Assembly: GCF_003987045.1 (NCBI RefSeq)
Contig: NZ_PIPZ01000001.1
Coordinates: forward strand, 682,001 to 746,000
DNA from: Pseudidiomarina marina
GTDB lineage: Bacteria > Pseudomonadota > Gammaproteobacteria > Enterobacterales > Alteromonadaceae
DNA: 64,000 nucleotides
Direction: 5' to 3'
Notes under the pieces: generated by a model
Seen by the model: the letters and a program-made list of their open reading frames with translations, nothing else
Told to the model about the DNA's origin: nothing
Database searches by the model: none
Shown: positions 1-64,000 of the stretch, in pieces
Layout of the letters: each line of letters begins with the position of its first letter
Position numbering within the stretch: position 1 is the stretch's first letter
Position numbers and translations under genes: made by a program

Positions 1-58
1 ATCGACGCATGACCTCCAGTAGGGCCGCAACCCCCTGAAAGTTTTCTGACTGACTCAT
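1..58 (-). CDS. mazG: Start of MazG nucleoside triphosphate pyrophosphohydrolase (partial)
   Basis: Only the first 19 codons lie in the window. The ATG at 58 shares bases with the TGA stop of relA (ATGA overlap), so the two are translationally coupled. The visible N-terminus ends in LLEVMRR, which resembles the start of the MazG fold (LLxIMxRLRDP in E. coli). MazG hydrolyses NTPs and is reported to lower ppGpp, and relA-mazG adjacency is known in enterobacteria. No mazEF toxin pair lies between relA and this gene, unlike E. coli. The call rests on a short stretch plus context. Confidence 0.75.
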   Translation of the reverse strand, partial: MSQSENFQGVAALLEVMRR

Positions 59-2244
59 TGTGTGACCCTTTCCACGTTGTGTATCCCTTTCAACTGTCCA
101 ATTCTATTGAGTAGACGTTGTACATCTTCCGCACCAGCTACAATAATACCAACGGTTACCAGCGCTTGGCGTGTCGCTGTATCCAAGCGTGAATCAAGTT
201 GCGCGACATTGACTTTTTCGTTCGCAAGGACGCTCGTAATATCATGCAACAAGCCTTGACGATCGTCCGCGTCAATGCGGATGTTCACCCGATAGTTGCC
301 GCGTTTCGCTTGGCTCCAACTAACTTCTAATGCACGCTCTGGATGTTGTTCCAATAAATGTTTGAGTTGTTCACAATCCGTTCGATGCACGGAAACACCG
401 CGCCCTTGCGTAACAAATCCTAAAATCGAATCGCCGGGAACCGGTTGGCAGCACTTCGCAAACTGCACCAACAGGTTACCTATTCCTTCAACCGTTACAT
501 CACTTTGTTTACCACTGCGAGTTGCTTTTCCCTTACGCGCGGTTAAGCGTTCGATGCGTTCAGCTGCACTGTCGGTTTCGGGGCGCAATTGGTTGACCAC
601 TTGTTGCAGCCGTACATCACCAGCGCCAATTGCCGCGAGTAAATCATCTAAATGCACCATATTAAAGCGTTCTAATATGCTTTCCGCTTGCGCCAATGGC
701 ACATTATGTTTCGCTAACTCAGCTTCAAGTAACTCTTTGCCTGCTTTGAGGTTTTTATCACGATCAAGCTTTTTAAAATAGGTAACAACTTTGCCGCGTG
801 CTCTCGAGGTTTGTAAATAACCATTCGCAGGGTTTAACCAATCACGGCGTGGTTGAGCATTTTTCTGTGTAAGAATTTCGACTCGCTCGCCATTCTTCAA
901 GTGGTAAGTAAACGGCACAATATGACCATCCACTTTGGCACCAACACAACGGTGCCCCACCTGTGAATGAATGTAATAAGCAAAATCTAACGGCGTCGCA
1001 CCGGCAGGTAAATCAATGACTTCGCCTTTTGGCGTAAAAACATAGACACGGTCTTCAAATACTTGCGAACGTATTTCATCGACAAGGCCTTCATGACCAG
1101 CCATATCATCATGCCAGGCAAGCAATTTACGTAACCAGGCTATCTTTTCTTCGAAGCCTGAACCTTTACCCGCAGCACCGCCCTCTTTGTACATCCAATG
1201 TGCGGCAACACCAAGTTCGGCGTCGTCGTGCATCGCCTGCGTGCGTATCTGAATTTCAACATGTTTATCTTGAGGACCCAATACCACCGTATGAATCGAC
1301 TGATAACCATTGGCTTTGGGGGTGGCGATGTAATCATCAAACTCCGAAGCAATATGACGCCATAAACTGTGCACAACGCCAAGCGCTGCATAACAGTCTT
1401 TCAGCGAGTCGGTGATAATACGTACCGCGCGAATATCGTATAACTGGTCAAAGCTAAGATGCTTTTTCTGCATCTTGCGCCAAATTGAGTAGATGTGTTT
1501 TGGCCGGCCATAAACCGTTGCCTGCACCCCTTCGTCATCTAGCGCTTGTTGTAATGTTTGCAGAAAGTCATTGATATAAATCTCACGGTCAATACGCCGT
1601 TCATGTAGTTGAGCTGCAATGGCTTTATAAGTGGATGGATGTAAATAGCGAAATGCGAGATCTTCAAGTTCCCATTTGAGCTGACCAATACCAAGACGAT
1701 TGGCTAACGGCGCATAAATTTCGTTGCACTCCTTGGCGGCAAGGACACGCGTTTCTTCGTCGAGCGTTTTAACTTCACGTAAAAAACAGATACGTTCAGC
1801 TAGCTTGATTAATACCGCCCGAACGTCGGTAACCATCGCCAGTAGCATGCGCCGCACATTGTCTATTTGTACAAGACTGGGTTTACCGTGTTGAAAGTGT
1901 TGCAGCGCACTGATGGTCTGCATTTGTTGCACTGCTTCAAGTAATACTGGAAGGCTTTTGCCACCCCACGCTAAAGCTTGTTCTAAATCAATGAGTTGGG
2001 ATTCAAAGGCTGGACTATAAAGCGCTGCAATGAGTGATTCTTGATCAAGGTTGAGACCAATTAAAATCTCAACCATCTCTTCGCCTTTCACCAGAAGCTG
2101 TGGCTGCTTCGAGCTTTCACAAATGTGTTTTAGGCGCTCAGCATGTTCACGTAGCTGTGCACAGCGTTCGTCCGAATCTAATTCTGCTAGCCAATCGCCA
2201 TGCTGATGCGGCTTATCAACATGCGTACTACGCACCCAAACCAC
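55..2244 (-). CDS. relA: (p)ppGpp synthetase RelA
   Basis: Ribosome-associated GTP/ATP pyrophosphokinase of the stringent response. From a GTG start at 2244 the protein has 729 residues (E. coli 744). The GTG lies 4 nt after the rlmD stop and 7 nt after a GGGAG ribosome binding site, and it gives the typical start VVWVRSTH; an upstream ATG at 2307 would overlap rlmD more deeply and lacks family support. The N-terminal hydrolase-like domain lacks the HD motif (ALYSPAFE where SpoT has HDxxED), so it should be a synthetase only. The synthetase domain shows EFDDYIATPKANGYQSIHT near residue 300, with the EXDD signature of monofunctional RelA. TGS and C-terminal ACT domains follow. Confidence 0.97.
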   Translation of the reverse strand: MVWVRSTHVDKPHQHGDWLAELDSDERCAQLREHAERLKHICESSKQPQLLVKGEEMVEILIGLNLDQESLIAALYSPAFESQLIDLEQALAWGGKSLPVLLEAVQQMQTISALQHFQHGKPSLVQIDNVRRMLLAMVTDVRAVLIKLAERICFLREVKTLDEETRVLAAKECNEIYAPLANRLGIGQLKWELEDLAFRYLHPSTYKAIAAQLHERRIDREIYINDFLQTLQQALDDEGVQATVYGRPKHIYSIWRKMQKKHLSFDQLYDIRAVRIITDSLKDCYAALGVVHSLWRHIASEFDDYIATPKANGYQSIHTVVLGPQDKHVEIQIRTQAMHDDAELGVAAHWMYKEGGAAGKGSGFEEKIAWLRKLLAWHDDMAGHEGLVDEIRSQVFEDRVYVFTPKGEVIDLPAGATPLDFAYYIHSQVGHRCVGAKVDGHIVPFTYHLKNGERVEILTQKNAQPRRDWLNPANGYLQTSRARGKVVTYFKKLDRDKNLKAGKELLEAELAKHNVPLAQAESILERFNMVHLDDLLAAIGAGDVRLQQVVNQLRPETDSAAERIERLTARKGKATRSGKQSDVTVEGIGNLLVQFAKCCQPVPGDSILGFVTQGRGVSVHRTDCEQLKHLLEQHPERALEVSWSQAKRGNYRVNIRIDADDRQGLLHDITSVLANEKVNVAQLDSRLDTATRQALVTVGIIVAGAEDVQRLLNRIGQLKGIHNVERVTQ

Positions 2245-2248
2245 CGTG

Positions 2249-3556
2249 TTACTCCCGTTCGAATAATGTGATGACCTCAATGTGATGGGTCTGCGGAAAC
2301 ATGTCAACCACTTGCGCTTGTTTTAAGGTATAACCATTATCTTTCAGTACCTTTGCATCGCGAGCAAGGGTATCGGGCGCACAGGAAACATAGACAATTT
2401 TCTGCGGTTGTCGTGTAGCCACTTCTTTAATAGCCTGCGGAGCTCCAGCGCGGGCAGGATCTAACAACACTTTCGTGAATTGCTCTTGGCTCCAGGCTTG
2501 GCGCGACCACGGTTGTTCAAGATCGGTGCAAAATGCCGCAATACTTAATTGAGCATTGTGAGCATTGGCTTTAAGTTGCTCAACCATCGACGCAACGCCT
2601 TCAATCGCCGTAACTTGCGCTCCAGCTAACGCCATCGGTAAACTGAAATTACCACTGCCAGCATACAGCTCTAGAATTTTATCGTTTGGCTGAATATCAA
2701 GCCAAGTTAATGCTTGTTCAACCATTTTTTCACTAAGCTGCCGATGCGCTTGCATGAAATTCGTAGGTGAACAGTTAATACTCGCGCCCACCGTGCGATA
2801 GCTCAATGGATTTGATGCGGTTAACGGTGCTAGCTGTTGTTCTGTGTCGCACCATACAGCTACTTCGTAGTGCGCTGCAAACTGCTGGAGTTGCTTCTGA
2901 TCGCTCTCGTTTGGCCATTCTCGGAGTCGCAACAACACCACGACCTGATGTTCAAATTCAATCAATTCAACATGACCTAGCTGTTTGACTAACTCAAGTT
3001 GAGGGAGCAGAAGTTGTAACGGGGGAATGAGCCTATTTAGGTTCTCAGCTAACACCACGCAAGCATCAATCACGGTTATTCGTTTGCTCTTCGGCGCTCT
3101 AAATCCCATCTTGAATTGCTGGCGTTTGGCGTCATAGTGCACCGCCAACCGTGCTCGTCGACGATAATGCCAATCGTCGCCAGCCAAAGGTTCGAGCCAT
3201 TGCTGCGCTTCAACTTGGCCAAATTTCGCGAGTATTTCTGCCACCACCTGCTGCTTATGCTCACGCTGCGCAGATAACGCTAGGTGTTGCAAATCGCAGC
3301 CCCCGCATTGCTCATAAAAAGCACAAAGCGGCGTCACGCGCTGCTTGCTCGTCGTTTGAACTCGCTCTAGCTGCGCATCATGTTTGCCTTGAACGGTAAT
3401 GGTTACTCGCTCAGTTGGTAATGCCCCAGGCACGAACCGCACACCGGTAGCGGTACGAATAATACCTCGACCTTGGTGATCCAAACCAACAACCTGCTGT
3501 TCGGTTAATCGCTGTGGTTTTGTGGCTCGCGATTGCGGCTTATAAAACTGAGCCAT
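2249..3556 (-). CDS. rlmD: 23S rRNA (uracil-1939-C5)-methyltransferase RlmD
   Basis: AdoMet-dependent methyltransferase acting on 23S rRNA U1939. The 435-residue protein starts MAQFY as in E. coli. It has an N-terminal TRAM-like domain, a cysteine cluster C-x5-C-x2-C ([10 protein letters not shown]) plus a later Cys in VIDACVVL that would hold the [4Fe-4S] cluster, an AdoMet loop [12 protein letters not shown], and the catalytic [11 protein letters not shown] near the C-terminus. It overlaps the end of pdxJ by 17 nt and is followed by relA after 4 nt. The rlmD-relA-mazG order is common in gammaproteobacteria. Confidence 0.96.
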
Positions 3557-4304
3557 GTAACCGCGCCTGTTGCATAATCGCTTTCATATCGCGTACTGCT
3601 TGTTCAAGCCCAACTAACACCGCTCGAGCAATAATTGCATGGCCAATATTCAGCTCAACCAACTGTGGAATTGCCGCAATCGGCGCCGTGTTGTGATAAT
3701 GCAAACCATGTCCAGCATTCACTTGTAATCCCGCCGCCTGCGCATATTCTGCAGCATCTCGTAACTGTGCGAGTGCCTGCAACTGTGCTTTCTCAGTAGT
3801 CTGCTCAGCGTAATGGCCGGTGTGTAACTCAATAATCGGAGCGCCTGTAGCAACGGCCGCATCAATTTGACGTTTATCCGCATCAATAAATAAGCTGGTC
3901 GCAATTCCATGCTCGGCAAGTTGCGCTACCGCCTTGGTGATCTTAGCTTGCTGGCCGGCAACATCGAGACCACCTTCAGTGGTTAATTCTTCGCGCTTTT
4001 CTGGCACTAAACAACAAAAAGTCGGCTTGGTACGACAGGCAATCGCTAACATTTCGTCAGTAACTGCCATCTCGAGGTTCATACGGGTCTGCAAAGTTTT
4101 TGCGAGAATCTCAACATCGCGATCGTTAATATGACGGCGATCTTCGCGTAAATGCACGGTAATACCATCCGCACCGGCCTGCTCAGCAATGGCCGCAGCC
4201 GTTACCGGATCGGGATAGCTAACACCACGAGCATTACGAACAGTGGCGACATGGTCAATGTTGACACCTAAGTAAATCGGCGCAATTCCAACGGTTGAAT
4301 TCAT
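3540..4304 (-). CDS. pdxJ: Pyridoxine 5'-phosphate synthase PdxJ
   Basis: Condenses 1-deoxyxylulose 5-phosphate with 3-amino-2-oxopropyl phosphate in the last ring-forming step of DXP-dependent vitamin B6 synthesis. At 254 residues it is slightly longer than E. coli PdxJ because of a few extra N-terminal residues before [16 protein letters not shown]. The conserved blocks [36 protein letters not shown] and VNAGHGL are all present. Its start overlaps the recO stop by 4 nt. In most gammaproteobacteria acpS follows pdxJ; here rlmD follows instead. Confidence 0.97.
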
Positions 4305-5002
4305 GACAAATCCTTAAATTGAACAAAGAGTTGGCGACTACGCAGCGGTTGGTTTCCTAAATAAGGTTGTAATGCCACTCGCATCAGTCGTTTAAATAAG
4401 TTTAGCAGGCGCTGATCGGTAACTTCAAAATCACCGAGTCGCAGAATATCGGCACCACTCAACACAATGATATCGACCTGATTGCTGGCATGAGTCAGGG
4501 AAAATCCAGCTTCAGGTATAAATTGATACGTCTGAGTTTCGATTATAGGTTGTTCGTGGGTGTCCATGTGCCAATCAAAGCCATGGCCTAAATGACAGAG
4601 TAATTGCCATTCAAAGCGTCGTAATATTGGCTCCACATGACTCACTTGGGTGAGCAACTCCAAGGTATCTTGATAATCTTGAAACAGGCCATCAACCACG
4701 TGGTATGGCGTAGTCAGGCGTTGCACCAGTTCATTGACATAGAAGCCACTATAGAGTGACGTTCCTTTCAAATTCAGGCTGGTATCCAGCGCTTCTGCGG
4801 CAACCAAAGTTTGTAATTCATGTCGGCCGCGCGTACTAATCTGCAATGGCGTAAAAGGCTGCAAGATACTGCGCCAAGCACTTTTCGGTCGTTTCGCACC
4901 CTTTGCAATGGCACGAAAACGACCGTGCTCAGCAGAGAACAATTCAACCAGTAAACTGCTGTCTTGATAGGGCCAGCGATGCAATACAAACGCCGGTTCC
5001 AC
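4301..5002 (-). CDS. recO: DNA repair protein RecO
   Basis: RecFOR-pathway mediator that helps load RecA on SSB-coated DNA and anneals strands. The protein has 233 residues (E. coli 242). The N-terminal OB fold begins [21 protein letters not shown] and continues with [15 protein letters not shown]; a helical C-terminal domain follows. The start is a GTG at 5002, 7 nt downstream of GAGGA and 3 nt after the era stop. It overlaps pdxJ by 4 nt. The era-recO-pdxJ order is classic. Confidence 0.95.
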
Positions 5003-5005
5003 CGC

Positions 5006-5914
5006 TTAATCCTCGCCGTAACCTAAGCTACGTAAAGCACGCTCATCATCAGCCCAGCCGGATTTCACTTTCACCCACAACTGTAGGTGAACTTTACCGC
5101 CAACCAAAGGCTCAATATCTCGACGTGCCTCAGTACCGATGGTTTTTAATTTACTACCGCCGGCACCAATCACCATGCGTTTTTGGCCGTCACGTTCAAC
5201 GAGTATTAATGCATGGATATGCGTCGTGCCTGATGGCGCTGTTTTGAATTGTTCAATTTCAACGGTCGTGCTGTATGGCAATTCATCTCCGGTAAAGCGC
5301 ATGAGCTTCTCGCGAATAATTTCTGCCACCATAAAGCGTAGCGAGCGATCTGTCACATAGTCCTCAGGAAAGTGATGAACGCCCGGACGTGCATAGTTGT
5401 GCACGATTTGTCGCAAGGCTTCCACTTGCGCGCCGGTTGCCGCTGATAACGGGATGATTTCAGCGAACTGATGCTTTTCGGCAAGCTGCTGTAAATACGG
5501 TAGCAACTCCGTTTTATCTTTAAACAGGTCAATTTTATTAATGACCAAAATAACTGGGCGCTCTGATTTTTTCAGCTTATTGAGAACCATTTCATCGTCG
5601 CTGGCCCACTTGCCCGCTTCAACCACAAATAACACCACTTCGACACCACTCAATGAGCTTGATGCTGCGCGATTCATTAACCGATTAATCGCACGTTTTT
5701 CGTCTTGGTGAAGACCCGGTGTGTCCACATAAACAATTTGGCGCTCGCCTTCGGTTTCGATCCCCAAAATGCGGTGCCGTGTCGTTTGTGGTTTGCTTGA
5801 GGTAATACTAATTTTTTGCCCGAGAATACGATTAAGTAGCGTTGATTTCCCAACATTCGGACGCCCGACAATGGCGACAAACGCTGATTCTGAACTATGT
5901 TGCGGTTCCGTCAT
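5006..5914 (-). CDS. era: GTPase Era
   Basis: Essential GTPase that binds the 3' end of 16S rRNA and assists 30S maturation. The protein has 302 residues (E. coli 301). G1 is [10 protein letters not shown]2 lies around KPQTTRH, G3 is DTPGLH and G4 is NKID. The C-terminal KH domain carries [13 protein letters not shown]. The start overlaps the rnc stop by 4 nt, so RNase III and Era, which act on the same rRNA precursor, are coupled. Confidence 0.98.
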
Positions 5915-6606
5915 GAATTATCCTGCTGAATAAGTTGTTCAAGCGCTTCGGTTGCGGCTTGTTGTTCGGCTTTACGGCGACTCGTTCCTGTTCCTAGAAT
6001 CGGCTCTTTTAACCCATCAACTTGACAACTTACGGTAAATTGTTGGTTATGTGCTTGCCCCTGTGTCGCGACAACTTCATAAACAGGAAGCGCGCACTGG
6101 CGCCCCTGCAAATACTCTTGCAATCGCGTTTTCGGGTCTTTATGACTTACACCTGGTTTGATTGCCGCTAATTGTTTCGCATACCAGTTTAGTACAACCT
6201 CGCGGCAAGTGTTCAAATTGCTTTCTAAATACATGGCACCTAGTAAAGCCTCAACCGCATCAGCGAGTATTGATTCGCGACGATGCCCACCGCTCTTCAT
6301 TTCACCTGGGCCAAGCACCAAAAACTTCCCTAAATCGAAACGTTGCGCTAATTTCGCAAGACTACGCCCGCACACTAACGTTGCACGCATGCGGCTTAAA
6401 TCGCCTTCATCAATATCAGGGAATTGTTCAAATAACGCTTCACTAATGATAATGCCTAACACTGAATCGCCGAGAAACTCGAGACGTTCATTGTGTTTAG
6501 CCGCAGCACTACGGTGCGTCAGCGCCTGCGTCAGCGCATCACGATTTTTAAAGGTATAACCAAAAGATTTTTCAAGTTGTTTCAGTGGTGGTTTCGGTAA
6601 ACTCAC
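5911..6606 (-). CDS. rnc: Ribonuclease III
   Basis: Endonuclease for double-stranded RNA that processes rRNA precursors and some mRNAs. The protein has 231 residues (E. coli 226). The signature [13 protein letters not shown] carries the catalytic Glu and Asp, and [14 protein letters not shown] carries the second metal-binding Glu. A dsRNA-binding domain with [12 protein letters not shown] and a final [13 protein letters not shown] helix closes the protein. It starts 3 nt after lepB. Confidence 0.98.
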
Positions 6607-6609
6607 GCC

Positions 6610-7545
6610 CTACTCCACATTGCCAAGACGATGCCAGCGAACCCCCGAGGGAACCCAATCTGGGAGCCACTCTGGCACCCAAGAATCAGGGCCGCGGTCA
6701 AACTCTAAACTCATCCAAATAAATGTCGCTTTGCCGACTAAATTCTCATACGGAACAAAGCCCCAATAACGACTATCTTCAGAGTTATCACGATTATCAC
6801 CCATCGCAAAATAATGCCCTTCTGGCACTATCCATTCGTCAGCCGCTGTGCCTGCTTGTTGAAAATAGTAAGCGGTGCGAGGCGCTACGGTCGGATCGAT
6901 GAGAATTTCATGTTTCACTTCACCAAGTTGCTCCGAAAAACGTTGCAATGGTGTAGTACGACTGAAATAAACTTCATCTTGCTGTTGTACGTTGCGTTCA
7001 ATTACCTGCAACTGTGGGCATTCAGCCGAGTTATCAACGCAAGCAGGCTCTAAATACAATGTTTTATTACGATAGATGATTCGATCACCTGGCGTTGCCA
7101 CAATACGTTTGATGAAATCAACCTGTGGGTTGACTGGAAATTTGAACACCGCAATATCGCCACGGTTTGGTTTTCCAGTTTCCAGCAATTCAGTGCGAAA
7201 TAGCGGATCACGCACACCATAGCTAAACTTTTGTACCAACACAAAATCGCCAGCCAGCATAGTTGGCATCATCGATGCTGATGGAATTCGAAATGGCTCA
7301 TAGAAAAAAGAACGAACAATTAAAATGATAAACAAAATTGGGAAAACACTTTGTGCAAATTCCGCCACTCGACCTTGCGGCGCAACCCGTTCACGTTCTT
7401 CATCATCCAAAGTTTTGTTCGTCTGCTCTTCTAATTTAGCGATAGTCGCCAAGCGCGCAGGTTTTTTCATTTTAGCATCATAAAGCCAAATCAAACCTGC
7501 AACGATAGTTACTAGCGTCAGCACAATCGAATAAAAGTTAGCCAT
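6610..7545 (-). CDS. lepB: Signal peptidase I LepB
   Basis: Inner-membrane serine peptidase that releases exported proteins from their signal peptides. The protein has 311 residues (E. coli 324). Two N-terminal membrane segments are visible (SIVLTLVTIVAGLIWLY and VFPILFIILIVRSFF), separated by a charged cytoplasmic loop. The catalytic Ser is in RIPSASMMPT and the general-base Lys in DFIKRIVATPGDR. GDNRDNSEDSRYWGFV is the conserved box E. It lies 35 nt after lepA and is co-directional with it. Confidence 0.98.
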   Translation of the reverse strand: MANFYSIVLTLVTIVAGLIWLYDAKMKKPARLATIAKLEEQTNKTLDDEERERVAPQGRVAEFAQSVFPILFIILIVRSFFYEPFRIPSASMMPTMLAGDFVLVQKFSYGVRDPLFRTELLETGKPNRGDIAVFKFPVNPQVDFIKRIVATPGDRIIYRNKTLYLEPACVDNSAECPQLQVIERNVQQQDEVYFSRTTPLQRFSEQLGEVKHEILIDPTVAPRTAYYFQQAGTAADEWIVPEGHYFAMGDNRDNSEDSRYWGFVPYENLVGKATFIWMSLEFDRGPDSWVPEWLPDWVPSGVRWHRLGNVE

Positions 7546-7580
7546 TTAATTTTGATTCCTAGCGCACTAAGCAAATTGCA

Positions 7581-9392
7581 TTACTTGCCAACTTTCAGCA
7601 CAGCAAGAAATGCTTCTTGCGGTACTTCGACGTTACCAAGCTGCTTCATTCGCTTTTTACCTTCTTTTTGTTTTTGTAACAGTTTCTTCTTACGACTTAC
7701 GTCACCACCATAACACTTCGCAGTAACGTTTTTACGCAATTGCTTCACCGTAGAGCGAGCGATAACGTGTGTGCCGATTGTCGCCTGAATTGCGATATCG
7801 AACATTTGTCTTGGAATTAACTCACGCATTTTATCGACCAATTCACGACCACGGCCCTGAGAATTATCGCGGTGTGTAATCATCGCCAAGGCATCCACCT
7901 TGTCGCCGTTAATTAACACATCAACTCGCACCATGTCCGCTTCTTGGAAGCGTTTAAAGTTATAATCAAGCGACGCATAACCGCGACTCGTTGATTTTAA
8001 ACGGTCAAAGAAATCCATGACCACTTCAGCCATTGGCAATTCGTACGTTACTGCGACTTGATTGCCATGATAAGCCATTTTCGTTTGTACACCGCGCTTA
8101 TCAATACACAGTGTAATCACGTTCCCCAGATATTCTTGTGGAACGAGAATATTCGCTTCGACAATAGGCTCGTAAATGGTTTCAATATCATTTACGGCCG
8201 GCAAGTTGGCAGGATTATCCACCTTGTGTTCTTTACCATCTTTGGTGATAACCTTATATACCACCGTCGGTGCAGTAGTAATCAAATCGATATCATATTC
8301 ACGTTCTAGGCGCTCTTGAATAATCTCCATATGCAGCATACCGAGAAAACCCACGCGGAAACCAAAACCAAGCGCTGCGGAGTTCTCTGGTTCATAGAAC
8401 AGTGATGCATCGTTCAAAGAAAGTTTCGCCAACGCATCACGGAAGTTTTCATAATCGTCCGACGAAATTGGGAACATTCCCGCGTAAACCTGCGGCTTTA
8501 CTTTTTTAAAGCCCGGTAATGGTTGCGGAGCCGGTTGTTTCGCCAAAGTCAGGGTATCCCCTACTGGCGCACCGTGAATTTCTTTAATACCAGCAATAAC
8601 AAACCCTACTTCACCACAGCGTAAAATACCGGTCTCTGTTGCTTTGGGTGAGAAAAATCCAACTTTATCAATCTGGTGCGTCTGCCCAGTCGACATGACT
8701 TTCATTTTATCGCCAGCACGTAACACGCCATTTTTAACGCGCACCAAACTCACCACACCTTGGTAATTGTCAAACCAAGAATCGATGATTAACGCTTGTA
8801 ACGGATCGTCAGGATCACCTTGTGGAGGCGGTATTTGCTTAACAATGCGTTCTAAAACTTCATCAATGCCGATACCGGTTTTGGCAGAACACTGCACCGC
8901 GTCAATCGCCTGAATGCCGACAATATCTTCAATCTCTTCAGCAACACGCATTGGATCGGCCTGCGGTAAATCGATTTTGTTCAATACCGGAACTACTTCA
9001 AGGTCCATTTCAATTGCGGTATAGCAGTTGGCCAAGGTTTGTGCCTCAACGCCTTGTGCTGCATCAACCACCAACAAGGCGCCTTCACAACCAGCCAAAC
9101 TACGTGATACTTCGTATGAAAAATCAACGTGCCCCGGTGTATCAATAAAGTTTAGCTGATAAGTCTCGCCGTCGAGTGCGGTGTAGTGCAGGGTTACGCT
9201 CTGCGCTTTAATGGTAATACCACGCTCGCGTTCAAGATCCATTGAATCAAGTACTTGTTCAGCCATTTCACGGTCAGTTAAACCGCCACAGTGCTGAATA
9301 AGACGATCAGAAAGAGTCGACTTACCATGGTCGATGTGCGCAATAATTGAAAAATTGCGAATATTTGCTTGCTTAAACGCCTTCTCTGGCAT
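7581..9392 (-). CDS. lepA: Elongation factor 4 LepA
   Basis: Ribosome-binding GTPase (EF4) affecting initiation and elongation under stress. The protein has 603 residues (E. coli 599) and a few extra N-terminal residues before [19 protein letters not shown] motifs are [17 protein letters not shown] and NKIDLP. The LepA-specific C-terminal region ends with [27 protein letters not shown] ribosome binding site lies 4 nt before the ATG. A 92-nt gap upstream holds a good sigma-70-type promoter, so lepA probably heads the transcript running to mazG. Confidence 0.98.
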
Positions 9393-9439
9393 TAATGCCC
9401 CCGCAACAACAAAAAATAAGGAATAAATACTAACCGCTG

Positions 9440-9468
9440 ATCATACTGATTTATGCGGTTCGGGACAA
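9440..9468 (-). promoter_or_regulatory. Likely sigma-70 promoter of the lepA operon
   Basis: On the minus strand TTGTCC and TATGAT are separated by 17 nt, a near-consensus pair, with a predicted start near 9433, about 40 nt before the lepA ATG. It sits in the only sizeable gap between rseC and lepA. Sequence match only. Confidence 0.5.
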
Positions 9469-9484
9469 AGAATTTCGGGTAAAT

Positions 9485-9919
9485 TTAATCGATTTGTTGC
9501 ACGCTCAACAGTTGCGCAACCTGAATGTCACGTTGCTGTAACCAACGCCGCAATAGATAAAAGCTGAATGCAAAACCACTAAAAGCGCTAAGAATCACCC
9601 ATCCCTCTGGCCACGACAATAGTTGCCGCGTTGCAATTGCGATGAGTAATAAGGCTAGAATTGGAAGTAAATATACCATCAGGGAGTAACGTGTAAGTGC
9701 TTGTTCAGGAAGTAATAACTCGACTTGCTGACCGGGAGTAAACTGCCCTTTTGGCCGATGAATGCGAAATTCAGCACGGCGATCAGAGAACGCCTTTGAA
9801 ATAATCCCCGCACCGCAAGTATTCTGCTGTGCACAGCCGTTACAGCCGGTTTTTAATTCGGTAGACACTAATAAAGAATCGCTTTCTACAGCGATCACTT
9901 CGGCAAGCTCTCGAATCAC
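9485..9919 (-). CDS. rseC: SoxR-reducing / sigma-E regulatory protein RseC
   Basis: Inner-membrane protein of the RseC/MucC family. In E. coli RseC modulates sigma-E activity slightly and takes part in SoxR reduction. The protein has 144 residues. The N-terminal part carries the cysteine set C-x2-C-x5-C (CNGCAQQNTC) typical of the family. Two adjacent membrane helices follow (around LMVYLLPILALLLIAIA and GWVILSAFSGFAFSFYLL). It overlaps the end of rseB by 4 nt and is the last gene of rpoE-rseABC. Confidence 0.93.
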   Translation of the reverse strand: MIRELAEVIAVESDSLLVSTELKTGCNGCAQQNTCGAGIISKAFSDRRAEFRIHRPKGQFTPGQQVELLLPEQALTRYSLMVYLLPILALLLIAIATRQLLSWPEGWVILSAFSGFAFSFYLLRRWLQQRDIQVAQLLSVQQID

Positions 9920-10908
9920 TGTTGCGATTCCTGAGTTGATATCGCCATATTCTCGGCTATCCGACGTAGCGTATCAGCCGGCAATTTGCCAACGACGGTC
10001 ACGGCATGCCCATCGACAAAGGTATTAACAAGCGATTCAGGACCTTGATATGCCAAACTCGGTAGTTTTTGAGCGCGTTGGTCAGACACATAGATCGATA
10101 ATTCCGTCAGTCCATCGCTAAACAAAAAATAATCAGTTGGTAACTGGGTATCATACAGCTGACGATGGTGTGAACGACGCAAATCAAAACCAGCAGGTAA
10201 CCAACTCGGGCGCAATGGGAAACGAAGCTCAGCGAGTTGCTGGGTATCATATAACTTAGGCGGCCGCTGAATTGCGCTCACTTCGGTGAGTTGCTCAGGT
10301 ATTTGATCAGAAAAACTAATCGATGTTAATTGTAATTGTTCGAGTACTTCACCTTGTGGGGTCATCATTTGTAGTTTTAAGAGCATCCCTGAATCACGAT
10401 CAACCCATAGGTCATAGTGATAACGGTTGTCATCACGGCTGATTAATCGTAGGTACTGAGCAGGACGCCCTGTCACGCGCATTCCACCACTGGCAATAAC
10501 CTGATAATGCTGATTGATATTCGCAAATGGTTCATAGAACGCAGGTGGTATCAGGCCAATCGTAACATCCGATTGCAGCGTATATGAGCCACCTGCTTGC
10601 GAGTAGTAATAGGTTTGATCACCAACACGTAGCGCACGAGTATCGGCGCCGTTCAGATAAATTAATAATTCGAGGTCGGTCTTGTGATCGTAGTTTCCAT
10701 GAAACCACAGAAGCGGTTGTATTCTCTGACCTTGGCTTTGGACTAGGGTCGCTTCAAAATTAAGGTCACGCAACGAACGAGCCATGCGGTCAAACCAAAT
10801 CTGGCCCATATTGGCGGCGCGTTCTGCATTAACTTCTTGCTGAGCACTCGCGCCGATAGGAGCGATTGCCACAAACCAAAGTGCAATCGCGACGACGTAT
10901 TTAGTCAT
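9916..10908 (-). CDS. rseB: Periplasmic sigma-E regulator RseB
   Basis: Periplasmic protein that binds RseA and shields it from DegS; mis-localised LPS or lipoprotein signals displace it. The 330-residue protein has an export signal (TKYVVAIALWFVAIAPIGASA) and the two-domain MucB/RseB layout: a LolA-like N-terminal domain from about residue 30 and a smaller C-terminal domain from about 220. It overlaps rseA by 8 nt. Confidence 0.95.
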   Translation of the reverse strand: MTKYVVAIALWFVAIAPIGASAQQEVNAERAANMGQIWFDRMARSLRDLNFEATLVQSQGQRIQPLLWFHGNYDHKTDLELLIYLNGADTRALRVGDQTYYYSQAGGSYTLQSDVTIGLIPPAFYEPFANINQHYQVIASGGMRVTGRPAQYLRLISRDDNRYHYDLWVDRDSGMLLKLQMMTPQGEVLEQLQLTSISFSDQIPEQLTEVSAIQRPPKLYDTQQLAELRFPLRPSWLPAGFDLRRSHHRQLYDTQLPTDYFLFSDGLTELSIYVSDQRAQKLPSLAYQGPESLVNTFVDGHAVTVVGKLPADTLRRIAENMAISTQESQQ

Positions 10909-11533
10909 TCTGTTCGTTTAACTTCTCAACGGTTGATGATTCTTGTTGCTGCTGTTCTTTATCAGCTTGCAATGATAGTTGCAATTGACGCTGATGATCT
11001 AACATATACGACTGTAACAACTGGCGCTGTTGAGCAATCTCTGCCTCTGACGGCGCTTGTGTCTCAACCATCGTATTGTAACTTACCGGGTTACGCCCAC
11101 CAAACGGATTCGTGATTAGCGCTGGCGAGGTAACACTTGGTGTTGCCTGCTCAGTTTCTACAACCGGTTGCTGTACCGAAAGCACGGCCACCACAGCAAC
11201 GCTCGCTGCAATAGCAATACTACCAGCAGGTTTAAGCCAACGACTGGCCGCACGCGCCATTGCACCGCCTTGTTGTACAGACGGTTTTACGATCACTGAT
11301 TCTTGCGAAATTTGCGCGGCAACACGAGCGCTTATATCAAGCTGTTGATTGGTTTGCGCATCACCCCGCATCACGTGCCCTACCAACGCGTAGCGCTGCC
11401 ATGTAGCACGTGCCTGTTCATCGTCCAGCAATGCTGAAAGTTCAGCATTAAATGGACGTTCAGCATCAGCACCTGAATCACCGAAGTGATTATCAAGTAA
11501 TGCTGAGGCATTTTGTTTGCGACGATCAGACAT
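10901..11533 (-). CDS. rseA: Anti-sigma-E factor RseA
   Basis: Single-pass inner-membrane anti-sigma factor that holds RpoE until cleaved by DegS and RseP; rseP lies at 33122 in this window. The protein has 210 residues. The cytoplasmic N-terminal domain shows AELSALLDDEQARATWQRYALVGHVMRG, the usual sigma-binding pattern. One membrane helix (around AGSIAIAASVAVVAVLSV) and a Gln-rich periplasmic tail follow. It lies 20 nt after rpoE. Confidence 0.95.
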   Translation of the reverse strand: MSDRRKQNASALLDNHFGDSGADAERPFNAELSALLDDEQARATWQRYALVGHVMRGDAQTNQQLDISARVAAQISQESVIVKPSVQQGGAMARAASRWLKPAGSIAIAASVAVVAVLSVQQPVVETEQATPSVTSPALITNPFGGRNPVSYNTMVETQAPSEAEIAQQRQLLQSYMLDHQRQLQLSLQADKEQQQQESSTVEKLNEQND

Positions 11534-11553
11534 AAAGCTTCCTCAAATTCAGT

Positions 11554-12132
11554 TTAGCGCTCTAATAACGGCCGTAATTGTTGATCTATAGCTTCACGCG
11601 CTCGGAAAATTCGTGAACGCACCGTGCCAATAGGACAATCCATTTCAATGGCTATTTCTTCATAACCTAAACCTTCAATTTCACGCAGTGTTATAGCACG
11701 ACGTAAATCTTCAGGTAAATCCTCGATGGTTCGCATTACGACGTCACGAATCTCATCCGTTAACAACATACTTTCTGGAGAAGCGCTATCTTTTAGAGCA
11801 CCGCTTCCTTCGTAGTATTCTGCTTCATCTGCGTCAACATCGTTGGCTGGTGGTTTTCGCCCTTGTGCCACTAAATAGTTTTTCGCAGTGTTCACCGCTA
11901 TGCGGTACAACCAAGTATAAAACGCGCTATCGCCACGAAAGTTCGCTAATGCACGATAGGCTTTCACAAATGTTTCTTGAGCTACGTCTGGCACATCAGC
12001 CTGTTGTTTGACGTAGCGTGATATCAGACTCATCACTTTGTGCTGATATTTTTTTACCAACAAATCAAAGGCTCTTTGGTCGCCCTGTTGCACTCGTTCT
12101 ACCAGGGCTTTATCTGTTTCTTGTTCGCTCAT
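11554..12132 (-). CDS. rpoE: RNA polymerase sigma-E factor
   Basis: ECF sigma factor for envelope stress genes. The 192-residue protein is nearly colinear with E. coli RpoE. Region 2 includes DLLVKKYQHKVMSLISRYV and ALANFRGDSAFYTWLYRIAVNTAKNYL. Region 4 contains LREIEGLGYEEIAIEMDCPIG followed by TVRSRIFRAREA, the helix-turn-helix. The start MSEQETDKALVERVQQGD matches the family. A sigma-E-type promoter lies upstream, as expected for autoregulation. nadB is divergent, as in E. coli. Confidence 0.98.
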   Translation of the reverse strand: MSEQETDKALVERVQQGDQRAFDLLVKKYQHKVMSLISRYVKQQADVPDVAQETFVKAYRALANFRGDSAFYTWLYRIAVNTAKNYLVAQGRKPPANDVDADEAEYYEGSGALKDSASPESMLLTDEIRDVVMRTIEDLPEDLRRAITLREIEGLGYEEIAIEMDCPIGTVRSRIFRAREAIDQQLRPLLER

Positions 12133-12195
12133 CCGAGCCCGCTCTCCTCAACCCCTAGCTACGTCAGATATTAGGCCCGTTGCGTACTTGCAAAG

Positions 12196-12222
12196 TATGA
12201 CCCAAGTGTTCGTAAAAAGTTC
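12196..12222 (-). promoter_or_regulatory. Sigma-E-type promoter of rpoE
   Basis: On the minus strand GAACTT (12222-12217) and TCATA (12200-12196) are separated by exactly 16 nt, close to the known sigma-E pattern GGAACTT-N16-TCnnA. The base before GAACTT is C, not the consensus G. The predicted start near 12189 leaves a leader of about 57 nt to the rpoE ATG. Autoregulation of rpoE is established in E. coli; its action here is inferred. Confidence 0.6.
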
Positions 12223-12305
12223 GCAAAAAAAATTCAAAAGAGTAAAATCGCTTCTATTCCTTTGGCAGATCAGCGTGTTGTCACGCAAATTATCCCACAT
12301 ACTTT

Positions 12306-13907
12306 ATGGAACAAATGTCACATTATCAATGCGATGTACTCATTATTGGTAGCGGCGCAGCTGGTTTAACCCTAGCTTTACAACTCGCTGACCATGCCCA
12401 GGTTACCGTGCTATCTAAAGGACCGTTAACCGAAGGCTCAACCTACTACGCACAAGGCGGTATCGCTGCTGTATTCGATGAGAATGATAGCATTGAAAGC
12501 CACGTTGAAGACACTTTAGTTGCCGGTGCCGGATTATGTGACATTGAAGCGGTTAAGTTTACCACAAGTCACGCTAAAGAAAGCTTGCAATGGCTAATTG
12601 ATATCGGCGTTGGTTTTGATCGCGTCGATGATGGTCAATTTCACCTAAATCAAGAAGGTGGCCATAGCCATCGCCGCATTTTGCACGCTGCCGATGCGAC
12701 GGGTCGTGCCGTGCAAACGACCTTGGTCGAGCAAACGAAACGACATCCGAATATTACGATACTAGAACGCGTGAATGCGGTTGATTTGATCACGCATAAG
12801 CACGTAGGCGGCGCACAGCGATGCTACGGTGCGTACATACTGAATCGCGTAAATCAACGTGTTGAAACCATAGCTGCTCGATTTGTGGCTTTGTGCACTG
12901 GTGGTGCTAGCAAAGTTTATCAGTATACGAGCAACCCCGATGTTGCGAGTGGCGATGGCATTGCCATGGCGTGGCGAGCTGGCTGCCAAGTCGCTAACAT
13001 GGAATTTAATCAGTTTCATCCAACCTGCTTGTTTCATCCGAATGCGCAGTCTTTCTTGCTAACCGAAGCATTACGCGGCGAAGGCGCTGTATTACGACGC
13101 CCTGATGGCAGTCGCTTTATGCCAGAGTTTCACCCGGCAGCAGAGCTAGCACCACGTGATGTGGTTGCCAGAGCGATTGATTATGAAATGAAGCGTCTTG
13201 GCGCGGATTGTATGTATTTGGATATTTCGCATAAGCCGAAAGCGTTCATCCAAGAGCACTTTCCGAATATTTATGACAAGTGTTTAAGTTTAGGGATAGA
13301 TATCAGTCAAGAGCCGATGCCAGTTGTTCCAGCAGCCCATTACACTTGTGGCGGTGTGAAAACCGATTTGCACGCACGAACCGCACTCAATAGCCTATAT
13401 GCCATCGGCGAAGTTGCCTACACCGGCTTGCACGGAGCTAACCGTATGGCGAGCAACTCGTTGCTAGAATGCTTAGTGTTCGCACGGGCTGCGGCGATCG
13501 ATATCATCGAGCAACTACAGCAGGTCCAGTTGCGTATCGATCTTCCCGCATGGGACGAGAGCCAAGTAAACGATTCCGATGAAGAAGTCATCATTCAACA
13601 TAACTGGCACGAATTACGTTTATTTATGTGGGACTACGTTGGTATCGTCAGAACCAACAAACGGCTACAGCGCGCTTTGCGCCGTATCGAACTGCTGCAA
13701 CAAGAAATCCATGAATATTACAGTCACTTCAAAGTAAGTAATAATTTGTTGGAGCTACGTAATTTGGTGCAAGTGGCTGAATTAATCGTGCGTAGTGCCA
13801 TGGCACGACATGAGAGTCGCGGGCTGCATTACAACCTCGACTACCCTGATTTACTCGCTGAGGCAAAGCCGACCGTATTGACGCCAGCGCAACAAAAATC
13901 GAGCTAA
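12306..13907 (+). CDS. nadB: L-aspartate oxidase NadB
   Basis: FAD enzyme oxidising L-aspartate to iminoaspartate, the first step of de novo NAD synthesis. The protein has 533 residues (E. coli 540). The FAD-binding [11 protein letters not shown] is near the N-terminus, followed by [30 protein letters not shown] and [17 protein letters not shown]. The ATG at 12306 is used; ATG 12315 gives the alternative start MSHYQ. Its 3' end overlaps the convergent ygfX by 57 nt. The rpoE-nadB divergent arrangement is conserved in gammaproteobacteria. Confidence 0.98.
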
Positions 13908-14150
13908 TCGTCGATATTGCGCATCGCCAAGCCAACTGCGCGGTAGCCATAACCAGCGCCGCGCAGTATTCGGATGGTGCAGAATCAGCAAAGCGCCCCA
14001 TGGAGTAACCCACGATAACGGCTGCAAGTGCCAGCAGGTTTGATCTAAATCGTCGAGTTTTACCCAAACACCAGTTTCGTTATTCACACCCCATACATAC
14101 GCTGGCGACCGCAGCCATACCCATGGCCGAACCGTCAATTGCCAAAGCAT
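13851..14150 (-). CDS. Short YgfX (CptA)-like protein without its membrane hairpin
   Basis: The 99-residue product lies directly after sdhE, where ygfX is expected. Its start [15 protein letters not shown] resembles the VLWQSDLR start of E. coli YgfX, and its C-terminal half ([38 protein letters not shown]) matches the family pattern. About 36-40 residues that form two membrane helices in the 135-residue E. coli protein are missing. The ATG has AGGTG 8 nt upstream. The gene runs 57 nt into the convergent nadB end. It may be a soluble variant or a deleted, failing copy; E. coli YgfX has been described as a toxin or as an SdhE partner. Confidence 0.6.
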
Positions 14151-14167
14151 GACAAATGCACCTGGCG

Positions 14168-14440
14168 TTAAACTTTAACGCGGCCAAGAATATACGCTAC
14201 CATAGCTGCTAATTCGTCATCTTCGCATTTTTGATGGCCCATAAACCACGCAAATAAATCTGGATCATCGCACGTTAACAAGCGTCGAAAAGCATCTTGC
14301 TGTTGTGCATTGAGATCATCGTAAGCTTCTTCAACGAATGGCATAAATAAAACATCGAGTTCTAACATACCGCGGCGGCACGCCCAACGAAGACGATTTT
14401 TATCTTTCAATGTGTCGGCATTTTGTTGCAACTTTTCCAT
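14168..14440 (-). CDS. sdhE: FAD assembly factor SdhE
   Basis: Small helical protein that promotes covalent flavinylation of succinate dehydrogenase subunit SdhA. The 90 residues contain the invariant RGMLELD motif (RGxxE, residues 23-27) and the DDPDLFAWFMG segment of the YgfY/Sdh5 family. It is divergent from ygfZ, and the ygfX-like gene follows 17 nt downstream, as in E. coli. Confidence 0.95.
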   Translation of the reverse strand: MEKLQQNADTLKDKNRLRWACRRGMLELDVLFMPFVEEAYDDLNAQQQDAFRRLLTCDDPDLFAWFMGHQKCEDDELAAMVAYILGRVKV

Positions 14441-14492
14441 GCGAATCCTTCTTTTACGACAAAAATAATGCGTCGCGAAATAAAACGGCTTG

Positions 14493-14498
14493 TATAAT
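14493..14498 (+). promoter_or_regulatory. Candidate -10 element for ygfZ
   Basis: A perfect TATAAT lies about 50 nt before the ygfZ start in the short sdhE/ygfZ divergent region. No convincing -35 is seen 16-18 nt upstream, so this is tentative. Confidence 0.35.
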
Positions 14499-14548
14499 GA
14501 AAAAACATCCCCATCTATTCGTTTATCGATGAGAAAGTGAGGTTTCGT

Positions 14549-15493
14549 GTGTTAGATACAGAGTTTACCAAAGCTCAGCCTGAATACGTAACGGTTTCAT
14601 TAACAGATTACGGCATTATTCGTCTGACCGGTCCGCAAACAGATGAGTTTTTACAGGGGCAATTAACCTGTGACATGAAGCAACTCAGTGACCATGGCTG
14701 GTTATATGCCGCACACTGCGACAATAAAGGTAAAGCGATGAGTACGCTATTCGTCACTCGCTTTGCTGATAGTGTGTTATTGCTTAGCCATAAAGACGCG
14801 ATTGCCGCCAGTTTGGCCCAGTTACAAAAATTTGGTGTATTTAGTAAAACGGATATCGTCGATGCGTCTGAGCAATTATCACTGTTTGGCGTATTCGGTA
14901 CAGCGGCGCCAGCTCGTTTAGCCGAGTGGCTTGAACAACCGCTAAACGTTACCGATAAACAAGCGGTTACTGGGTTTTCAGATGGTGTGGCATTAACTTT
15001 GGGTAGCCAGCCAGATCAGTACCTTTTGGTAACCGAACGTGATAACTTCCCTACGAATTCTTCAATGGATGCTTGGAATGCACTTGAAATTGAACGTGGT
15101 CGACCGACCCTAGTTTCAGGTACACTATTAGAGTATGTACCCCAAATGCTGAACGTACAGGCGTTGCATGGTATTAGTTTTACCAAGGGGTGTTATATCG
15201 GCCAAGAGACCATCGCTCGGATGAAATATCTGGGCAAGCAGAAGCGAGCACTGTTTCGTTTAGTTGGCCAAGGGCAATCGGTTTCAGCCGGTGCCACGCT
15301 GGAACAGCAACTTGGTGACAATTGGCGACGTGCCGGTACGGTAATTAATGCAGTGAGCCGTGCTGACAATCAACTTGATCTATTAGCAGTATTGCCAAGC
15401 GATATTGAGGCAGATACTAAGCTAAGAGTAAAAGATGATGACGCGAGTCTTTTGGAAATTTACCCACTGCCTTATAACTTGGATGAATCATGA
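14549..15493 (+). CDS. ygfZ: Folate-binding iron-sulfur cluster repair protein YgfZ
   Basis: Folate-dependent protein that supports assembly or repair of certain Fe-S enzymes such as MiaB. The family signature KGCYxGQE is present as TKGCYIGQETIARMKYLGKQKR. The start chosen is GTG 14549, 6 nt after GTGAGG, giving 314 residues (E. coli 326); GTG 14537 is a possible alternative adding four residues. The C-terminus KDDDASLLEIYPLPYNL matches the family end. It overlaps slyD by 4 nt (ATGA). Confidence 0.93.
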   Translation: MLDTEFTKAQPEYVTVSLTDYGIIRLTGPQTDEFLQGQLTCDMKQLSDHGWLYAAHCDNKGKAMSTLFVTRFADSVLLLSHKDAIAASLAQLQKFGVFSKTDIVDASEQLSLFGVFGTAAPARLAEWLEQPLNVTDKQAVTGFSDGVALTLGSQPDQYLLVTERDNFPTNSSMDAWNALEIERGRPTLVSGTLLEYVPQMLNVQALHGISFTKGCYIGQETIARMKYLGKQKRALFRLVGQGQSVSAGATLEQQLGDNWRRAGTVINAVSRADNQLDLLAVLPSDIEADTKLRVKDDDASLLEIYPLPYNLDES

Positions 15494-15978
15494 GTCAAAC
15501 TATTAGCCAGGACAAAGTTGTTGGAATTCACTACACCGTGAAAACCGCCGAAGGCCAAGTTCTGGATCAATCAAAAGAAGGTCAACCGCTACAATTTATC
15601 TTTGGGCGCGGTATGTTGATTAAAGGTCTTGAGAACGCGCTTGACGGTAAAGCAACTGGCGACAAATTTGAAGCTGAAATTCAACCAGCTGATGCCTACG
15701 GCGAGCGTCACGACGGTCTTATTCAAACCGTTCCACGCAGCTTATTTGGTGACAACGAAGTGGCTGTTGGCATGCAGTTCCGCGCTAGCACTGATGCTGG
15801 TGAGCAGTCTGTGATGATTGTTGACGTGAGCGATGACGAAGTAACGGTCGACGGCAACCATCCGTTAGCTGGTACAACGTTAAACTTTGACGTTGAAGTA
15901 GTTGAAGTGCGTGATGCGGATCCAAGCGAATTGGACCACGGCCACGTGCATGCTGATGGTAACCATAACCACGGCTAA
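15490..15978 (+). CDS. slyD: SlyD-type FKBP peptidyl-prolyl isomerase
   Basis: FKBP-fold prolyl isomerase and chaperone. The 162-residue protein has the FKBP core split by the insert-in-flap domain: VVGIHYTVKTAEGQVLDQS, FGRGMLIKGLENALDG, then the flap region around DAYGERHDGL, and AGTTLNFDVEVVEV. The short tail HGHVHADGNHNHG is His-rich and could bind nickel, as in SlyD, though it is much shorter than E. coli's. It is coupled to ygfZ by a 4-nt overlap and followed by a terminator. FkpB-type function is the alternative. Confidence 0.85.
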   Translation: MSQTISQDKVVGIHYTVKTAEGQVLDQSKEGQPLQFIFGRGMLIKGLENALDGKATGDKFEAEIQPADAYGERHDGLIQTVPRSLFGDNEVAVGMQFRASTDAGEQSVMIVDVSDDEVTVDGNHPLAGTTLNFDVEVVEVRDADPSELDHGHVHADGNHNHG

Positions 15979-15995
15979 TTCGCAGAAAATTGCGA

Positions 15996-16024
15996 CAAAA
16001 ACGCACCTTCGGGTGCGTTTTTTT
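15996..16024 (+). terminator. Rho-independent terminator after slyD
   Basis: ACGCACC and GGTGCGT form a 7-bp stem around a TTCG tetraloop, followed by a run of T. It sits 18 nt after the slyD stop. Confidence 0.9.
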
Positions 16025-16083
16025 ATGCGTAATACAGCGTATACTGATCGCCACATTTGCAATTTTTACAAGTGACTTTATTC

Positions 16084-17238
16084 ATGACTAACAGCAAAGC
16101 TTATCCATTTAGTGCTGCCACAGCACTTGCTCAGGCGCTCGGTAAAATCGACCAAGAAAGTCAAGGTGTCGTGCTCCCTATCCACGTAGCCACCACCTAC
16201 ATTCGCGGTGCGGATAATACCTACCCAACTGGCAACGTCTATTCGCGTGCAGACAATCCAACGTATAAGCCTGTTGAGCAGTTGTTATGTCAACTTGAAG
16301 GCGGCGAGCAAGCATTATTATTTGGCTCGGGTATGGCGGCCGCTACAGCCGTATTTTTAGGTTTAAAGCCCGGTGATCATGTGGTTGCACCAACGGTCAT
16401 GTATTGGGCACTGCGCAATTGGCTGCTAAACTTCGCCACCGATTGGGGTTTACGTATCGATTTTGTCGACATGACTGATCTTGAAACGGTGGCTGCAGCA
16501 ATCAAGCCGCAACAAACCAAGTTGGTTTGGCTAGAAACCCCTGGTAATCCAATGTGGACCATTAGTGATATCGCCGCCATCAGTGAATTAGCAAAGTCAG
16601 CCGGTGCTGCGGTTGCTGTCGATTCCACTTGTGCGACACCATTGCTGACGCAACCTCTCGCGCTAGGCGCAGATATTGTCATGCACAGCGCGACGAAGTA
16701 TCTAAACGGCCACTCAGATGTGATTGCTGGTGCGCTAATTACCAAACAAGACTCGCCTTATTGGCAGCGTATTCGCGCGGTGCGCGCACAAGGTGGCGCC
16801 GTTCCTAGCCCGCATGACGCAGCGCAATTGCTCCGCGGCATGCGGACCATGCACTTACGGGTAAGAGAGAGCTGCAGCAATGCCATGTTCTTGGCTGAGC
16901 AACTCGAACAGCATCCACAAATTCTTGAAGTGTTGTATCCTGGATTACCAAGTTTTGCGGGGCATGCGGTCGCCTGTAAGCAAATGCATGGCGGTTTCGG
17001 TGGGATGTTATCCATTCGCGTTAAAGGTGGTGAGAGCGCAGCAGTGCATCTTGCGGCGAACACCAAACTATGGAAACGCGCCACGTCACTCGGCGGCGTC
17101 GAAAGTTTGATTGAACATCGCGCCAGCGTTGAAGGTGCAGGCACCCCCTGCCCACCTGATTTACTGCGCTTATCGGCTGGAATTGAAGATAAGAACGAGC
17201 TCTTAAACGACTTGTTACAAGCGCTACCTAAAGCCTAA
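16084..17238 (+). CDS. PLP-dependent trans-sulfuration family enzyme (cystathionine beta-lyase-like)
   Basis: Member of the Cys/Met metabolism PLP enzyme family. ATG 16084 gives 384 residues; a TTG at 16057 would extend it by nine. The YSRADNPTYKPVE block near the N-terminus and the PLP-lysine motif HSATKYLNGHSDVIAGA are diagnostic. SLGGVESLIEHRAS near the C-terminus is a family block. The family includes MetC, MetB, cystathionine gamma-lyase and methionine gamma-lyase, and sequence reading alone does not separate them; MetC-like beta-lyase is my best guess. A heptamer repeat array begins right after the stop. Confidence 0.8.
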   Translation: MTNSKAYPFSAATALAQALGKIDQESQGVVLPIHVATTYIRGADNTYPTGNVYSRADNPTYKPVEQLLCQLEGGEQALLFGSGMAAATAVFLGLKPGDHVVAPTVMYWALRNWLLNFATDWGLRIDFVDMTDLETVAAAIKPQQTKLVWLETPGNPMWTISDIAAISELAKSAGAAVAVDSTCATPLLTQPLALGADIVMHSATKYLNGHSDVIAGALITKQDSPYWQRIRAVRAQGGAVPSPHDAAQLLRGMRTMHLRVRESCSNAMFLAEQLEQHPQILEVLYPGLPSFAGHAVACKQMHGGFGGMLSIRVKGGESAAVHLAANTKLWKRATSLGGVESLIEHRASVEGAGTPCPPDLLRLSAGIEDKNELLNDLLQALPKA

Positions 17239-17371
17239 CTGGTTACTGGTTACTGGTTACTGGTTACTCGTTATTCGTTGTTCGTTACTGGTTATTCGTA
17301 AAACGAAAAAGCCCGGCGTAAAACGCCGGGCCACCTCTAATATCTAATATCTAACAGCTAATATCGCTTTT
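17239..17371. repeat. Heptamer-repeat element A (metC-like / lysS junction)
   Basis: It starts within 2 nt of the preceding stop. Eight 7-bp units run from 17241 to 17296: four GGTTACT, then CGTTATT, CGTTGTT, CGTTACT and GGTTATT. A hairpin (17311-17331) occupies the middle. A second heptamer array follows at 17337-17371: CTAATAT twice, CTAACAG, CTAATAT and finally CGCTTTT. The left units match those of three other elements in this window, and the terminal GCTTTT is shared by all four. The two arms are not complementary here, unlike the other copies. Confidence 0.75.
17306..17331 (-). terminator. Rho-independent terminator after lysS
   Basis: GCCCGGCGT and ACGCCGGGC form a 9-bp GC-rich stem with a 3-nt loop. 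On the minus strand it is followed by five T residues. It lies about 45 nt after the lysS stop, inside repeat element A. The plus-strand side has no T run, so it serves lysS. Confidence 0.85.
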
Positions 17372-17375
17372 GCCG

Positions 17376-18884
17376 TTATTTACGTGGGCGCATGTGCGGG
17401 AACAACAACACATCACGAATTGACGGCGAATCAGTTAACAACATCACCAACCGATCAATCCCGATACCCTCACCCGCTGTTGGCGGTAAGCCGTGCTCCA
17501 GAGCGGTCACGTAATCTTCATCATAGAACATCGCTTCATCGTCACCCGCTTCTTTTTGCTGAACTTGTTCACGGAAGCGCTCTGCCTGATCTTCAGCGTC
17601 GTTAAGCTCCGAGAAGCCATTCGCCAGCTCACGTCCACCCACGAAGAACTCAAAGCGGTCGGTAATAAATGGGTCGTTATCGTTACGACGAGCCAATGGC
17701 GAAACCTCAGCTGGGTAAGCGGTAATAAAGGTTGGTTGCATTAGCTTGTGTTCCGCAACCTCTTCAAAAATCTCGATTTGGATTTTACCCAAGCCCCAAT
17801 TTGGCTTCACTTTAATGCCTAAAGATTCAGCCAATGCCGTTGCTTGCTCAATACTATTAAGCTGTGCATCGGTTGCTGCTGGCAGGTGCGCCAAAATCGC
17901 TTCTTTAACCGTCATTCGCGCAAACGGCTTACTGAAATCGTACTGAACCCCTTCACTTTCAAATTGCGCTGACCCTAGAATTTCGGTGGTCATGCCACGT
18001 AGCATATCTTCCGTTAAATCCATTAAGTCTTGGTAGTCTGCATAGGCCCAGTAGAACTCAAGCATCGTGAACTCTGGGTTGTGACGGGTGGATAGACCTT
18101 CGTTACGGAAGTTACGGTTAATTTCAAATACTTTTTCGAAACCGCCCACAACCAAGCGCTTCAGATAAAGCTCAGGCGCAATACGCAGATATAACTGCAT
18201 ATCTAAGGCATTATGATGCGTGACAAACGGACGCGCAGCAGCGCCGCCTGGAATGGTTTGCATCATCGGCGTTTCGACTTCCAAGAACTGCTTTTCAGCT
18301 AAGTAACGGCGAATGTAATCGACCACTTTTGAACGCACAATAAAGGTATTGCGAGACTCTTGATTAGTAATCAAATCCAAGTAGCGCTGACGATAGCGCA
18401 TCTCTTGGTCCGATAAACCATGGAACTTATCAGGTAACGGACGCAACGCCTTAGTCAATAGACGAACGTCATCAACTTGTACGCTCAACTCACCAGTTCC
18501 GGTGATAAACAGCGTTCCCGAGGCACCAACGATGTCACCGAGATCCCACTTTTTGAATTCTTCGTTATAAAAGCCTTCCGGCAGATTGTCGCGCGCCACA
18601 TACAGTTGAATTTGGCCCGACATATCTTGAATGGTTGCAAAACTAGCCTTGCCCATAATACGACGCGTCATCATACGACCAGCAACACTGACGCGAATGC
18701 CTTTCGCCGCGAGTTCTTCTTTCTCAGAACCATCAAACTGTTCATGCAATTCAGCAGCTAAACTGTCGCGACGGAAATCATTCGGGAATGCTACGCCTCG
18801 CTCGCGCAACGCAGCAAGCTTAGCCTTGCGCTGGGCGATTTGTTCATTGACGTCCAACTCAGGGGCTTGCGTTTTATCGTTCAT
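17376..18884 (-). CDS. lysS: Lysyl-tRNA synthetase
   Basis: Class II aminoacyl-tRNA synthetase charging tRNA-Lys. The protein has 502 residues (E. coli 505). An N-terminal OB-fold anticodon-binding domain ([22 protein letters not shown]) is followed by the class II core: motif 1 near [16 protein letters not shown], motif 2 [24 protein letters not shown], and motif 3 [13 protein letters not shown]. It is downstream of prfB in the conserved prfB-lysS operon, 47 nt away. Confidence 0.98.
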
Positions 18885-18903
18885 GGGTAAGTTTCCTCTT
18901 TTC

Positions 18904-18922
18904 GCAAGGCTTCAGGCCTTGC
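18904..18922 (-). other. Perfect hairpin in the prfB-lysS intercistronic region
   Basis: GCAAGGC and GCCTTGC form a 7-bp stem around 5 nt. On the minus strand GAAAAGAGG, which includes the lysS ribosome binding site, follows directly. There is no T run, so it is not a standard terminator; an RNA processing or translation-control role is possible. Confidence 0.5.
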
Positions 18923-18931
18923 AACTTCAAT

Positions 18932-20030
18932 TTATAAACCTGATTTCAAACTTGCTTCAATAAATGGGTCAAGCGCACCATCAAGTACCGCTTGCGTATT
19001 ACGGTTTTCAACACCGGTACGTAAATCTTTAATCCGTGCATCATCGAGCACGTAAGAGCGGATCTGACTGCCCCAACCAATATCTGACTTTGAATCTTCC
19101 AGCGCTTGTTTTTCAGCTAATTGCTTTTGCAATTCTAACTCAAACAACTTCGCTCGTAATTGCTTCATCGCCGCATCACGGTTTTTATGCTGTGAACGGT
19201 CGCTCTGGCACTGCACCACCACGCCGGTAGGTTCGTGTGTAATACGAATCGCCGAGTCAGTACGGTTAACGTGCTGACCACCGGCACCTGACGCACGGTA
19301 AGTATCGACGCGCAAGTCGGCCGGATTAATTTCAATTTCGATAGAGTCATCGACCTCTGGATAGACAAACACCGAAGCAAACGACGTATGCCGACGATTT
19401 CCTGAATCAAAAGGTGATTTACGTACTAATCGATGTACGCCGGTTTCGGTACGTAACCAACCGTAAGCATATTCACCTTGTACACGCACCGTGACTGATT
19501 TGATGCCAGCGACTTCACCTTCAGAAAGCTCCGTAATTTCCGCTTTAAAATCATGCGATTCGGCCCAGCGCAAATACATCCGCAACAACATGTTCGCCCA
19601 GTCTTGGGCTTCCGTACCACCCGAACCGGCTTGAATATCCAAATAACAGTCTGAGGCGTCATGATCGCCAGAAAACATTCTACGGAACTCGAGTGTTGCC
19701 AGTTGCCCTTCTAATTGGTCAAGTTCAGCAACCGCATCGTTATAAGTTTCTTCATCATCGGCTTCAACCGCCAATTCGACTAAACCCTCAACATCATCCA
19801 GCCCTTGCGCGAGATTGTTCAACGTTTCAACCACTTGTTCAAGACTCGCGCGCTCTTTCCCTAAGGCCTGAGCACGTTCTTGGTCGTTCCAAACGCTCGG
19901 GTCTTCAAGCTCACGAGTCACTTCTTCAAGGCGCTCTACTTTCTGAGTGTAGTCAAAGATACCCCCGAAGTAGCTCGCTGCGTTTACGCATTTCTTTTAT
20001 CGCAACATAAGTAGCATTCGTTTCGAACAT
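18932..20030 (-). CDS. prfB: Peptide chain release factor RF2, with programmed +1 frameshift
   Basis: Release factor for UGA and UAA codons. Translation starts at ATG 20030 ([19 protein letters not shown]), runs 25 codons to CTT, meets an in-frame TGA at 19955-19953, and resumes in the +1 frame at GAC ([16 protein letters not shown]). The total is 365 residues, the same as E. coli. The SPF tripeptide ([14 protein letters not shown]) and the GGQ motif ([12 protein letters not shown]) are present. Upstream of lysS as in E. coli; the 57-nt gap to recJ suggests its own or a shared transcript. Confidence 0.97.
19952..19970 (-). other. prfB autoregulatory frameshift site
   Basis: The minus strand reads CGG-GGG-TAT-CTT-TGA-C, the conserved slippery CTT, poor-context TGA and upstream Shine-Dalgarno-like G-rich element. 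Low RF2 favours a +1 shift from CTT-T. The arrangement at codons 25-26 is the same as in E. coli. Confidence 0.95.
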
Positions 20031-20087
20031 AGTTTTTCAATCTCAATAGCAAGTTGTTTGCATGGTTGTTCACAAAGGGGGCGTATT

Positions 20088-21800
20088 CTACCGCAAAGCG
20101 TAAAAATGCTCTAGTTGTAGCTGCACAGAAGTGCGTCCACGAAAGTGATTTAATTGAACTTTATAGGCAGCATGCACGCGCTGCACGGAATCATCAGGCC
20201 AGGTTTCTAAGTCAATATTAAATGCAATCGCATCAACAACCACACGTTGTGGCGTTTCAAGCACCAATTTCAAATGACGCTCCCCCACCAAACGTTGACT
20301 TACAATGCGGAACTCACCATCGAAAATCGGCTCCGGAAACCCTTGTCCCCACGGTCCATAAGCTTCCAATTGGCGCACAAATGGCTCTTGCAGATAATCC
20401 GCATCGAGCTCGCCGTCCGACCAAATGGTGCAAGTAAGCTCTTCGTCACCCAGCCAAGTTTCAACCTGTTGTGTAAACGCCTGTCGAAATTCGTTTAAAT
20501 TTTCGTGCGCGAGAGTCAGTCCAGCGGCCATAGCATGGCCACCGAACCGTTCAATTAAGTTTGGATGTAAGCTATGCACACGTTCTAAGACGTCGCGAAT
20601 ATGTAACCCCGGAATCGAGCGCGCCGACCCCTTTAAATAACCGTCGTCACTGTCGGCAAAGGCTATCACCGGTCGATGACATTGCTCTTTAACTCGCCCC
20701 GCTACGATACCAACTACGCCTTGATGCCAGCCTGCTTGGTAGAGCACCAGCGCGGCTGGTAATCGGTCACGGTCGGCATTGAGTTGTGCCACATAGGCTT
20801 CAGCTTCTTCACGCATTTCAGTTTCGATATTGCGACGCGCTTTATTTAACGCATCAAGTTGCAATGCGTATTGTTGGGCTTGCGTCAAATTATCCGCGAG
20901 CAAGCATTCTATGCCGGCGGCCATATCATCTAATCGCCCGGCGGCATTGATTCGTGGCCCGATAGCGAAGCCAAGATCGCTGGCTTGAAGCTGCTGTGGG
21001 TCACGGTTGGCAACCTGAAGTAATGCGGCGATGCCAGGACGGCAATAACCAGCCCGAATCCGCTGTAACCCCTGCTGCACCAAAATGCGGTTAACGCCAT
21101 CAAGTTTCACCACGTCAGCAACAGTACCAACTGCAACTAAGTCGAGCCATTGCGCTAAATTCGGTGTTTCGATGCCACGTTCACGCAGTTCATGACGCAA
21201 TGCCAACAGCACATAGAATGCAACGCCTACCCCAGCAATATTCGAGCTAGGAAAGTCACAGTTGGGCTGATTCGGATTGACAATAACATCGGCATTCGGC
21301 AATTCTGCGCCCGGCAAATGGTGATCAGTAATTATCACGGTCATACCCGCTGCTTTGGCTGCAGCAACTCCTGCATGACACGATATGCCGCTATCAACTG
21401 TCACGATTATCTGAGCGCCTTGCTGTTGTGCTTGTGCCACTACCGCTGGTGATAAGCCATAACCATCAGCGAAACGATTCGGCACAATATAACTAACCTG
21501 CGGCGCATCTAATGCCTGAAGTACCGAAACCATTAAAGCTGTCGATGTCGCGCCATCAGCATCAAAGTCGCCGCAAATACATATCGCTTGTTGCTGTAAA
21601 ATCGCATCAGCAAGAATCTTTGCCGCAACATCGGCACCTTTCAGCAAATTAAAGTGTGGTAAGTGCTTGGCTCCGAGATCCAGTTGCTGAGTTTCGGCAA
21701 TGCCTCGGCGAGCAAGAATTTGCGCCAATAGTGGCGGCATGCCAGAAGCCCAATCGCCGACTGCGACAGTGGGACGACGATGAATGCTGATATCAGTCAT
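20088..21800 (-). CDS. recJ: Single-stranded-DNA exonuclease RecJ
   Basis: 5'-3' ssDNA exonuclease of recombination and mismatch repair. The protein has 570 residues (E. coli 577). DHH-family motifs are visible: ICGDFDADGATSTAL, IIVTVDSGISCHAG, VIITDHHLPG, INPxxPNCDFPSSNIAGVGV and GFAIGPRINAAGRL. The DHHA1-like GRVKEQCHRPVIAF and FGGHAMAAGLTL segments follow. It starts 2 nt after dsbC ends. The xerD-dsbC-recJ order is conserved. Confidence 0.97.
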   Translation of the reverse strand: MTDISIHRRPTVAVGDWASGMPPLLAQILARRGIAETQQLDLGAKHLPHFNLLKGADVAAKILADAILQQQAICICGDFDADGATSTALMVSVLQALDAPQVSYIVPNRFADGYGLSPAVVAQAQQQGAQIIVTVDSGISCHAGVAAAKAAGMTVIITDHHLPGAELPNADVIVNPNQPNCDFPSSNIAGVGVAFYVLLALRHELRERGIETPNLAQWLDLVAVGTVADVVKLDGVNRILVQQGLQRIRAGYCRPGIAALLQVANRDPQQLQASDLGFAIGPRINAAGRLDDMAAGIECLLADNLTQAQQYALQLDALNKARRNIETEMREEAEAYVAQLNADRDRLPAALVLYQAGWHQGVVGIVAGRVKEQCHRPVIAFADSDDGYLKGSARSIPGLHIRDVLERVHSLHPNLIERFGGHAMAAGLTLAHENLNEFRQAFTQQVETWLGDEELTCTIWSDGELDADYLQEPFVRQLEAYGPWGQGFPEPIFDGEFRIVSQRLVGERHLKLVLETPQRVVVDAIAFNIDLETWPDDSVQRVHAAYKVQLNHFRGRTSVQLQLEHFYALR

Positions 21801-21802
21801 GA

Positions 21803-22534
21803 TTATTTATCAAGTTCCGCAGCAAGACGCTCAGGTGGAACATAGCCTGGTAGCATACGTCCCGACTCGAATACAATGGCCGGTGTGCCACGAACACCAA
21901 ACTTATGACCAAGTGCATAATGCTGCGCAACCGGATCATTACATGATGATGACGTTATTGTTTCGTCATTTTTTGCAGCGCTCAACGCAGCTTGTGGGTC
22001 ATCTGCACACCACGCATTCTTCAAATCACTCGCGGCGTTGCTCTGCATGCCGTTGCGCGGCCATGCTAAATAGCGCACCGAAATGCCCAAGGCAAGGTAT
22101 TCGTCGATGCGTTCGTGCAACTGTCGGCAATAGCCACAACTGGTGTCGGTAAATACATGAATTACATGCTTTTCGTTCGGCGCGGTATATTCAATCACAG
22201 TATCCTCAACCTGCGCTAAATCCTTCACTCGCATGGCTTCAAGTACCGCTTCGCTGACATTATTCGGCTCGCTGCCGGTAATTTCGTAAATACGACCACT
22301 GACAATATGACGCCCATCTTTACTGGCGTAAACTAAACCTTGATCGGTGATTACTTCCATCAAGCCATCGATATGGGCTGGACGTGCAGATTCCACCACA
22401 AACCCCATGCGCTGCATGTGGCTGGTATCAAATTCCTCATCCGCTACCTGTGCGTTCGGCGCGGTTGTGGCTGTTTGCTCAGGCGAGCACGCCAAGGCCA
22501 AAAAACTCAAACCAAAAACTGCCAAATACTTCAT
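21803..22534 (-). CDS. dsbC: Thiol:disulfide interchange protein DsbC
   Basis: Periplasmic disulfide isomerase. The 243-residue protein has an export signal ending at FLALAC, so it might be a lipoprotein, although the lipobox is not canonical (A at -3, L at -2). A dimerisation domain is followed by the thioredoxin fold with the active site TSCGYCRQLH. The second Cys pair (NAWCADDP and SSSCND) matches the structural disulfide of DsbC. The cis-proline loop is RGTPAIVF. It sits between xerD and recJ as in E. coli. Confidence 0.93.
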   Translation of the reverse strand: MKYLAVFGLSFLALACSPEQTATTAPNAQVADEEFDTSHMQRMGFVVESARPAHIDGLMEVITDQGLVYASKDGRHIVSGRIYEITGSEPNNVSEAVLEAMRVKDLAQVEDTVIEYTAPNEKHVIHVFTDTSCGYCRQLHERIDEYLALGISVRYLAWPRNGMQSNAASDLKNAWCADDPQAALSAAKNDETITSSSCNDPVAQHYALGHKFGVRGTPAIVFESGRMLPGYVPPERLAAELDK

Positions 22535-22568
22535 GAATTATCCTAATTTAACTGCTGTCGAATAGTAA

Positions 22569-23492
22569 CTAAGCACGCGGATGATGGCTTGCGTGTAATT
22601 GCTGCAAACGTTCGCGCGCAACATGTGTATAAATCTGTGTGGTTGATAAGTCACTGTGACCCAATAACATTTGTAACACCCGCAAATCGGCACCGTGGTT
22701 CAATAGGTGTGTTGCAAACGCATGACGTAATGTATGCGGCGACAAATGGGAACGTATATCTGCACGTTGGGCATAATAACGAATTCGATGCCAAAATGCT
22801 TGTCGCGTCAAAGGCCCTCCGCGACGTGTCACAAATACCCAGTCGCTGGGCTGCGCATGCAATTGCAGACGACCGTCTTGAAAATAGCGCTGTAACCAGT
22901 CTAAGGCTTCTTCACCTAATGGCACCAAGCGCTCTTTATTGCCTTTACCGACAACACGCACGAGCTCCTGCTGAAAGTGGATTTGATCGACTTGTAAGTT
23001 GACTAATTCGGTCACTCGCAATCCGGTTGCATACAATACTTCAAGCATGGCTTTGTCGCGAAGTTGTACCGGATCGTCAATATCGGGAGCGGTCAGTAAC
23101 GCTTCAACTTCCGCTTCAGACAAACTGTGTGGAATCGATTGTGGTTGTTTCGGGCGAGCCAAGCGTGTGGTCGGGTCACTCGTGCACAATCGCTCAGCTA
23201 CCGCATACTGATAGAATTTCTTCAGTGCGCTAAGCGCTCGAGAGGTACTACGTGGCGAAAAACCATTTTGCCTGCGCCACAACAAGTAGCGCTCAAGGTC
23301 TGTACTTGTTACTTGAAGCAATTGCGACTGTTGATATTCACTGAGAAAACGCTGAAAACTACGTAGATCAGTACGGTACGCTGCACTGGTGTGCTGACTC
23401 ACGCCCTGCTTTAACCACAACCGGTCAAGAAATCTAGCAATTTCTTCATCGACTTCAAGAGGTATAGCATCCACTGACTTTGCTGGGCTCAT
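22569..23492 (-). CDS. xerD: Site-specific tyrosine recombinase XerD
   Basis: With XerC it resolves chromosome dimers at dif under FtsK control. The protein has 307 residues (E. coli 298). An N-terminal SAM-like domain (FLDRLWLKQGVSQHTSAAYRTDL) precedes the catalytic domain with Arg (YATGLRVTEL), Lys (VVGKGNKERLVPL), His and Arg (LSPHTLRHAFATHLLNHG), and His and Tyr (LLGHSDLSTTQIYTHV). It heads the xerD-dsbC-recJ run. Confidence 0.96.
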   Translation of the reverse strand: MSPAKSVDAIPLEVDEEIARFLDRLWLKQGVSQHTSAAYRTDLRSFQRFLSEYQQSQLLQVTSTDLERYLLWRRQNGFSPRSTSRALSALKKFYQYAVAERLCTSDPTTRLARPKQPQSIPHSLSEAEVEALLTAPDIDDPVQLRDKAMLEVLYATGLRVTELVNLQVDQIHFQQELVRVVGKGNKERLVPLGEEALDWLQRYFQDGRLQLHAQPSDWVFVTRRGGPLTRQAFWHRIRYYAQRADIRSHLSPHTLRHAFATHLLNHGADLRVLQMLLGHSDLSTTQIYTHVARERLQQLHASHHPRA

Positions 23493-23537
23493 TGGTTCAC
23501 TTCGTTGTTAAATTCCAATGGCATCATCATAAACGGG

Positions 23538-23565
23538 TTTACAGCGACTCTCAATCTGCTATTAT
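23538..23565 (+). promoter_or_regulatory. Promoter of tRNA-Tyr with GC-rich discriminator
   Basis: TTTACA and TATTAT are separated by 16 nt, and GCCGCCC follows the -10. GC-rich discriminators are typical of stringently controlled stable-RNA promoters. The predicted start lies about 7 nt before the mature tRNA. Confidence 0.65.
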
Positions 23566-23578
23566 GCCGCCCTCGCGT

Positions 23579-23663
23579 GGAGGGGTTCCCGAGCGGTCAA
23601 AGGGATCAGACTGTAAATCTGACGGCTCAGCCTTCGCAGGTTCGAATCCTGCCCCCTCCACCA
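23579..23663 (+). tRNA. tyrT: tRNA-Tyr (anticodon GUA)
   Basis: Class II tRNA of 85 nt including an encoded CCA. The acceptor arm GGAGGGG pairs with CCCCTCC, with A as discriminator. The anticodon loop CTGTAAA (anticodon GTA at 23613-23615) is closed by an AGA/TCT-type stem. A long variable arm and the T arm GCAGG-TTCGAAT-CCTGC follow. It closely resembles E. coli tRNA-Tyr. It stands alone between two minus-strand genes. Confidence 0.97.
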
Positions 23664-23671
23664 CTTCTTTT

Positions 23672-24643
23672 CTACCAAACCAAAATTAGCTTACCCTGCG
23701 TGGCATTATCTCGTAATCGCTGAAAGGCTTGCTCAACCTCGCCAACCGGAATTACCTCATCAATATTTGGCGTTATTCTTGCTTGTTCAAATAACGGCCA
23801 AACATGAGCATATAACTCGGCCATTATGCGTGCTTTTACTTGCAGCGGCTGGCTTCTTAGGGTGCTACCAATAATACGTTGGCGTTTCATCAGTAATCTA
23901 CCGGCATCAAGTTGCGCCTCGCGCCCACCCATTAAACCAATAATAATTAAACGACCGTCTTGATTCAGCACTTGTTGATCCCATGCCACGTAATCGCCAG
24001 CAACTGGATCTAAAATGATATCGACACCACCCCATGCCTTCACCGCATCCACAAAGCTACCGTTGCGGCGATTCCACACTTTTTCTGCACCAAGTTGTTG
24101 TGCTTGAGCAAGTTTTTCGTCACTACCCGCGGTTGCGAAGGTTGGATTACCTCGTTCACGTGCTAGTTGTAACAAGGCTTGGCCAACGCCACTTGCCGCT
24201 GCATGGACGAGAATGCGTTCCCCCGGTTGTGCAGCCGCTAAACCGTAGACGTTATACCAAGCCGTGGCAAAAACCTCACAAATACCCGCTGCTTGCGCAA
24301 GATCCATTTTTGCCGGAACGGGTAATACTTGTGCTGCGGGTACGGCGACATACTCCGCATAGCCGCCACCGGTTAACAGCGCACACACGCGATCGCCAAC
24401 TTTAAAGGCTCCCACATTTGTGCCGACAACATGAACCACACCACTCACCTCTAAGCCAAGCACATCAGAGGCCCCTGGTGGCGGCGGGTAATGCCCCGCC
24501 AACTGCATTAAATCGGCTCGATTCATACCACTGTAGGCAACTTTAATGAGTATTTCGTCGGCAGCGACTTGTGGCTGTAGTCGGTGTTGCCATTGAACCT
24601 TCTGCTGCTCACCGGCAACAATGACTTGCATACTTGCAGACAT
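23672..24643 (-). CDS. NAD(P)H:quinone oxidoreductase (zinc-independent MDR family)
   Basis: Medium-chain dehydrogenase/reductase of the quinone oxidoreductase (Qor/PIG3) branch. The 323-residue protein has an N-terminal GroES-like domain (EILIKVAYSGMNRADLMQLAGHYPPPPG, LGLEVSGVV, GDRVCALLTGGGYAEY) and a Rossmann domain with HAAASGVGQALLQLA. No zinc-binding cysteine set is seen. The pattern NRADLMQxxGxYPPPPG points to the PIG3-like subgroup. Physiological substrate unknown. Its 3' end lies 8 nt from the tRNA. Confidence 0.88.
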   Translation of the reverse strand: MSASMQVIVAGEQQKVQWQHRLQPQVAADEILIKVAYSGMNRADLMQLAGHYPPPPGASDVLGLEVSGVVHVVGTNVGAFKVGDRVCALLTGGGYAEYVAVPAAQVLPVPAKMDLAQAAGICEVFATAWYNVYGLAAAQPGERILVHAAASGVGQALLQLARERGNPTFATAGSDEKLAQAQQLGAEKVWNRRNGSFVDAVKAWGGVDIILDPVAGDYVAWDQQVLNQDGRLIIIGLMGGREAQLDAGRLLMKRQRIIGSTLRSQPLQVKARIMAELYAHVWPLFEQARITPNIDEVIPVGEVEQAFQRLRDNATQGKLILVW

Positions 24644-24687
24644 AAGCTCTCCTTATTGAATGGCACCTCAGTGAAACCGAAACTTAG

Positions 24688-25518
24688 TTAGGCGGTTAGT
24701 TTACCCGATTGATAATCACGCAACGCCTGTTCAATTTCTGCCTGTGAATTCATCACAAAGGGTCCATACTGCGCGATAGGTTCACCAATTGGTTCGCCAG
24801 CTAGAATTATCATGCCCACCGAACTGTTAACCGATTTCAACTGCAAGTCATCGGTTTGATTCAAGCGCACTAATTCACCACGTTCAACTTGTTTGTCATT
24901 CACGGTCACGGTTCCGGCATAAACATAGGCTAAACGCGTTTGTTGCTGTTGACTTGGAACCGTTAGCTCTGCATCTTGATCGAGCCGAACATCGAGCATC
25001 AGAAACCGCTGTTCAGGTTGCTGTATTGGCCCTTCTTGGCCATCTAATTGACCGGCAATGACGCGAACTTCCGCGTTGTCATAATTTACCACCCCAAGCT
25101 TAGCTTGCGGATAGTCCGCCCAATCGGCAGCTTCCATTTTGCGCGCAGCCGGCAGGTTAATCCAAAGTTGAAATCCCCACATCAACCCGTCTTCTTGCTT
25201 TGGCATTTCGGCGTGGATAATTCCGCGTGCTGCTTTCATCCATTGAGCACCACCAGCCTCAACCACACCGGTATTGCCGTTGGAATCTTTGTGTTCCATG
25301 CGACCTGCCAGCATGTAAGTTAAAGTAACAAAACCTCGGTGCGGATGCGGTGGAAATCCTGCGATGTAATCGTTTGGATTATCCGAGCGAAACTCATCCA
25401 GCATTAAAAATGGATCTTGGTAACGCAGACTTGGCTGGTTCACAATACGCGTCAATTTCACACCGGCGCCATCTTGAGCTGGCATACCGCGGTGACGACT
25501 TAAAATGACATTACTCAT
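24688..25518 (-). CDS. Pirin family protein
   Basis: Bicupin pirin homologue of 276 residues. The metal site of the N-terminal cupin is intact: His58 and His60 in FPPHPHRGFVT, His102 and Glu104 in ARGIIHAEMP. Bacterial pirins such as YhhW act as quercetin-type dioxygenases or regulators; the role here is not fixed by sequence. It overlaps the upstream glutathionyl-hydroquinone reductase by 4 nt, so the two are coupled; a yhaK pirin also lies near yqjG in E. coli. Confidence 0.9.
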   Translation of the reverse strand: MSNVILSRHRGMPAQDGAGVKLTRIVNQPSLRYQDPFLMLDEFRSDNPNDYIAGFPPHPHRGFVTLTYMLAGRMEHKDSNGNTGVVEAGGAQWMKAARGIIHAEMPKQEDGLMWGFQLWINLPAARKMEAADWADYPQAKLGVVNYDNAEVRVIAGQLDGQEGPIQQPEQRFLMLDVRLDQDAELTVPSQQQQTRLAYVYAGTVTVNDKQVERGELVRLNQTDDLQLKSVNSSVGMIILAGEPIGEPIAQYGPFVMNSQAEIEQALRDYQSGKLTA

Positions 25519-26474
25519 AACACCACCTCTTTACGCGTGTGCGACGATAAAAAATCAATCTGAGGACCCACTGGAACAATACCTGTCGGGTTAATCATAT
25601 GATGACTGCCGTAATAATGTTGCTTGATATGATCCATAACGACCGTTTCGGCAATACCAGGTACTTGATATAACGCTTTCACATAGTTCCAAAGGTTAGG
25701 ATAGTCGACAATACGACGCTTGTTCGTTTTGAAATGACCCACATAGACGGAATCAAAGCGCACCAATGTGGTAAACAAACGCCAGTCTGCTTCAGTTAAC
25801 GTCTCACCGACCAAATAGGATTGCGTCGCAAGTCGCTCTTCTAACTTATCAAGCGCCTCAAATAACTCTTCAAATGCTTCTTCGTAGGCAGTTTGCTGGG
25901 TAGCAAAGCCGCACTTATAAACACCGTTGTTTACGCGGTCGTAAACGTAGTCATTGATGGTATCAATGTCTTGTTGAAGTTTCTCTGGATAAAAATCTAA
26001 CGTATTGCCCGTGATATCGTTAAAAGCACTATTAAACATGCGAATAATATCCGCCGATTCATTGCTTACGATGGTTTGTTGTTGTTTATCCCAAAGTACC
26101 GGAACGGTAACGCGACCACTGTAATGACTATCAGCCTTTAGATAAAGTTGATACAGAAAGTCTAAGTTATATAGACCATCATTTAGCGGTTGATCTGCAA
26201 ATTCCCAGCCGTTTTCAAGCATCAACGGATGCACAACAGACACACTAATGTGTGATTCAAGTTCTTTTAATTGACGAAAAATAAGCGTGCGATGCGCCCA
26301 AGGACACGCAAAACTTACATACAAATGATAACGACCACTTTGTGCCGGAAATTTTGCGTTGCCGTCAGCTTCAATCCAATTCCGAAACTGCGCCGCACTG
26401 CGCTCGAACTTGCCACCGGTACTATCGGTGTCATACCACTTATCTTGCCATTTTCCGTCGACGAGTAATCCCAT
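25515..26474 (-). CDS. yqjG: Glutathionyl-hydroquinone reductase (YqjG/ECM4 family)
   Basis: Xi-class glutathione transferase that reduces glutathionyl-hydroquinones. The protein has 319 residues (E. coli YqjG 328). The catalytic Cys57 is in SFACPWAHRTLIFRQLK, the family hallmark. An all-alpha C-terminal GST domain includes LVGETLTEADWRLFTTLVRFD and YPNLWNYVKALYQVPGIAETV. With the pirin it probably forms a quinone or aromatic detoxification pair. TCGAAT-type repeats lie in its promoter region. Confidence 0.93.
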   Translation of the reverse strand: MGLLVDGKWQDKWYDTDSTGGKFERSAAQFRNWIEADGNAKFPAQSGRYHLYVSFACPWAHRTLIFRQLKELESHISVSVVHPLMLENGWEFADQPLNDGLYNLDFLYQLYLKADSHYSGRVTVPVLWDKQQQTIVSNESADIIRMFNSAFNDITGNTLDFYPEKLQQDIDTINDYVYDRVNNGVYKCGFATQQTAYEEAFEELFEALDKLEERLATQSYLVGETLTEADWRLFTTLVRFDSVYVGHFKTNKRRIVDYPNLWNYVKALYQVPGIAETVVMDHIKQHYYGSHHMINPTGIVPVGPQIDFLSSHTRKEVVL

Positions 26475-26563
26475 GACGATCTCCTTAAAGATAATTCGAA
26501 TGTCTTGGAATAGAGTATAACGGGTAAGTTATCGAATGATTATTGAGAAATTCGCGGCTTTAT

Positions 26564-26580
26564 ATTCGAAAAAATCGAAT
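26564..26580. promoter_or_regulatory. Palindrome upstream of yqjG-pirin, possible operator
   Basis: ATTCGA and TCGAAT form a perfect 6-bp inverted repeat around AAAAA. Related half-sites recur nearer the gene: ATTCGAAT at 26494-26501 and TCGAAT at 26532-26537. The 115-nt gap between yqjG and lpxB holds all of them. Repressor binding is speculation. Confidence 0.35.
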
Positions 26581-26589
26581 AATCGACAC

Positions 26590-27735
26590 TTAATCAGAAA
26601 TTAACTGGCTCACAACTTGCGCACTTAACACGTCAGCATGTTGTTTTAATTGATGATGCAATTCAGCAAATCGCGCAACTGTTTGCTCAGCTTGCGGCTC
26701 GAGTTGTAATGCGAGTGCTGCCGTCAAATTATCAACCGTCGCCTCTTCTTGCGCGAATTCTGGAACCAATAACGCATCAGCGAGCAAGTTAGGCAAACTG
26801 AAAAATCGGGCTTTAAACAGCCGCTTGATCAATTGATACGTTAACCAGTTAAATTTATAGGCAACCACCATTGGTCGCTTAATTAACATGGCTTCCAAAG
26901 TAACCGTACCCGATGTAAGTAACAACGCATCGCACGCCGCCATGGTGTCACGAGACTGGCCATCAATCATCGTTAACGGGAGTTCAGGCGCTATCTGTTG
27001 CTGGAGTACTTTGAATTGTTCGGCTCGCGCAGCACTGATCATTGGCGTCACAAATTTTAAAGCTGGATTATCTGCATATAATCGCTTAGCAACCTGCAAA
27101 AACAATGGCGCCATGCGTGCAATTTCGCCTTTGCGACTGCCAGGTAAAACACCAATCCATTGTGAAACGTTATCAAGCTGAAGGTGCGCACGAGCATCAC
27201 TCTTCTGCCATTGCATTGGGATAGCATCGGCTAATGGATGCCCAACAAAGGTGGCCGCGAGTTCGTGTTCATCGTAAAAAGCTTTTTCGAATGGTAATAG
27301 ACACAACACATGATCCACGGCTTGTTTAATGCCATGAATACGACCTTGACGCCATGCCCACACTGAAGGGCTGACATAATGCACGGTTTTGATGCCGGCA
27401 GCTTTTAGACGTTTCGCAATAGGTAAATTGAAATCTGGCGCATCTATACCAATAAAAACATCCGGGCGACGCTCTAAAAAGGTATTCACCAGCAAGCGAC
27501 GGTGGCCAAGCAGTTTAAACAGACTACCCAACACCTCAGCAATTCCCATTACCGCCAAATCTTCCATGGGCACGAGACTTTGTAGGCCTTGCGCTTGCAT
27601 CAATGGTCCACCAACGCCGATGAATTCAGCATTTGGGTATAATCGGCGGAGCTCGCGCAACATGCCGGCACCGAGTAAGTCACCCGAATGTTCGCCGGCA
27701 ATCACCGCAATGAGAGGAGCTGTTGAGGTTGTCAT
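26590..27735 (-). CDS. lpxB: Lipid-A-disaccharide synthase LpxB
   Basis: Inner-membrane-associated glycosyltransferase joining UDP-diacylglucosamine and lipid X. The protein has 381 residues (E. coli 382). The N-terminal AGEHSGDLLGAGMLRELRR and VDHVLCLLPFEKAFYDEH blocks, the GHPLAD motif, LPGSRKGEIARM, and the sugar-nucleotide region LLTSGTVTLEAML are all present. It follows lpxA after 21 nt and ends the long rpsB-lpxB array; the usual rnhB-dnaE neighbours are absent. Confidence 0.97.
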   Translation of the reverse strand: MTTSTAPLIAVIAGEHSGDLLGAGMLRELRRLYPNAEFIGVGGPLMQAQGLQSLVPMEDLAVMGIAEVLGSLFKLLGHRRLLVNTFLERRPDVFIGIDAPDFNLPIAKRLKAAGIKTVHYVSPSVWAWRQGRIHGIKQAVDHVLCLLPFEKAFYDEHELAATFVGHPLADAIPMQWQKSDARAHLQLDNVSQWIGVLPGSRKGEIARMAPLFLQVAKRLYADNPALKFVTPMISAARAEQFKVLQQQIAPELPLTMIDGQSRDTMAACDALLLTSGTVTLEAMLIKRPMVVAYKFNWLTYQLIKRLFKARFFSLPNLLADALLVPEFAQEEATVDNLTAALALQLEPQAEQTVARFAELHHQLKQHADVLSAQVVSQLISD

Positions 27736-27756
27736 GGTACCTTGTCGTTAATGAAA

Positions 27757-28524
27757 TTAACGAATAATGCCACGCTGGCTGTTCTGAACAAAATCAATTA
27801 AGGGTGACAGCTCAGTATCAGCATCGAGATCGCGCATTTTTTCCACCGCCTCGCTTATCGTCAAACCTTGGCGGTACAATAATTTAAATGCGCGCTTAAT
27901 ATTCAGAATCTGATTCGGTTGGAAACCGCGACGCTTCAACCCTTCGGCGTTAATTGTGCGCGGCGCCGCATTGTGTCCTTGCGCCATAATATAAGGGGGG
28001 ATATCTTGTACCACGACTGAATTAACCGCTGTAAATGCATGTGCACCAATGTGACAAAACTGATGCACACCGGTAAACCCACCCAGAATCGCCCAGTCGC
28101 CAACATGCACATGTCCAGCCAAGGTGGTGTTATTCGCAAGAATGACGTTATCACCCACCATACAGTCATGAGCAACATGCACATAAGCCATCAACAGATT
28201 GTTACTACCGATTTGGGTTAATCCCTGATCTTGCACCGTACCGCGATGAATAGTTACACACTCACGAATGACATTATTATCGCCAATCACCAACCGCGTA
28301 GGTTCACCGTTGTACTTTTTATCTTGGCAATCTTCGCCAACCGATGCGAATTGAAAAATTCGGTTATTCTTACCCAACACCGTTGGCCCACGCAACACCA
28401 CGTGGGGGCCAATGACGCAATTGTCACCAATTTCAACATGTGACCCAACAATCGTGTACGGACCAATTTCAACATTGTTGCCAATGCGTGCTGAGTCATC
28501 AATAATCGCGGTTGGATGAATCAC
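27757..28524 (-). CDS. lpxA: UDP-N-acetylglucosamine acyltransferase LpxA
   Basis: First committed step of lipid A synthesis, 3-O-acylation of UDP-GlcNAc. The 255-residue protein begins MIHPTAIIDDSARIGNNVEIGP and continues with left-handed beta-helix hexapeptide repeats. The catalytic His lies in MAYVHVAHDCMVG. The helical C-terminus contains RRGFQPNQILNIKRAFKLLYRQG. It abuts fabZ without a gap. Confidence 0.97.
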   Translation of the reverse strand: MIHPTAIIDDSARIGNNVEIGPYTIVGSHVEIGDNCVIGPHVVLRGPTVLGKNNRIFQFASVGEDCQDKKYNGEPTRLVIGDNNVIRECVTIHRGTVQDQGLTQIGSNNLLMAYVHVAHDCMVGDNVILANNTTLAGHVHVGDWAILGGFTGVHQFCHIGAHAFTAVNSVVVQDIPPYIMAQGHNAAPRTINAEGLKRRGFQPNQILNIKRAFKLLYRQGLTISEAVEKMRDLDADTELSPLIDFVQNSQRGIIR

Positions 28525-28977
28525 TTAGACTTCCCTTCTTGCACAAATGATATCGCAGCTACATGCTAACTCACCGTCAACATCCGCACGACCTTTAAAC
28601 ACCCAGATACCGCGGCGTTCTTTTTCAAACGTTACATGCAAGTTCATGGTATCACCTGGTAACACCTGCCGTTTAAAGCGCGCGTTATCAACACCTGCAA
28701 ATAAGTATAGGTCATTCGTGCCAGGGCTGCTTTCGGTAATTTTGAAACCAAGCAAACCAGCCGCTTGCGCTAGTGCTTCTAGGATTAATACACCCGGGAA
28801 AATCGGGTTTTCGGGAAAATGCCCGGTAAAAATAGGTTCATTAACCGAAACATTCTTAACCGCATGAATGGTTGTTTTATTGTCACAAGCAACCACTTTA
28901 TCCACGAGCAAAAATGGATAACGGTGCGGTAATAACCGAAGAACTTCTTTAATATCAAATGCGCCATCTGCAGACAA
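28525..28977 (-). CDS. fabZ: 3-hydroxyacyl-ACP dehydratase FabZ
   Basis: Hot-dog fold dehydratase of fatty acid elongation. It uses the 3-hydroxyacyl-ACP pool that LpxA and LpxD also draw on, hence its place between them. The 150-residue protein has the catalytic His53 and Glu67 in [22 protein letters not shown]. It starts 29 nt after lpxD. Confidence 0.97.
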
Positions 28978-29006
28978 AGCGTCATCCTCGTTTTATCATT
29001 AATTAA

Positions 29007-30026
29007 TTATTGTTCGAGTTGTTTTTCAATTTTCTTAACGCGCTGGAACAAGTCGTCTAACTGACGATAACGTGCCCCATTGCGCCGCCACTCCCGTTGT
29101 GGGGCAGCAGGAATACCTGAAGCATAGGCGCCAGGTTCAGTAATTTCCTTAATAACCATTGAGAAACCACTGATTTGTACGTCGTCGCAAATTGAAATGT
29201 GACCATTAATTGCAGTTGCGCCACCAATTAAGCAACGCTTGCCAATACGGCAGCTTCCCGCTAAAACGGTACAGCCTGCAATCGCTGTGTCTTCATCAAT
29301 AAACACGTTATGCGCAATTTGGCACTGATTATCAATAATCACGCCATTGCTGATAATCGTATCGTCAAGTGCACCACGGTCAATGGTGGTACTCGCACCG
29401 ATATCAACACGATCGCCAATGACGACGCGGCCTAGCTGTGGAATTTTAATCCACTTACCAGCTTCATTAGCCCAACCAAAACCATCGGCTCCTATCACGG
29501 TGCCAGCATGCACCAAGCAATGCTCACCGATAACACAGTTGTGATAAATCACAACATGTTGCCAAAGTTGCGTGTTTGCACCAATTTGAGTGCCTGGTCC
29601 AACATAGCAGCCGACACCAATCGTGACATTGTCGGCTAATACCACGTTTTCAGCAATGACTGCGTTCGCTCCAATCGCCACGTTTTTCCCAATTTTTGCA
29701 CTGGGATGAATTTGCGCGCTGGCATGAATGCTTTCAGCTGGTTTCGGTGTGGTATCGAGTAACTGCGCAATTTTTGCGAATCCCGCATAAGGATTACGTG
29801 TACGCAAGGCCGACATGCCTTTCGGGACATCAACATCGGGAGCCACAATGACCGCACTCGCATGCGAAGTATCAAGTTGGCTACGATATTTTTCATTGGC
29901 TAAAAAGGCAATTTGCCCCGGCTGAGCCGAGGCAAGTGTAGCAACACCGGTTATCGTGAGGGCGGCATCGCCCTGCACTTCTGCACCAATTGCGTCAGCA
30001 AGCTGCTGCAACGTTAGTGTTTGCAT
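29007..30026 (-). CDS. lpxD: UDP-3-O-acylglucosamine N-acyltransferase LpxD
   Basis: Third step of lipid A synthesis. From ATG 30026 the protein has 339 residues (E. coli 341). An N-terminal uridine-binding domain (QTLTLQQLADAIGAEVQGD) precedes hexapeptide repeats with GADGFGWANEAGKW, IDRGALDDTIISNGVIIDNQ and a C-terminal helix. A GTG at 30041 would add five residues and overlap skp. The chosen ATG lies 4 nt after the skp stop and fits the family start. Confidence 0.95.
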   Translation of the reverse strand: MQTLTLQQLADAIGAEVQGDAALTITGVATLASAQPGQIAFLANEKYRSQLDTSHASAVIVAPDVDVPKGMSALRTRNPYAGFAKIAQLLDTTPKPAESIHASAQIHPSAKIGKNVAIGANAVIAENVVLADNVTIGVGCYVGPGTQIGANTQLWQHVVIYHNCVIGEHCLVHAGTVIGADGFGWANEAGKWIKIPQLGRVVIGDRVDIGASTTIDRGALDDTIISNGVIIDNQCQIAHNVFIDEDTAIAGCTVLAGSCRIGKRCLIGGATAINGHISICDDVQISGFSMVIKEITEPGAYASGIPAAPQREWRRNGARYRQLDDLFQRVKKIEKQLEQ

Positions 30027-30030
30027 TAAC

Positions 30031-30546
30031 TTAGTTTCCACCAGTCATTTTATTGACAACTTCGTCAGTCAAATCAGCTGAATCTGCCGCATAAATGAGC
30101 GCGCTGCTTTGCAGTACCACATCGTAATTTTGCTCGCTGGCAACAGCTTGAGCATTGCGCATGACCTCAGTCATTAACTGATCACGCACTTCATTACCTC
30201 GACGATTCATGTCTTCACGAAGGGCTTTAACTTTCAATTGACGCGTGGTGTCAAGCATTTCCATTTCGCGTTCCATTTTTACACGCTCAGCTGGAGACAT
30301 GATCGATGCATCACGCTGCGCTTTTTCACTTAAAGCACGCATTTGTTCTTCAAGTTTAGATACTTCTTCAATCTGACCTTTGAACTCATCTTGAATTTGT
30401 TGTTCAAGATTACGAGCTTGTGGCAAGTTAGACAAAACTTCTTGCATGCTAACAAAACCAATCTTCTGTTGCGCTTCTGCCGCATTGGCAAACAATGCAG
30501 ATGACAATAAAGCAACTGCGATACTAGATTTAACGATAGCTTTCAC
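30031..30546 (-). CDS. skp: Periplasmic chaperone Skp (OmpH)
   Basis: Trimeric jellyfish-shaped chaperone that carries unfolded outer-membrane proteins to BamA. The 171-residue protein has a cleavable signal (start MKAIVKSSIAVALLSS, cleavage near ANAAEA). A long coiled-coil region follows (residues about 45-120, rich in E, Q, K and R). It lies 20 nt after bamA, as in E. coli. Confidence 0.95.
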   Translation of the reverse strand: MKAIVKSSIAVALLSSALFANAAEAQQKIGFVSMQEVLSNLPQARNLEQQIQDEFKGQIEEVSKLEEQMRALSEKAQRDASIMSPAERVKMEREMEMLDTTRQLKVKALREDMNRRGNEVRDQLMTEVMRNAQAVASEQNYDVVLQSSALIYAADSADLTDEVVNKMTGGN

Positions 30547-30566
30547 TATTAACTCCTTGATACTTA

Positions 30567-33083
30567 TTAGAATGTTGTACCGATATTGAACGTAAACGTC
30601 TGCGTACGATCGGTCTCTTCTGATTTAATCGGCCGACCGAATGATAACGTGATTGGTCCCATTGGTGAAATCCATTGTATAGAAATACCAGCCGCTGCGC
30701 GATAGTGCGATGGCTCACTGTAATCTTTCAATGGTTCTGAGTTACCAAGCAGCTCAAGTTGGCTATAAGTTGCGTAGTCAAACTCCGTATCCCACACGTT
30801 ACCTACATCAATATAAAAACTGGTACGAACCGTATTTTTGTTTTCTTCAGATATAAACGGCGTAGGTACAATCAATTCTAACCCACCTACGGCCATTGCA
30901 TTACCACCAACTGAATATTGGCTTACCGCAACTTGGTCTGCGCCAGGGTACGCAGGAAGTCCGGGTGGAATACCATCATAACCAGGTTGGCCTGGAATCG
31001 TTTGCGGATACCGATAAATAGCGCGTGGACCAATGGTGTTTCCTTCAAACCCGCGCAAGTTATCGCGGCCACCTAAGCGGAAGTTCTCATAGAAAGGGAA
31101 TAAGTATTCGTTTCCGTTCTCATCGGTTCCGTACCCGTTACCATAGCCAATCCGTAACCGCGTCATAAACACAAAACTATGGCTATCAGTAATTGGGAAA
31201 TATTGGCGATAGTCATAGTTCGTGCGGAAGTAATTCACATCGCTATTTGGCGTGGCCACTTCCACACTTAAACTATTTGACGAGCCGGCCGTAGGGAACA
31301 TGCCACGATTCAATGTCACTCGGCTAATGCCTGCTGAAAGCTCAAAGATGTCAAATTTCACACCTAAATTCGGGTTTTGCTCATCCAAATAAGGGCGGTA
31401 GAAGCGTGAAACTTGCTCATAGCTATCGACGTTACTAATCTGCTCATTTCGGTACGTCGCGCCAAAGTTTAAACTTGTCACTTCATTGATTGGGAAGCCG
31501 ATTGAGCTACCAATACCGTATTGTTTCTTGTTGTAACGTATATAGTTTTCAAGGTTACCCGCATCAAACTCGCTCACGTAGAGCTGACCAGATAAACTCA
31601 CGCCATCCTTGGTTAAATATCGGTCGGTATAAGAAACCGAGGCGCTCTTATTATAACGGTTCGTGTTCACATTAATCGCAGCTCGGTTACCCGAGCCTAA
31701 GAAGTTTTCTTGTGACAAACCAAGACCAATTTGGAAACCAGAATAGTCGCCGTAACCTAAGGTGAAATTAAAACTTCCTGACGGTTGCTCTTTCACCGTA
31801 AAATCAACTTCTACGCGGTCGTCTTCGGTATCCGATTTGCGGGTCGATGTTTCAACTGTTTCAAAATAACCTAAGCGCTCTAAACGAACTTTACTTTGCT
31901 CAATCAATTGGTCATTCAGTGGCGCGCCTTCAAGTTGGCGCATTTCTCGACGTAACACTTCGTCAGCGGTAATGTTGTTACCAATAAAATTGATTCTATC
32001 GACGTAAATCCGTTGCCCAGGATTAACCGAGAAGGTCAAATCAACTTCGTTGCTCCCTTCTTGCATATCTGGAATAGCACGCACTTCAGGATAGGCATAG
32101 CCAAAACGACCGTAATAACGCGAGATAGCATCTTCTAGGAATGTAATTTGCTCAGCATTATACCGAGTACCCGGGTCGATTGACGTAAGTCGCTTTATCA
32201 CGTCATCATGGCCTTTCAAATCACCAATGACGTTTACTTCGCGAACGTCATATACTTCGCCTTCATTCACGTTAATCGTGATGTATACGCCCTCTCTGTC
32301 TGGTGTCATACTGACTTGGACAGATTCAATCTGGAAAGCAAGGTAACCTCGGTTGCGATAGAAACTCTCTAGTTTCTCAAGGTCACCGGACAACTGTTGT
32401 TTCTGATAACGGCGTTCGCCAATGAAATTCCACCATGGCAATTTATCTTTCAATTCAAAGTCGGCTAATAACTGTTCATCGGTAAAACTACTATTACCAA
32501 CAATATTAATCTGTTGAATTTCTGCTGAATCGCCTTCTTCAAATTTCAGTTCTAAACGAACACGATTGCGGGGCAATTCAATCACATTAATTTCAACAGA
32601 CGCGTTATATTTACCAACGCCGTGGAAAAAATCTTCGAGCCCAGTTTCAATTGACGAGATCATGGTGCGGTCAAGTTGCTCACCGACAACAATACCACTG
32701 TCCGTTAAGCTCTCTTCTAACTGCTCGTCTTTAATTTCTTTGTTACCGTCAAATTCAATACTGGCAATTGTTGGGCGTTCAATAACTTCGAAAACTAACG
32801 TATTACCGTCGCGTTTAACGACAATATTTTCAAAGTATGCAGCCGAGTTTAACGACCGAATACTCGCGCGGATGCGGCTAGCATCTACTTCGTCACCCAC
32901 TCGAATTGGTATATAGGTTAGCGCAGCCCCTAGTGCGACTCGCTGCAAACCACGAACACGAATGTCTTCAACGACAAATTTTTCGAAATTTATTTGTGAA
33001 TTATTTTCTGCACTACTCGCCTCGTAAGCCGGCAGTGACGCCGCTGCAACGAGGGCGCTTAAAAACAGCTGTTTCAACGTCAT
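30567..33083 (-). CDS. bamA: Outer-membrane protein assembly factor BamA
   Basis: Central pore-like component of the BAM complex inserting beta-barrel proteins. The 838-residue protein (E. coli 810) has an export signal ending near SSAEN, five POTRA domains (residues about 30-430) and a 16-strand barrel. The conserved loop-6 motif appears as NLRGFEGNTIGP, where many have VRGF. The last residue is Phe (FNIGTTF), the usual outer-membrane signature. It lies between rseP and skp. Confidence 0.97.
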   Translation of the reverse strand: MTLKQLFLSALVAAASLPAYEASSAENNSQINFEKFVVEDIRVRGLQRVALGAALTYIPIRVGDEVDASRIRASIRSLNSAAYFENIVVKRDGNTLVFEVIERPTIASIEFDGNKEIKDEQLEESLTDSGIVVGEQLDRTMISSIETGLEDFFHGVGKYNASVEINVIELPRNRVRLELKFEEGDSAEIQQINIVGNSSFTDEQLLADFELKDKLPWWNFIGERRYQKQQLSGDLEKLESFYRNRGYLAFQIESVQVSMTPDREGVYITINVNEGEVYDVREVNVIGDLKGHDDVIKRLTSIDPGTRYNAEQITFLEDAISRYYGRFGYAYPEVRAIPDMQEGSNEVDLTFSVNPGQRIYVDRINFIGNNITADEVLRREMRQLEGAPLNDQLIEQSKVRLERLGYFETVETSTRKSDTEDDRVEVDFTVKEQPSGSFNFTLGYGDYSGFQIGLGLSQENFLGSGNRAAINVNTNRYNKSASVSYTDRYLTKDGVSLSGQLYVSEFDAGNLENYIRYNKKQYGIGSSIGFPINEVTSLNFGATYRNEQISNVDSYEQVSRFYRPYLDEQNPNLGVKFDIFELSAGISRVTLNRGMFPTAGSSNSLSVEVATPNSDVNYFRTNYDYRQYFPITDSHSFVFMTRLRIGYGNGYGTDENGNEYLFPFYENFRLGGRDNLRGFEGNTIGPRAIYRYPQTIPGQPGYDGIPPGLPAYPGADQVAVSQYSVGGNAMAVGGLELIVPTPFISEENKNTVRTSFYIDVGNVWDTEFDYATYSQLELLGNSEPLKDYSEPSHYRAAAGISIQWISPMGPITLSFGRPIKSEETDRTQTFTFNIGTTF

Positions 33084-33121
33084 TCTGTGCTACTTAATTG
33101 TTTTATGTTGTACATGTCGTT

Positions 33122-34477
33122 TCATTGAGACAATCGCAAAATATCATTGCTGATTGCAATCGCCATTAACGCAAAAATTAGAATACCGCCAATACGGTAA
33201 CAAATCTCTTGAACACGATCTGAAACGGGTTTACCTCTGGCGCCTTCTATGGCCAAAAATGCGAGGTGTCCGCCATCTAATACCGGTAGCGGTACTAAAT
33301 TGATGATGCCCAAGTTGACACTAATTAATGCTAGAAACCCTAAAAAATAAACGAATCCATAACTGGCTGTCGCTCCAGCTCCCTCCGCTATCGCAACTGG
33401 CCCACTCAAATTACTAACAGAAACTGTTCCGGTAACCAGCTTACCAATCATTTTCACGCTAAGAACCATAAGTTCCCATGTGCGCTCAGCGCCTTTCCAG
33501 AGGCCTTCCAATACACCGTATTGTTGCGTGAATCGGTACTCTTCAGGATATGGTGCGACGGTCGGCTCTACCCCTAAAAAGCCAATATCTTGCTGATTCA
33601 CTTCTCGACTACCGAGACGAACCGAAATAACTCGCTGTTCGCCATTACGTTCAATAGTTAAGTCGACCTGTTGTCCCGGCGCTTGTACGATTAAGTCTCT
33701 CGTTTGAGGCCAATCAGTAACAGGAGTTCCATTAAATTCAAGAATTTTATCACGCAACTGCAATCCAGCCTGCGCGGCTGGTGAATTTTCCGCAACATAA
33801 CTCAGTTCAAGAGATACCTCGGGCTGATAGGGTTGCATACCTATTGCTAAAAACGTCGGTTGCTGACTGTCATCCAATCGCCATTGCGAAATATCCAAGG
33901 TGTAATCGCGCAAGCGATTATTTTCGTCACGCGTTTGCAGTAAAACTTGGTTATTGCCAAGTGCAGCAGCAAGGTTCAGGTTTACTTGTTGCCAATCAGC
34001 GGTGCGCTTATTATCCACAGAAACAATTTCTGCTGGCGTTACAATGCCTGCCGCATCGGCAATTGAGTTCGGTGTCGTGGTGCCAATCACTGGTTTAACC
34101 GACGGCACACCAATCAAGAACATAAGCCACAGCACAGCTATCGCGAGAATAAAATTAGCAAGTGGTCCGGCGGCAATCACGGCAGCACGCTGCGCCACAG
34201 ATTTTGAGTTAAAACTTAAGTGCCGTTGTTCAACAGGCACATCATCTACGCGCTCATCAAGCATGCGCACATAACCACCAAGTGGAATCATACCAACTTG
34301 ATAGACCGTGCCATCGGCTGCTTGGCGTTGCCAAATGGGCTTTCCAAAACCGACCGAGAAGGTAAGGACTTTAACGCCACAACGACGCGCCACCCAAAAA
34401 TGACCAAACTCATGAAAGGTCACCAAAATTCCAAGGGTAATGACGAACGCACCAAGCGACCAAATAATACTACCCAT
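33122..34477 (-). CDS. rseP: Site-2 intramembrane protease RseP
   Basis: Inner-membrane zinc protease that cleaves RseA after DegS and so frees sigma-E. The protein has 451 residues (E. coli 450). The HExxH site is HEFGH at residues 22-26 in the first membrane segment. Two PDZ domains span roughly 115-310. The third-helix motif NLVPLPVLDGGHL supplies the third zinc ligand. Its start overlaps the dxr stop by 1 nt. Confidence 0.97.
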   Translation of the reverse strand: MGSIIWSLGAFVITLGILVTFHEFGHFWVARRCGVKVLTFSVGFGKPIWQRQAADGTVYQVGMIPLGGYVRMLDERVDDVPVEQRHLSFNSKSVAQRAAVIAAGPLANFILAIAVLWLMFLIGVPSVKPVIGTTTPNSIADAAGIVTPAEIVSVDNKRTADWQQVNLNLAAALGNNQVLLQTRDENNRLRDYTLDISQWRLDDSQQPTFLAIGMQPYQPEVSLELSYVAENSPAAQAGLQLRDKILEFNGTPVTDWPQTRDLIVQAPGQQVDLTIERNGEQRVISVRLGSREVNQQDIGFLGVEPTVAPYPEEYRFTQQYGVLEGLWKGAERTWELMVLSVKMIGKLVTGTVSVSNLSGPVAIAEGAGATASYGFVYFLGFLALISVNLGIINLVPLPVLDGGHLAFLAIEGARGKPVSDRVQEICYRIGGILIFALMAIAISNDILRLSQ

Positions 34478-35667
34478 TACGAAACTTGCTCCACTTGCTG
34501 TCGTGCTACTGCACGCGCTTCTTTATCGAGTTCAATTAGCGCTTCAACCGATGTTAATTCAACGGTGTTTAATTGCTGTAACACCCTATCACAAATATCA
34601 CCAATTGCGGTGAATGGAATGCGTTCTTGTAAAAATGCCGCCACCGCAATTTCATTCGCAGCATTGAGACTAGTGGTTGCCCACTGCCCTTCCCAGCACG
34701 CATCGATTGCTAATTGCAAACACGGATAGCGTGCCGCGTCAGCGGACATGAAGGTCAGTTCACTCAGTTGTAGAAAATCAAGCGCCTGAACACCGCTCTC
34801 AATACGCTCGGGATAACCGAGGCCATAAGCGATTGGCGTGCGCATGTCCGGTTGTCCCAATTGCGCAATTACTGAACCATCGATATAACTAACCATGGAA
34901 TGGATCACGCTTTGCGGGTGCACCAATACTTGTATCTGGTCTTTTTTGCAGTTAAACAACCAACGCGCCTCAATATACTCAAGGCCTTTGTTCAACATCG
35001 TCGCCGAATCGACCGAGATTTTCTGGCCCATCGACCAGTTTGGGTGGTTACACGCTGCCGCAGGTGTTTGTTCCGCAAGTTTGGCTATTGGTAGCTCACG
35101 AAAAGGGCCGCCAGAGCCTGTCAGTAAAATTTGGTGAATACCGGCAGTCGCCAAATCAGCGTGTCCAAGCGGCTGTTGCACTTCAGGAGGCAAACACTGA
35201 TAGATCGCATTGTGCTCGCTATCGATAGGTAATAACTCTGCACCGTATTTGGCCACCGCATCCATAAATAACTGACCAGACATCACTAACGCTTCTTTAT
35301 TAGCTAATAAGACGCGTTTACCTGCTTTCACTGCAGCCATCGTTGGTAGCAAACCAGCCGCTCCCACAATCGCCGCCATTACGGTAGTGACTTGAGAATC
35401 AGCAGCTACCGCAATAACAGCTTCAGCGCCCGCTAAAACCTCACAATCGCAATCACTTAGTTCTTGTTGTAAACGTTGCGCCGCTTGCTTGTCTGCCATC
35501 ACCGCAAAACGTGGTTTAAAGCGTCGACATATATCAGCCATGTCGGCCACGTTGCCATTGGCGGTAACCGCAAATAGCTCAAATTGCTCAGGGTGATTGG
35601 CCATTACCGCCAAGGTATTTTGGCCAATTGAACCGGTTGCTCCAAGAATGGTAACGCGTTGCTTCAT
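34477..35667 (-). CDS. dxr: 1-deoxy-D-xylulose 5-phosphate reductoisomerase
   Basis: NADPH enzyme making 2-C-methyl-D-erythritol 4-phosphate in the MEP isoprenoid pathway. The protein has 396 residues (E. coli 398). The N-terminal [13 protein letters not shown] binds NADPH. Metal and substrate motifs [14 protein letters not shown] and [23 protein letters not shown] are intact. It lies 1 nt after cdsA. Confidence 0.98.
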
Positions 35668-35668
35668 A

Positions 35669-36532
35669 TCAGGTTAAAAACCACAGGTAGGAGAGCGTAA
35701 ATATCGGTAAAGCGGCAGTTAAACTATCGATACGGTCAAGTATACCACCGTGACCAGGTAATAATGAGCCACTGTCTTTGACGCCAGCACAACGCTTGAA
35801 CATACTCTCGTTCAAGTCGCCAAATACCGACGCCACCACTGTCACTAAACCGGTAATGTAGTAGCCACTAAATTGCTCGGCAGGTATTTTTAGCCAGTGA
35901 GCCAATACCATCATGACCACAAACGCCAAAGTAATACCACCACACAAGCCTTCCATCGTTTTACCTGGGCTTACCGAGGGCATCAGCTTGTTGCGACCAT
36001 ATTTTACACCAGCAAAGTATGCTCCGACGTCTGCAGCCCAAACTAATAGCAATACAAACAGTACGGCGAAACCACCAAATAACGGCTGCTCCTCATAATT
36101 TAAAGAGCGAACAGCAACTAAGCCAGCCCAAGCAGGAATAAGAGTCAACAATCCAAAAACGCCAACAATCGAACGCGTGCGAGACCACACTCTTCTGCTT
36201 CGCGGGTAATTAATTACCAGTGCTGTGGCGACCAACCACCATACGCAACCAATAATAATCAACGTATAAATGATCGGATCAAGCGCGCCATCCAACCAAA
36301 CTTTGTCCAGCGGCACTAACCACATCAACAATCCGAGAAGAGCAGCAACAAACACAGTGTAAGCTATACGTGCACTCGTACGAGTTACATTCATAAGCGG
36401 TGCCCATTCCCAGGCGCCGGCAGTCATTAGCCCGATAACGGCAATAGCAAACCATAACAATGGCAGCCCAAACACCGCATATAAAGCTAATGGGATTAAA
36501 ATAAGTGCAGTTAATAAACGTTGTTTCAGCAA
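35669..36532 (-). CDS. cdsA: Phosphatidate cytidylyltransferase CdsA
   Basis: Integral membrane enzyme making CDP-diacylglycerol for phospholipid synthesis. The 287-residue protein has about eight hydrophobic segments. The CDS signature is present near the C-terminus as [18 protein letters not shown] followed by ILDRIDS. It lies between uppS and dxr with 1-nt gaps on both sides. Confidence 0.97.
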
Positions 36533-36533
36533 A

Positions 36534-37319
36534 CTAATCCCCGGTTGTTACGTCGGTATCTAAAATGGCTTGTTGCAGTTGCTCACTGGTGAGTCCGAAA
36601 CGTCTTTCGCGACAGCTAAAATCTGCAATGGCAGCTGCAAATTCTCGGTCATCAAAATCTGGCCATAATACCTTACTAAAGTAAAACTCTGCATAGGCTA
36701 ATTGCCATAACAGAAAATTGCTAATTCGGTGTTCGCCACCTGTTCTTATTAATAAATCTGGCACAGGCTGATCGGCTAATTCAAGCTGCTTCGCTAGTTG
36801 CTCTTCAGTCACTTGCTGCGGCGTTAGCTGCCCAGCTGCAACCTGCTCGGCTAATTTACGCGCCGCTTGGGTGATATCCCAATGGCCACCATAATTCGCC
36901 GCGATATTCAGGTTTAGCGCGGTATTGCTGGCGGTCAGCGCTTCCGCTTCCTGCATCTGCTTTTGTAAGCGTTCACCAAATGCTGACTTATCACCAATGA
37001 TTCGCAAACGTACATTGTATTTGTGTAGCTTTTTCACTTCACGTTTCAATACGGTCATGAATAATTCCATCAGTACTGAAACTTCTTGTTCTGGTCGCTT
37101 CCAGTTTTCACTACTAAACGCAAACAAGGTTAACGATTCGATACCCTTTTTACGAGCAAATTCAACCGCTGCGCGAACCGCTTCTGCACCCGCTTTATGA
37201 CCAGCTGTGCGGCGCTTGCCACGCATTTGCGCCCAACGCCCGTTGCCATCCATGATGATTGCCACGTGGCGTGGAATTTTTATTGTCGAGACTTCCGTTG
37301 TTGTCATAGGTGATGCCAT
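36534..37319 (-). CDS. uppS: Undecaprenyl diphosphate synthase UppS
   Basis: cis-Prenyltransferase making the C55 carrier lipid for peptidoglycan. The protein has 261 residues. It has the catalytic-Asp block [40 protein letters not shown], and the C-terminal [23 protein letters not shown] and WPDF blocks. A short variable head ([12 protein letters not shown]) precedes the family core, so the start could be at the internal Met5. A terminator-like hairpin lies between frr and this gene. Confidence 0.97.
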
Positions 37320-37324
37320 ACAAG

Positions 37325-37357
37325 AAAAAACGCCGTGCGAGTATACCTGACACGGCG
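37325..37357 (-). terminator. Terminator-like hairpin between frr and uppS
   Basis: On the minus strand CGCCGTG and CACGGCG form a 7-bp stem around a 13-nt loop, followed by six T residues that end 5 nt before the uppS start. It may partly terminate or attenuate transcription within the array. Confidence 0.65.
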
Positions 37358-37388
37358 CTGTCCACCAACGTGGAATACGAGTAACTGC

Positions 37389-37946
37389 TTAAACTTCCAT
37401 CAAGTCTTTTTCTTTTTCTGCCAGCAGCTCATCAATTTTTGCGATGTAGGTATCGGTCAGCTTTTGAATTTCATCGGTCGCTTTACGTTCTTCATCTTCT
37501 GTAATTTCTTTTTCTTTCAATAATTCTTTCAGATCAGTATTCGCATCGCGACGGATATTACGAACCGCAACGCGGCCCTGCTCTGCTTCCGCGCGCACTA
37601 CTTTTACCAAGTCACGACGACGCTCTTCAGTCAGCGGTGGTAATGGCACACGAATCACGGTGCCAGCAGCCGCTGGGTTCAATCCGAGATCCGAGGTCAT
37701 AATCGCCTTTTCAACCGCACCGCTTGATGATTTATCAAATACGGTAATAGCCAATGTACGCGAATCTTCAACGGTGATATTCGCTAATTGCTTCAACGGG
37801 GTATCCGCACCGTAATAAGGCACCATAATGCCATCCAAAATGCTTGGATGTGCGCGACCAGTGCGCACTTTTGAAATTTGTGAGCGCAGCGCTTCAACGC
37901 TTTTTTCCATACGCTGCTTAGCGTCTTGTTTAATTTCGTTTATCAC
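37389..37946 (-). CDS. frr: Ribosome recycling factor
   Basis: With EF-G it splits post-termination ribosomes. The 185-residue length equals E. coli RRF. The start [23 protein letters not shown], the [13 protein letters not shown] block and the C-terminal [16 protein letters not shown] are typical. It lies 40 nt after pyrH. Confidence 0.98.
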
Positions 37947-37986
37947 GTTTTTATCCTTTCAATTCTTAATGCACAAACAAGTTGGT

Positions 37987-38733
37987 TTATGCTTGCTCAA
38001 TCACGCTTTCACTGGCTATTAGTGTACCTTCTTCTTCGCCCATAATCACGGCTCTTAACGCACCCGGTTTATTCATGTTGAACACACGGATAGGTAGGTT
38101 ATGGTCGCGAGCAAGCGTAAATGCCGCCAAGTCCATCACTTTAAGTTGCTGTTGTAACACATCATTATAGCTAATTTGACGGAATAATTTAGCATTAGGA
38201 TCTTTCACCGGGTCGGCAGAAAACACGCCGTCGACTTTCGTCCCTTTAAGCACTAAATCAGCTTCAATTTCGATGCCTCGGAGGCAAGCGGCTGAATCAG
38301 TGGTAAAAAATGGATTACCAGTACCGGCGGAGAAAATCACCACACGGCCGGATTTTAATAAACTGATTGCGTCAGCCCAATTATAGCTGTCACACACGCC
38401 ATTTAACTCAATGGCTGACATCAAACGTGCATTGACGAAGGCACGATGCAGTGCATCACGCATGGCTAAACCATTCATCACCGTGGCCAACATGCCCATA
38501 TGGTCGCCAACGACGCGATTCATACCCGCTTTCGCTAAACCTTCACCACGAAATAGGTTACCGCCACCTATCACCAAACCAACTTGAACGCCCAGTTCAA
38601 CCAACTCTTTTATTTCCTGAGCCATGCGGTCTAAAACTTTTGCATCAATGCCAAATGGTTCATCGCCCATCAACGCCTCGCCGCTTAGTTTCAAAAGTAC
38701 ACGGCGGTATGCAGGTTTGCTACTTGGTGTCAT
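37987..38733 (-). CDS. pyrH: UMP kinase PyrH
   Basis: Hexameric bacterial UMP kinase. The protein has 248 residues (E. coli 241). It shows [52 protein letters not shown] and [22 protein letters not shown] strong terminator separates it from tsf, so it probably also has its own promoter. Confidence 0.98.
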
Positions 38734-38772
38734 CAGTTCGCTCCATGTTCAGGTTTTAAGGGGGTTCACCCT

Positions 38773-38805
38773 AAAAAAAACCGCATCCTGCCGAGCAGGA
38801 TGCGG
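38773..38805 (-). terminator. Rho-independent terminator after tsf
   Basis: CCGCATCCTGC and GCAGGATGCGG form a perfect 11-bp stem around CGA. On the minus strand eight T residues follow. It lies between tsf and pyrH and should end most rpsB-tsf transcripts. Confidence 0.9.
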
Positions 38806-38846
38806 TTTCTATTATCGACTGTCTGTCGTCGGCAGCGTCATTGGCA

Positions 38847-39725
38847 TTAAGCCTTTTTCGCAGCTGCCATTTGCGCTTGAACTTCAGCAGCGAAGTCTTC
38901 AGCTTTCTTCTCAATACCTTCGCCCACTTCAAAGCGAACAAAAGTAAGAACGTCAGCGCTTTTCTGCTTCAGTAAGTCTGCAACAGTGATTGATGGGTCT
39001 TTCACGAAAGCTTGACCAGTTAAGCTGATCTCGCCAGTGAATTTACGCATACGGCCTTCAACCATTTTCTCAGCGATGTCTTGTGGCTTACCACTTTGCA
39101 TTGCGATATCTAGTTGAATTGCACGCTCTTTCTCAACCACTTCAGCTGATACGTCTTCTGGCTTCACAAACTGTGGCGCGCTAGCTGCAACGTGCATTGC
39201 TAAATCTTTAGCTAAGTCAGAATCACCACCAGTGATTGCAACTAATACACCAATACGACCGCCGTGAACATAAGCTTCAACCAAGTCACCACCTTCAATA
39301 GTGATAACGCGGCGAACGTTCATGTTCTCACCGATTTTCGCAACTAATGCTTCACGAACTTCTTCAACAGTACCATCACCGATGTTGGTCGCTTTAAGCT
39401 TCTCAACGTCAGTTTCTTTGTTGGCGAATGCCGCTTCGATAACTTTCTCACCGAATGATAAGAAGTTGTCATCACGTGCAACGAAGTCAGTTTCACAGTT
39501 CAATTCAACCAAAGTACCTACGTTACCTTCAGTCTTAGTCAGGATTACACCTTCAGCAGCTACGCGACCAGCTTTCTTAGCTGCTTTCGCTTGACCACTT
39601 TTACGCATATTCTCGATCGCCGCGTCGATATCGCCGCCGGTCTCTTCTAATGCCTTTTTGCAATCCATCATGCCAGCGCCAGTGCGCTCGCGCAGTTCTT
39701 TAACCAGAGCTGCTGTAATAGCCAT
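38847..39725 (-). CDS. tsf: Elongation factor Ts
   Basis: Guanine-nucleotide exchange factor for EF-Tu. The protein has 292 residues (E. coli 283). The start [25 protein letters not shown] is a UBA-like domain, and the EF-Tu contact [10 protein letters not shown] is intact. The C-terminal [11 protein letters not shown] segment is typical. It lies 25 nt after rpsB. Confidence 0.98.
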
Positions 39726-39750
39726 GTATTTGTCCTCTAATCAGATGACT

Positions 39751-40482
39751 TTATTCAGTTTCTTCAGCTTCAACGAAATCGTCAGCTTTACCTTCAACAA
39801 CTGCGCCGCGCGCGTCGTTGATAGCTGCCGCTGCTGCATTCAAGTACAGTTGTACTGCACGAATCGCATCGTCGTTACCAGGAATTACGTAATCAACGCC
39901 ATCAGGGTTTGAGTTAGTATCAACAACCGAGATAACTGGAATACCCAAGTTATTCGCTTCTTTAATTGCAATGTGCTCGTGATCAGCATCAATTACAAAC
40001 AATACATCTGGCAAGCCAGCCATATCTTTGATACCACCAAGGCTCTTCTCAAGCTTTTCCATTTCGCGGGTATTAACCAACGCTTCTTTCTTGGTTAGCT
40101 TTTCGAAAGTGCCGTCTTGGCTCATGGTTTCGAGTTCTTTCAAGCGCTTGATTGATTGACGGACAGTTTTCCAGTTCGTCAACATACCACCCAACCAGCG
40201 ATGATTTACATAAAACTGCTTACAGTTGATTGCAGCTTCTTGTACTGAGTCTGATGCCGCACGCTTAGTACCAACAAACAAAATTTTACCTTTGTTTGAA
40301 GCAACGTGTTGCAAGAAGTTCAACGCATCGTTGAACATCGGAACAGTTTTCTCAAGGTTGATGATATGAATCTTGTTACGCGCGCCAAAAATGAACGGCT
40401 TCATTTTTGGGTTCCAGAAACGGGTTTGGTGACCGAAGTGTACACCAGCTTTCAGCATGTCACGCATTGACACGTTTGCCAT
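39751..40482 (-). CDS. rpsB: 30S ribosomal protein S2
   Basis: The protein has 243 residues (E. coli 241), counted from the ATG at 40482, which follows AAAAGGAAAA and gives the family start [21 protein letters not shown]. An upstream in-frame start at 40539 lies inside the leader and is rejected. Blocks [25 protein letters not shown] and [13 protein letters not shown] are typical. It heads rpsB-tsf and is divergent from map, as in E. coli. Confidence 0.98.
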
Positions 40483-40623
40483 GATAATTTTCCTTTTAAA
40501 GGGGTTATGCCTCCATACATCCCATAGTTCGACCCGCAACGTTCAATCGTGTTTTGGGCACCCCGAGCTATGTGTCGATGTATGTGTGTGTTTAAGTTAG
40601 TTTTCATGCAATCAGAAATTGCG
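40483..40623 (-). promoter_or_regulatory. rpsB leader, probable S2 autoregulatory (t44-type) RNA
   Basis: The predicted transcript has an untranslated leader of about 140 nt. Its end contains GGGATGTATGGAGGCATAACCCC-like pairing (GGGG at 40501-40504 against upstream C-rich and G-rich runs) just before the rpsB ribosome binding site. A conserved S2-binding leader (Rfam t44) is known for gammaproteobacterial rpsB. The match was made by eye and by position. Confidence 0.5.
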
Positions 40624-40628
40624 GGCGC

Positions 40629-40658
40629 TTTATACCATAAACCAGCGGTATAAATCAA
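40629..40658 (-). promoter_or_regulatory. Promoter of rpsB-tsf
   Basis: On the minus strand TTGATT and TATAAA are separated by 18 nt, followed by the GC-rich GCGCCCGC, as in growth-controlled ribosomal promoters. It lies about 145 nt before the rpsB ATG. Confidence 0.6.
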
Positions 40659-40752
40659 GTTTTCTATGCCTATCGCCATGCTTCACGATGCTGTGGTTTG
40701 CTGGTAAACTACGCACAATTTTATTGTCTTAAGCAGGAACTTGTAGAGCCTC

Positions 40753-41541
40753 ATGAGTATTAGTATTAAAACGCCAGAAGAAATCGAGAAAATGCGTGCC
40801 GCCGGCAAGCTTGCTGCCGATGTTTTAGAAATGATCGGCCCGTATATAAAAGCTGGCGTAACCACCGCAGAAATCGACAAAATCTGTCACGATTACATTG
40901 TTGACCATGGCGCTGTTCCTGCTCCCTTAAACTATCACGGTTTTCCGAAATCGGTCTGCACCTCATTAAATCATGTGGTTTGTCACGGTATCCCAAATGA
41001 AAAGGCGCTCAAAGAAGGCGACATCATGAATTTAGATGTCACCGTGAAATTAGATGGCTACCACGGCGATACCTCGAAGATGTTTGTCGTTGGCAAACCA
41101 AGCATCCTCGCTGAACGCTTGATACGTGTTACCCAAGAGTGTTTGTACATGGCAATCAAAATGGTCAAGCCAGGTATGCGCACAGGCGATTTTGCGGCGG
41201 TTATTCAAAAGCATGCGGAACAACATGGCTATTCGGTTGTTCGCGAATATTGCGGACACGGCATTGGCGCAATATTCCATGAAGAGCCACAAATTTTGCA
41301 CTACGGTACAGCCGGCACGGGCGATCTGCTGCAACCGGGTATGTGTTTTACCATCGAACCGATGATCAACGCCGGTAAACGCCACACCAAACTAATGCGC
41401 GATGGTTGGACAGTATTAACCAAAGATCGCAGCTTGAGCGCCCAATGGGAGCATACATTATTAGTTACCGAAGATGGTGTTGAAGTGCTAACTCTGCGTA
41501 GCGATGAAGACCTGCCGCGCGTTATTCGACATACGAGTTAA
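40753..41541 (+). CDS. map: Methionine aminopeptidase type I
   Basis: Removes initiator Met. The protein has 262 residues (E. coli 264). It starts SISIKTPEEIEKMRAAGKLAAD and has the metal ligands Asp in MNLDVTVKLDGYHGD, His in YCGHGIGAIFHEEPQILHYG, and the two Glu of FTIEPMIN and WEHTLLVTEDG. Divergent from rpsB and followed by glnD after 6 nt, the conserved map-glnD-dapD order. Confidence 0.98.
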   Translation: MSISIKTPEEIEKMRAAGKLAADVLEMIGPYIKAGVTTAEIDKICHDYIVDHGAVPAPLNYHGFPKSVCTSLNHVVCHGIPNEKALKEGDIMNLDVTVKLDGYHGDTSKMFVVGKPSILAERLIRVTQECLYMAIKMVKPGMRTGDFAAVIQKHAEQHGYSVVREYCGHGIGAIFHEEPQILHYGTAGTGDLLQPGMCFTIEPMINAGKRHTKLMRDGWTVLTKDRSLSAQWEHTLLVTEDGVEVLTLRSDEDLPRVIRHTS

Positions 41542-41547
41542 TGCATC

Positions 41548-44151
41548 ATGCTTAGCGCCCCTCCCCGTTGGCCCAACCCGGTCACTTTGAGTACGGGGCG
41601 CGAATGCCTCGAGGCTTACCACACTTGGCTGGCTGATGCCTTTGTCACCGCGGATATCGATTTTCTTCTCGCCCACCGCAGTGAATTTATCGACACATTA
41701 CTGCAGCAGTTATGGCAACAATTTCACCTCGATCAAAGCCACCTTAGCCTGATTGCTGTCGGTGGCTACGGTCGTGGTGCGCTGCATCCGCAATCGGACA
41801 TTGATTTACTGTTTCTTCATGCCGAACCACTATCATCGGCAGAACAAGAGAACATTCAGCATATCATCCAGTTTTTGTGGGATCTGCGTCTTGATGTTGG
41901 GCACAGCGTCCGAACTCCAGCCCAGTGTATTGAGCAAGCGGCAGATGATGTCACCGTCGCAACCAGCTTGTTAGAACAGCGCTTACTATGCGGCAACAAA
42001 CCCCTAGCAGAGCAATTCTTATGGCAAGTTCAACGTGAATTTCCGTGGTCGAGCCGTGCTTACTATCAAGCCAAATATGCCGAGCAACAAGAGCGTCATC
42101 AACGCTATCACGGCACCGCCTACAACCTTGAGCCCAACGTCAAAAGTACCCCCGGTGGTTTACGTGACATTCAAACCATCAGTTGGATCGCCAAACGTCA
42201 TTTTCACACACAAAATGACGAGACCTTAGTTCAGCATGGCTACATCACCGCCGAAGAGCTTCTGGAGCTCAGAGAATATCAACAGTTGCTCGGGCGCATC
42301 CGCTTTGCTCTGCATTTAGAAGCCGAAAAAAAAGAAGACCGATTACTGTTTGATTACCAACCGGGAGTTGCCGCACGGTTGGGTTATGGTCAGCCGGGCA
42401 AACATGCAGTAGAAGCCTTAATGAAAGATTACTTTAACGCGGTAGTTGGTGTCACTGAACTCAACGACATGCTGCTGCAGTTTTTCGAACAAAGTATCTT
42501 GACCAGTAAGCACGTTGAACCGGTGCAACTTGACGACAATTTTGATGCCTACGGCCCCTTGATTGCCGCTCGACATGAAAACGTTTTTGCTGAGCCTCGT
42601 AATTTACTTCAGTGCATGTTGTTGGTGGCAAAACATCCTCAAATAAAGCAGTTACAAGCACAAACACTTCGGTTATTACGCAACGCTCGTCGGCAATTGC
42701 GTCAGCCTTTAAACAGTGACGCGGAATGTCGCCAACTGTTTATGCAACTGTTGCGTCACCCCAACGGCTGCGGCGACGCATTTCGACTGATGCACAAACA
42801 TCAATTAATGGCTAACTATTTACCGCAATGGCAGCAAATTGTTGGACAAATGCAGTTTGACCTTTTTCATGCGTATACAGTTGACGAACACACATTTCGA
42901 CTCGTGCGAAACTTATACCGTTACAGTGATTCGGAGTATGCAGAGGAGTTTCCGCTGTGTGCCGAGATTGTGAAAAACATGGATAAGCCCGAGCTTTTAT
43001 ACCTTGCGGGTATATTTCATGACATTGCCAAAGGTCGCGGCGGCGATCACTCCGAACTCGGCGAAATTGACGCCTTAAACTTTGCTCGCCTGCATGAGTT
43101 AAAACCTGACGATGGCAAACTGATCGCTTGGTTGGTACGCCATCACTTAGTGATGTCGGTTACCGCGCAAAAACGTGATATTCATGATCCTGAAGTGGTA
43201 CGACAATTTGCAGAACAAGTTGGCAACCGTCGCTATTTAGATTACTTGTATTGCTTAACTGTTGCCGACATTCGCGCCACCAATAGCAGCTTGTGGAATA
43301 ACTGGAAAGCGACACTTTTAGAGAATTTGTACCAATCAACCGCACAATTTCTTGCGCAAAGTAAACCGTCACCGGCTGGCGAAATGCGCCAGCGGATACA
43401 TCAGCATCAGGCACACGCCATGGGGCTACTGCTCAGCCTCGGCTTTGCCGCAAAAGCAGTCAATGAATTATGGAGTCGGTTTACTGCGGACTATTTTCTA
43501 CGGCATCAACCCGAGCAAATTGCCTGGCACTCACAGTATATTCTGCAGCTCGAGTCGGATGAACAGTTACCGCTGATTCTCGTTGGTGATGAAAACAATC
43601 AAGGCACGACCGAATTATTTGTTTATCATCTTGAACACGAAAACTTATTTGCTGCAGTGGCAGCAGTCTTAGATAGTCAGGCACTTAGCATTCACGATGC
43701 GCAGATTTTGGCGACTCGCGATGGCTATGTCATGGATACCTTTGTCGTACTTCAAGACGACGGTGAGCCGCTCACAGACATCCGTCGCATAGAATCCCTT
43801 AAACAACAGCTTCACGACGTATTGCGACAACGACAATCAGCGCCAAGCGCGCAACGACGTTTACCACGACGACTGCGTAGTTTTAATGTTGCCACCAAAG
43901 TTGAATTTGTTAGTGAGCGGAATCCTCGTCGTACCGCATTTGAACTAACCGCGCTTGACCGGCCCGGATTAGTAGCCCGCGTCGCAAAAGTACTACAGGC
44001 ATTGGATTTAAACATACTTACCGCTAAAATCACCACGGTTGGCGAGCAGGCGGAAGATTTATTTATCGTGACCACCCGTCGTAATGAAGCCTTAAGTAAC
44101 GAACAGAAACAGCTATTGCGTGAGCAAATCATTGCTGCACTCGATCATTAA
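41548..44151 (+). CDS. glnD: Bifunctional uridylyltransferase/uridylyl-removing enzyme GlnD
   Basis: Glutamine sensor that adds or removes UMP on PII proteins. The protein has 867 residues (E. coli 890). The nucleotidyltransferase site is VGGYGRGALHPQSDIDLLFL (residues about 68-90). The HD domain has FHDIAKGRGGDHSELG near residue 495. Two ACT domains close the protein (ELFVYHLEHENLFAAVAAVL and FELTALDRPGLVARVAKVL). No strong ribosome binding site is seen; coupling to map is likely. Confidence 0.97.
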   Translation: MLSAPPRWPNPVTLSTGRECLEAYHTWLADAFVTADIDFLLAHRSEFIDTLLQQLWQQFHLDQSHLSLIAVGGYGRGALHPQSDIDLLFLHAEPLSSAEQENIQHIIQFLWDLRLDVGHSVRTPAQCIEQAADDVTVATSLLEQRLLCGNKPLAEQFLWQVQREFPWSSRAYYQAKYAEQQERHQRYHGTAYNLEPNVKSTPGGLRDIQTISWIAKRHFHTQNDETLVQHGYITAEELLELREYQQLLGRIRFALHLEAEKKEDRLLFDYQPGVAARLGYGQPGKHAVEALMKDYFNAVVGVTELNDMLLQFFEQSILTSKHVEPVQLDDNFDAYGPLIAARHENVFAEPRNLLQCMLLVAKHPQIKQLQAQTLRLLRNARRQLRQPLNSDAECRQLFMQLLRHPNGCGDAFRLMHKHQLMANYLPQWQQIVGQMQFDLFHAYTVDEHTFRLVRNLYRYSDSEYAEEFPLCAEIVKNMDKPELLYLAGIFHDIAKGRGGDHSELGEIDALNFARLHELKPDDGKLIAWLVRHHLVMSVTAQKRDIHDPEVVRQFAEQVGNRRYLDYLYCLTVADIRATNSSLWNNWKATLLENLYQSTAQFLAQSKPSPAGEMRQRIHQHQAHAMGLLLSLGFAAKAVNELWSRFTADYFLRHQPEQIAWHSQYILQLESDEQLPLILVGDENNQGTTELFVYHLEHENLFAAVAAVLDSQALSIHDAQILATRDGYVMDTFVVLQDDGEPLTDIRRIESLKQQLHDVLRQRQSAPSAQRRLPRRLRSFNVATKVEFVSERNPRRTAFELTALDRPGLVARVAKVLQALDLNILTAKITTVGEQAEDLFIVTTRRNEALSNEQKQLLREQIIAALDH

Positions 44152-44196
44152 TAAGCGCCGTTTCAGGCGTATTATCAAGTAGTTATAGGATATTTC

Positions 44197-45021
44197 ATGA
44201 GCACACTACAAGAACGAATTGAAGCCGCATTTGAGCAACGAGCGGATATTTCACCAAGCCGAGTCCCCGCTGATCTGCAACGCGACTTAACTGAGGTCAT
44301 TCAGAAAATCGATCAAGGTGAATATCGCGTCGCAGAAAAAGTCGACGGCCAATGGGTCGTCAACGAGTGGTTAAAAAAGGCCGTGCTATTATCGTTTCGC
44401 ACACAAGATAATCACCTGATGAATGGTGGCGAAACCCGCTTCTTCGATAAAGTTGATAGTAAATTCATTGGCTATGATGATGCCCGTTTTCGTGCTGAAG
44501 GCATGCGTGTTGTACCACCAGCAATGGTGCGTAAAGGCGCATTCATCGGTCGTAATGTGGTACTAATGCCGTCTTACGTCAATATTGGTGCTTTTGTCGA
44601 TGAAGGAACCATGGTTGATACCTGGGCAACGGTTGGTTCCTGTGCGCAAATCGGTAAAAACGTGCACCTCTCAGGTGGCGTTGGCATTGGCGGTGTTTTA
44701 GAACCTCTGCAAGCAGCACCAACAATTATCGAAGACAATTGCTTTATTGGTGCGCGCTCGGAGATTGTTGAAGGCGTGATCGTTGAGGAAGGTGCGGTCA
44801 TCTCTATGGGTGTTTACATTGGTCAAAGCACACGTATTTATGATCGTGAAACTGGCGAAATTCATTACGGTCGCGTGCCTGCCGGAGCCGTTGTCGTGCC
44901 GGGTAACTTACCTTCAAAAGATGGCTCGTACAGTTTGTATGCGGCCATTATTGTGAAGAAAGTTGACGCAAAAACACGCGCAAAAGTCGGCATTAACGAA
45001 CTTCTGCGTGCAGCTGATTAA
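44197..45021 (+). CDS. dapD: Tetrahydrodipicolinate N-succinyltransferase DapD
   Basis: Succinyl-CoA-dependent step of the lysine/diaminopimelate pathway. The 274-residue length equals E. coli. The start [20 protein letters not shown] is typical. A left-handed beta-helix follows ([32 protein letters not shown], read as hexapeptides), with [21 protein letters not shown] and the C-terminal [30 protein letters not shown] lies 8 nt before the ATG. Its terminator lies inside the convergent truC. Confidence 0.98.
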
Positions 45022-45755
45022 TTCGAATCAACAAACGGCAGTAACAAATCTTCTGGCAACGGCAGTTCAATACGAACTGCCGTTTTTGTATATGGGTGTT
45101 CAAACGCTAATTCGGTTGCCGCCAGCATCAAACGATGCAGGTTAAAATGCTCTCGAAAAAATCGGTTATGGCGACCGTCGCCATGATGGCTGTCACCGAT
45201 AATGGGATGCCGCAAATGCGCCATATGACGGCGTAATTGATGTTTTCGACCTGTCTTAGGTTTGAGCTCCATTAGTGAGTAACGTGATGTCGCGTGACGC
45301 TTCCCAACAGCGAACGGTAACTCAATTTGCTTGAGGCAACGATACTCAGTCACTGCTTCTTGTGCCTCTTTATTCGGGTCGGCCTGAGCATCAGCAATTT
45401 TATCCAATTCTTCTTTCAACGGATAATCGAGTATGCCATCGCTTAAATAACCGCGAACCACGGCGTGGTAGGTTTTCTGTACCTGACGATTAGCAAATAA
45501 CTCGGTGGTTAAGCGTGCGGTATCGGCATCTTTAGCGAACAGCAAAATACCAGAGGTTGGTCGATCAAGACGGTGAACCGGATAAACGCGTTGGCCAATT
45601 TGGTCGCGTACCTTTTGCAGTGCGAACTCCGTCGCCTCACGCGCAATCCAACTGCGATGGACTAATAAACCACTCGGTTTATCAATCGCAACGAAGTAGT
45701 CGTCATGGAAAAGTATTGTCAATTCCGAGTTCGAAGCAGAGTTTGAATTAGACAT
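45018..45755 (-). CDS. truC: tRNA pseudouridine(65) synthase TruC
   Basis: RluA-family pseudouridine synthase. The 245-residue protein has the catalytic Asp in [28 protein letters not shown]-like [11 protein letters not shown] near the N-terminus, and [22 protein letters not shown]. The truC-yqcC pairing, with an 8-nt overlap here, supports TruC over RluA or RluC. The 3' end overlaps the dapD stop by 4 nt and contains the dapD terminator. Confidence 0.93.
45059..45087 (+). terminator. dapD terminator embedded in the truC coding region
   Basis: ACGGCAGTTC and GAACTGCCGT form a perfect 10-bp stem around AATAC, followed by TTTTT on the plus strand. It lies 38 nt past the dapD stop and inside the last codons of the opposite-strand truC. 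Confidence 0.85.
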
Positions 45756-46092
45756 CTTCAGCTAACGGGTCCGCCCCACTCAGCAGAATATCGAATTCTC
45801 GCAAACTTGAAATTAGCCCTTCATGGTGCTCAAGCTCTTCACGATAGACATGGGTGGCCATTGGACTAACGGCAATATTTTGCGGTAGTGGATGTTCGCC
45901 ATCAAGCATAGCCCACATACGCGGCAACATAATAAACTGTAGCCACTGGTGAAAATCTAGCGTATCCATTGCAAACGGTTCTGTACTTTCCAGCGCTTGC
46001 GCCGAAGGATAATGCGTTTGCCACAAGCCCAAACAGTTGAGTTCGGCTTCAATTCGTTCTAATAAACGCGCTGCGCGTTGTCGTTGGTCCAT
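45748..46092 (-). CDS. yqcC: YqcC family protein (DUF446)
   Basis: Small protein of unknown function that accompanies truC in many gammaproteobacteria. From ATG 46092, with GGAGG six nt upstream, it has 114 residues. A helical start (QRAARLLERIEAELNCLGLW) is followed by the family blocks FAMDTLDFHQWLQFIMLPRM and PLPQNIAVSPMA. No catalytic motif is recognised. Confidence 0.9.
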   Translation of the reverse strand: MDQRQRAARLLERIEAELNCLGLWQTHYPSAQALESTEPFAMDTLDFHQWLQFIMLPRMWAMLDGEHPLPQNIAVSPMATHVYREELEHHEGLISSLREFDILLSGADPLAEDV

Positions 46093-46117
46093 GACTACCT
46101 CCACGACTTATTTTAGT

Positions 46118-46123
46118 TATAAT
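46118..46123 (+). promoter_or_regulatory. Candidate -10 for the DUF3549-DUF3301 pair
   Basis: A perfect TATAAT lies in the 51-nt divergent region between yqcC and the DUF3549 gene, 20 nt before its ATG. No good -35 is evident. Confidence 0.35.
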
Positions 46124-46143
46124 GGCCGACATCTTTAAGCAAA

Positions 46144-47190
46144 ATGACAAATGTTGCAAGTTTCATGACCATGACAAACCTAGCTGAGTTACTCAGCGAA
46201 AGCCAGAGCGATTATCTCGTTTACGATTTAGGCCGCCGCGTTCAGGCTATAGATGCCGACACGTTCAACGCAATTTGCGCGCAACAACGCCCTTACCCTT
46301 ACCCGCTGCAAGACCACGCTTGGTTTGCGGTGGTGTTTTGGCCGAAACAACAAGCTGACCAGCCGGAACCGTTTTTGTGGTTCCTAAAAATGCCGCTCGA
46401 CGAACGCGGTTTGCTCAACCACGCGGCACAGCAAGAGTTTATGGCGCATGTCATCGCATTGCTCGGCCAGCAAATTACTGGGGCTCTCAATGACGAGCAA
46501 GAGCAACAGTTACAACAGTCAGCATATTTGTTCACGCCATCTGAAGCCAAACGAGCGGCAATACACGCACAACTTACCGCCAATTGGCAACGCCCACCTT
46601 CACGCTATTTTCGTGCGGCGCTCGAAGAACTGCATTCGCCAACTCCTGAAGGTTGGCAACAGTTAGGTCTACAGGGCATCCACGATGTGGTTGTTCGCTT
46701 ACATGCTCACCCAGAAGTTACAAAAGCGCTGGCATTGCAATTTGAAAGCTATCCGGAAGCACTCCAAAATGCCTTAGCTGAGGCACTCGAACATACGCAA
46801 CCGCCGCAAGAGTTAAGTGACAAGTTGCTGTCTTTGATAAATGCACCACGGCAACAATTGCGGCTCAATGCGTTGCGAGCGCTCGCTGGTTGCGCCAATG
46901 AGCCACAGTTACACGAGTTGTTAGCCCTGCGTATGCCGGTGGCAACCGCAGATGAGTTGGTTATTATTGTCGCACGGCTCTGGCCGGCTTTATGTGGTCA
47001 CGGTGAATTGATGGAGCCATTTCTTGTCCGGGTCGCTCAACTTAACAATGCGGCTCTGTTTGCTGGTATTGTGCGCGACCTTTTGCGGTTACCCGAGACC
47101 CGAATATTTGCTTTGGGGTTAGTGCAACGCAATGATTTACCTGTGGCGCTTTATCAGGCGTGGCAACAATTCATTGGAGCTAAGTTATGA
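46144..47190 (+). CDS. DUF3549 family protein
   Basis: Protein of unknown function, 348 residues from ATG 46144; Met8 (46165) and Met10 (46171) are alternative starts because no ribosome binding site is clear. The N-terminal block YLVYDLGRRVQAID, then RPYPYPLQDHAWFAVVFW, is the pattern I associate with DUF3549 of Vibrio and Shewanella. The C-terminal half is Leu/Ala-rich and helical (LALQFESYPEALQNALAEALEH and similar), resembling HEAT-like repeats. It overlaps the DUF3301 gene by 4 nt. Confidence 0.8.
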   Translation: MTNVASFMTMTNLAELLSESQSDYLVYDLGRRVQAIDADTFNAICAQQRPYPYPLQDHAWFAVVFWPKQQADQPEPFLWFLKMPLDERGLLNHAAQQEFMAHVIALLGQQITGALNDEQEQQLQQSAYLFTPSEAKRAAIHAQLTANWQRPPSRYFRAALEELHSPTPEGWQQLGLQGIHDVVVRLHAHPEVTKALALQFESYPEALQNALAEALEHTQPPQELSDKLLSLINAPRQQLRLNALRALAGCANEPQLHELLALRMPVATADELVIIVARLWPALCGHGELMEPFLVRVAQLNNAALFAGIVRDLLRLPETRIFALGLVQRNDLPVALYQAWQQFIGAKL

Positions 47191-47498
47191 TTTTGGCTGA
47201 TGCCATATTATTGCTTGTAGTTGGCTTTGTCGTTTTATTATTTTGGCAAGGGCGACGCCAGGCCGAGCACGCACGACGCTATGTTGAGCAGTATTGCAAA
47301 CAACATCAATTGCAGTTTTTAGATATTGCCTGGCAAAGTGGGCGCCCGGCTAAACGAGCTCGTCACATTGGCTGGCTAAGCATCTATGAATTTGGTTTTA
47401 GCAGTGATGGCGAGAGTCGATACGTCGGGCGAGCAACCTTACTGAATTTGCGTTTAGTTAATGTTGAGGTGCCGCCCCATCGAGTGCCAAGTATTTAA
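47187..47498 (+). CDS. DUF3301 family membrane-anchored protein
   Basis: A 103-residue protein of unknown function. One N-terminal membrane helix (ADAILLLVVGFVVLLFW) is followed by a basic cytoplasmic part with RRYVEQYCKQHQLQFLD and YEFGFSSDGESRYVGRATL, the DUF3301 pattern. It is coupled to DUF3549 by an ATGA overlap and overlaps the convergent Mpo1-like gene by 4 nt at its end. Confidence 0.82.
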   Translation: MILADAILLLVVGFVVLLFWQGRRQAEHARRYVEQYCKQHQLQFLDIAWQSGRPAKRARHIGWLSIYEFGFSSDGESRYVGRATLLNLRLVNVEVPPHRVPSI

Positions 47499-47827
47499 TT
47501 AGATGGGCGAGAGTTCTTTGGTCCGGTTTTAATTCCAATCAGGCTTAGTAAAAACTGACCATACATCACCCAGTCTCCCAATAACGAATAAGCCGGATAC
47601 TTGAAAGTCGCCGGCTTGTTATGTTCAAAACCGAAGTGCCCAAGCCAAGCAAAACCATACCCCACCAATGGAATGGCTAATAACCAGAGCCATTGCTGTG
47701 TAAATACTGCATATGCAAGCACCACCAGTACCAAGGTACTACCGATATAATGCATTGCCCGACAACGCGGGTCAGCATGCTCCGCCAAGTAATACGGATA
47801 GAATTCAGAGAAACTCTTAAATTGCAC
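47495..47827 (-). CDS. Mpo1-like (DUF962) membrane protein
   Basis: The 110-residue protein has the DUF962/Mpo1 His-rich pattern: FSEFYPYYLAEHADPRCRAMHYIGS, then WLGHFGFEHNKPATFKYPAYSLLGDW. Two or three hydrophobic segments are present. Yeast Mpo1 is an Fe(II) dioxygenase that alpha-oxidises 2-hydroxy fatty acids; the conserved His residues would bind the metal. Function in bacteria is inferred only. Overlaps the GNAT gene by 11 nt. Confidence 0.85.
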   Translation of the reverse strand: MQFKSFSEFYPYYLAEHADPRCRAMHYIGSTLVLVVLAYAVFTQQWLWLLAIPLVGYGFAWLGHFGFEHNKPATFKYPAYSLLGDWVMYGQFLLSLIGIKTGPKNSRPSN

Positions 47828-48479
47828 GATTCACCTCTTGTGCTTGCCCACGAGACTGAAACAATAATTTGCCACGAATGTCGCCAACGTCAAGCTCTTG
47901 AACCAACTCATAGCCATTTTGTTCAAATAGCTTCAGGTGCTGTGGTTGAGTAACATAAACCGCTAGACCGCGTGACTGAGGTTCTTCATCCAAGGCCGCT
48001 TGCGCGGCGCGCACTAATAGATCGCCCCAACCTTGCTGCTGATATCGCGGACTTACCGCAATGAATGCCAGCATATGGTAATCATCACCACCAATAATCT
48101 CCTGAATTAAACGTTCTTTTTCAAGCAGTTGCATGGTGCTAACGTAGCCTGCAGTTAATAACATTTTCAGGCGCCAGTGCCAGTATTTTCCTGGACCGAA
48201 ACTCTTACCAGGCTGGTTCAAACAAACCACCCCAATTAATGATTCACCATCAAAAACACCCAGCATTGGTTGTTGTGCTTCCCAAAACGCCATCAATTCT
48301 TCACGTATCGCCGCTCGCAGACGTTTTTCATAATCCGGCTTATCCGCCTGAAAAATCGACATCAGTAAGGCATCATCATGATAGGCTTGATACAGCAACG
48401 AAGCTGCCATTTTTAAATCTTCAGCAACTAAATAAGTTAATTGCCCTTCACGTAATTGAGCGGGATTTATTGTTGTCAT
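47817..48479 (-). CDS. GNAT family N-acetyltransferase
   Basis: The 220-residue protein has a GNAT fold: the acetyl-CoA loop is ISPRYQQQGWGDLLVRAAQAAL (as VSPRYQQQGWG), near residue 145. The C-terminal YVTQPQHLKLFEQNGYELVQEL is typical. Substrate unknown. A perfect FNR-type box with -10-like sequences lies about 110 nt upstream, so expression may respond to oxygen. It shares an 11-nt overlap with the downstream Mpo1-like gene. Confidence 0.88.
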   Translation of the reverse strand: MTTINPAQLREGQLTYLVAEDLKMAASLLYQAYHDDALLMSIFQADKPDYEKRLRAAIREELMAFWEAQQPMLGVFDGESLIGVVCLNQPGKSFGPGKYWHWRLKMLLTAGYVSTMQLLEKERLIQEIIGGDDYHMLAFIAVSPRYQQQGWGDLLVRAAQAALDEEPQSRGLAVYVTQPQHLKLFEQNGYELVQELDVGDIRGKLLFQSRGQAQEVNRAI

Positions 48480-48582
48480 TATAGGCTCTTTCCTTCGTAC
48501 TCGGTTTGGTGAGCGCTACTACACCGATACCACCTCAACGCTCGGATACATTACAATTACAAACAACTCACACTCAAATTAC

Positions 48583-48596
48583 TTGATCCAGATCAA
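48583..48596 (-). promoter_or_regulatory. Perfect FNR/ANR-type box upstream of the GNAT gene
   Basis: TTGAT-CCAG-ATCAA is a perfect match to the FNR consensus TTGAT-N4-ATCAA. On the minus strand a TGTAAT (48561-48556) would put the start near 48549, centring the box at about -40.5, the class II activator position. No gene starts on the plus side within reach; syd ends 13 nt away. Confidence 0.6.
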
Positions 48597-48608
48597 TTTG
48601 GCTATACC

Positions 48609-49184
48609 CTACGCCTCTTCATCGCTGACAATTCTTGGTTTAATTTTTTCAATAAAAGCCGCCAATGATGGCGCCAATATTTCATGTTGTGGCTGTCCTA
48701 CGAATTCTAAACCTACTTGGCCTGATTCGTTATCAACGGTTATTAACAAGTCATCGGATTCTTCGGCCAAGCCAATAAACAAGGTAATCGGTTGACGTAA
48801 ACGACGCTTCATTAACACATGCCCCGCTAAATTGGCTTGTAATCGCTCGCCGTCTTCGCGACAGTGGTTTTGTAATAAAATTAAAGGATGATTGTCGTAC
48901 TCGACATTGAGATCTGCTGCAAACCAACGTCCGTAAAAAATAGCAATGTCCGGATGAAATGGTTGTTCAAGCGCATTAGCAAGATCATCAAATTGCAACG
49001 GTTCCTGTTGTAAAATAGGTTGCCATTGAACTTGCCCATTCGCTTCTGTCTCGTCAGCGTGGTGTTGACAATAAATGGGGGCTTGCCAATCGTCATGCGC
49101 CTCTGTTAGTAACGGTGTATTCGCTTCGGCGTAGGCGGCGCGATAACGGTGAATAAATTGATCAAATACGGAATCAAGTGACAT
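48609..49184 (-). CDS. syd: SecY-interacting protein Syd
   Basis: Cytoplasmic protein that interacts with SecY and may check translocon integrity. The protein has 191 residues (E. coli 181). Blocks HPDIAIFYGRWFAADL, LLQNHCREDGERLQANLAGHVLMKRRLRQPITLFIG and DNESGQVGLEFVGQPQHEILAPSLAAFI are characteristic. It is divergent from queF, as in E. coli. Confidence 0.95.
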   Translation of the reverse strand: MSLDSVFDQFIHRYRAAYAEANTPLLTEAHDDWQAPIYCQHHADETEANGQVQWQPILQQEPLQFDDLANALEQPFHPDIAIFYGRWFAADLNVEYDNHPLILLQNHCREDGERLQANLAGHVLMKRRLRQPITLFIGLAEESDDLLITVDNESGQVGLEFVGQPQHEILAPSLAAFIEKIKPRIVSDEEA

Positions 49185-49279
49185 GAATCAACCCTATGGT
49201 TTTTCTGGTAAGTCAATGATAGCGGCGCTACAATGGCCGACTGCATTAAAAATAGTAGTGTAACAGGTAATTAAAATCG

Positions 49280-50110
49280 ATGAAGCAAGAGCTTGCCCAT
49301 TTAAATTTGGGACAACCCACACAATATCCAACGCATTATGACGCCTCGCTGTTGCAGGCGGTACCACGCCAGCTTAACCGAACGCCTATTGGCCTCGAAG
49401 AAGGTGCTAGTTTACCTTTTCATGGGGACGATATCTGGCACGGTTACGAACTATCGTGGTTGAATAGTCTTGGTGTGCCGCAAGTGGCGATAGCAGAGTT
49501 TCGGGTACCTTGTACAAGTAGCAACCTCATCGAGTCAAAGTCATTCAAACTTTACCTTAATAGTTTTAATGAAAGCCGTTGGAATAGTTGGGCTGAAGTG
49601 CAAGAACAACTTGCTATCGATTTATCCAACTGTGCAGGCACCTCTGTTGCAGTGCGTCTTGATACCCTACAACAAGCCCAAAGAATGGCTTTTGGCGATT
49701 TGCCGGGGCATTGTATTGATGAGCAATCTATCGAAATAGATTGTTACGACTATAATCCTGAGCTGTTGCAGTTGAGCTCGAATAACACGGTGTCTGAGAC
49801 ACTTCACAGTCACCTGTTAAAATCAAACTGTCTCATTACAAATCAGCCAGACTGGGGGTCCGTATTGATACGCTACCACGGTCCGGCAATTGACCATGCA
49901 GCCCTTCTTCGCTACATCATCTCATTTCGACATCACAATGAGTTCCATGAGCAATGCGTTGAACGGCTTTATATGGATATAAAATCGCGACTCAAACCAT
50001 CACAGTTAACTGTTTACGCGCGTTATACACGCCGCGGTGGCTTGGATATAAATCCATTTCGTTCTGATTTCGAGCCAACACCTCAGTCTGTGCGGTTAAG
50101 TCGCCAATAA
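49280..50110 (+). CDS. queF: NADPH-dependent 7-cyano-7-deazaguanine reductase QueF
   Basis: Reduces preQ0 to preQ1 in queuosine synthesis. The 276-residue protein is of the long, duplicated T-fold type (E. coli 282). The QueF motif is [13 protein letters not shown] near residue 88. The catalytic Cys is in [17 protein letters not shown] near residue 185. It lies upstream of ppnN with a 19-nt gap, matching the E. coli syd/queF/ppnN neighbourhood. Confidence 0.97.
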
Positions 50111-50129
50111 TAATGAACAAGGAAATAAT

Positions 50130-51485
50130 ATGAGATTTAAAATTTCTCCTCGCGGTAGCATGAGCCTGCTGTCGCAACTGGAAATTAACCGATTACAACA
50201 AAGTAGCGATGAGCAACTCTACCGCTTATTCCGTAACTGTTGCTTGGCGGTTTTAAATGCCGGTAGTAATACCGATAGCAGTGAAGAGATATTCGAAAAA
50301 TATAAAGATTTTGACGTTAATGTCATCAAGTGCGAGCGCGGCGTACAACTTGAGTTGGTCAATCCGCCGGCTGAAGCCTTTGTGGATGGCAAACTGATTG
50401 CCGGTATGCAAGAGCTAGTTGAAGCGGTATTGCGCGATATCTTGTTTACTGGTGAACGTTATAACGCACAAACACTCGACTCGGCCGATACCCATACCCT
50501 TACGCACGTCGTATTCGATATTTTGCGTAATGCGCAAGTGGTGCAACCCAATCTTGAACCCAATGTGATTGTCTGTTGGGGAGGCCACTCAATTAATGAA
50601 GTTGAGTATAAGTACACCAAAGAAGTTGGATACCAACTTGGTCTGCGTAGCTTGAATATTTGTACCGGCTGTGGCCCTGGCGCCATGAAAGGTCCTATGA
50701 AAGGCGCTACTATTGGCCATGCCAAACAACGTATTGTGGACGGACGTTACTTAGGTTTTACTGAACCAGGAATTATTGCGGCAGAACCACCTAACCCAAT
50801 TGTTAACGAGTTAGTCATTCTGCCTGATATCGAAAAACGTTTAGAAGCATTTGTGCGCTGTGCGCACGGTATCGTGATTTTCCCAGGTGGCGCAGGAACA
50901 GCCGAAGAGCTACTTTATATTCTCGGTATCTTAATGCACCCGAATAATCAGCGTCAGGTACTACCAATTATTTTGACTGGCCCTGAGAGTAGCCGTGGTT
51001 ATTTTGAAGCGATTGATGACTTTATTACGGCTACTTTGGGTGACGATGCGCGTAAGTTGTATCAGATCATTATCGCCAACCCAGCTGAGGTTGCGAAAAC
51101 CATGACTCAGGGCGCACAAGCAGTAAAAGAATACCGCCGAGATACTGGTGACTCTTATTGCTTTAACTGGACCTTGCACATCGATGAAGCGTTCCAACGT
51201 CCATTCGTGCCAAACCACGATAATGTGCGGAACCTAAATCTTCACCGTGAACAAGAGCCGCAAGCTTTAGCCGCCGATTTGCGACGAGCGTTTTCCGCCA
51301 TTGTTGCTGGTAACGTGAAAGATGACGGTATTCGAGCGATTCGCAAGCACGGTGTATTTGAAATTCATGGCGAACGCGACATGATGAAGAAGTTGGACGT
51401 ATTGTTGCGGGCATTCGTCGAACAAAGCCGGATGAAACTGCCAGGTTCGGTATATCATCCATGTTATCGCGTAATTACTGATTAA
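50130..51485 (+). CDS. ppnN: Pyrimidine/purine nucleotide 5'-monophosphate nucleosidase PpnN (YgdH)
   Basis: Cleaves nucleoside monophosphates to base and ribose 5-phosphate; in E. coli it binds and is activated by (p)ppGpp. The protein has 451 residues (E. coli 454). It starts ISPRGSMSLLSQLEIN. The LOG-type core has CWGGHSINEVEY, ICTGCGPGAMKGPMKGA and FPGGAGTAEELLYILGIL. The C-terminal LPGSVYHPCYRV is typical. relA is in the same window, a link of interest but not proof of common control. Confidence 0.95.
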   Translation: MRFKISPRGSMSLLSQLEINRLQQSSDEQLYRLFRNCCLAVLNAGSNTDSSEEIFEKYKDFDVNVIKCERGVQLELVNPPAEAFVDGKLIAGMQELVEAVLRDILFTGERYNAQTLDSADTHTLTHVVFDILRNAQVVQPNLEPNVIVCWGGHSINEVEYKYTKEVGYQLGLRSLNICTGCGPGAMKGPMKGATIGHAKQRIVDGRYLGFTEPGIIAAEPPNPIVNELVILPDIEKRLEAFVRCAHGIVIFPGGAGTAEELLYILGILMHPNNQRQVLPIILTGPESSRGYFEAIDDFITATLGDDARKLYQIIIANPAEVAKTMTQGAQAVKEYRRDTGDSYCFNWTLHIDEAFQRPFVPNHDNVRNLNLHREQEPQALAADLRRAFSAIVAGNVKDDGIRAIRKHGVFEIHGERDMMKKLDVLLRAFVEQSRMKLPGSVYHPCYRVITD

Positions 51486-51507
51486 TATTGCTAGGGAGGC
51501 GCAGCCA

Positions 51508-51879
51508 ATGTCAAAGATGCTAAAGGTCGTACTTATCGGCTTTGCCATTTATGCGGCAGCTGCTGCGCTGGTTCTGCATTTTTATCAAGCCGACCCTGAA
51601 AATATGAGTTGGCAGGAACGCGAAACCTTTAATTTGAAACAAATCGGTCGATTAAACCTCGGAACACCGCGCGATGACGTGATTCGGCTGCTCGGCTCGC
51701 CAGATATTAGTGAAGCAAAAGCAACCGATAATGGCGAAGTGCTGATTCTTTTTTATCGTACCCATCATGTGAAATCAGATGGTATTACGACTCGCGATGA
51801 ATGCACGCCGTTGTTATTTAAAGATGGTGAGCTCATTGCTTGGGGTGCTGATGCTTATAGCGAATATCAATCGTTTTAA
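51508..51879 (+). CDS. DUF3192 family membrane-anchored protein
   Basis: The 123-residue protein has one N-terminal hydrophobic helix (VVLIGFAIYAAAAALVLHFY) and a periplasmic part with LNLGTPRDDVIRLLGSPDISEA, the GxxxxxVxxLLGxP motif shared by DUF3192 and BamE/OmlA-like folds. AGGGAGG precedes the ATG by 8 nt. Function unknown; it follows ppnN by 22 nt. Confidence 0.82.
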   Translation: MSKMLKVVLIGFAIYAAAAALVLHFYQADPENMSWQERETFNLKQIGRLNLGTPRDDVIRLLGSPDISEAKATDNGEVLILFYRTHHVKSDGITTRDECTPLLFKDGELIAWGADAYSEYQSF

Positions 51880-51911
51880 TGACGCTTAACACCATTCAGC
51901 ACGCCGAAATC

Positions 51912-51920
51912 TGCTATAGT
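51912..51920 (+). promoter_or_regulatory. Extended -10 promoter of isocitrate dehydrogenase
   Basis: TGC-TATAGT fits the extended -10 pattern TGn-TATAAT with one mismatch. The start would be near 51927, about 50 nt before the ATG. No clear -35. Confidence 0.45.
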
Positions 51921-51975
51921 TCGCGCCAATTTCGTACTCCCATTTGACGACCAAAGAAGTAAGAAGGTACCAGCA

Positions 51976-52980
51976 ATGAGCACCACAATTACCGTGATCC
52001 CAGGTGATGGCATCGGTCCCGATATCATCGATGCAACATTAAAAATTCTTGATAAAGCCGGCTGCGAATTTAATTATGAATTCGCTGATGCTGGCTTAGC
52101 GGCCTTGGAAAAAACTGGCGAGCTATTACCACAAGCGACACTTGATGCCATCGCGCGCAACAAAGCAACCTTAAAAGGCCCTCTCACCACTCCTGTGGGT
52201 GAAGGCTTCACCTCTATCAACGTTAGCTTACGCAAGCAATTCAACCTTTACGCTAACGTGCGACCGGTAAAATCGTTTAAAGGTACTAAAGCACGCTATG
52301 AAAATATCGACATCATCACTGTGCGTGAAAATACCGAAGGCATGTACTCAGGCTTAGGCCAAGTGGTTTCCGAAGACGGTTCTGAAGCCCAAGCCATGAG
52401 TAAAATCACCCGCGCAGGCGCTGAACGTATTGTTCGATTTGCTTACGAACTTGCGCGTCGTGAAGGCCGTAAAAAAGTAACCGCGGTTCATAAAGCTAAC
52501 ATTTTGAAATCAACGTCAGGTTTATTCCTTAAAGTTGCGCGTGAAATTGCAGCGGAATATCCAGATATTCAATCTGACGAAATGATTGTTGATGCGGTGT
52601 GCATGAAGCTTGTCATGAACCCTGAGCAGTTTGATGTGATTGTTACCACTAACTTATTTGGTGATATTTTATCTGATCTCTGCGCTGGCTTAGTTGGCGG
52701 CTTAGGTATGGCACCAGGTGCTAACATTGGCGACAAATCAGCCATTTTTGAAGCGGTTCACGGCTCGGCGCCAGATATCGCTGGACAAAACTTAGCGAAT
52801 CCAACGTCTGTTATTTTGGCAGCCATTCAAATGCTCGAATACCTAGGCATGCAAGATCAAGCAAAACGTATTCTTGCTGCCGTTACTGACGTAATTGCCA
52901 GTGGCGACCGTACCACACGTGATTTAGGTGGTACTGGTGGTACAACCGATTTCACCCAAGCGGTAATTGATCGCCTGTAA
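51976..52980 (+). CDS. NAD-type isocitrate dehydrogenase
   Basis: Beta-decarboxylating dehydrogenase of the TCA cycle. The 334-residue protein is of the short Idh3-like class. VIPGDGIGPDI begins it; NVSLRKQFNLYANVRPVKSF binds substrate; TVRENTEGMYSGLG is typical of isocitrate dehydrogenases. The coenzyme block EAVHGSAPDIAGQNLANPTS has Asp-Ile where the NADP-type E. coli enzyme has Lys-Tyr, which points to NAD. A terminator follows. Homoisocitrate or isopropylmalate use is less likely. Confidence 0.9.
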   Translation: MSTTITVIPGDGIGPDIIDATLKILDKAGCEFNYEFADAGLAALEKTGELLPQATLDAIARNKATLKGPLTTPVGEGFTSINVSLRKQFNLYANVRPVKSFKGTKARYENIDIITVRENTEGMYSGLGQVVSEDGSEAQAMSKITRAGAERIVRFAYELARREGRKKVTAVHKANILKSTSGLFLKVAREIAAEYPDIQSDEMIVDAVCMKLVMNPEQFDVIVTTNLFGDILSDLCAGLVGGLGMAPGANIGDKSAIFEAVHGSAPDIAGQNLANPTSVILAAIQMLEYLGMQDQAKRILAAVTDVIASGDRTTRDLGGTGGTTDFTQAVIDRL

Positions 52981-53008
52981 TATAAGTTACTTAACGATAA
53001 TAGCGAAA

Positions 53009-53039
53009 AGCCCAGTTCCTAACGGTTCTGGGCTTTTTT
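53009..53039 (+). terminator. Rho-independent terminator after isocitrate dehydrogenase
   Basis: AGCCCAG and CTGGGCT form a 7-bp stem, with partial extra pairing TCC/GGT inside, followed by six T residues. Confidence 0.88.
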
Positions 53040-53067
53040 AGATATGAATTAAAATGTGCTGTGGCAA

Positions 53068-54159
53068 TTACAGCCAGCGAATATGAACCGTGATCTCTTC
53101 GCGATCGTGATACAGTTGTTTGGCCTGTAATTCAAACCGACCACGCCCCTGCTCAACAAGCGTCTGTTTAATCTGTTCAAGATATTCCGCAACTGCTGCG
53201 TAGCGTCGCTTCATTGGCAGTTTCAAGTTGAAAATCGCTTCCTTGCAATCACCATCAATCAACCAACTCGTCATTAATTCACCTACACGAGCAGGTTTCT
53301 CAACCATATCGCAGACCAACCAAGTCACATTTTTCTTTTTCGGACGATACTTAAAGCCATCTTCACGAATATGCTTTACTTGACCAGTTTCCATCAAACT
53401 TTCAGCCATGGGCCCATTATCAACGGCTTGCACCATCATCCCACGACGCACCAACTGATACGTCCAACCACCAGGCGCTGCGCCCAAGTCAACCGCATTC
53501 ATTCCAGAGGTAATCCGCTCTTCACGTTCATGCTCTGGCACAAACACTTGAAACGCTTCGTCAAGTTTTAGCGTTGAACGACTTGGCGCATCACTTGGCG
53601 AGCGTAATCGTGGAATACCCATCAACCAAGGCGATTGGTTAAATGAGTAGGAAAAGCCAATATACACTTCCTGATTACTTAAAAAGAACGCATGTATCGT
53701 CGGTCGACGGTCGCTCTCTTTTGCAGTTAACCAGTCAATTTTGCGTAACCCTTGACGTAATGGCACAGTGAATTTGCGACAAAACTTTGACAGCTCTTTG
53801 CCATCATTGGTATCCGGCGTTTCCACACGAATATCACCACAGGGTTTGACGCCAGCAAAAGCCTCTTGCACATCCTCGTCGAGTAGCGCGACTTGCACCG
53901 CACTCACCCGATCTTCTTGAGGCAGCTCGGTGACATGCGCCAAGATCACGATGAATTGGCGTGTGAAGATTAATTCAGTAAGAATTAATTTTTTCGCTAA
54001 ATGCTCGGCTTCTTCCGATTGGCAGCGATAGACCACAAAGCCTTGCTGCGGCTTGGTTTGGCAATAGCCATAAATGCCGAGCGCTGCGGTTTTATCTTGC
54101 AGTTCTGCGGCACAATCATTTTCAAATCCGGGCCGACAATAGGCCACAATTCCGGTCAT
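53068..54159 (-). CDS. rlmM: 23S rRNA (cytidine-2498-2'-O)-methyltransferase RlmM
   Basis: 2'-O-methyltransferase for 23S rRNA C2498. The protein has 363 residues (E. coli 366). An N-terminal THUMP-like domain precedes a Rossmann methyltransferase with GMNAVDLGAAPGGWTYQLVRRGMMV and TWLVCDMVEKPARV. FNLKLPMKRRY carries the catalytic Lys region. In E. coli rlmM lies close to gcvA; here the hydrolase gene and repeat element B lie between them. Confidence 0.96.
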   Translation of the reverse strand: MTGIVAYCRPGFENDCAAELQDKTAALGIYGYCQTKPQQGFVVYRCQSEEAEHLAKKLILTELIFTRQFIVILAHVTELPQEDRVSAVQVALLDEDVQEAFAGVKPCGDIRVETPDTNDGKELSKFCRKFTVPLRQGLRKIDWLTAKESDRRPTIHAFFLSNQEVYIGFSYSFNQSPWLMGIPRLRSPSDAPSRSTLKLDEAFQVFVPEHEREERITSGMNAVDLGAAPGGWTYQLVRRGMMVQAVDNGPMAESLMETGQVKHIREDGFKYRPKKKNVTWLVCDMVEKPARVGELMTSWLIDGDCKEAIFNLKLPMKRRYAAVAEYLEQIKQTLVEQGRGRFELQAKQLYHDREEITVHIRWL

Positions 54160-54174
54160 TCATAACCCCTTGGT

Positions 54175-54306
54175 AAAAGCGTTATTCGTTATTCGATCGC
54201 TTCGCTGTTCGAACGCTGCGCTCTTCGTGGTTTGGTTCCACGAACAGCGCGAAGAGCGCACGAACAGTGAACGAAGTGAACGGACGACTAGCGAACAACG
54301 CTTTTT
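54175..54306. repeat. Heptamer/palindromic repeat element B
   Basis: It fills the gap between rlmM and the hydrolase. The left end AAAAGC-GTTATTC-GTTATTC and the right end CGAACAACGCTTTT are near-complementary. A perfect inner hairpin (TTCGTGG 54224-54230, CCACGAA 54238-54244) lies at the centre, and GCGCTCTTCG/CGAAGAGCGC adds a further pairing. Its right arm shares ACGAACAGTGA (54260-54270) with element C. The right end encodes the last codons and stop of the hydrolase gene. Confidence 0.8.
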
Positions 54307-54923
54307 ATTAGTTTCGATACTTCGTTTACTGCTGCTTGCCATAACTGCTCGCGCGTATAGCCACTGCGCTTCGTTGGCTCAAGACTATGATCACCACCCT
54401 CAATCCATTTTACCGCAACATTCGCCGGCATTTGATAATGGCGTACCTGTTCAGGCTTACCAAAGTTATCGCGCGTTCCTTGAATAATCAGGTTCTGTTC
54501 ACAGCGATTATTTAAGTCATCCAGTCTAAGATTGTCAGGTTTACCAATTGGATGAAATGGAAAGCCTAAGGCGATGGCGGCTTTAGCATTCAGTTCATCA
54601 GCAAGCCGAAAAGCTACCCGCGAGCCCATTGACTTACCCATTAAAAACAAAGGTTTATCATCATTGAACTGGCTTGCTACGATGCGCATACAATGCTCGA
54701 GTTCCGGCATTCGATTCGGCGGGCGACGCACACCTGAATCCATAAATTTTTGCCAATATGGAAAATTAAAGCGAATCACTTCAATATCATTAAGCGCCAA
54801 TGCTAACGCGACATATTGCATAAAATCGCTTTGTAAACCAGCACCTGCACCGTGTGCAAAAATCACCCGATATTGACCATCGGCGTTATCGCGATGAATC
54901 GCAACACGCTGGTTATCACTCAT
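54288..54923 (-). CDS. Alpha/beta hydrolase (KANL3/Tex30-like)
   Basis: The 211-residue protein has the alpha/beta hydrolase core: RVIFAHGAGAGLQSDFM (oxyanion strand), nucleophile elbow GKSMGSRVA, Asp region IIQGTRDNFG and His region EGGDHSLEP. This pattern is that of the COG3571-type hydrolases. Substrate unknown. It overlaps gcvA by 8 nt. Its final KSVVR and stop are encoded by repeat element B. Confidence 0.87.
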   Translation of the reverse strand: MSDNQRVAIHRDNADGQYRVIFAHGAGAGLQSDFMQYVALALALNDIEVIRFNFPYWQKFMDSGVRRPPNRMPELEHCMRIVASQFNDDKPLFLMGKSMGSRVAFRLADELNAKAAIALGFPFHPIGKPDNLRLDDLNNRCEQNLIIQGTRDNFGKPEQVRHYQMPANVAVKWIEGGDHSLEPTKRSGYTREQLWQAAVNEVSKLIKSVVR

Positions 54924-55815
54924 AACTGTCCTCTTCTTCCTCGACTACTTGTAGTAGCCAATTTCGGAAGGTGGCGATTTTACCTACTTCTGACTGAGAG
55001 TCACGACAAACAAGATAAAAAGATTTTTGTCGCGGTAATGCTTCAGGGAATATTTGAATCAAATGCCCCGCATCAATTTCCGGTTTAACCAATACGTTAT
55101 TCGCTAACGCAATGCCCTGCCCATGTACAGCTGCTTTTAATGCTAAGTTAGAATGGCTGAAAATTGGGCCGTTATCGCCTTTATCTTTATCAATACCAAC
55201 CAACTTAAACCAATCTTTCCAAGCGTTGCGAGTTTCATCATGTAGCAACGTGTGATTCAATAAATCGCGCGGTTCACGCAGAGGCTTGGTACCGTTAAGT
55301 AACAGTGGCGAACATACTGGAATCAGGTATTCATTGTGCAACTTGTAGGCTTTTAAGCCCGGCCATTTGCCAGCACCGTAATAAATAGCAACGTCGACAT
55401 CATCGGTAAGTGAGCCATCCACTTCATCAACGGCGCGAATGCGCACATCGATATCCGGATAAGCCTCACGAAATCGACTCAAGCGCGGCACGAACCATAA
55501 AATGGCAAAACTTGGGGGTAATGAAATCGTTAGCGAGCCTCGTTGACTCGCAAACTTCACCTTTTCAGTGGCCTGAACAATGTGATCAAAAATTTCTTTT
55601 AGTTCAAGATAGTAGGTTTGGCCTTCGGGGGTGAGTAACAACGACCGATTGCGGCGTAAGAATAATTGAACCCCCAAAAACTCCTCTAGCGCTTTTACTT
55701 GGTGACTCACCGCTGCTTGGGTAACAAACAATTCATCAGCTGCCCTCGTAAAACTGAGGTGTCGGGCAGCTGCTTCAAACGCTTTTAAGGCATTTAATGG
55801 GGGTAATTTACGCAT
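54916..55815 (-). CDS. gcvA: LysR-type regulator GcvA
   Basis: Regulator of the glycine cleavage system in E. coli. The 299-residue protein starts with the helix-turn-helix LPPLNALKAFEAAARHLSFT, RAADELFVTQAAVSHQVKALE, close to E. coli GcvA. The effector domain has PSFAILWFVPRLSRFR, DDVDVAIYYGAGKWPGL and FSHSNLALKAAVHGQGIALANN. It sits 9 nt after the SDR gene, so it could be co-transcribed with the catabolic cluster, but its neighbourhood with rlmM is the ancestral one. Confidence 0.93.
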   Translation of the reverse strand: MRKLPPLNALKAFEAAARHLSFTRAADELFVTQAAVSHQVKALEEFLGVQLFLRRNRSLLLTPEGQTYYLELKEIFDHIVQATEKVKFASQRGSLTISLPPSFAILWFVPRLSRFREAYPDIDVRIRAVDEVDGSLTDDVDVAIYYGAGKWPGLKAYKLHNEYLIPVCSPLLLNGTKPLREPRDLLNHTLLHDETRNAWKDWFKLVGIDKDKGDNGPIFSHSNLALKAAVHGQGIALANNVLVKPEIDAGHLIQIFPEALPRQKSFYLVCRDSQSEVGKIATFRNWLLQVVEEEEDSYE

Positions 55816-55824
55816 CAGTACTCG

Positions 55825-56589
55825 TTATAGTCGAACGCCACCGTCTATTTCTATCACACGTCCGCTAAAGAAGTCATTCTCAATAATATAACGCGCACTG
55901 TGAGCAATCTCTTCTGGCTGCCCCCAACGACGTAACGGCACCATGCTCAAGGCTCGTTCCACGGCTTCTGGCTTCATTTGCGCAGTCATTGGCGTTTCGA
56001 TAAATCCTGGTGCAATGGCACCACAACGAATACCAAAGCGACCCAGCTCACGTGCCCATGTCACCGTCATCGCAACCACACCGGCTTTCGTTGCCGCATA
56101 GTTCGTTTGGCCAATGTTGCCGGCACGCGCGACGCTCGAAATATTAATGATAACGCCGCCATTGCCAGCTTTTGCCATATGCGCAGACGCCTCGCGGCCG
56201 CACAAGAAGCTACCGGTTAGGTTAACATCTAGCACAGATTGAAATTGTTGCAGTGGCATTTTGTGAGTAATTTCACCGTCTTTGCATTTAATCAACATGC
56301 CGTCGCGCAAAATACCGGCGTTATTGATCAGCACGTTAACCGCACCAATGTCTGCAACGATATCATTAAACACCTGCTCAACTGCTGCCTCGTCGGTCAC
56401 GTTAACCACGTAACCTTTTACTTTCTTAGCACCTTTAGCGCTGCAAATACCTTCCGCTTCAGTAAGCGTATCGGCATTCATATCAATCAGCGCCAATTGC
56501 GCGCCCTCAGCGGCAAAATGTTCCGCCATTGCGCGGCCTAAACCTTGTGCGCCACCGGTAATTACAATGGTACTTTCAGCAATTTTCAT
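55825..56589 (-). CDS. ivdG: SDR oxidoreductase, probable 3-hydroxyacyl-CoA dehydrogenase (IvdG-like)
   Basis: The 254-residue short-chain dehydrogenase has TGGAQGLGRAMAEHFA (NAD binding), NNAGILRDGM, the catalytic Ser (NISSVARAG) and YAATKAG (Tyr-x3-Lys). It looks FabG-like, but its place after mmsB in the branched-chain cluster matches ivdG of Shewanella, assigned to 2-methyl-3-hydroxybutyryl-CoA oxidation in isoleucine breakdown. The function is inferred from context. It starts 21 nt after mmsB. Confidence 0.8.
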   Translation of the reverse strand: MKIAESTIVITGGAQGLGRAMAEHFAAEGAQLALIDMNADTLTEAEGICSAKGAKKVKGYVVNVTDEAAVEQVFNDIVADIGAVNVLINNAGILRDGMLIKCKDGEITHKMPLQQFQSVLDVNLTGSFLCGREASAHMAKAGNGGVIINISSVARAGNIGQTNYAATKAGVVAMTVTWARELGRFGIRCGAIAPGFIETPMTAQMKPEAVERALSMVPLRRWGQPEEIAHSARYIIENDFFSGRVIEIDGGVRL

Positions 56590-56610
56590 AATTTATCCGC
56601 TAATTATCCG

Positions 56611-57504
56611 TTATTTTTTATTCGCTTTAACGAAATTAAAGATACTCGAGAAGTCTTCGCGACCATGTCCGAGCTGCGACCAACTGCGATATAAATTGTG
56701 CGTCAATCCACCCATTGGCGTCGCCGCGCCACTCGCTAACGCAGCTTGTTGCGCCAAACCAAGATCTTTACTCATGAGATCAACTAAAAAGCCACCTTGG
56801 TAGCCGTTGCTCGATGGCACATTATCCATCACACCAGGGCAAGGATTATATACATCTAAAGTCCAGTTACTACCGGAACTCTTCGACATAATCTCCGAAA
56901 GCACTTTCGGGTCAAGCCCATGAGCAATACCCAATTGTAGCGCTTCTGAAGTACCGACCATCAACACCGACAGCAACATGTTATTGCAAATTTTCGCAAC
57001 TTGACCCGCACCCGTATCACCAGCGCGGAAAATGTTTTTCCCCATGTGCTGCAATACATATCGCGCACGCTCTACTGCAGCGGTTTCACCACCACAAATG
57101 AACGTTAATGTGCCGGCTTTCGCCCCACCAACACCTCCAGAAACTGGCGCATCGATAAACGAAATATTTTCCGCTGCTAATGCCTGTCCAACCTTTCGTG
57201 CGGTTTCTGCGCTAATGGTACTGCAATCGATTACAAGCGTGCTGCTAGGCAATTCGTGAATCAAGCCGTTATCACCTAAATAAACACTCTCAACGTGTTT
57301 ATCTGCAGGTAACATCGTAATCACAAAATCAACGCCGTGCGCTGCTTCATTCGCCGAACTGGCCACGCGACAACCTGCATCTTTCGCAGCCTGCAGTGCC
57401 GCTTCGGCTAAATCAAAGACGTTGACCTGATGGCCGCCTTTGACAAGGTTCGCAGCCATCGGGCCGCCCATATTGCCAAGCCCAATAAATCCAACATTCG
57501 CCAT
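56611..57504 (-). CDS. mmsB: 3-hydroxyisobutyrate dehydrogenase MmsB
   Basis: Oxidises 3-hydroxyisobutyrate to methylmalonate semialdehyde in valine catabolism. The 297-residue protein has the N-terminal VGFIGLGNMGGPMAANLVKGG, the DAPVSGGVGGAKAGTLTFICGG substrate block, the catalytic Lys in GAGQVAKICNNMLL, and KDLGLAQQAA. It belongs to the beta-hydroxyacid dehydrogenase family. Repeat element C lies directly upstream of its ribosome binding site (GAGG). Confidence 0.94.
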   Translation of the reverse strand: MANVGFIGLGNMGGPMAANLVKGGHQVNVFDLAEAALQAAKDAGCRVASSANEAAHGVDFVITMLPADKHVESVYLGDNGLIHELPSSTLVIDCSTISAETARKVGQALAAENISFIDAPVSGGVGGAKAGTLTFICGGETAAVERARYVLQHMGKNIFRAGDTGAGQVAKICNNMLLSVLMVGTSEALQLGIAHGLDPKVLSEIMSKSSGSNWTLDVYNPCPGVMDNVPSSNGYQGGFLVDLMSKDLGLAQQAALASGAATPMGGLTHNLYRSWSQLGHGREDFSSIFNFVKANKK

Positions 57505-57512
57505 AAAAACCT

Positions 57513-57667
57513 CGTTATTCGTTGTTCGTTATTCGTTGTTCGTTATTCGTCCGCTTCGCTGTTCGTTATTCGTCCGCATCGCTGTTCGTGCGCTGCGCTG
57601 TTCGAATAGTGCGAAGCACGTACGAACAGTGAGCGAAGCGAACGCACGAATAACGAATAACGCTTTT
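57513..57667. repeat. Heptamer/palindromic repeat element C
   Basis: It fills the gap between the 3-hydroxyisobutyryl-CoA hydrolase and mmsB. It begins with five heptamers alternating CGTTATT and CGTTGTT (57513-57547). A 23-bp unit at 57541-57563 repeats at 57564-57586 with one mismatch. The right arm (57622-57667) is the inverted form and ends CGAATAACGCTTTT. The arms can pair over most of their length. ACGAACAGTGA (57622-57632) is shared with element B. Confidence 0.82.
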
Positions 57668-57668
57668 A

Positions 57669-58793
57669 TCACTTACCTAAAGTTGCGAGTGGGTGTTCGC
57701 TTGCCGCCCACGGCGACGTGAAAAAGCCATCAACCTCTTCCGCCGAAACCTCACCAACCGAACCATGCTGCCACTTTGGCTGCTTATCTTTATCAATTAA
57801 CAACGCCCGAATACCCTCAGCGAAATCACCGCGCATCGCACATTGAACCGATAATGTTAATTCAAGACGGAAGCAGTCAGCTAAACTCAAATCAGCACCG
57901 TGTTGTAATTGATTCCATACAATATGCGCCGTCATTGGACAACCTGCAGCTAGTGTTTGACGTGCACGAGCAAGCCATTTGTCATCCGTCTTGTCATTCA
58001 CGATTGCTGTGACAACCGACTCGATATCCGCGCCATGCGTTAACTTTTTAATTAATTGCTGATGCGCTTCTACCTGTCCAGCCGGTCGTTGACTGCTATC
58101 GCGCATGCCAATACCGTTGAGAACATCGGTTACTTTCTGGTGGTTTAGTGCCGCCGTATCACCCCACTTTATGTCTTTTAAACCGGCAAGCACATCGTCT
58201 TTGCTGGTGCTCGCCACAAAGTGATCAGCTAACTTGAGATACAGTGCATCAGTGGCATTCATGTGCGCGCCAGTAAGACCTAAAAACAGACCACAGCCAT
58301 CAGGCATTTGGTTCAAGAAGTGGGTTGCACCAACATCAGGATATAAACCGATCGTTATCTCAGGCATCGCCAATAGCGAACGCTCAGTCACAATCCGATG
58401 GCTCGCACCGTTCATCAGGCCCATGCCACCACCCATGACAATGCCATGCCCCCAAAGCACAATTGGCTTAGGGAAAGTGTGAATGGCGTAGTCGAGTCGA
58501 TATTCTTGGCTAAAAAAGTCAGCAACTTCGTCAACAAGTACACCTGGCTTCGCTTGCATGGCTTTGTACATGGCAACAATATCGCCACCAGCACAGAAAG
58601 CTTTTTCGCCGGCACCTTGCATAAATACACAGGCTATGGCGTCATCGTCTGCCCACTGCTGCAATTTCGGTAGCAAAAGTTGAATCATTGGCAAGCTCAA
58701 CGCATTCAATGATTTTTCTGAATTCAGCGTGATCACACCAATGCGCTTGCCGTTGCTTGCTTCAAGCTCGTCGAACAATACTACTGGATCCAT
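57669..58793 (-). CDS. ivdE: 3-hydroxyisobutyryl-CoA hydrolase / enoyl-CoA hydratase family
   Basis: The 374-residue protein is a long crotonase of the HIBCH type. It has NSEKSLNALSLPMI, GAGEKAFCAGGDIVAMY (oxyanion loop), GIVMGGGMGLMNGASHRIVTE and MPEITIGLYPDVGATHFLNQMPD. Most enoyl-CoA hydratases have about 260 residues, so length and cluster favour HIBCH. It releases CoA from 3-hydroxyisobutyryl-CoA in valine breakdown. It begins 32 nt after the acyl-CoA dehydrogenase; no separate enoyl-CoA hydratase is present in the cluster. Confidence 0.88.
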   Translation of the reverse strand: MDPVVLFDELEASNGKRIGVITLNSEKSLNALSLPMIQLLLPKLQQWADDDAIACVFMQGAGEKAFCAGGDIVAMYKAMQAKPGVLVDEVADFFSQEYRLDYAIHTFPKPIVLWGHGIVMGGGMGLMNGASHRIVTERSLLAMPEITIGLYPDVGATHFLNQMPDGCGLFLGLTGAHMNATDALYLKLADHFVASTSKDDVLAGLKDIKWGDTAALNHQKVTDVLNGIGMRDSSQRPAGQVEAHQQLIKKLTHGADIESVVTAIVNDKTDDKWLARARQTLAAGCPMTAHIVWNQLQHGADLSLADCFRLELTLSVQCAMRGDFAEGIRALLIDKDKQPKWQHGSVGEVSAEEVDGFFTSPWAASEHPLATLGK

Positions 58794-58825
58794 TATGACC
58801 TCCTTTTAAGACAGAAAAGCCACCC

Positions 58826-59983
58826 TTAAAGGATGGCTCGGTCCATATCGGCGAGTAAGCGGCGTGCAATGATCACCCGCATAATTTCGTTGGTGCCTTC
58901 AAGAATTTGATGCACGCGGACATCGCGCACATGACGTTCCAGTGGATACTCTTTGATGTAACCGTAACCGCCGTGAATTTGCAGCGCTTCATTACATACT
59001 TGGAAACCAACGTCAGTGGCAAACCGTTTTGCCATCGCACAATAGGTCGTTTTGTCCGGATCGTTGCTATCCACTTTAAACGCTGCCAGGCGAACCATTT
59101 GGCGCGCAGCAACAAGCTCGGTTGCCATATCAGCAAGCTTAAACTGTAACGCTTGGAAATGTCCCAACTCTTTGCCAAACTGCGTACGTTCGTGCATATA
59201 GTTCGTTGCAGTTTCCAACGCCGCTTGCGCTGTTCCGACAGAACATACCGCGATATTAATCCGACCGCCGTCCAATCCCATCATAGCGAATTTGAAGCCT
59301 TCACCTTCTTCGCCAAGCAGATTAGCTGCTGGAATTCGAACATCTTCGAAGGTAACCAAGCGTGTCGGCTGAGCATTCCAGCCCATTTTCGCTTCTTTTT
59401 TACCGTAACTAATACCCGCCGCATCGGCTGGTACAACAAACGCAGAAATACCTTTCGGACCAGCTTCGCCGGTGCGCGCCATAACGACTAATACGTCGGT
59501 ACTACCAGCACCTGAGATGAACATTTTCGAACCGTTTAACACATACTCATCGCCATCTTTCTTTGCGGTGGTGCGTAAACTTGCTGCGTCAGAGCCGGCA
59601 CCTGGCTCAGTTAAGCAGTAAGAGCCTAACTTTTCACCCGTAACCAATTCTGGAACCCATTGTTCAATTACATCTGGTTTCGCAAACGAACCAATCATCC
59701 ATGTGACCATGTTGTGAATGGTCATCATGGCGGTGGTTGCCGTACAGCCCATCGATAACTGCTCAAAAATCAACGCAGCGTCTAATCGGCTCATGCCGAA
59801 GCCGCCCGCGTCTTCTGGGGTATACATGCCCATAAAGCCCATTTCACCAGCTTTACGGAATACCTCAATTGGGAAGTGTGATTCTTCGTCCCATTGTGCA
59901 GCAAACGGGGCTAGTTCTTTCTCAGCAAAAGCTTTTGCCGTATCGACAAAAGCTTGTTGGTCGTCAGTTAAATTAAAATTCAT
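58826..59983 (-). CDS. ivdC: Acyl-CoA dehydrogenase (isobutyryl-CoA type)
   Basis: FAD enzyme desaturating branched-chain acyl-CoA. The 385-residue protein shows CLTEPGAGSDAASLRT, FISGAGSTDVLVVMARTG, the FAD region ERTQFGKELGHFQALQFKLADM and QIHGGYGYIKEYPLERHVRD. The catalytic Glu is likely in QILEGTNEIMRVIIARR. Substrate assignment comes from the mmsA/mmsB context. It lies 12 nt after mmsA. Confidence 0.9.
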   Translation of the reverse strand: MNFNLTDDQQAFVDTAKAFAEKELAPFAAQWDEESHFPIEVFRKAGEMGFMGMYTPEDAGGFGMSRLDAALIFEQLSMGCTATTAMMTIHNMVTWMIGSFAKPDVIEQWVPELVTGEKLGSYCLTEPGAGSDAASLRTTAKKDGDEYVLNGSKMFISGAGSTDVLVVMARTGEAGPKGISAFVVPADAAGISYGKKEAKMGWNAQPTRLVTFEDVRIPAANLLGEEGEGFKFAMMGLDGGRINIAVCSVGTAQAALETATNYMHERTQFGKELGHFQALQFKLADMATELVAARQMVRLAAFKVDSNDPDKTTYCAMAKRFATDVGFQVCNEALQIHGGYGYIKEYPLERHVRDVRVHQILEGTNEIMRVIIARRLLADMDRAIL

Positions 59984-59995
59984 GACAACGTCCTA

Positions 59996-61495
59996 TTACT
60001 TCAAATGAATCGTCATATTTGGACCATTGGCATCAGCGATATCGCTTTCAAACCAACGCGCAGTAATGGTTTTGGTTTCACTGTAGAAACGCACCGCTTG
60101 CTTACCATAAGCATGCAAATCACCAAAGAACGAACCTTTCCAGCCAGTGAATGAGAAGAACGGCAATGGTACCGGAATTGGAATATTGATACCGACTTGA
60201 CCCACTTCAACATTGTGCTGGTATTTGCGCGCCGCGGCGCCGCTAGCAGTGAAAATTGAAGTGCCATTACCATAAGGATTCGCATTCACTAGTGCCAGCG
60301 CGTCATCGAGTGTTTCAACTTCAGTGGCACAAAGTACCGGTCCAAAAATCTCGTTCTTATAGATTTCCATATCGGTCGTTACTTTACTAAACATCGTTGG
60401 GCCAACCCAATTACCATTCGGGAATCCATCCACTTTACAATCACGACCGTCCACTAAGAGCTCAGCGCCCTCTTTCTGACCTTGTGTGATGAAGTTTTCT
60501 ACCCGTTGCTTCGCTTGTGGACTGATCAATGGACCGTATGCCGCATTTGTATCATTCCAGGCCCCTGGCTTCACTTTCGCCAATTCTGCTGCAACTTCAG
60601 GAATCCACTCACGTGCTGCGCCAACGAATACCGCGACAGAAATCGCCATACAACGTTGCCCTGCAGCACCAACCGAGGCACCAACCAAGTTGCTGATCAC
60701 TTGTGATTTGTTTGCATCAGGCATGATCACGCAATGGTTTTTCGCACCCGCAAATGCTTGCACGCGTTTCATGTTTTCAGTGCCACGACGATAGATGTAT
60801 TGACCTACTGCCACAGAACCAACAAACGAAATCGCGCGTACCGCTGGCTCATCTAGTAAGAAATCAACCTGCTCTTTACCACCGTGAATCACCTGCAACA
60901 CACCTTTCGGAGCGCCTGCTTGCTCGAACAATTCAACCAAACGCGTTGGCGTTAAAGGATCTTGCTCAGATGGCTTCAAAATAAATGTATTACCGCAGGC
61001 AATTGCCAATGGGAACATCCAAAGTGGAATCATCGCTGGGAAGTTAAATGGCGTAATACCTGCACACACGCCAAGTGGCTGCGTATAGCTATAGCTGTCA
61101 ATGCCGCGCGCAACGTTTTCAACCGTTTCCCCCATCAACAATGATGGAATATTGGCTGCGTGTTCAACCACTTCGATGCCGCGCCATACGTCGCCCTTCG
61201 CATCATCAAACGTCTTGCCTGTTTCGCTCGCAAGAATTTCAGCAATTTCATCATGGTGCTCTTTCAGCAACGCTTGATAACGCATCATCACACGAGCGCG
61301 CTCAGAAACCGGCACTTCTTTCCAAGTCAAAAACGCTTTTTTCGCGCTCTCAACCGCTTTCTTCATCTCGTCCTGTGTTGCACAAGGTGCTTGCGCAATC
61401 ACTTCTTGCGTGGCCGGGTTGGTCACGTCAATCCAGTTACTGGTGTTCGACTGCACGAATTCGCCGTCGATAAATAAAGGAACTTTCTTGCTCAT
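59996..61495 (-). CDS. mmsA: Methylmalonate-semialdehyde dehydrogenase MmsA
   Basis: CoA-acylating aldehyde dehydrogenase converting methylmalonate semialdehyde to propionyl-CoA in valine (and thymine) catabolism. The 499-residue protein has the catalytic Cys282 in [25 protein letters not shown] and [24 protein letters not shown] (in part) are characteristic of the MMSDH subgroup. It has AGAGG eleven nt upstream and heads the mmsA-acd-ivdE-mmsB-ivdG run. Repeat element D lies upstream. Confidence 0.97.
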
Positions 61496-61518
61496 CTGTA
61501 TAACCTCTTTATTGAATT

Positions 61519-61696
61519 CGTTACTCGTTATTCGTTATTCGTTATTCGTTATTCGTTATTCGTTATTCGAAAAAGACTAAAACCAACAAATATGGTTCAA
61601 AAATTCTCACATCGAAAAGCGCTCAAACCTCGATACAGAGTTAACGAGCGAACAACGCTCACGAATAACCAATAACGAATAACGACTAACGCTTTT
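61519..61696. repeat. Heptamer/palindromic repeat element D
   Basis: The left part is CGTTACT followed by six perfect CGTTATT units (61519-61567). A spacer of about 75 nt follows. The right part (61641-61696) holds inverted units (CGAATAAC, CAATAAC, CGAATAAC, GACTAAC) and ends in GCTTTT. It lies between the divergent mmsA and araC genes. The spacer holds no gene I can support. Confidence 0.82.
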
Positions 61697-61730
61697 GCTG
61701 TTAATCCATTGTCGTTGTTTTCGAAGTCCT

Positions 61731-61758
61731 TTAACATCGACGATTTTGCCCCTATAAT
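61731..61758 (+). promoter_or_regulatory. Promoter of araC-eamA
   Basis: TTAACA and TATAAT are separated by 16 nt, five of six and six of six consensus bases. The start near 61765 gives a leader of about 22 nt to the ATG at 61787. Confidence 0.65.
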
Positions 61759-61786
61759 GGACAAAATTGCGATCTGGGAGTCTTCC

Positions 61787-62674
61787 ATGAGCCAACCTTC
61801 ATCGTGGCCACTTCCACCTGGAAGTTCACGTGTTGTTTTGCCATTACAATTGACCCGACAGCTATCTCGACACCCGCTGACGAAGCATCTATATCCGCTT
61901 GCATATGGCCATTATGTCGATGCCCAAGGACACCAAGTAGAACGCCAGCAACATACCGATTACTTGCTCATATTTTGCCATCGCGGTAGCGGCTGGTATC
62001 GAACCGAAACTGCCAGCGGCAATCTGCGTGCTGGACAATTATTGCTATTACCCGCTGGGCAAGCCCACGCTTATGCTGCTCACAACGAGCAGCCCTGGAG
62101 CATCTACTGGGCGCATTTTCAAGGTTCCGCAGCAGCGGCATGCCTCGAATTTCTTGAGCTAACCAACCAGCAACCGGTATTAACGCTAGCTCGTTGGCGG
62201 CAACTTGTTCCAGTGGTTACCGATCTACTCAACTTGCAAACCCAGCGTCACCAATTTGCCGCAGCAGTCGTCGCAGCGAGCTTATTGCAGCGAATTATCG
62301 CCGAATTGCCGCGCTTAACCGCAACCATGCAAGCACCACAAGGCTTTGATTTGCCAGCGCTGGAGCGCTTCATGTACAACAACTCTCATCGCGACTTAAG
62401 CCTAGACGATTTTGCTGATTTTGCTGGTTTATCACGCTTCCATTTCAGCAAAAAATTTAAGCAATTCACAGGCACCAGCCCGATGCGTTACTTTAACCAA
62501 ATTCGGGTTAAAATAGCGTGCCAGTTGTTAGATGCCTCAACCGATTCAATTCGTCAAATCAGTCAACAACTTGGCTTCGATGACCCATACTATTTTTCGC
62601 GACTGTTTAAGAAAACGATGGGTATTTCACCGCAGTACTATCGCGAAAGTTCTGCCACCAAAAGCACTCAATAA
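61787..62674 (+). CDS. AraC family transcriptional regulator
   Basis: From ATG 61787, with GGGAG six nt upstream, it has 295 residues; an upstream in-frame ATG at 61709 precedes the promoter and is rejected. The N-terminal cupin-like domain has DYLLIFCHRGSGWYRTE and LLLLPAGQAHAYAA. The C-terminal double helix-turn-helix has LSLDDFADFAGLSRFHFSKKFKQ and IRQISQQLGFDDPYYFSRLFKK. It lies 14 nt before the transporter gene, which is its likely target. Confidence 0.92.
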   Translation: MSQPSSWPLPPGSSRVVLPLQLTRQLSRHPLTKHLYPLAYGHYVDAQGHQVERQQHTDYLLIFCHRGSGWYRTETASGNLRAGQLLLLPAGQAHAYAAHNEQPWSIYWAHFQGSAAAACLEFLELTNQQPVLTLARWRQLVPVVTDLLNLQTQRHQFAAAVVAASLLQRIIAELPRLTATMQAPQGFDLPALERFMYNNSHRDLSLDDFADFAGLSRFHFSKKFKQFTGTSPMRYFNQIRVKIACQLLDASTDSIRQISQQLGFDDPYYFSRLFKKTMGISPQYYRESSATKSTQ

Positions 62675-62688
62675 ATAAGGAAAAAATT

Positions 62689-63537
62689 ATGTGGATACTT
62701 TGGGCTGTAACCGCACTGTGGGCTGCAAGCTTTTCACTCATTGGAGAGTTTCTTGCCGGCCATGTCGACGGTTATATCGCCGTATTCATCCGCATGATCC
62801 TTGCGTTAGCATTGTTTTTACCGCTGTGGCGCCCTGCTCGTCTTGCGTTTCGCCAGCAGTGGCAACTCGCGGTAATTGGTGCCATTCAAATTGGCGTGAT
62901 GTATCTCTTTCTCTACCACGCGTTTCTTTATCTATCTGTTCCTGAAGTGCTTTTATTTACCATTTTTACGCCACTTTACGTGACGCTTATTGACGATGTA
63001 TTTTTCCAACGCCGCCATTTACCGGCTCGTTGGTGGCTCGCTGCGGTTGTCGCAGTCATTGGTGCCGCTGTCATCCGCTTTGAATCACTGAGCGATTCTT
63101 TTGTGATTGGTTTTTTACTGATTCAAGCAGCCAACCTATGTTTCGCTGCCGGACAAGTGTTTTATAAACGCCTTGAACTCGGTAATAGTCGCAATCAAGT
63201 ACACGCCTTCGCTCTATTCTTTATTGGTGCCACCGCCGCATCTGGTATAGCGATGGTACTCTTTGCCGACTTCTCAAAACTACCGACAACCCAGTTAGAA
63301 TGGGGCATTTTATTGTGGCTTGGCCTCGGCGCATCTGGCTTCGGTTACCTTGCATGGAACCTTGGTGCTAAGCGCGTGAACGTTGCGCAACTAGCCACCA
63401 TGAACAATATGCTTATTCCAGCTGGCTTGCTGATAAACTATGCGTTTTGGGGGCAAGCCGTAGACTGGCCACGGCTTGTCCTCGGTGGTGCCATATTGAT
63501 TAGTTCAGTATGGCTCGCGTCGAAACGACCGGATTAA
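62689..63537 (+). CDS. EamA/DMT family transporter
   Basis: The 282-residue protein has about ten membrane helices in two EamA repeats: ILWAVTALWAASFSLIGEFL, VFIRMILALALFLPLW, IGVMYLFLYHAFLY and later YLAWNLGAKRVNVAQLATMNN. The family exports or imports metabolites and amino acids; substrate unknown. AAGGA precedes the ATG by 7 nt. It forms an operon with the AraC-type regulator and overlaps the end of the convergent thiolase by 4 nt. Confidence 0.9.
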   Translation: MWILWAVTALWAASFSLIGEFLAGHVDGYIAVFIRMILALALFLPLWRPARLAFRQQWQLAVIGAIQIGVMYLFLYHAFLYLSVPEVLLFTIFTPLYVTLIDDVFFQRRHLPARWWLAAVVAVIGAAVIRFESLSDSFVIGFLLIQAANLCFAAGQVFYKRLELGNSRNQVHAFALFFIGATAASGIAMVLFADFSKLPTTQLEWGILLWLGLGASGFGYLAWNLGAKRVNVAQLATMNNMLIPAGLLINYAFWGQAVDWPRLVLGGAILISSVWLASKRPD

Positions 63538-64000
63538 ATCATTTCAACAGCAACAGCAACGGCTTCACCACCACCAATACAGAGCGATGTGACGCCACGT
63601 TTCTTGCCGCGTTGTTTCAACGCGTGTAGTAGCGTCACCAACAAGCGGGCGCCGCTCGCACCGATTGGGTGCCCAAGTGCGCAAGCACCGCCATGCACGT
63701 TCACTTTGTCATGGTCAATATCTAGTTGCTGCATGGCAAGCATCGTTACCATCGCAAACGCTTCGTTAATTTCCCACAAATCAACGTCGTCCTTGCGCCA
63801 TTTAACTTTGTCGAGCAATTTATTCATTGCACCAATTGGGGCCACGGTAAATTCAGCGGGAGCCTGCGAGTGTGTTGCATGCCCTACGACACGCGCTAAT
63901 GGTTTTAAACCACGAGCTTTCGCATCACTTTCGCGCATCAACACCAATGCCGCAGCGCCATCAGAAATCGAACTAGAATTCGCGGCCGTGATGGTGCCAT
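63534..64000 (-). CDS. Acetyl-CoA acetyltransferase (thiolase), C-terminal part
   Basis: The reading frame runs to the window edge, so the N-terminus lies outside. The frame opens with GTITAANSSSISDGAAALVLM, a thiolase block. The catalytic His is in GGACALGHPIGASGAR, and a Cys of the CxG motif is in SLCIGGGEAVA. In the branched-chain cluster of Shewanella a thiolase (ivdA) precedes mmsA and cleaves 2-methylacetoacetyl-CoA; that role is inferred here. The araC-eamA pair separates it from mmsA. Confidence 0.9.
   Translation of the reverse strand, partial: GTITAANSSSISDGAAALVLMRESDAKARGLKPLARVVGHATHSQAPAEFTVAPIGAMNKLLDKVKWRKDDVDLWEINEAFAMVTMLAMQQLDIDHDKVNVHGGACALGHPIGASGARLLVTLLHALKQRGKKRGVTSLCIGGGEAVAVAVEMI

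Follow-up and report, generated by a model that had tools for sequence, protein, structure and literature searches.

What are the heptamer-armed palindromes that lie between genes at four places in a 64,000-nt stretch of the Pseudidiomarina marina genome (the window), and how did they come to occupy these positions? The initial annotation had described four intergenic loci, here elements A to D (Table 1), with tandem 7-bp units of the SGTTRYT type on the left, a GCTTTT end on the right and, in three of them, an inverted form of the units on the right side. Exact arrays of 8, 2, 5 and 7 units are indeed present, and all four loci end in GCTTTT. Inverted arrays form the right side of C and D, B has one such unit (GAACAAC), but the right arm of A belongs to the TAATATC family. 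The sequence ACGAACAGTGA is common to B and C, as had been noted. We name the families by their repeats: H1 has GTTATTC arms, H2 has GATATTA arms, H3 is a 16-mer hairpin core and H4 is a GTAG REP.

Table 1. Parts of elements A to D, in positions of the window
Feature	Position	Strand	Content
Element A, left arm	17242..17297	+	8 H1-type heptamers (GTTACTG/GTTATTC)
Element A, core	17311..17331	-	GCCCGGCGT-AAA-ACGCCGGGC, palindrome of GTAG REP (H4)
Element A, right arm	17336..17371	-	H2 units (TAATATC) and GCTTTT end
Element B, left end	54175..54194	+	AAAAGC and 2 H1 heptamers (exact array 54181-54194)
Element B, core	54195..54292	.	16-mer hairpin units, H3 type, GTNCGCTTCGCTGTTC
Element B, right arm	54293..54305	-	single unit GAACAAC and GCTTTT end
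Element C, left arm	57514..57548	+	5 H1 heptamers
Element C, core	57549..57647	.	H3-type 16-mer hairpins, 99 bp
Element C, right arm	57648..57667	-	2 inverted heptamers (57648-57661) and GCTTTT end
Element D, left arm	61520..61568	+	7 H1 heptamers
Element D, core	61569..61662	.	94 bp
Element D, right arm	61663..61696	-	4 inverted heptamers (exact array 61663-61683, fourth unit to 61690) and GCTTTT end

Element A is a hybrid, with an H1 left arm, an H2 right arm and an H4 core. The GTAG tag of this core is degenerate or lost in P. marina and intact in P. tainanensis, and the core is followed on the minus strand by a terminator-like T-run. The TAG stop codon (54288-54290) of the gene at 54288-54923 is inside element B, so that the final residues of the protein (KSVVR) are encoded by the element. 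The left arm of C borders the upstream side of the likely ribosome binding site for the gene at 56611-57504, and its right end abuts the stop codon with which the gene at 57669-58793 ends.

The four loci are members of a dispersed, genus-restricted, non-coding palindromic family. Exact GTTATTCGTTATTCG sites number 130 genome-wide in P. marina, against none for the reversed control pattern, and the pattern was found in 18 of 25 other Pseudidiomarina and Idiomarina genomes and in one of 368 genomes drawn from the class outside the genus. The family is therefore neither confined to the four loci nor missing from relatives, and the proposal of a dispersed, foldable palindromic family stands, restricted to the genus. 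Dinucleotide-shuffled spacers gave 0-1 element calls in 10 trials, compared with 31 in the real spacers. The detectors were regular expressions widened by hand between analyses, so that the count of weak elements varies a little from one analysis to the next.

An element consists of AAAAGC, a heptamer arm (GTTATTC units, most often four), a variable core, an inverted arm and GCTTTT, over a length of about 70-230 bp. The 54 two-armed H1 elements of P. marina span 69-228 bp; exactly four units are present in 54 of their 108 arms, and copy number peaks at this value and reaches a maximum of 10 in one arm. The commonest units are GTTATTC, GTTATTG, GTTGTTC and GTTACTC, and neither these nor GATATTA contain a run of three Gs, the G-tract of a quadruplex. 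Fifteen similar cores (type 2) occur at separate P. marina sites. A profile built from them recovered exactly those 15 and no further copy in the sequence searched, and it adds no new members, given that its matches are its own source cores. The core of element D is somewhat type-2-like in alignment but was missed by the profile. No Rfam family matched an element when the window and ten element loci were searched, and in the open-access literature we found no paper naming these elements in Pseudidiomarina or Idiomarina.

Similar architectures are known elsewhere. The accessible part of PMC4692102 describes tandem intergenic heptamers (GGGAATC and GGGGA(Y)T) in Xanthomonas and Nostoc, with 70 convergent inverted pairs in Xcc and 75 in Xac and a clear preference for four units. 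These repeats resemble the Pseudidiomarina family in their tandem intergenic heptamers, mode of four and convergent pairing, in lying nearer the preceding ORF and in that most of them have the same neighbouring genes in two species. They differ in being G-rich and quadruplex-forming, whereas the P. marina family is AT-rich; the same text reports variation in length and sequence between two species, but neither exchange of families nor conserved cores. The TAACTGA repeats of Beggiatoaceae (PMC4679880) and the four-heptamer elements of Geobacter (PMC2700814) are likewise dispersed 7-bp tandem repeats beside genes. Unlike the elements here, the former are repeated in direct orientation and for the most part point at start codons, the latter also occur inside genes, and the portions of these two papers available to us report no exchange for either.

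The behaviour of the elements is clearest when the same gene pairs are compared between species. Among 397 orthologous gene pairs shared by P. marina and P. tainanensis, elements lie in 32 and 28, respectively, and 28 pairs have one in both (2.3 expected, P 5e-39). The overlap persists among the 137 spacers of at least 60 bp in both species, of which 29 in P. marina and 27 in P. tainanensis are occupied and 27 are shared (P 1e-26). H4 was outside this original scoring; a later count places it in 4 of the 397 pairs, and two of those are among the pairs counted before. Four slots had been classed as filled in P. marina alone, but two, 859521 and 947387, carry H2-like sequence in P. tainanensis. 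The arm family differs (H1 versus H2) at 19 of the 28 shared slots. Element-free spacers are conserved (median BLAST coverage 0.98), with coverage below 50% in 8 of 107, against 12 of 28 element slots.

Across seven taxa, two of them metagenome-assembled genomes, H1, H1 with an H3 core, H2 and H4 alternate within the same slots, and cores change along with arms at many of them. Seven swaps could be polarised by outgroups. P. marina went from H2 to H1 at slots 743496, 1039126, 1052201 and 1067286, where MAG 34-48-12 and P. tainanensis keep H2; P. donghaiensis went from H2 to H1/H3 at 1025429; and MAG P03 went from H2 to H1/H3 at 1039126 and from H4 to H2 at 1062985. A possible eighth, from H1 to H2 in MAG 34-48-12 at 1072054, was left uncounted because the P. 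marina spacer has a 6-kb insertion there; this insertion and another of 6 kb at 945452 in P. tainanensis do not match each other. Even at 92% nucleotide identity, measured over five genes, two taxa share the arm family in only 4 of 7 jointly occupied slots.

The replacement seems to stop at the borders of the slot. Within 0-100 bp of swapped slots, flank identity departs from the mean of the pair by -0.003 (n=193, with comparisons that are not mutually independent). The flanking genes thus have no clear trace of the swaps, and the exchange is confined to the slot. Borders coincide closely between element families, and the left border of D is identical in P. marina, P. tainanensis and MAG 34-48-12. 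Within a family, and with spacers longer than 320 bp excluded, elements in the same slot are more similar than those in different slots (H2, 0.711, n=34, versus 0.613, n=337; H1, 0.674, n=13, versus 0.556, n=125). At slots 739505 and 1052201, the two inspected by eye, the grouping of species by allele and adjoining flank contradicts the species tree. The slot comparisons revealed neither a recombination intermediate nor a donor tract. Given that relatives retain an element at a given gap but repeatedly exchange it for an unrelated one, the gap is inherited and the filling is exchanged: the slots are evidently passed on across the species clade, with one family replaced by another and the neighbouring genes undisturbed.

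Occupancy itself has limits. In most cases, the outgroup spacers at slots B and C are about 10-60 bp long and element-free, which argues against an essential function there; what is left at B and 1025429 in P. gelatinasegens is short and one-armed. Element-free slots within the clade contain remnants or are too diverged, and no target-site duplication was seen. Element-like calls at slot 746713 extend to the more distant homiensis, CB1, atlantica and insulisalsae, so that not every slot is clade-specific.

These slots recall switched intergenic regions and horizontal regulatory transfer, as described in the accessible parts of PMC5890482 and PMC9944727 (through which we cite Oren et al. 2014). 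In both cases, alternative sequences without homology occur between one and the same gene pair, in conflict with the gene or species tree and independently of the flanks. Unlike the regions described there, the switched content in Pseudidiomarina consists of dispersed palindromic repeats, is exchanged between species and is concentrated in element slots, most other spacers still being alignable.

A mobilising enzyme was sought among two families. Y1 transposase (PF01797), the REP-type enzyme that the initial annotation had proposed to look for, has no match in P. marina, P. gelatinasegens or MAG 34-48-12; four relatives have 1-2 each. Three of these six Y1 genes sit among H4 REPs, and none lies within about 2 kb of H1 or H2. 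Reverse transcriptase (PF00078) is likewise without a match in P. marina and present in 7 of 26 genomes of the genus. Neither enzyme is thus a candidate mover of H1 in P. marina, and an autonomous copy between widely spaced arms was set aside after one 800-bp case judged by eye. The suggestion of mobile-element remnants agrees with copies that are dispersed and exchanged in place, but no mobilising enzyme was found for them in these two families.

MITEs are by definition non-coding, with terminal inverted repeats and dispersed copies, and the elements share these features. They differ from MITEs in that their arms are tandem arrays, in being replaced in place without a visible target-site duplication, and in having no autonomous partner in the Y1 and reverse transcriptase families searched. 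H1 and H2 end in AAAAGC and GCTTTT-like sequence without the GTAG (CTAC) tag, and are not GTAG REPs; the initial annotation had recognised no named REP family in them. A GTAG REP does form the core of element A, and in relatives with a RAYT such REPs fill some of the same slots. The H4 of relatives is of the GTAG REP kind, with a RAYT among its REPs, and a further REP lies beside an H1 arm at P. tainanensis 805381. Like GTAG REPs, BIMEs and REPtrons (accessible parts of PMC3733652 and PMC12306157), the elements are dispersed intergenic palindromes, some near stops. Unlike GTAG REPs, given as 20-40 bp in PMC3733652, the H1-armed elements measure 69-228 bp, and H1 and H2 have tandem heptamer arms, no tag and a presence in genomes without a Y1 match.

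The closeness to stop codons and ribosome binding sites described initially applies mainly to the former: in two genomes, element ends lie a median of 11 nt from a bordering stop codon (n=48 ends) and farther, 52 nt, from a start codon (n=46 ends). A GCTTTT-type outward end is found at the stop side, and the T-rich tail is weaker at the start side. Fold z medians of -6.8 and -5.6 make an RNA hairpin possible, as had been suggested, but covariation gives it no support: for the type-2 core of 15 elements the RNAalifold term is +0.1, with a double change in 2 of 21 pairs, and the arms have none. Arms match slightly less well within one element (0.882) than between elements (0.895), and with no covariation a selected RNA stem is unproven. 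A short GC-rich stem with a T-run directly behind it, as in an intrinsic terminator, is visible by eye in some cores (the minus strand of A; slot 897991) and not in arms in general. At slot 897991, behind a five-tRNA cluster, a T-tract terminator stem is apparently built from different heptamers in both species, as read from the sequence.

We suspect, with a probability of roughly 0.4 that covers both mechanism and cellular function, that these are REP/MITE-like post-stop palindromes swapped by short-tract recombination. In this scenario, the elements would be non-autonomous, and long palindromes would break or collapse during replication, after which the slot would be refilled from another element, sometimes of another species, by short-tract recombination or gene conversion. 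In the mRNA, the element would form a 3'-end hairpin; its place immediately behind the stop codon would, we propose, make it tolerable or mildly beneficial to transcript ends. Against this scenario, RecA-dependent exchange does not usually involve such short tracts.

Serial transposition is possible, although we think it unlikely. Several unrelated small mobile families with their own transposases would land in the few tolerant post-stop spacers, with old copies later deleted. Families without a common core do occur in the same slots, and one of these families is the GTAG REPs, which have a RAYT in their midst; the 15 type-2 cores are at separate sites; the REPs in element A and at 805381 look inserted into or next to older elements; and elements collapse by deletion. 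However, the coincident borders, the identical left border of D and the lack of a Y1 transposase or reverse transcriptase match in P. marina argue against it, and the swapped arms around a native promoter region at 832292 are hard to obtain by whole-element insertion. Selection for a hairpin, which we consider improbable, would fill the slot with a terminator or an mRNA 3'-end protector of the upstream gene; any palindrome would suffice, and sequences would therefore turn over freely. The distance from stops, the fold scores, the outward ends and the stem at 897991 are consistent with this, as is ribosome stalling by REPs at most 15 nt from the stop, reported in the accessible part of PMC12306157. 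Against it, 6 of the 32 filled P. marina slots lie between divergent genes, with no stop codon there, and the weaker start-side tail, the empty outgroup slots at B and C and the lack of covariation also count.

We disfavour in-place evolution, which is very improbable. Point mutation, spread by slippage and arm-to-arm copying would make H1 and H2 two states of a single orthologous element. In its favour, the heptamers GTTATTC and GATATTA agree at all but 2 of 7 positions, copy numbers vary up to 10, element A is a hybrid and the third unit in P. tainanensis is GTTAATC. But cores change together with arms, copy number peaks at four without decay, arm-to-arm copying predicts a better match within elements, the opposite of what we found, and H4 is unrelated to the heptamers. 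Hardly any weight falls on DNA-level sites, in which heptamer arrays would bind a nucleoid or chromosome-organising protein. On contig C1, exact 15-mer loci are unevenly placed about dif, one flank of 582 kb having 7 and the opposite 590 kb having 20 (P 0.02), but element position follows stop codons, and because unlike families substitute in the same slots, sequence-specific binding is not conserved.

A bolder reading seems to us rather unlikely: the slots may be exchange sites, at which an enzyme or break-repair route recognises palindrome-filled slots and swaps their contents. H1, H1/H3, H2 and even GTAG REPs would then serve as cassettes that can replace one another at constant places behind stop codons, and H1 would now be displacing H2 in the P. 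marina lineage.

Repeated intergenic palindromes are usually treated as insertions that come and go. In Pseudidiomarina, slots are passed on while what fills them changes fast, which provides a natural, countable system for the rewiring of spacers without touching the genes. Whether REP-like elements are retained for their hairpin or merely tolerated is a long-standing question, which becomes testable through the contents of the slots.

The dispersed repeat family proposed in the initial annotation extends well beyond the four window loci: an exact search of the P. marina genome placed GTTATTCGTTATTCG at 79 + 51 sites (reversed pattern, 0 + 0), and AAAAGCGTTATTCG, with up to two mismatches, gave 133 matches against 30 for the control. 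In a search of 59 genomes, P. marina included, the exact 15-mer of the GTTATTC heptamer family (H1) was present in 18 of the 25 other genomes of the genus, in none of nine others of the family and in one of 24 others of the order, where one match accompanied one control match. Within the class sample it occurred in one of 368 other genomes, with two copies, both about 60 bp or less from the contig start. Genus assignment followed named orthologous loci, the nearest relatives being Pseudidiomarina tainanensis, P. gelatinasegens, P. donghaiensis, P. woesei and two metagenome-assembled genomes, 34-48-12 (MAG34) and P03SST1bin.20 (P03). The dif site splits the exact H1 15-mer loci of P. marina contig C1 unevenly: the 582 kb to one side contain 7, the 590 kb to the other 20. 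Near three contig ends lie very similar H1 elements with the same 21-bp core (stretches L031, 160-256; L081, 160-250; L086, 1173-1242); repeated ribosomal RNA operons, at which assembly breaks, may lie alongside.

Re-reading the sequence bore out the earlier description of the four loci, with corrections. One is that element A combines three kinds: an H1 arm, a GTAG-REP (H4) palindrome and an arm of the GATATTA heptamer family (H2). A simple terminator as its core was dropped, the core being the REP palindrome. The right end of element B (window 54288-54305) encodes the C-terminal residues of the alpha/beta hydrolase and contains its stop codon, and in P. gelatinasegens the gene end is altered where this element is shrunken.

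Elements and RNA genes of the window, and polarisable swaps in the genus (slot numbers are positions on P. marina contig C1)
Feature	Position	Strand	Flanking genes or carrier	Basis
Element A	window 17239-17371		Cys/Met-metabolism PLP enzyme; class II (D/K/N) tRNA synthetase	Pfam
Element B	window 54175-54306		RlmM; alpha/beta hydrolase	Pfam
Element C	window 57513-57667		hydroxyisobutyrate-type dehydrogenase; enoyl-CoA hydratase	Pfam
Element D	window 61519-61696		aldehyde dehydrogenase; AraC-type regulator	Pfam
tRNA	window 23579-23660	plus		Rfam
t44 RNA (RF00127)	window 40504-40606	minus		Rfam, 79.6 bits
Swap H2 to H1	slots 743496, 1039126, 1052201, 1067286		P. marina	
Swap H2 to H1/H3	slot 1025429		P. 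donghaiensis	P. woesei and P03 share H2 at 0.92
Swap H2 to H1/H3	slot 1039126		P03	P. donghaiensis and P. woesei share H2 at 0.98
Swap H4 to H2	slot 1062985		P03	reading of the slot sequences

Stretches around matches in the P. marina genome, together with the window, held 54 elements with at least two units per arm inside 260 bp; elements A and B fall outside this set since their right arms fail the two-unit rule. These 54 are 69-228 bp long, exactly four units make up 54 of their 108 arms, and the core measures 83-86 bp in 15. Eleven of those 15 cores belong to a type-2 set of 15 cores with common sequence (profile E-values 1e-16 to 6e-8), whose profile returned just the cores it was made of and matched nothing in 446 kb of P. 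tainanensis or among loci from 17 other genomes; by inspection, MAG34 carries one type-2 core at slot 1062985. A link between element D and the type-2 profile was dropped. The remaining cores are 16-mer hairpin units (H3, seen in B and C), T-run hairpins or short spacers. H2 elements are built as GATATTA-GCTATTG-GATATTA-GATATTA, core and inverted arm, with 42 exact-probe matches in P. marina and 135 looser-probe matches in P. tainanensis (control 0 for each). In stretch L061 (2734-3622), opposite H1 arrays lie about 800 bp apart with a degenerate short tandem array (CTAATACCTGA-like) between them.

Slots, that is, spacers between orthologous adjacent genes, are shared between species and differently filled. 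We compared 424 kb of joined P. marina sequence with a syntenic, inverted 446 kb region of P. tainanensis (398 conserved genes, median amino-acid identity 93.7%; 397 orthologous adjacent pairs). H1, H2 or H3 elements occur in 32 P. marina and 28 P. tainanensis pairs, and all 28 of the latter are common to both, where 2.3 were expected (P = 5e-39); among the 137 spacers of at least 60 bp in both species, the counts are 29, 27 and 27 in common (expected 5.7, P = 1e-26). Of these 28 slots, 19 carry arms of unlike families in the two species and nine carry arms of the same family. General spacer decay does not account for this, because the 107 element-free spacers stay aligned (median fraction 0.98; below 50% in 8), whereas 12 of the 28 element slots align over less than 50%. 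At slot 746713, 713 bp beyond the window end, both species carry H2 with cores in opposite orientation (alignment score 20 inverted, 5 direct; 20 reached by 0 of 1000 shuffles), as if the core had been flipped between the inverted arms. At slot 832292 a promoter-like region common to both is flanked by arms of differing families. The P. tainanensis slot orthologous to 805381 has another hybrid filling, an H1 right arm adjoined by a GTAG REP palindrome.

Two blocks with 101 spacers were compared across seven taxa; in 17 of these spacers, one or more taxa carry an element. H4 fills slots 1033142 and 1062985 in P. donghaiensis and P. woesei; slot 1086179 has H4 in P. marina, P. tainanensis and P. 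donghaiensis and H2 in P. gelatinasegens and P. woesei. Where both members of a pair are filled, the arm family agrees in 2/7 slots for P. marina and MAG34 (nucleotide identity over five genes, 88%), 4/7 for P. donghaiensis and P03 (92%), 5/15 for P. marina and P. tainanensis (84%) and 5/7 for MAG34 and P. tainanensis (86%). At slots B, C and D no element was detected in ten more species or strains of the genus, four of which gave one at 746713. Seven swaps could be polarised on the tree ((woesei,(donghaiensis,P03)),(gelatinasegens,(tainanensis,(marina,MAG34)))); that at 1067286 is judged from family states only, its spacers being too long for comparing element similarity within the slot.

The exchanged tract is about the slot itself, given that gene flanks are as alike near swapped slots as elsewhere: identity deviates on average by -0.003 within 100 bp of swapped slots (193 flank comparisons) and by -0.012 at 200-400 bp, against +0.004 at unswapped and -0.035 at gain-or-loss slots. 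At slot D the element is swapped between P. marina and MAG34, yet identity in the two 100-bp flanks is 100% and 98%. Short-tract transfer between species is suggested by two slots, both judged by eye. At slot 1052201, the P. marina H1 allele has about 25 bp of left flank in common with P. donghaiensis and P03, a grouping that contradicts the species tree, and sequence further left groups P. marina with P. tainanensis and MAG34. At slot C, P. marina and P. woesei seem to carry a single H1/H3 allele, and a single H2 allele seems to be shared by P. tainanensis, P. donghaiensis and P03; in each case the resemblance reaches to the start codon. The other slots fit such transfer, ectopic conversion, or deletion then insertion alike, and the data do not separate these. 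Upstream of the element at 1052201, about 50 bp (CACTGACCAAATTCTGTCCATTTTCACCTAGGGCGCGCATTTTAGCACTTTT) are identical in the seven sequences compared and stand in front of a gene we take to be NqrA-like.

A REP-type transposase, which the initial annotation had named as a gene to look for, turned up in relatives: searches of the P. marina genome gave no match to a Y1 transposase, or to a reverse transcriptase. Three of six Y1 genes in relatives (P. tainanensis, P. donghaiensis, P. woesei) sit among H4 REPs, which is the classical REPtron layout, and H4 is therefore of a known kind. No H1-H4 element lies within about 2 kb of the remaining three, and H1 or H2 adjoins none of the six, so that H1 and H2 are without a known mover among the two enzymes searched. 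In stretches L227, L229 and L231, from three species, Y1 transposase genes of REPs (RAYTs) lie among GTAGCCCGGCGT REPs, beside genes that are presumably Hsp15/Hsp33-like; GTAGCCCGGCGT REPs are also present in P. marina, although the Y1 search gave no match there.

The literature searches turned up no paper that names these elements in Idiomarina or Pseudidiomarina. Among published families the closest analogue is that of the Xanthomonas/Nostoc heptamers, whose four-unit preference and convergent pairs (PMC4692102) recur here, and the alternation of slot contents is similar to that in switched intergenic regions (PMC5890482, PMC9944727); REPs close to stop codons and GTAG REPs are treated in PMC12306157 and PMC3733652, respectively.

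Arrays end a median of 11 nt from the stop codon and 52 nt from the start. Elements fold far more stably than shuffled sequence (median z -6.8 for 21 P. marina and -5.6 for 15 P. tainanensis elements), and no covariation was found in the element alignment. Arms match at 0.882 inside one element and 0.895 between elements (1997 of 2000 permutations at least as high as observed), as though perfect palindromes were disfavoured. The outward T-rich end is clearest at the stop side, and at slot 897991, behind a five-tRNA cluster, a T-tract terminator has apparently formed in both species from differing heptamers. Judging from sequence, we take the elements to be putative mRNA 3'-end hairpins that are tolerated and perhaps mildly useful.
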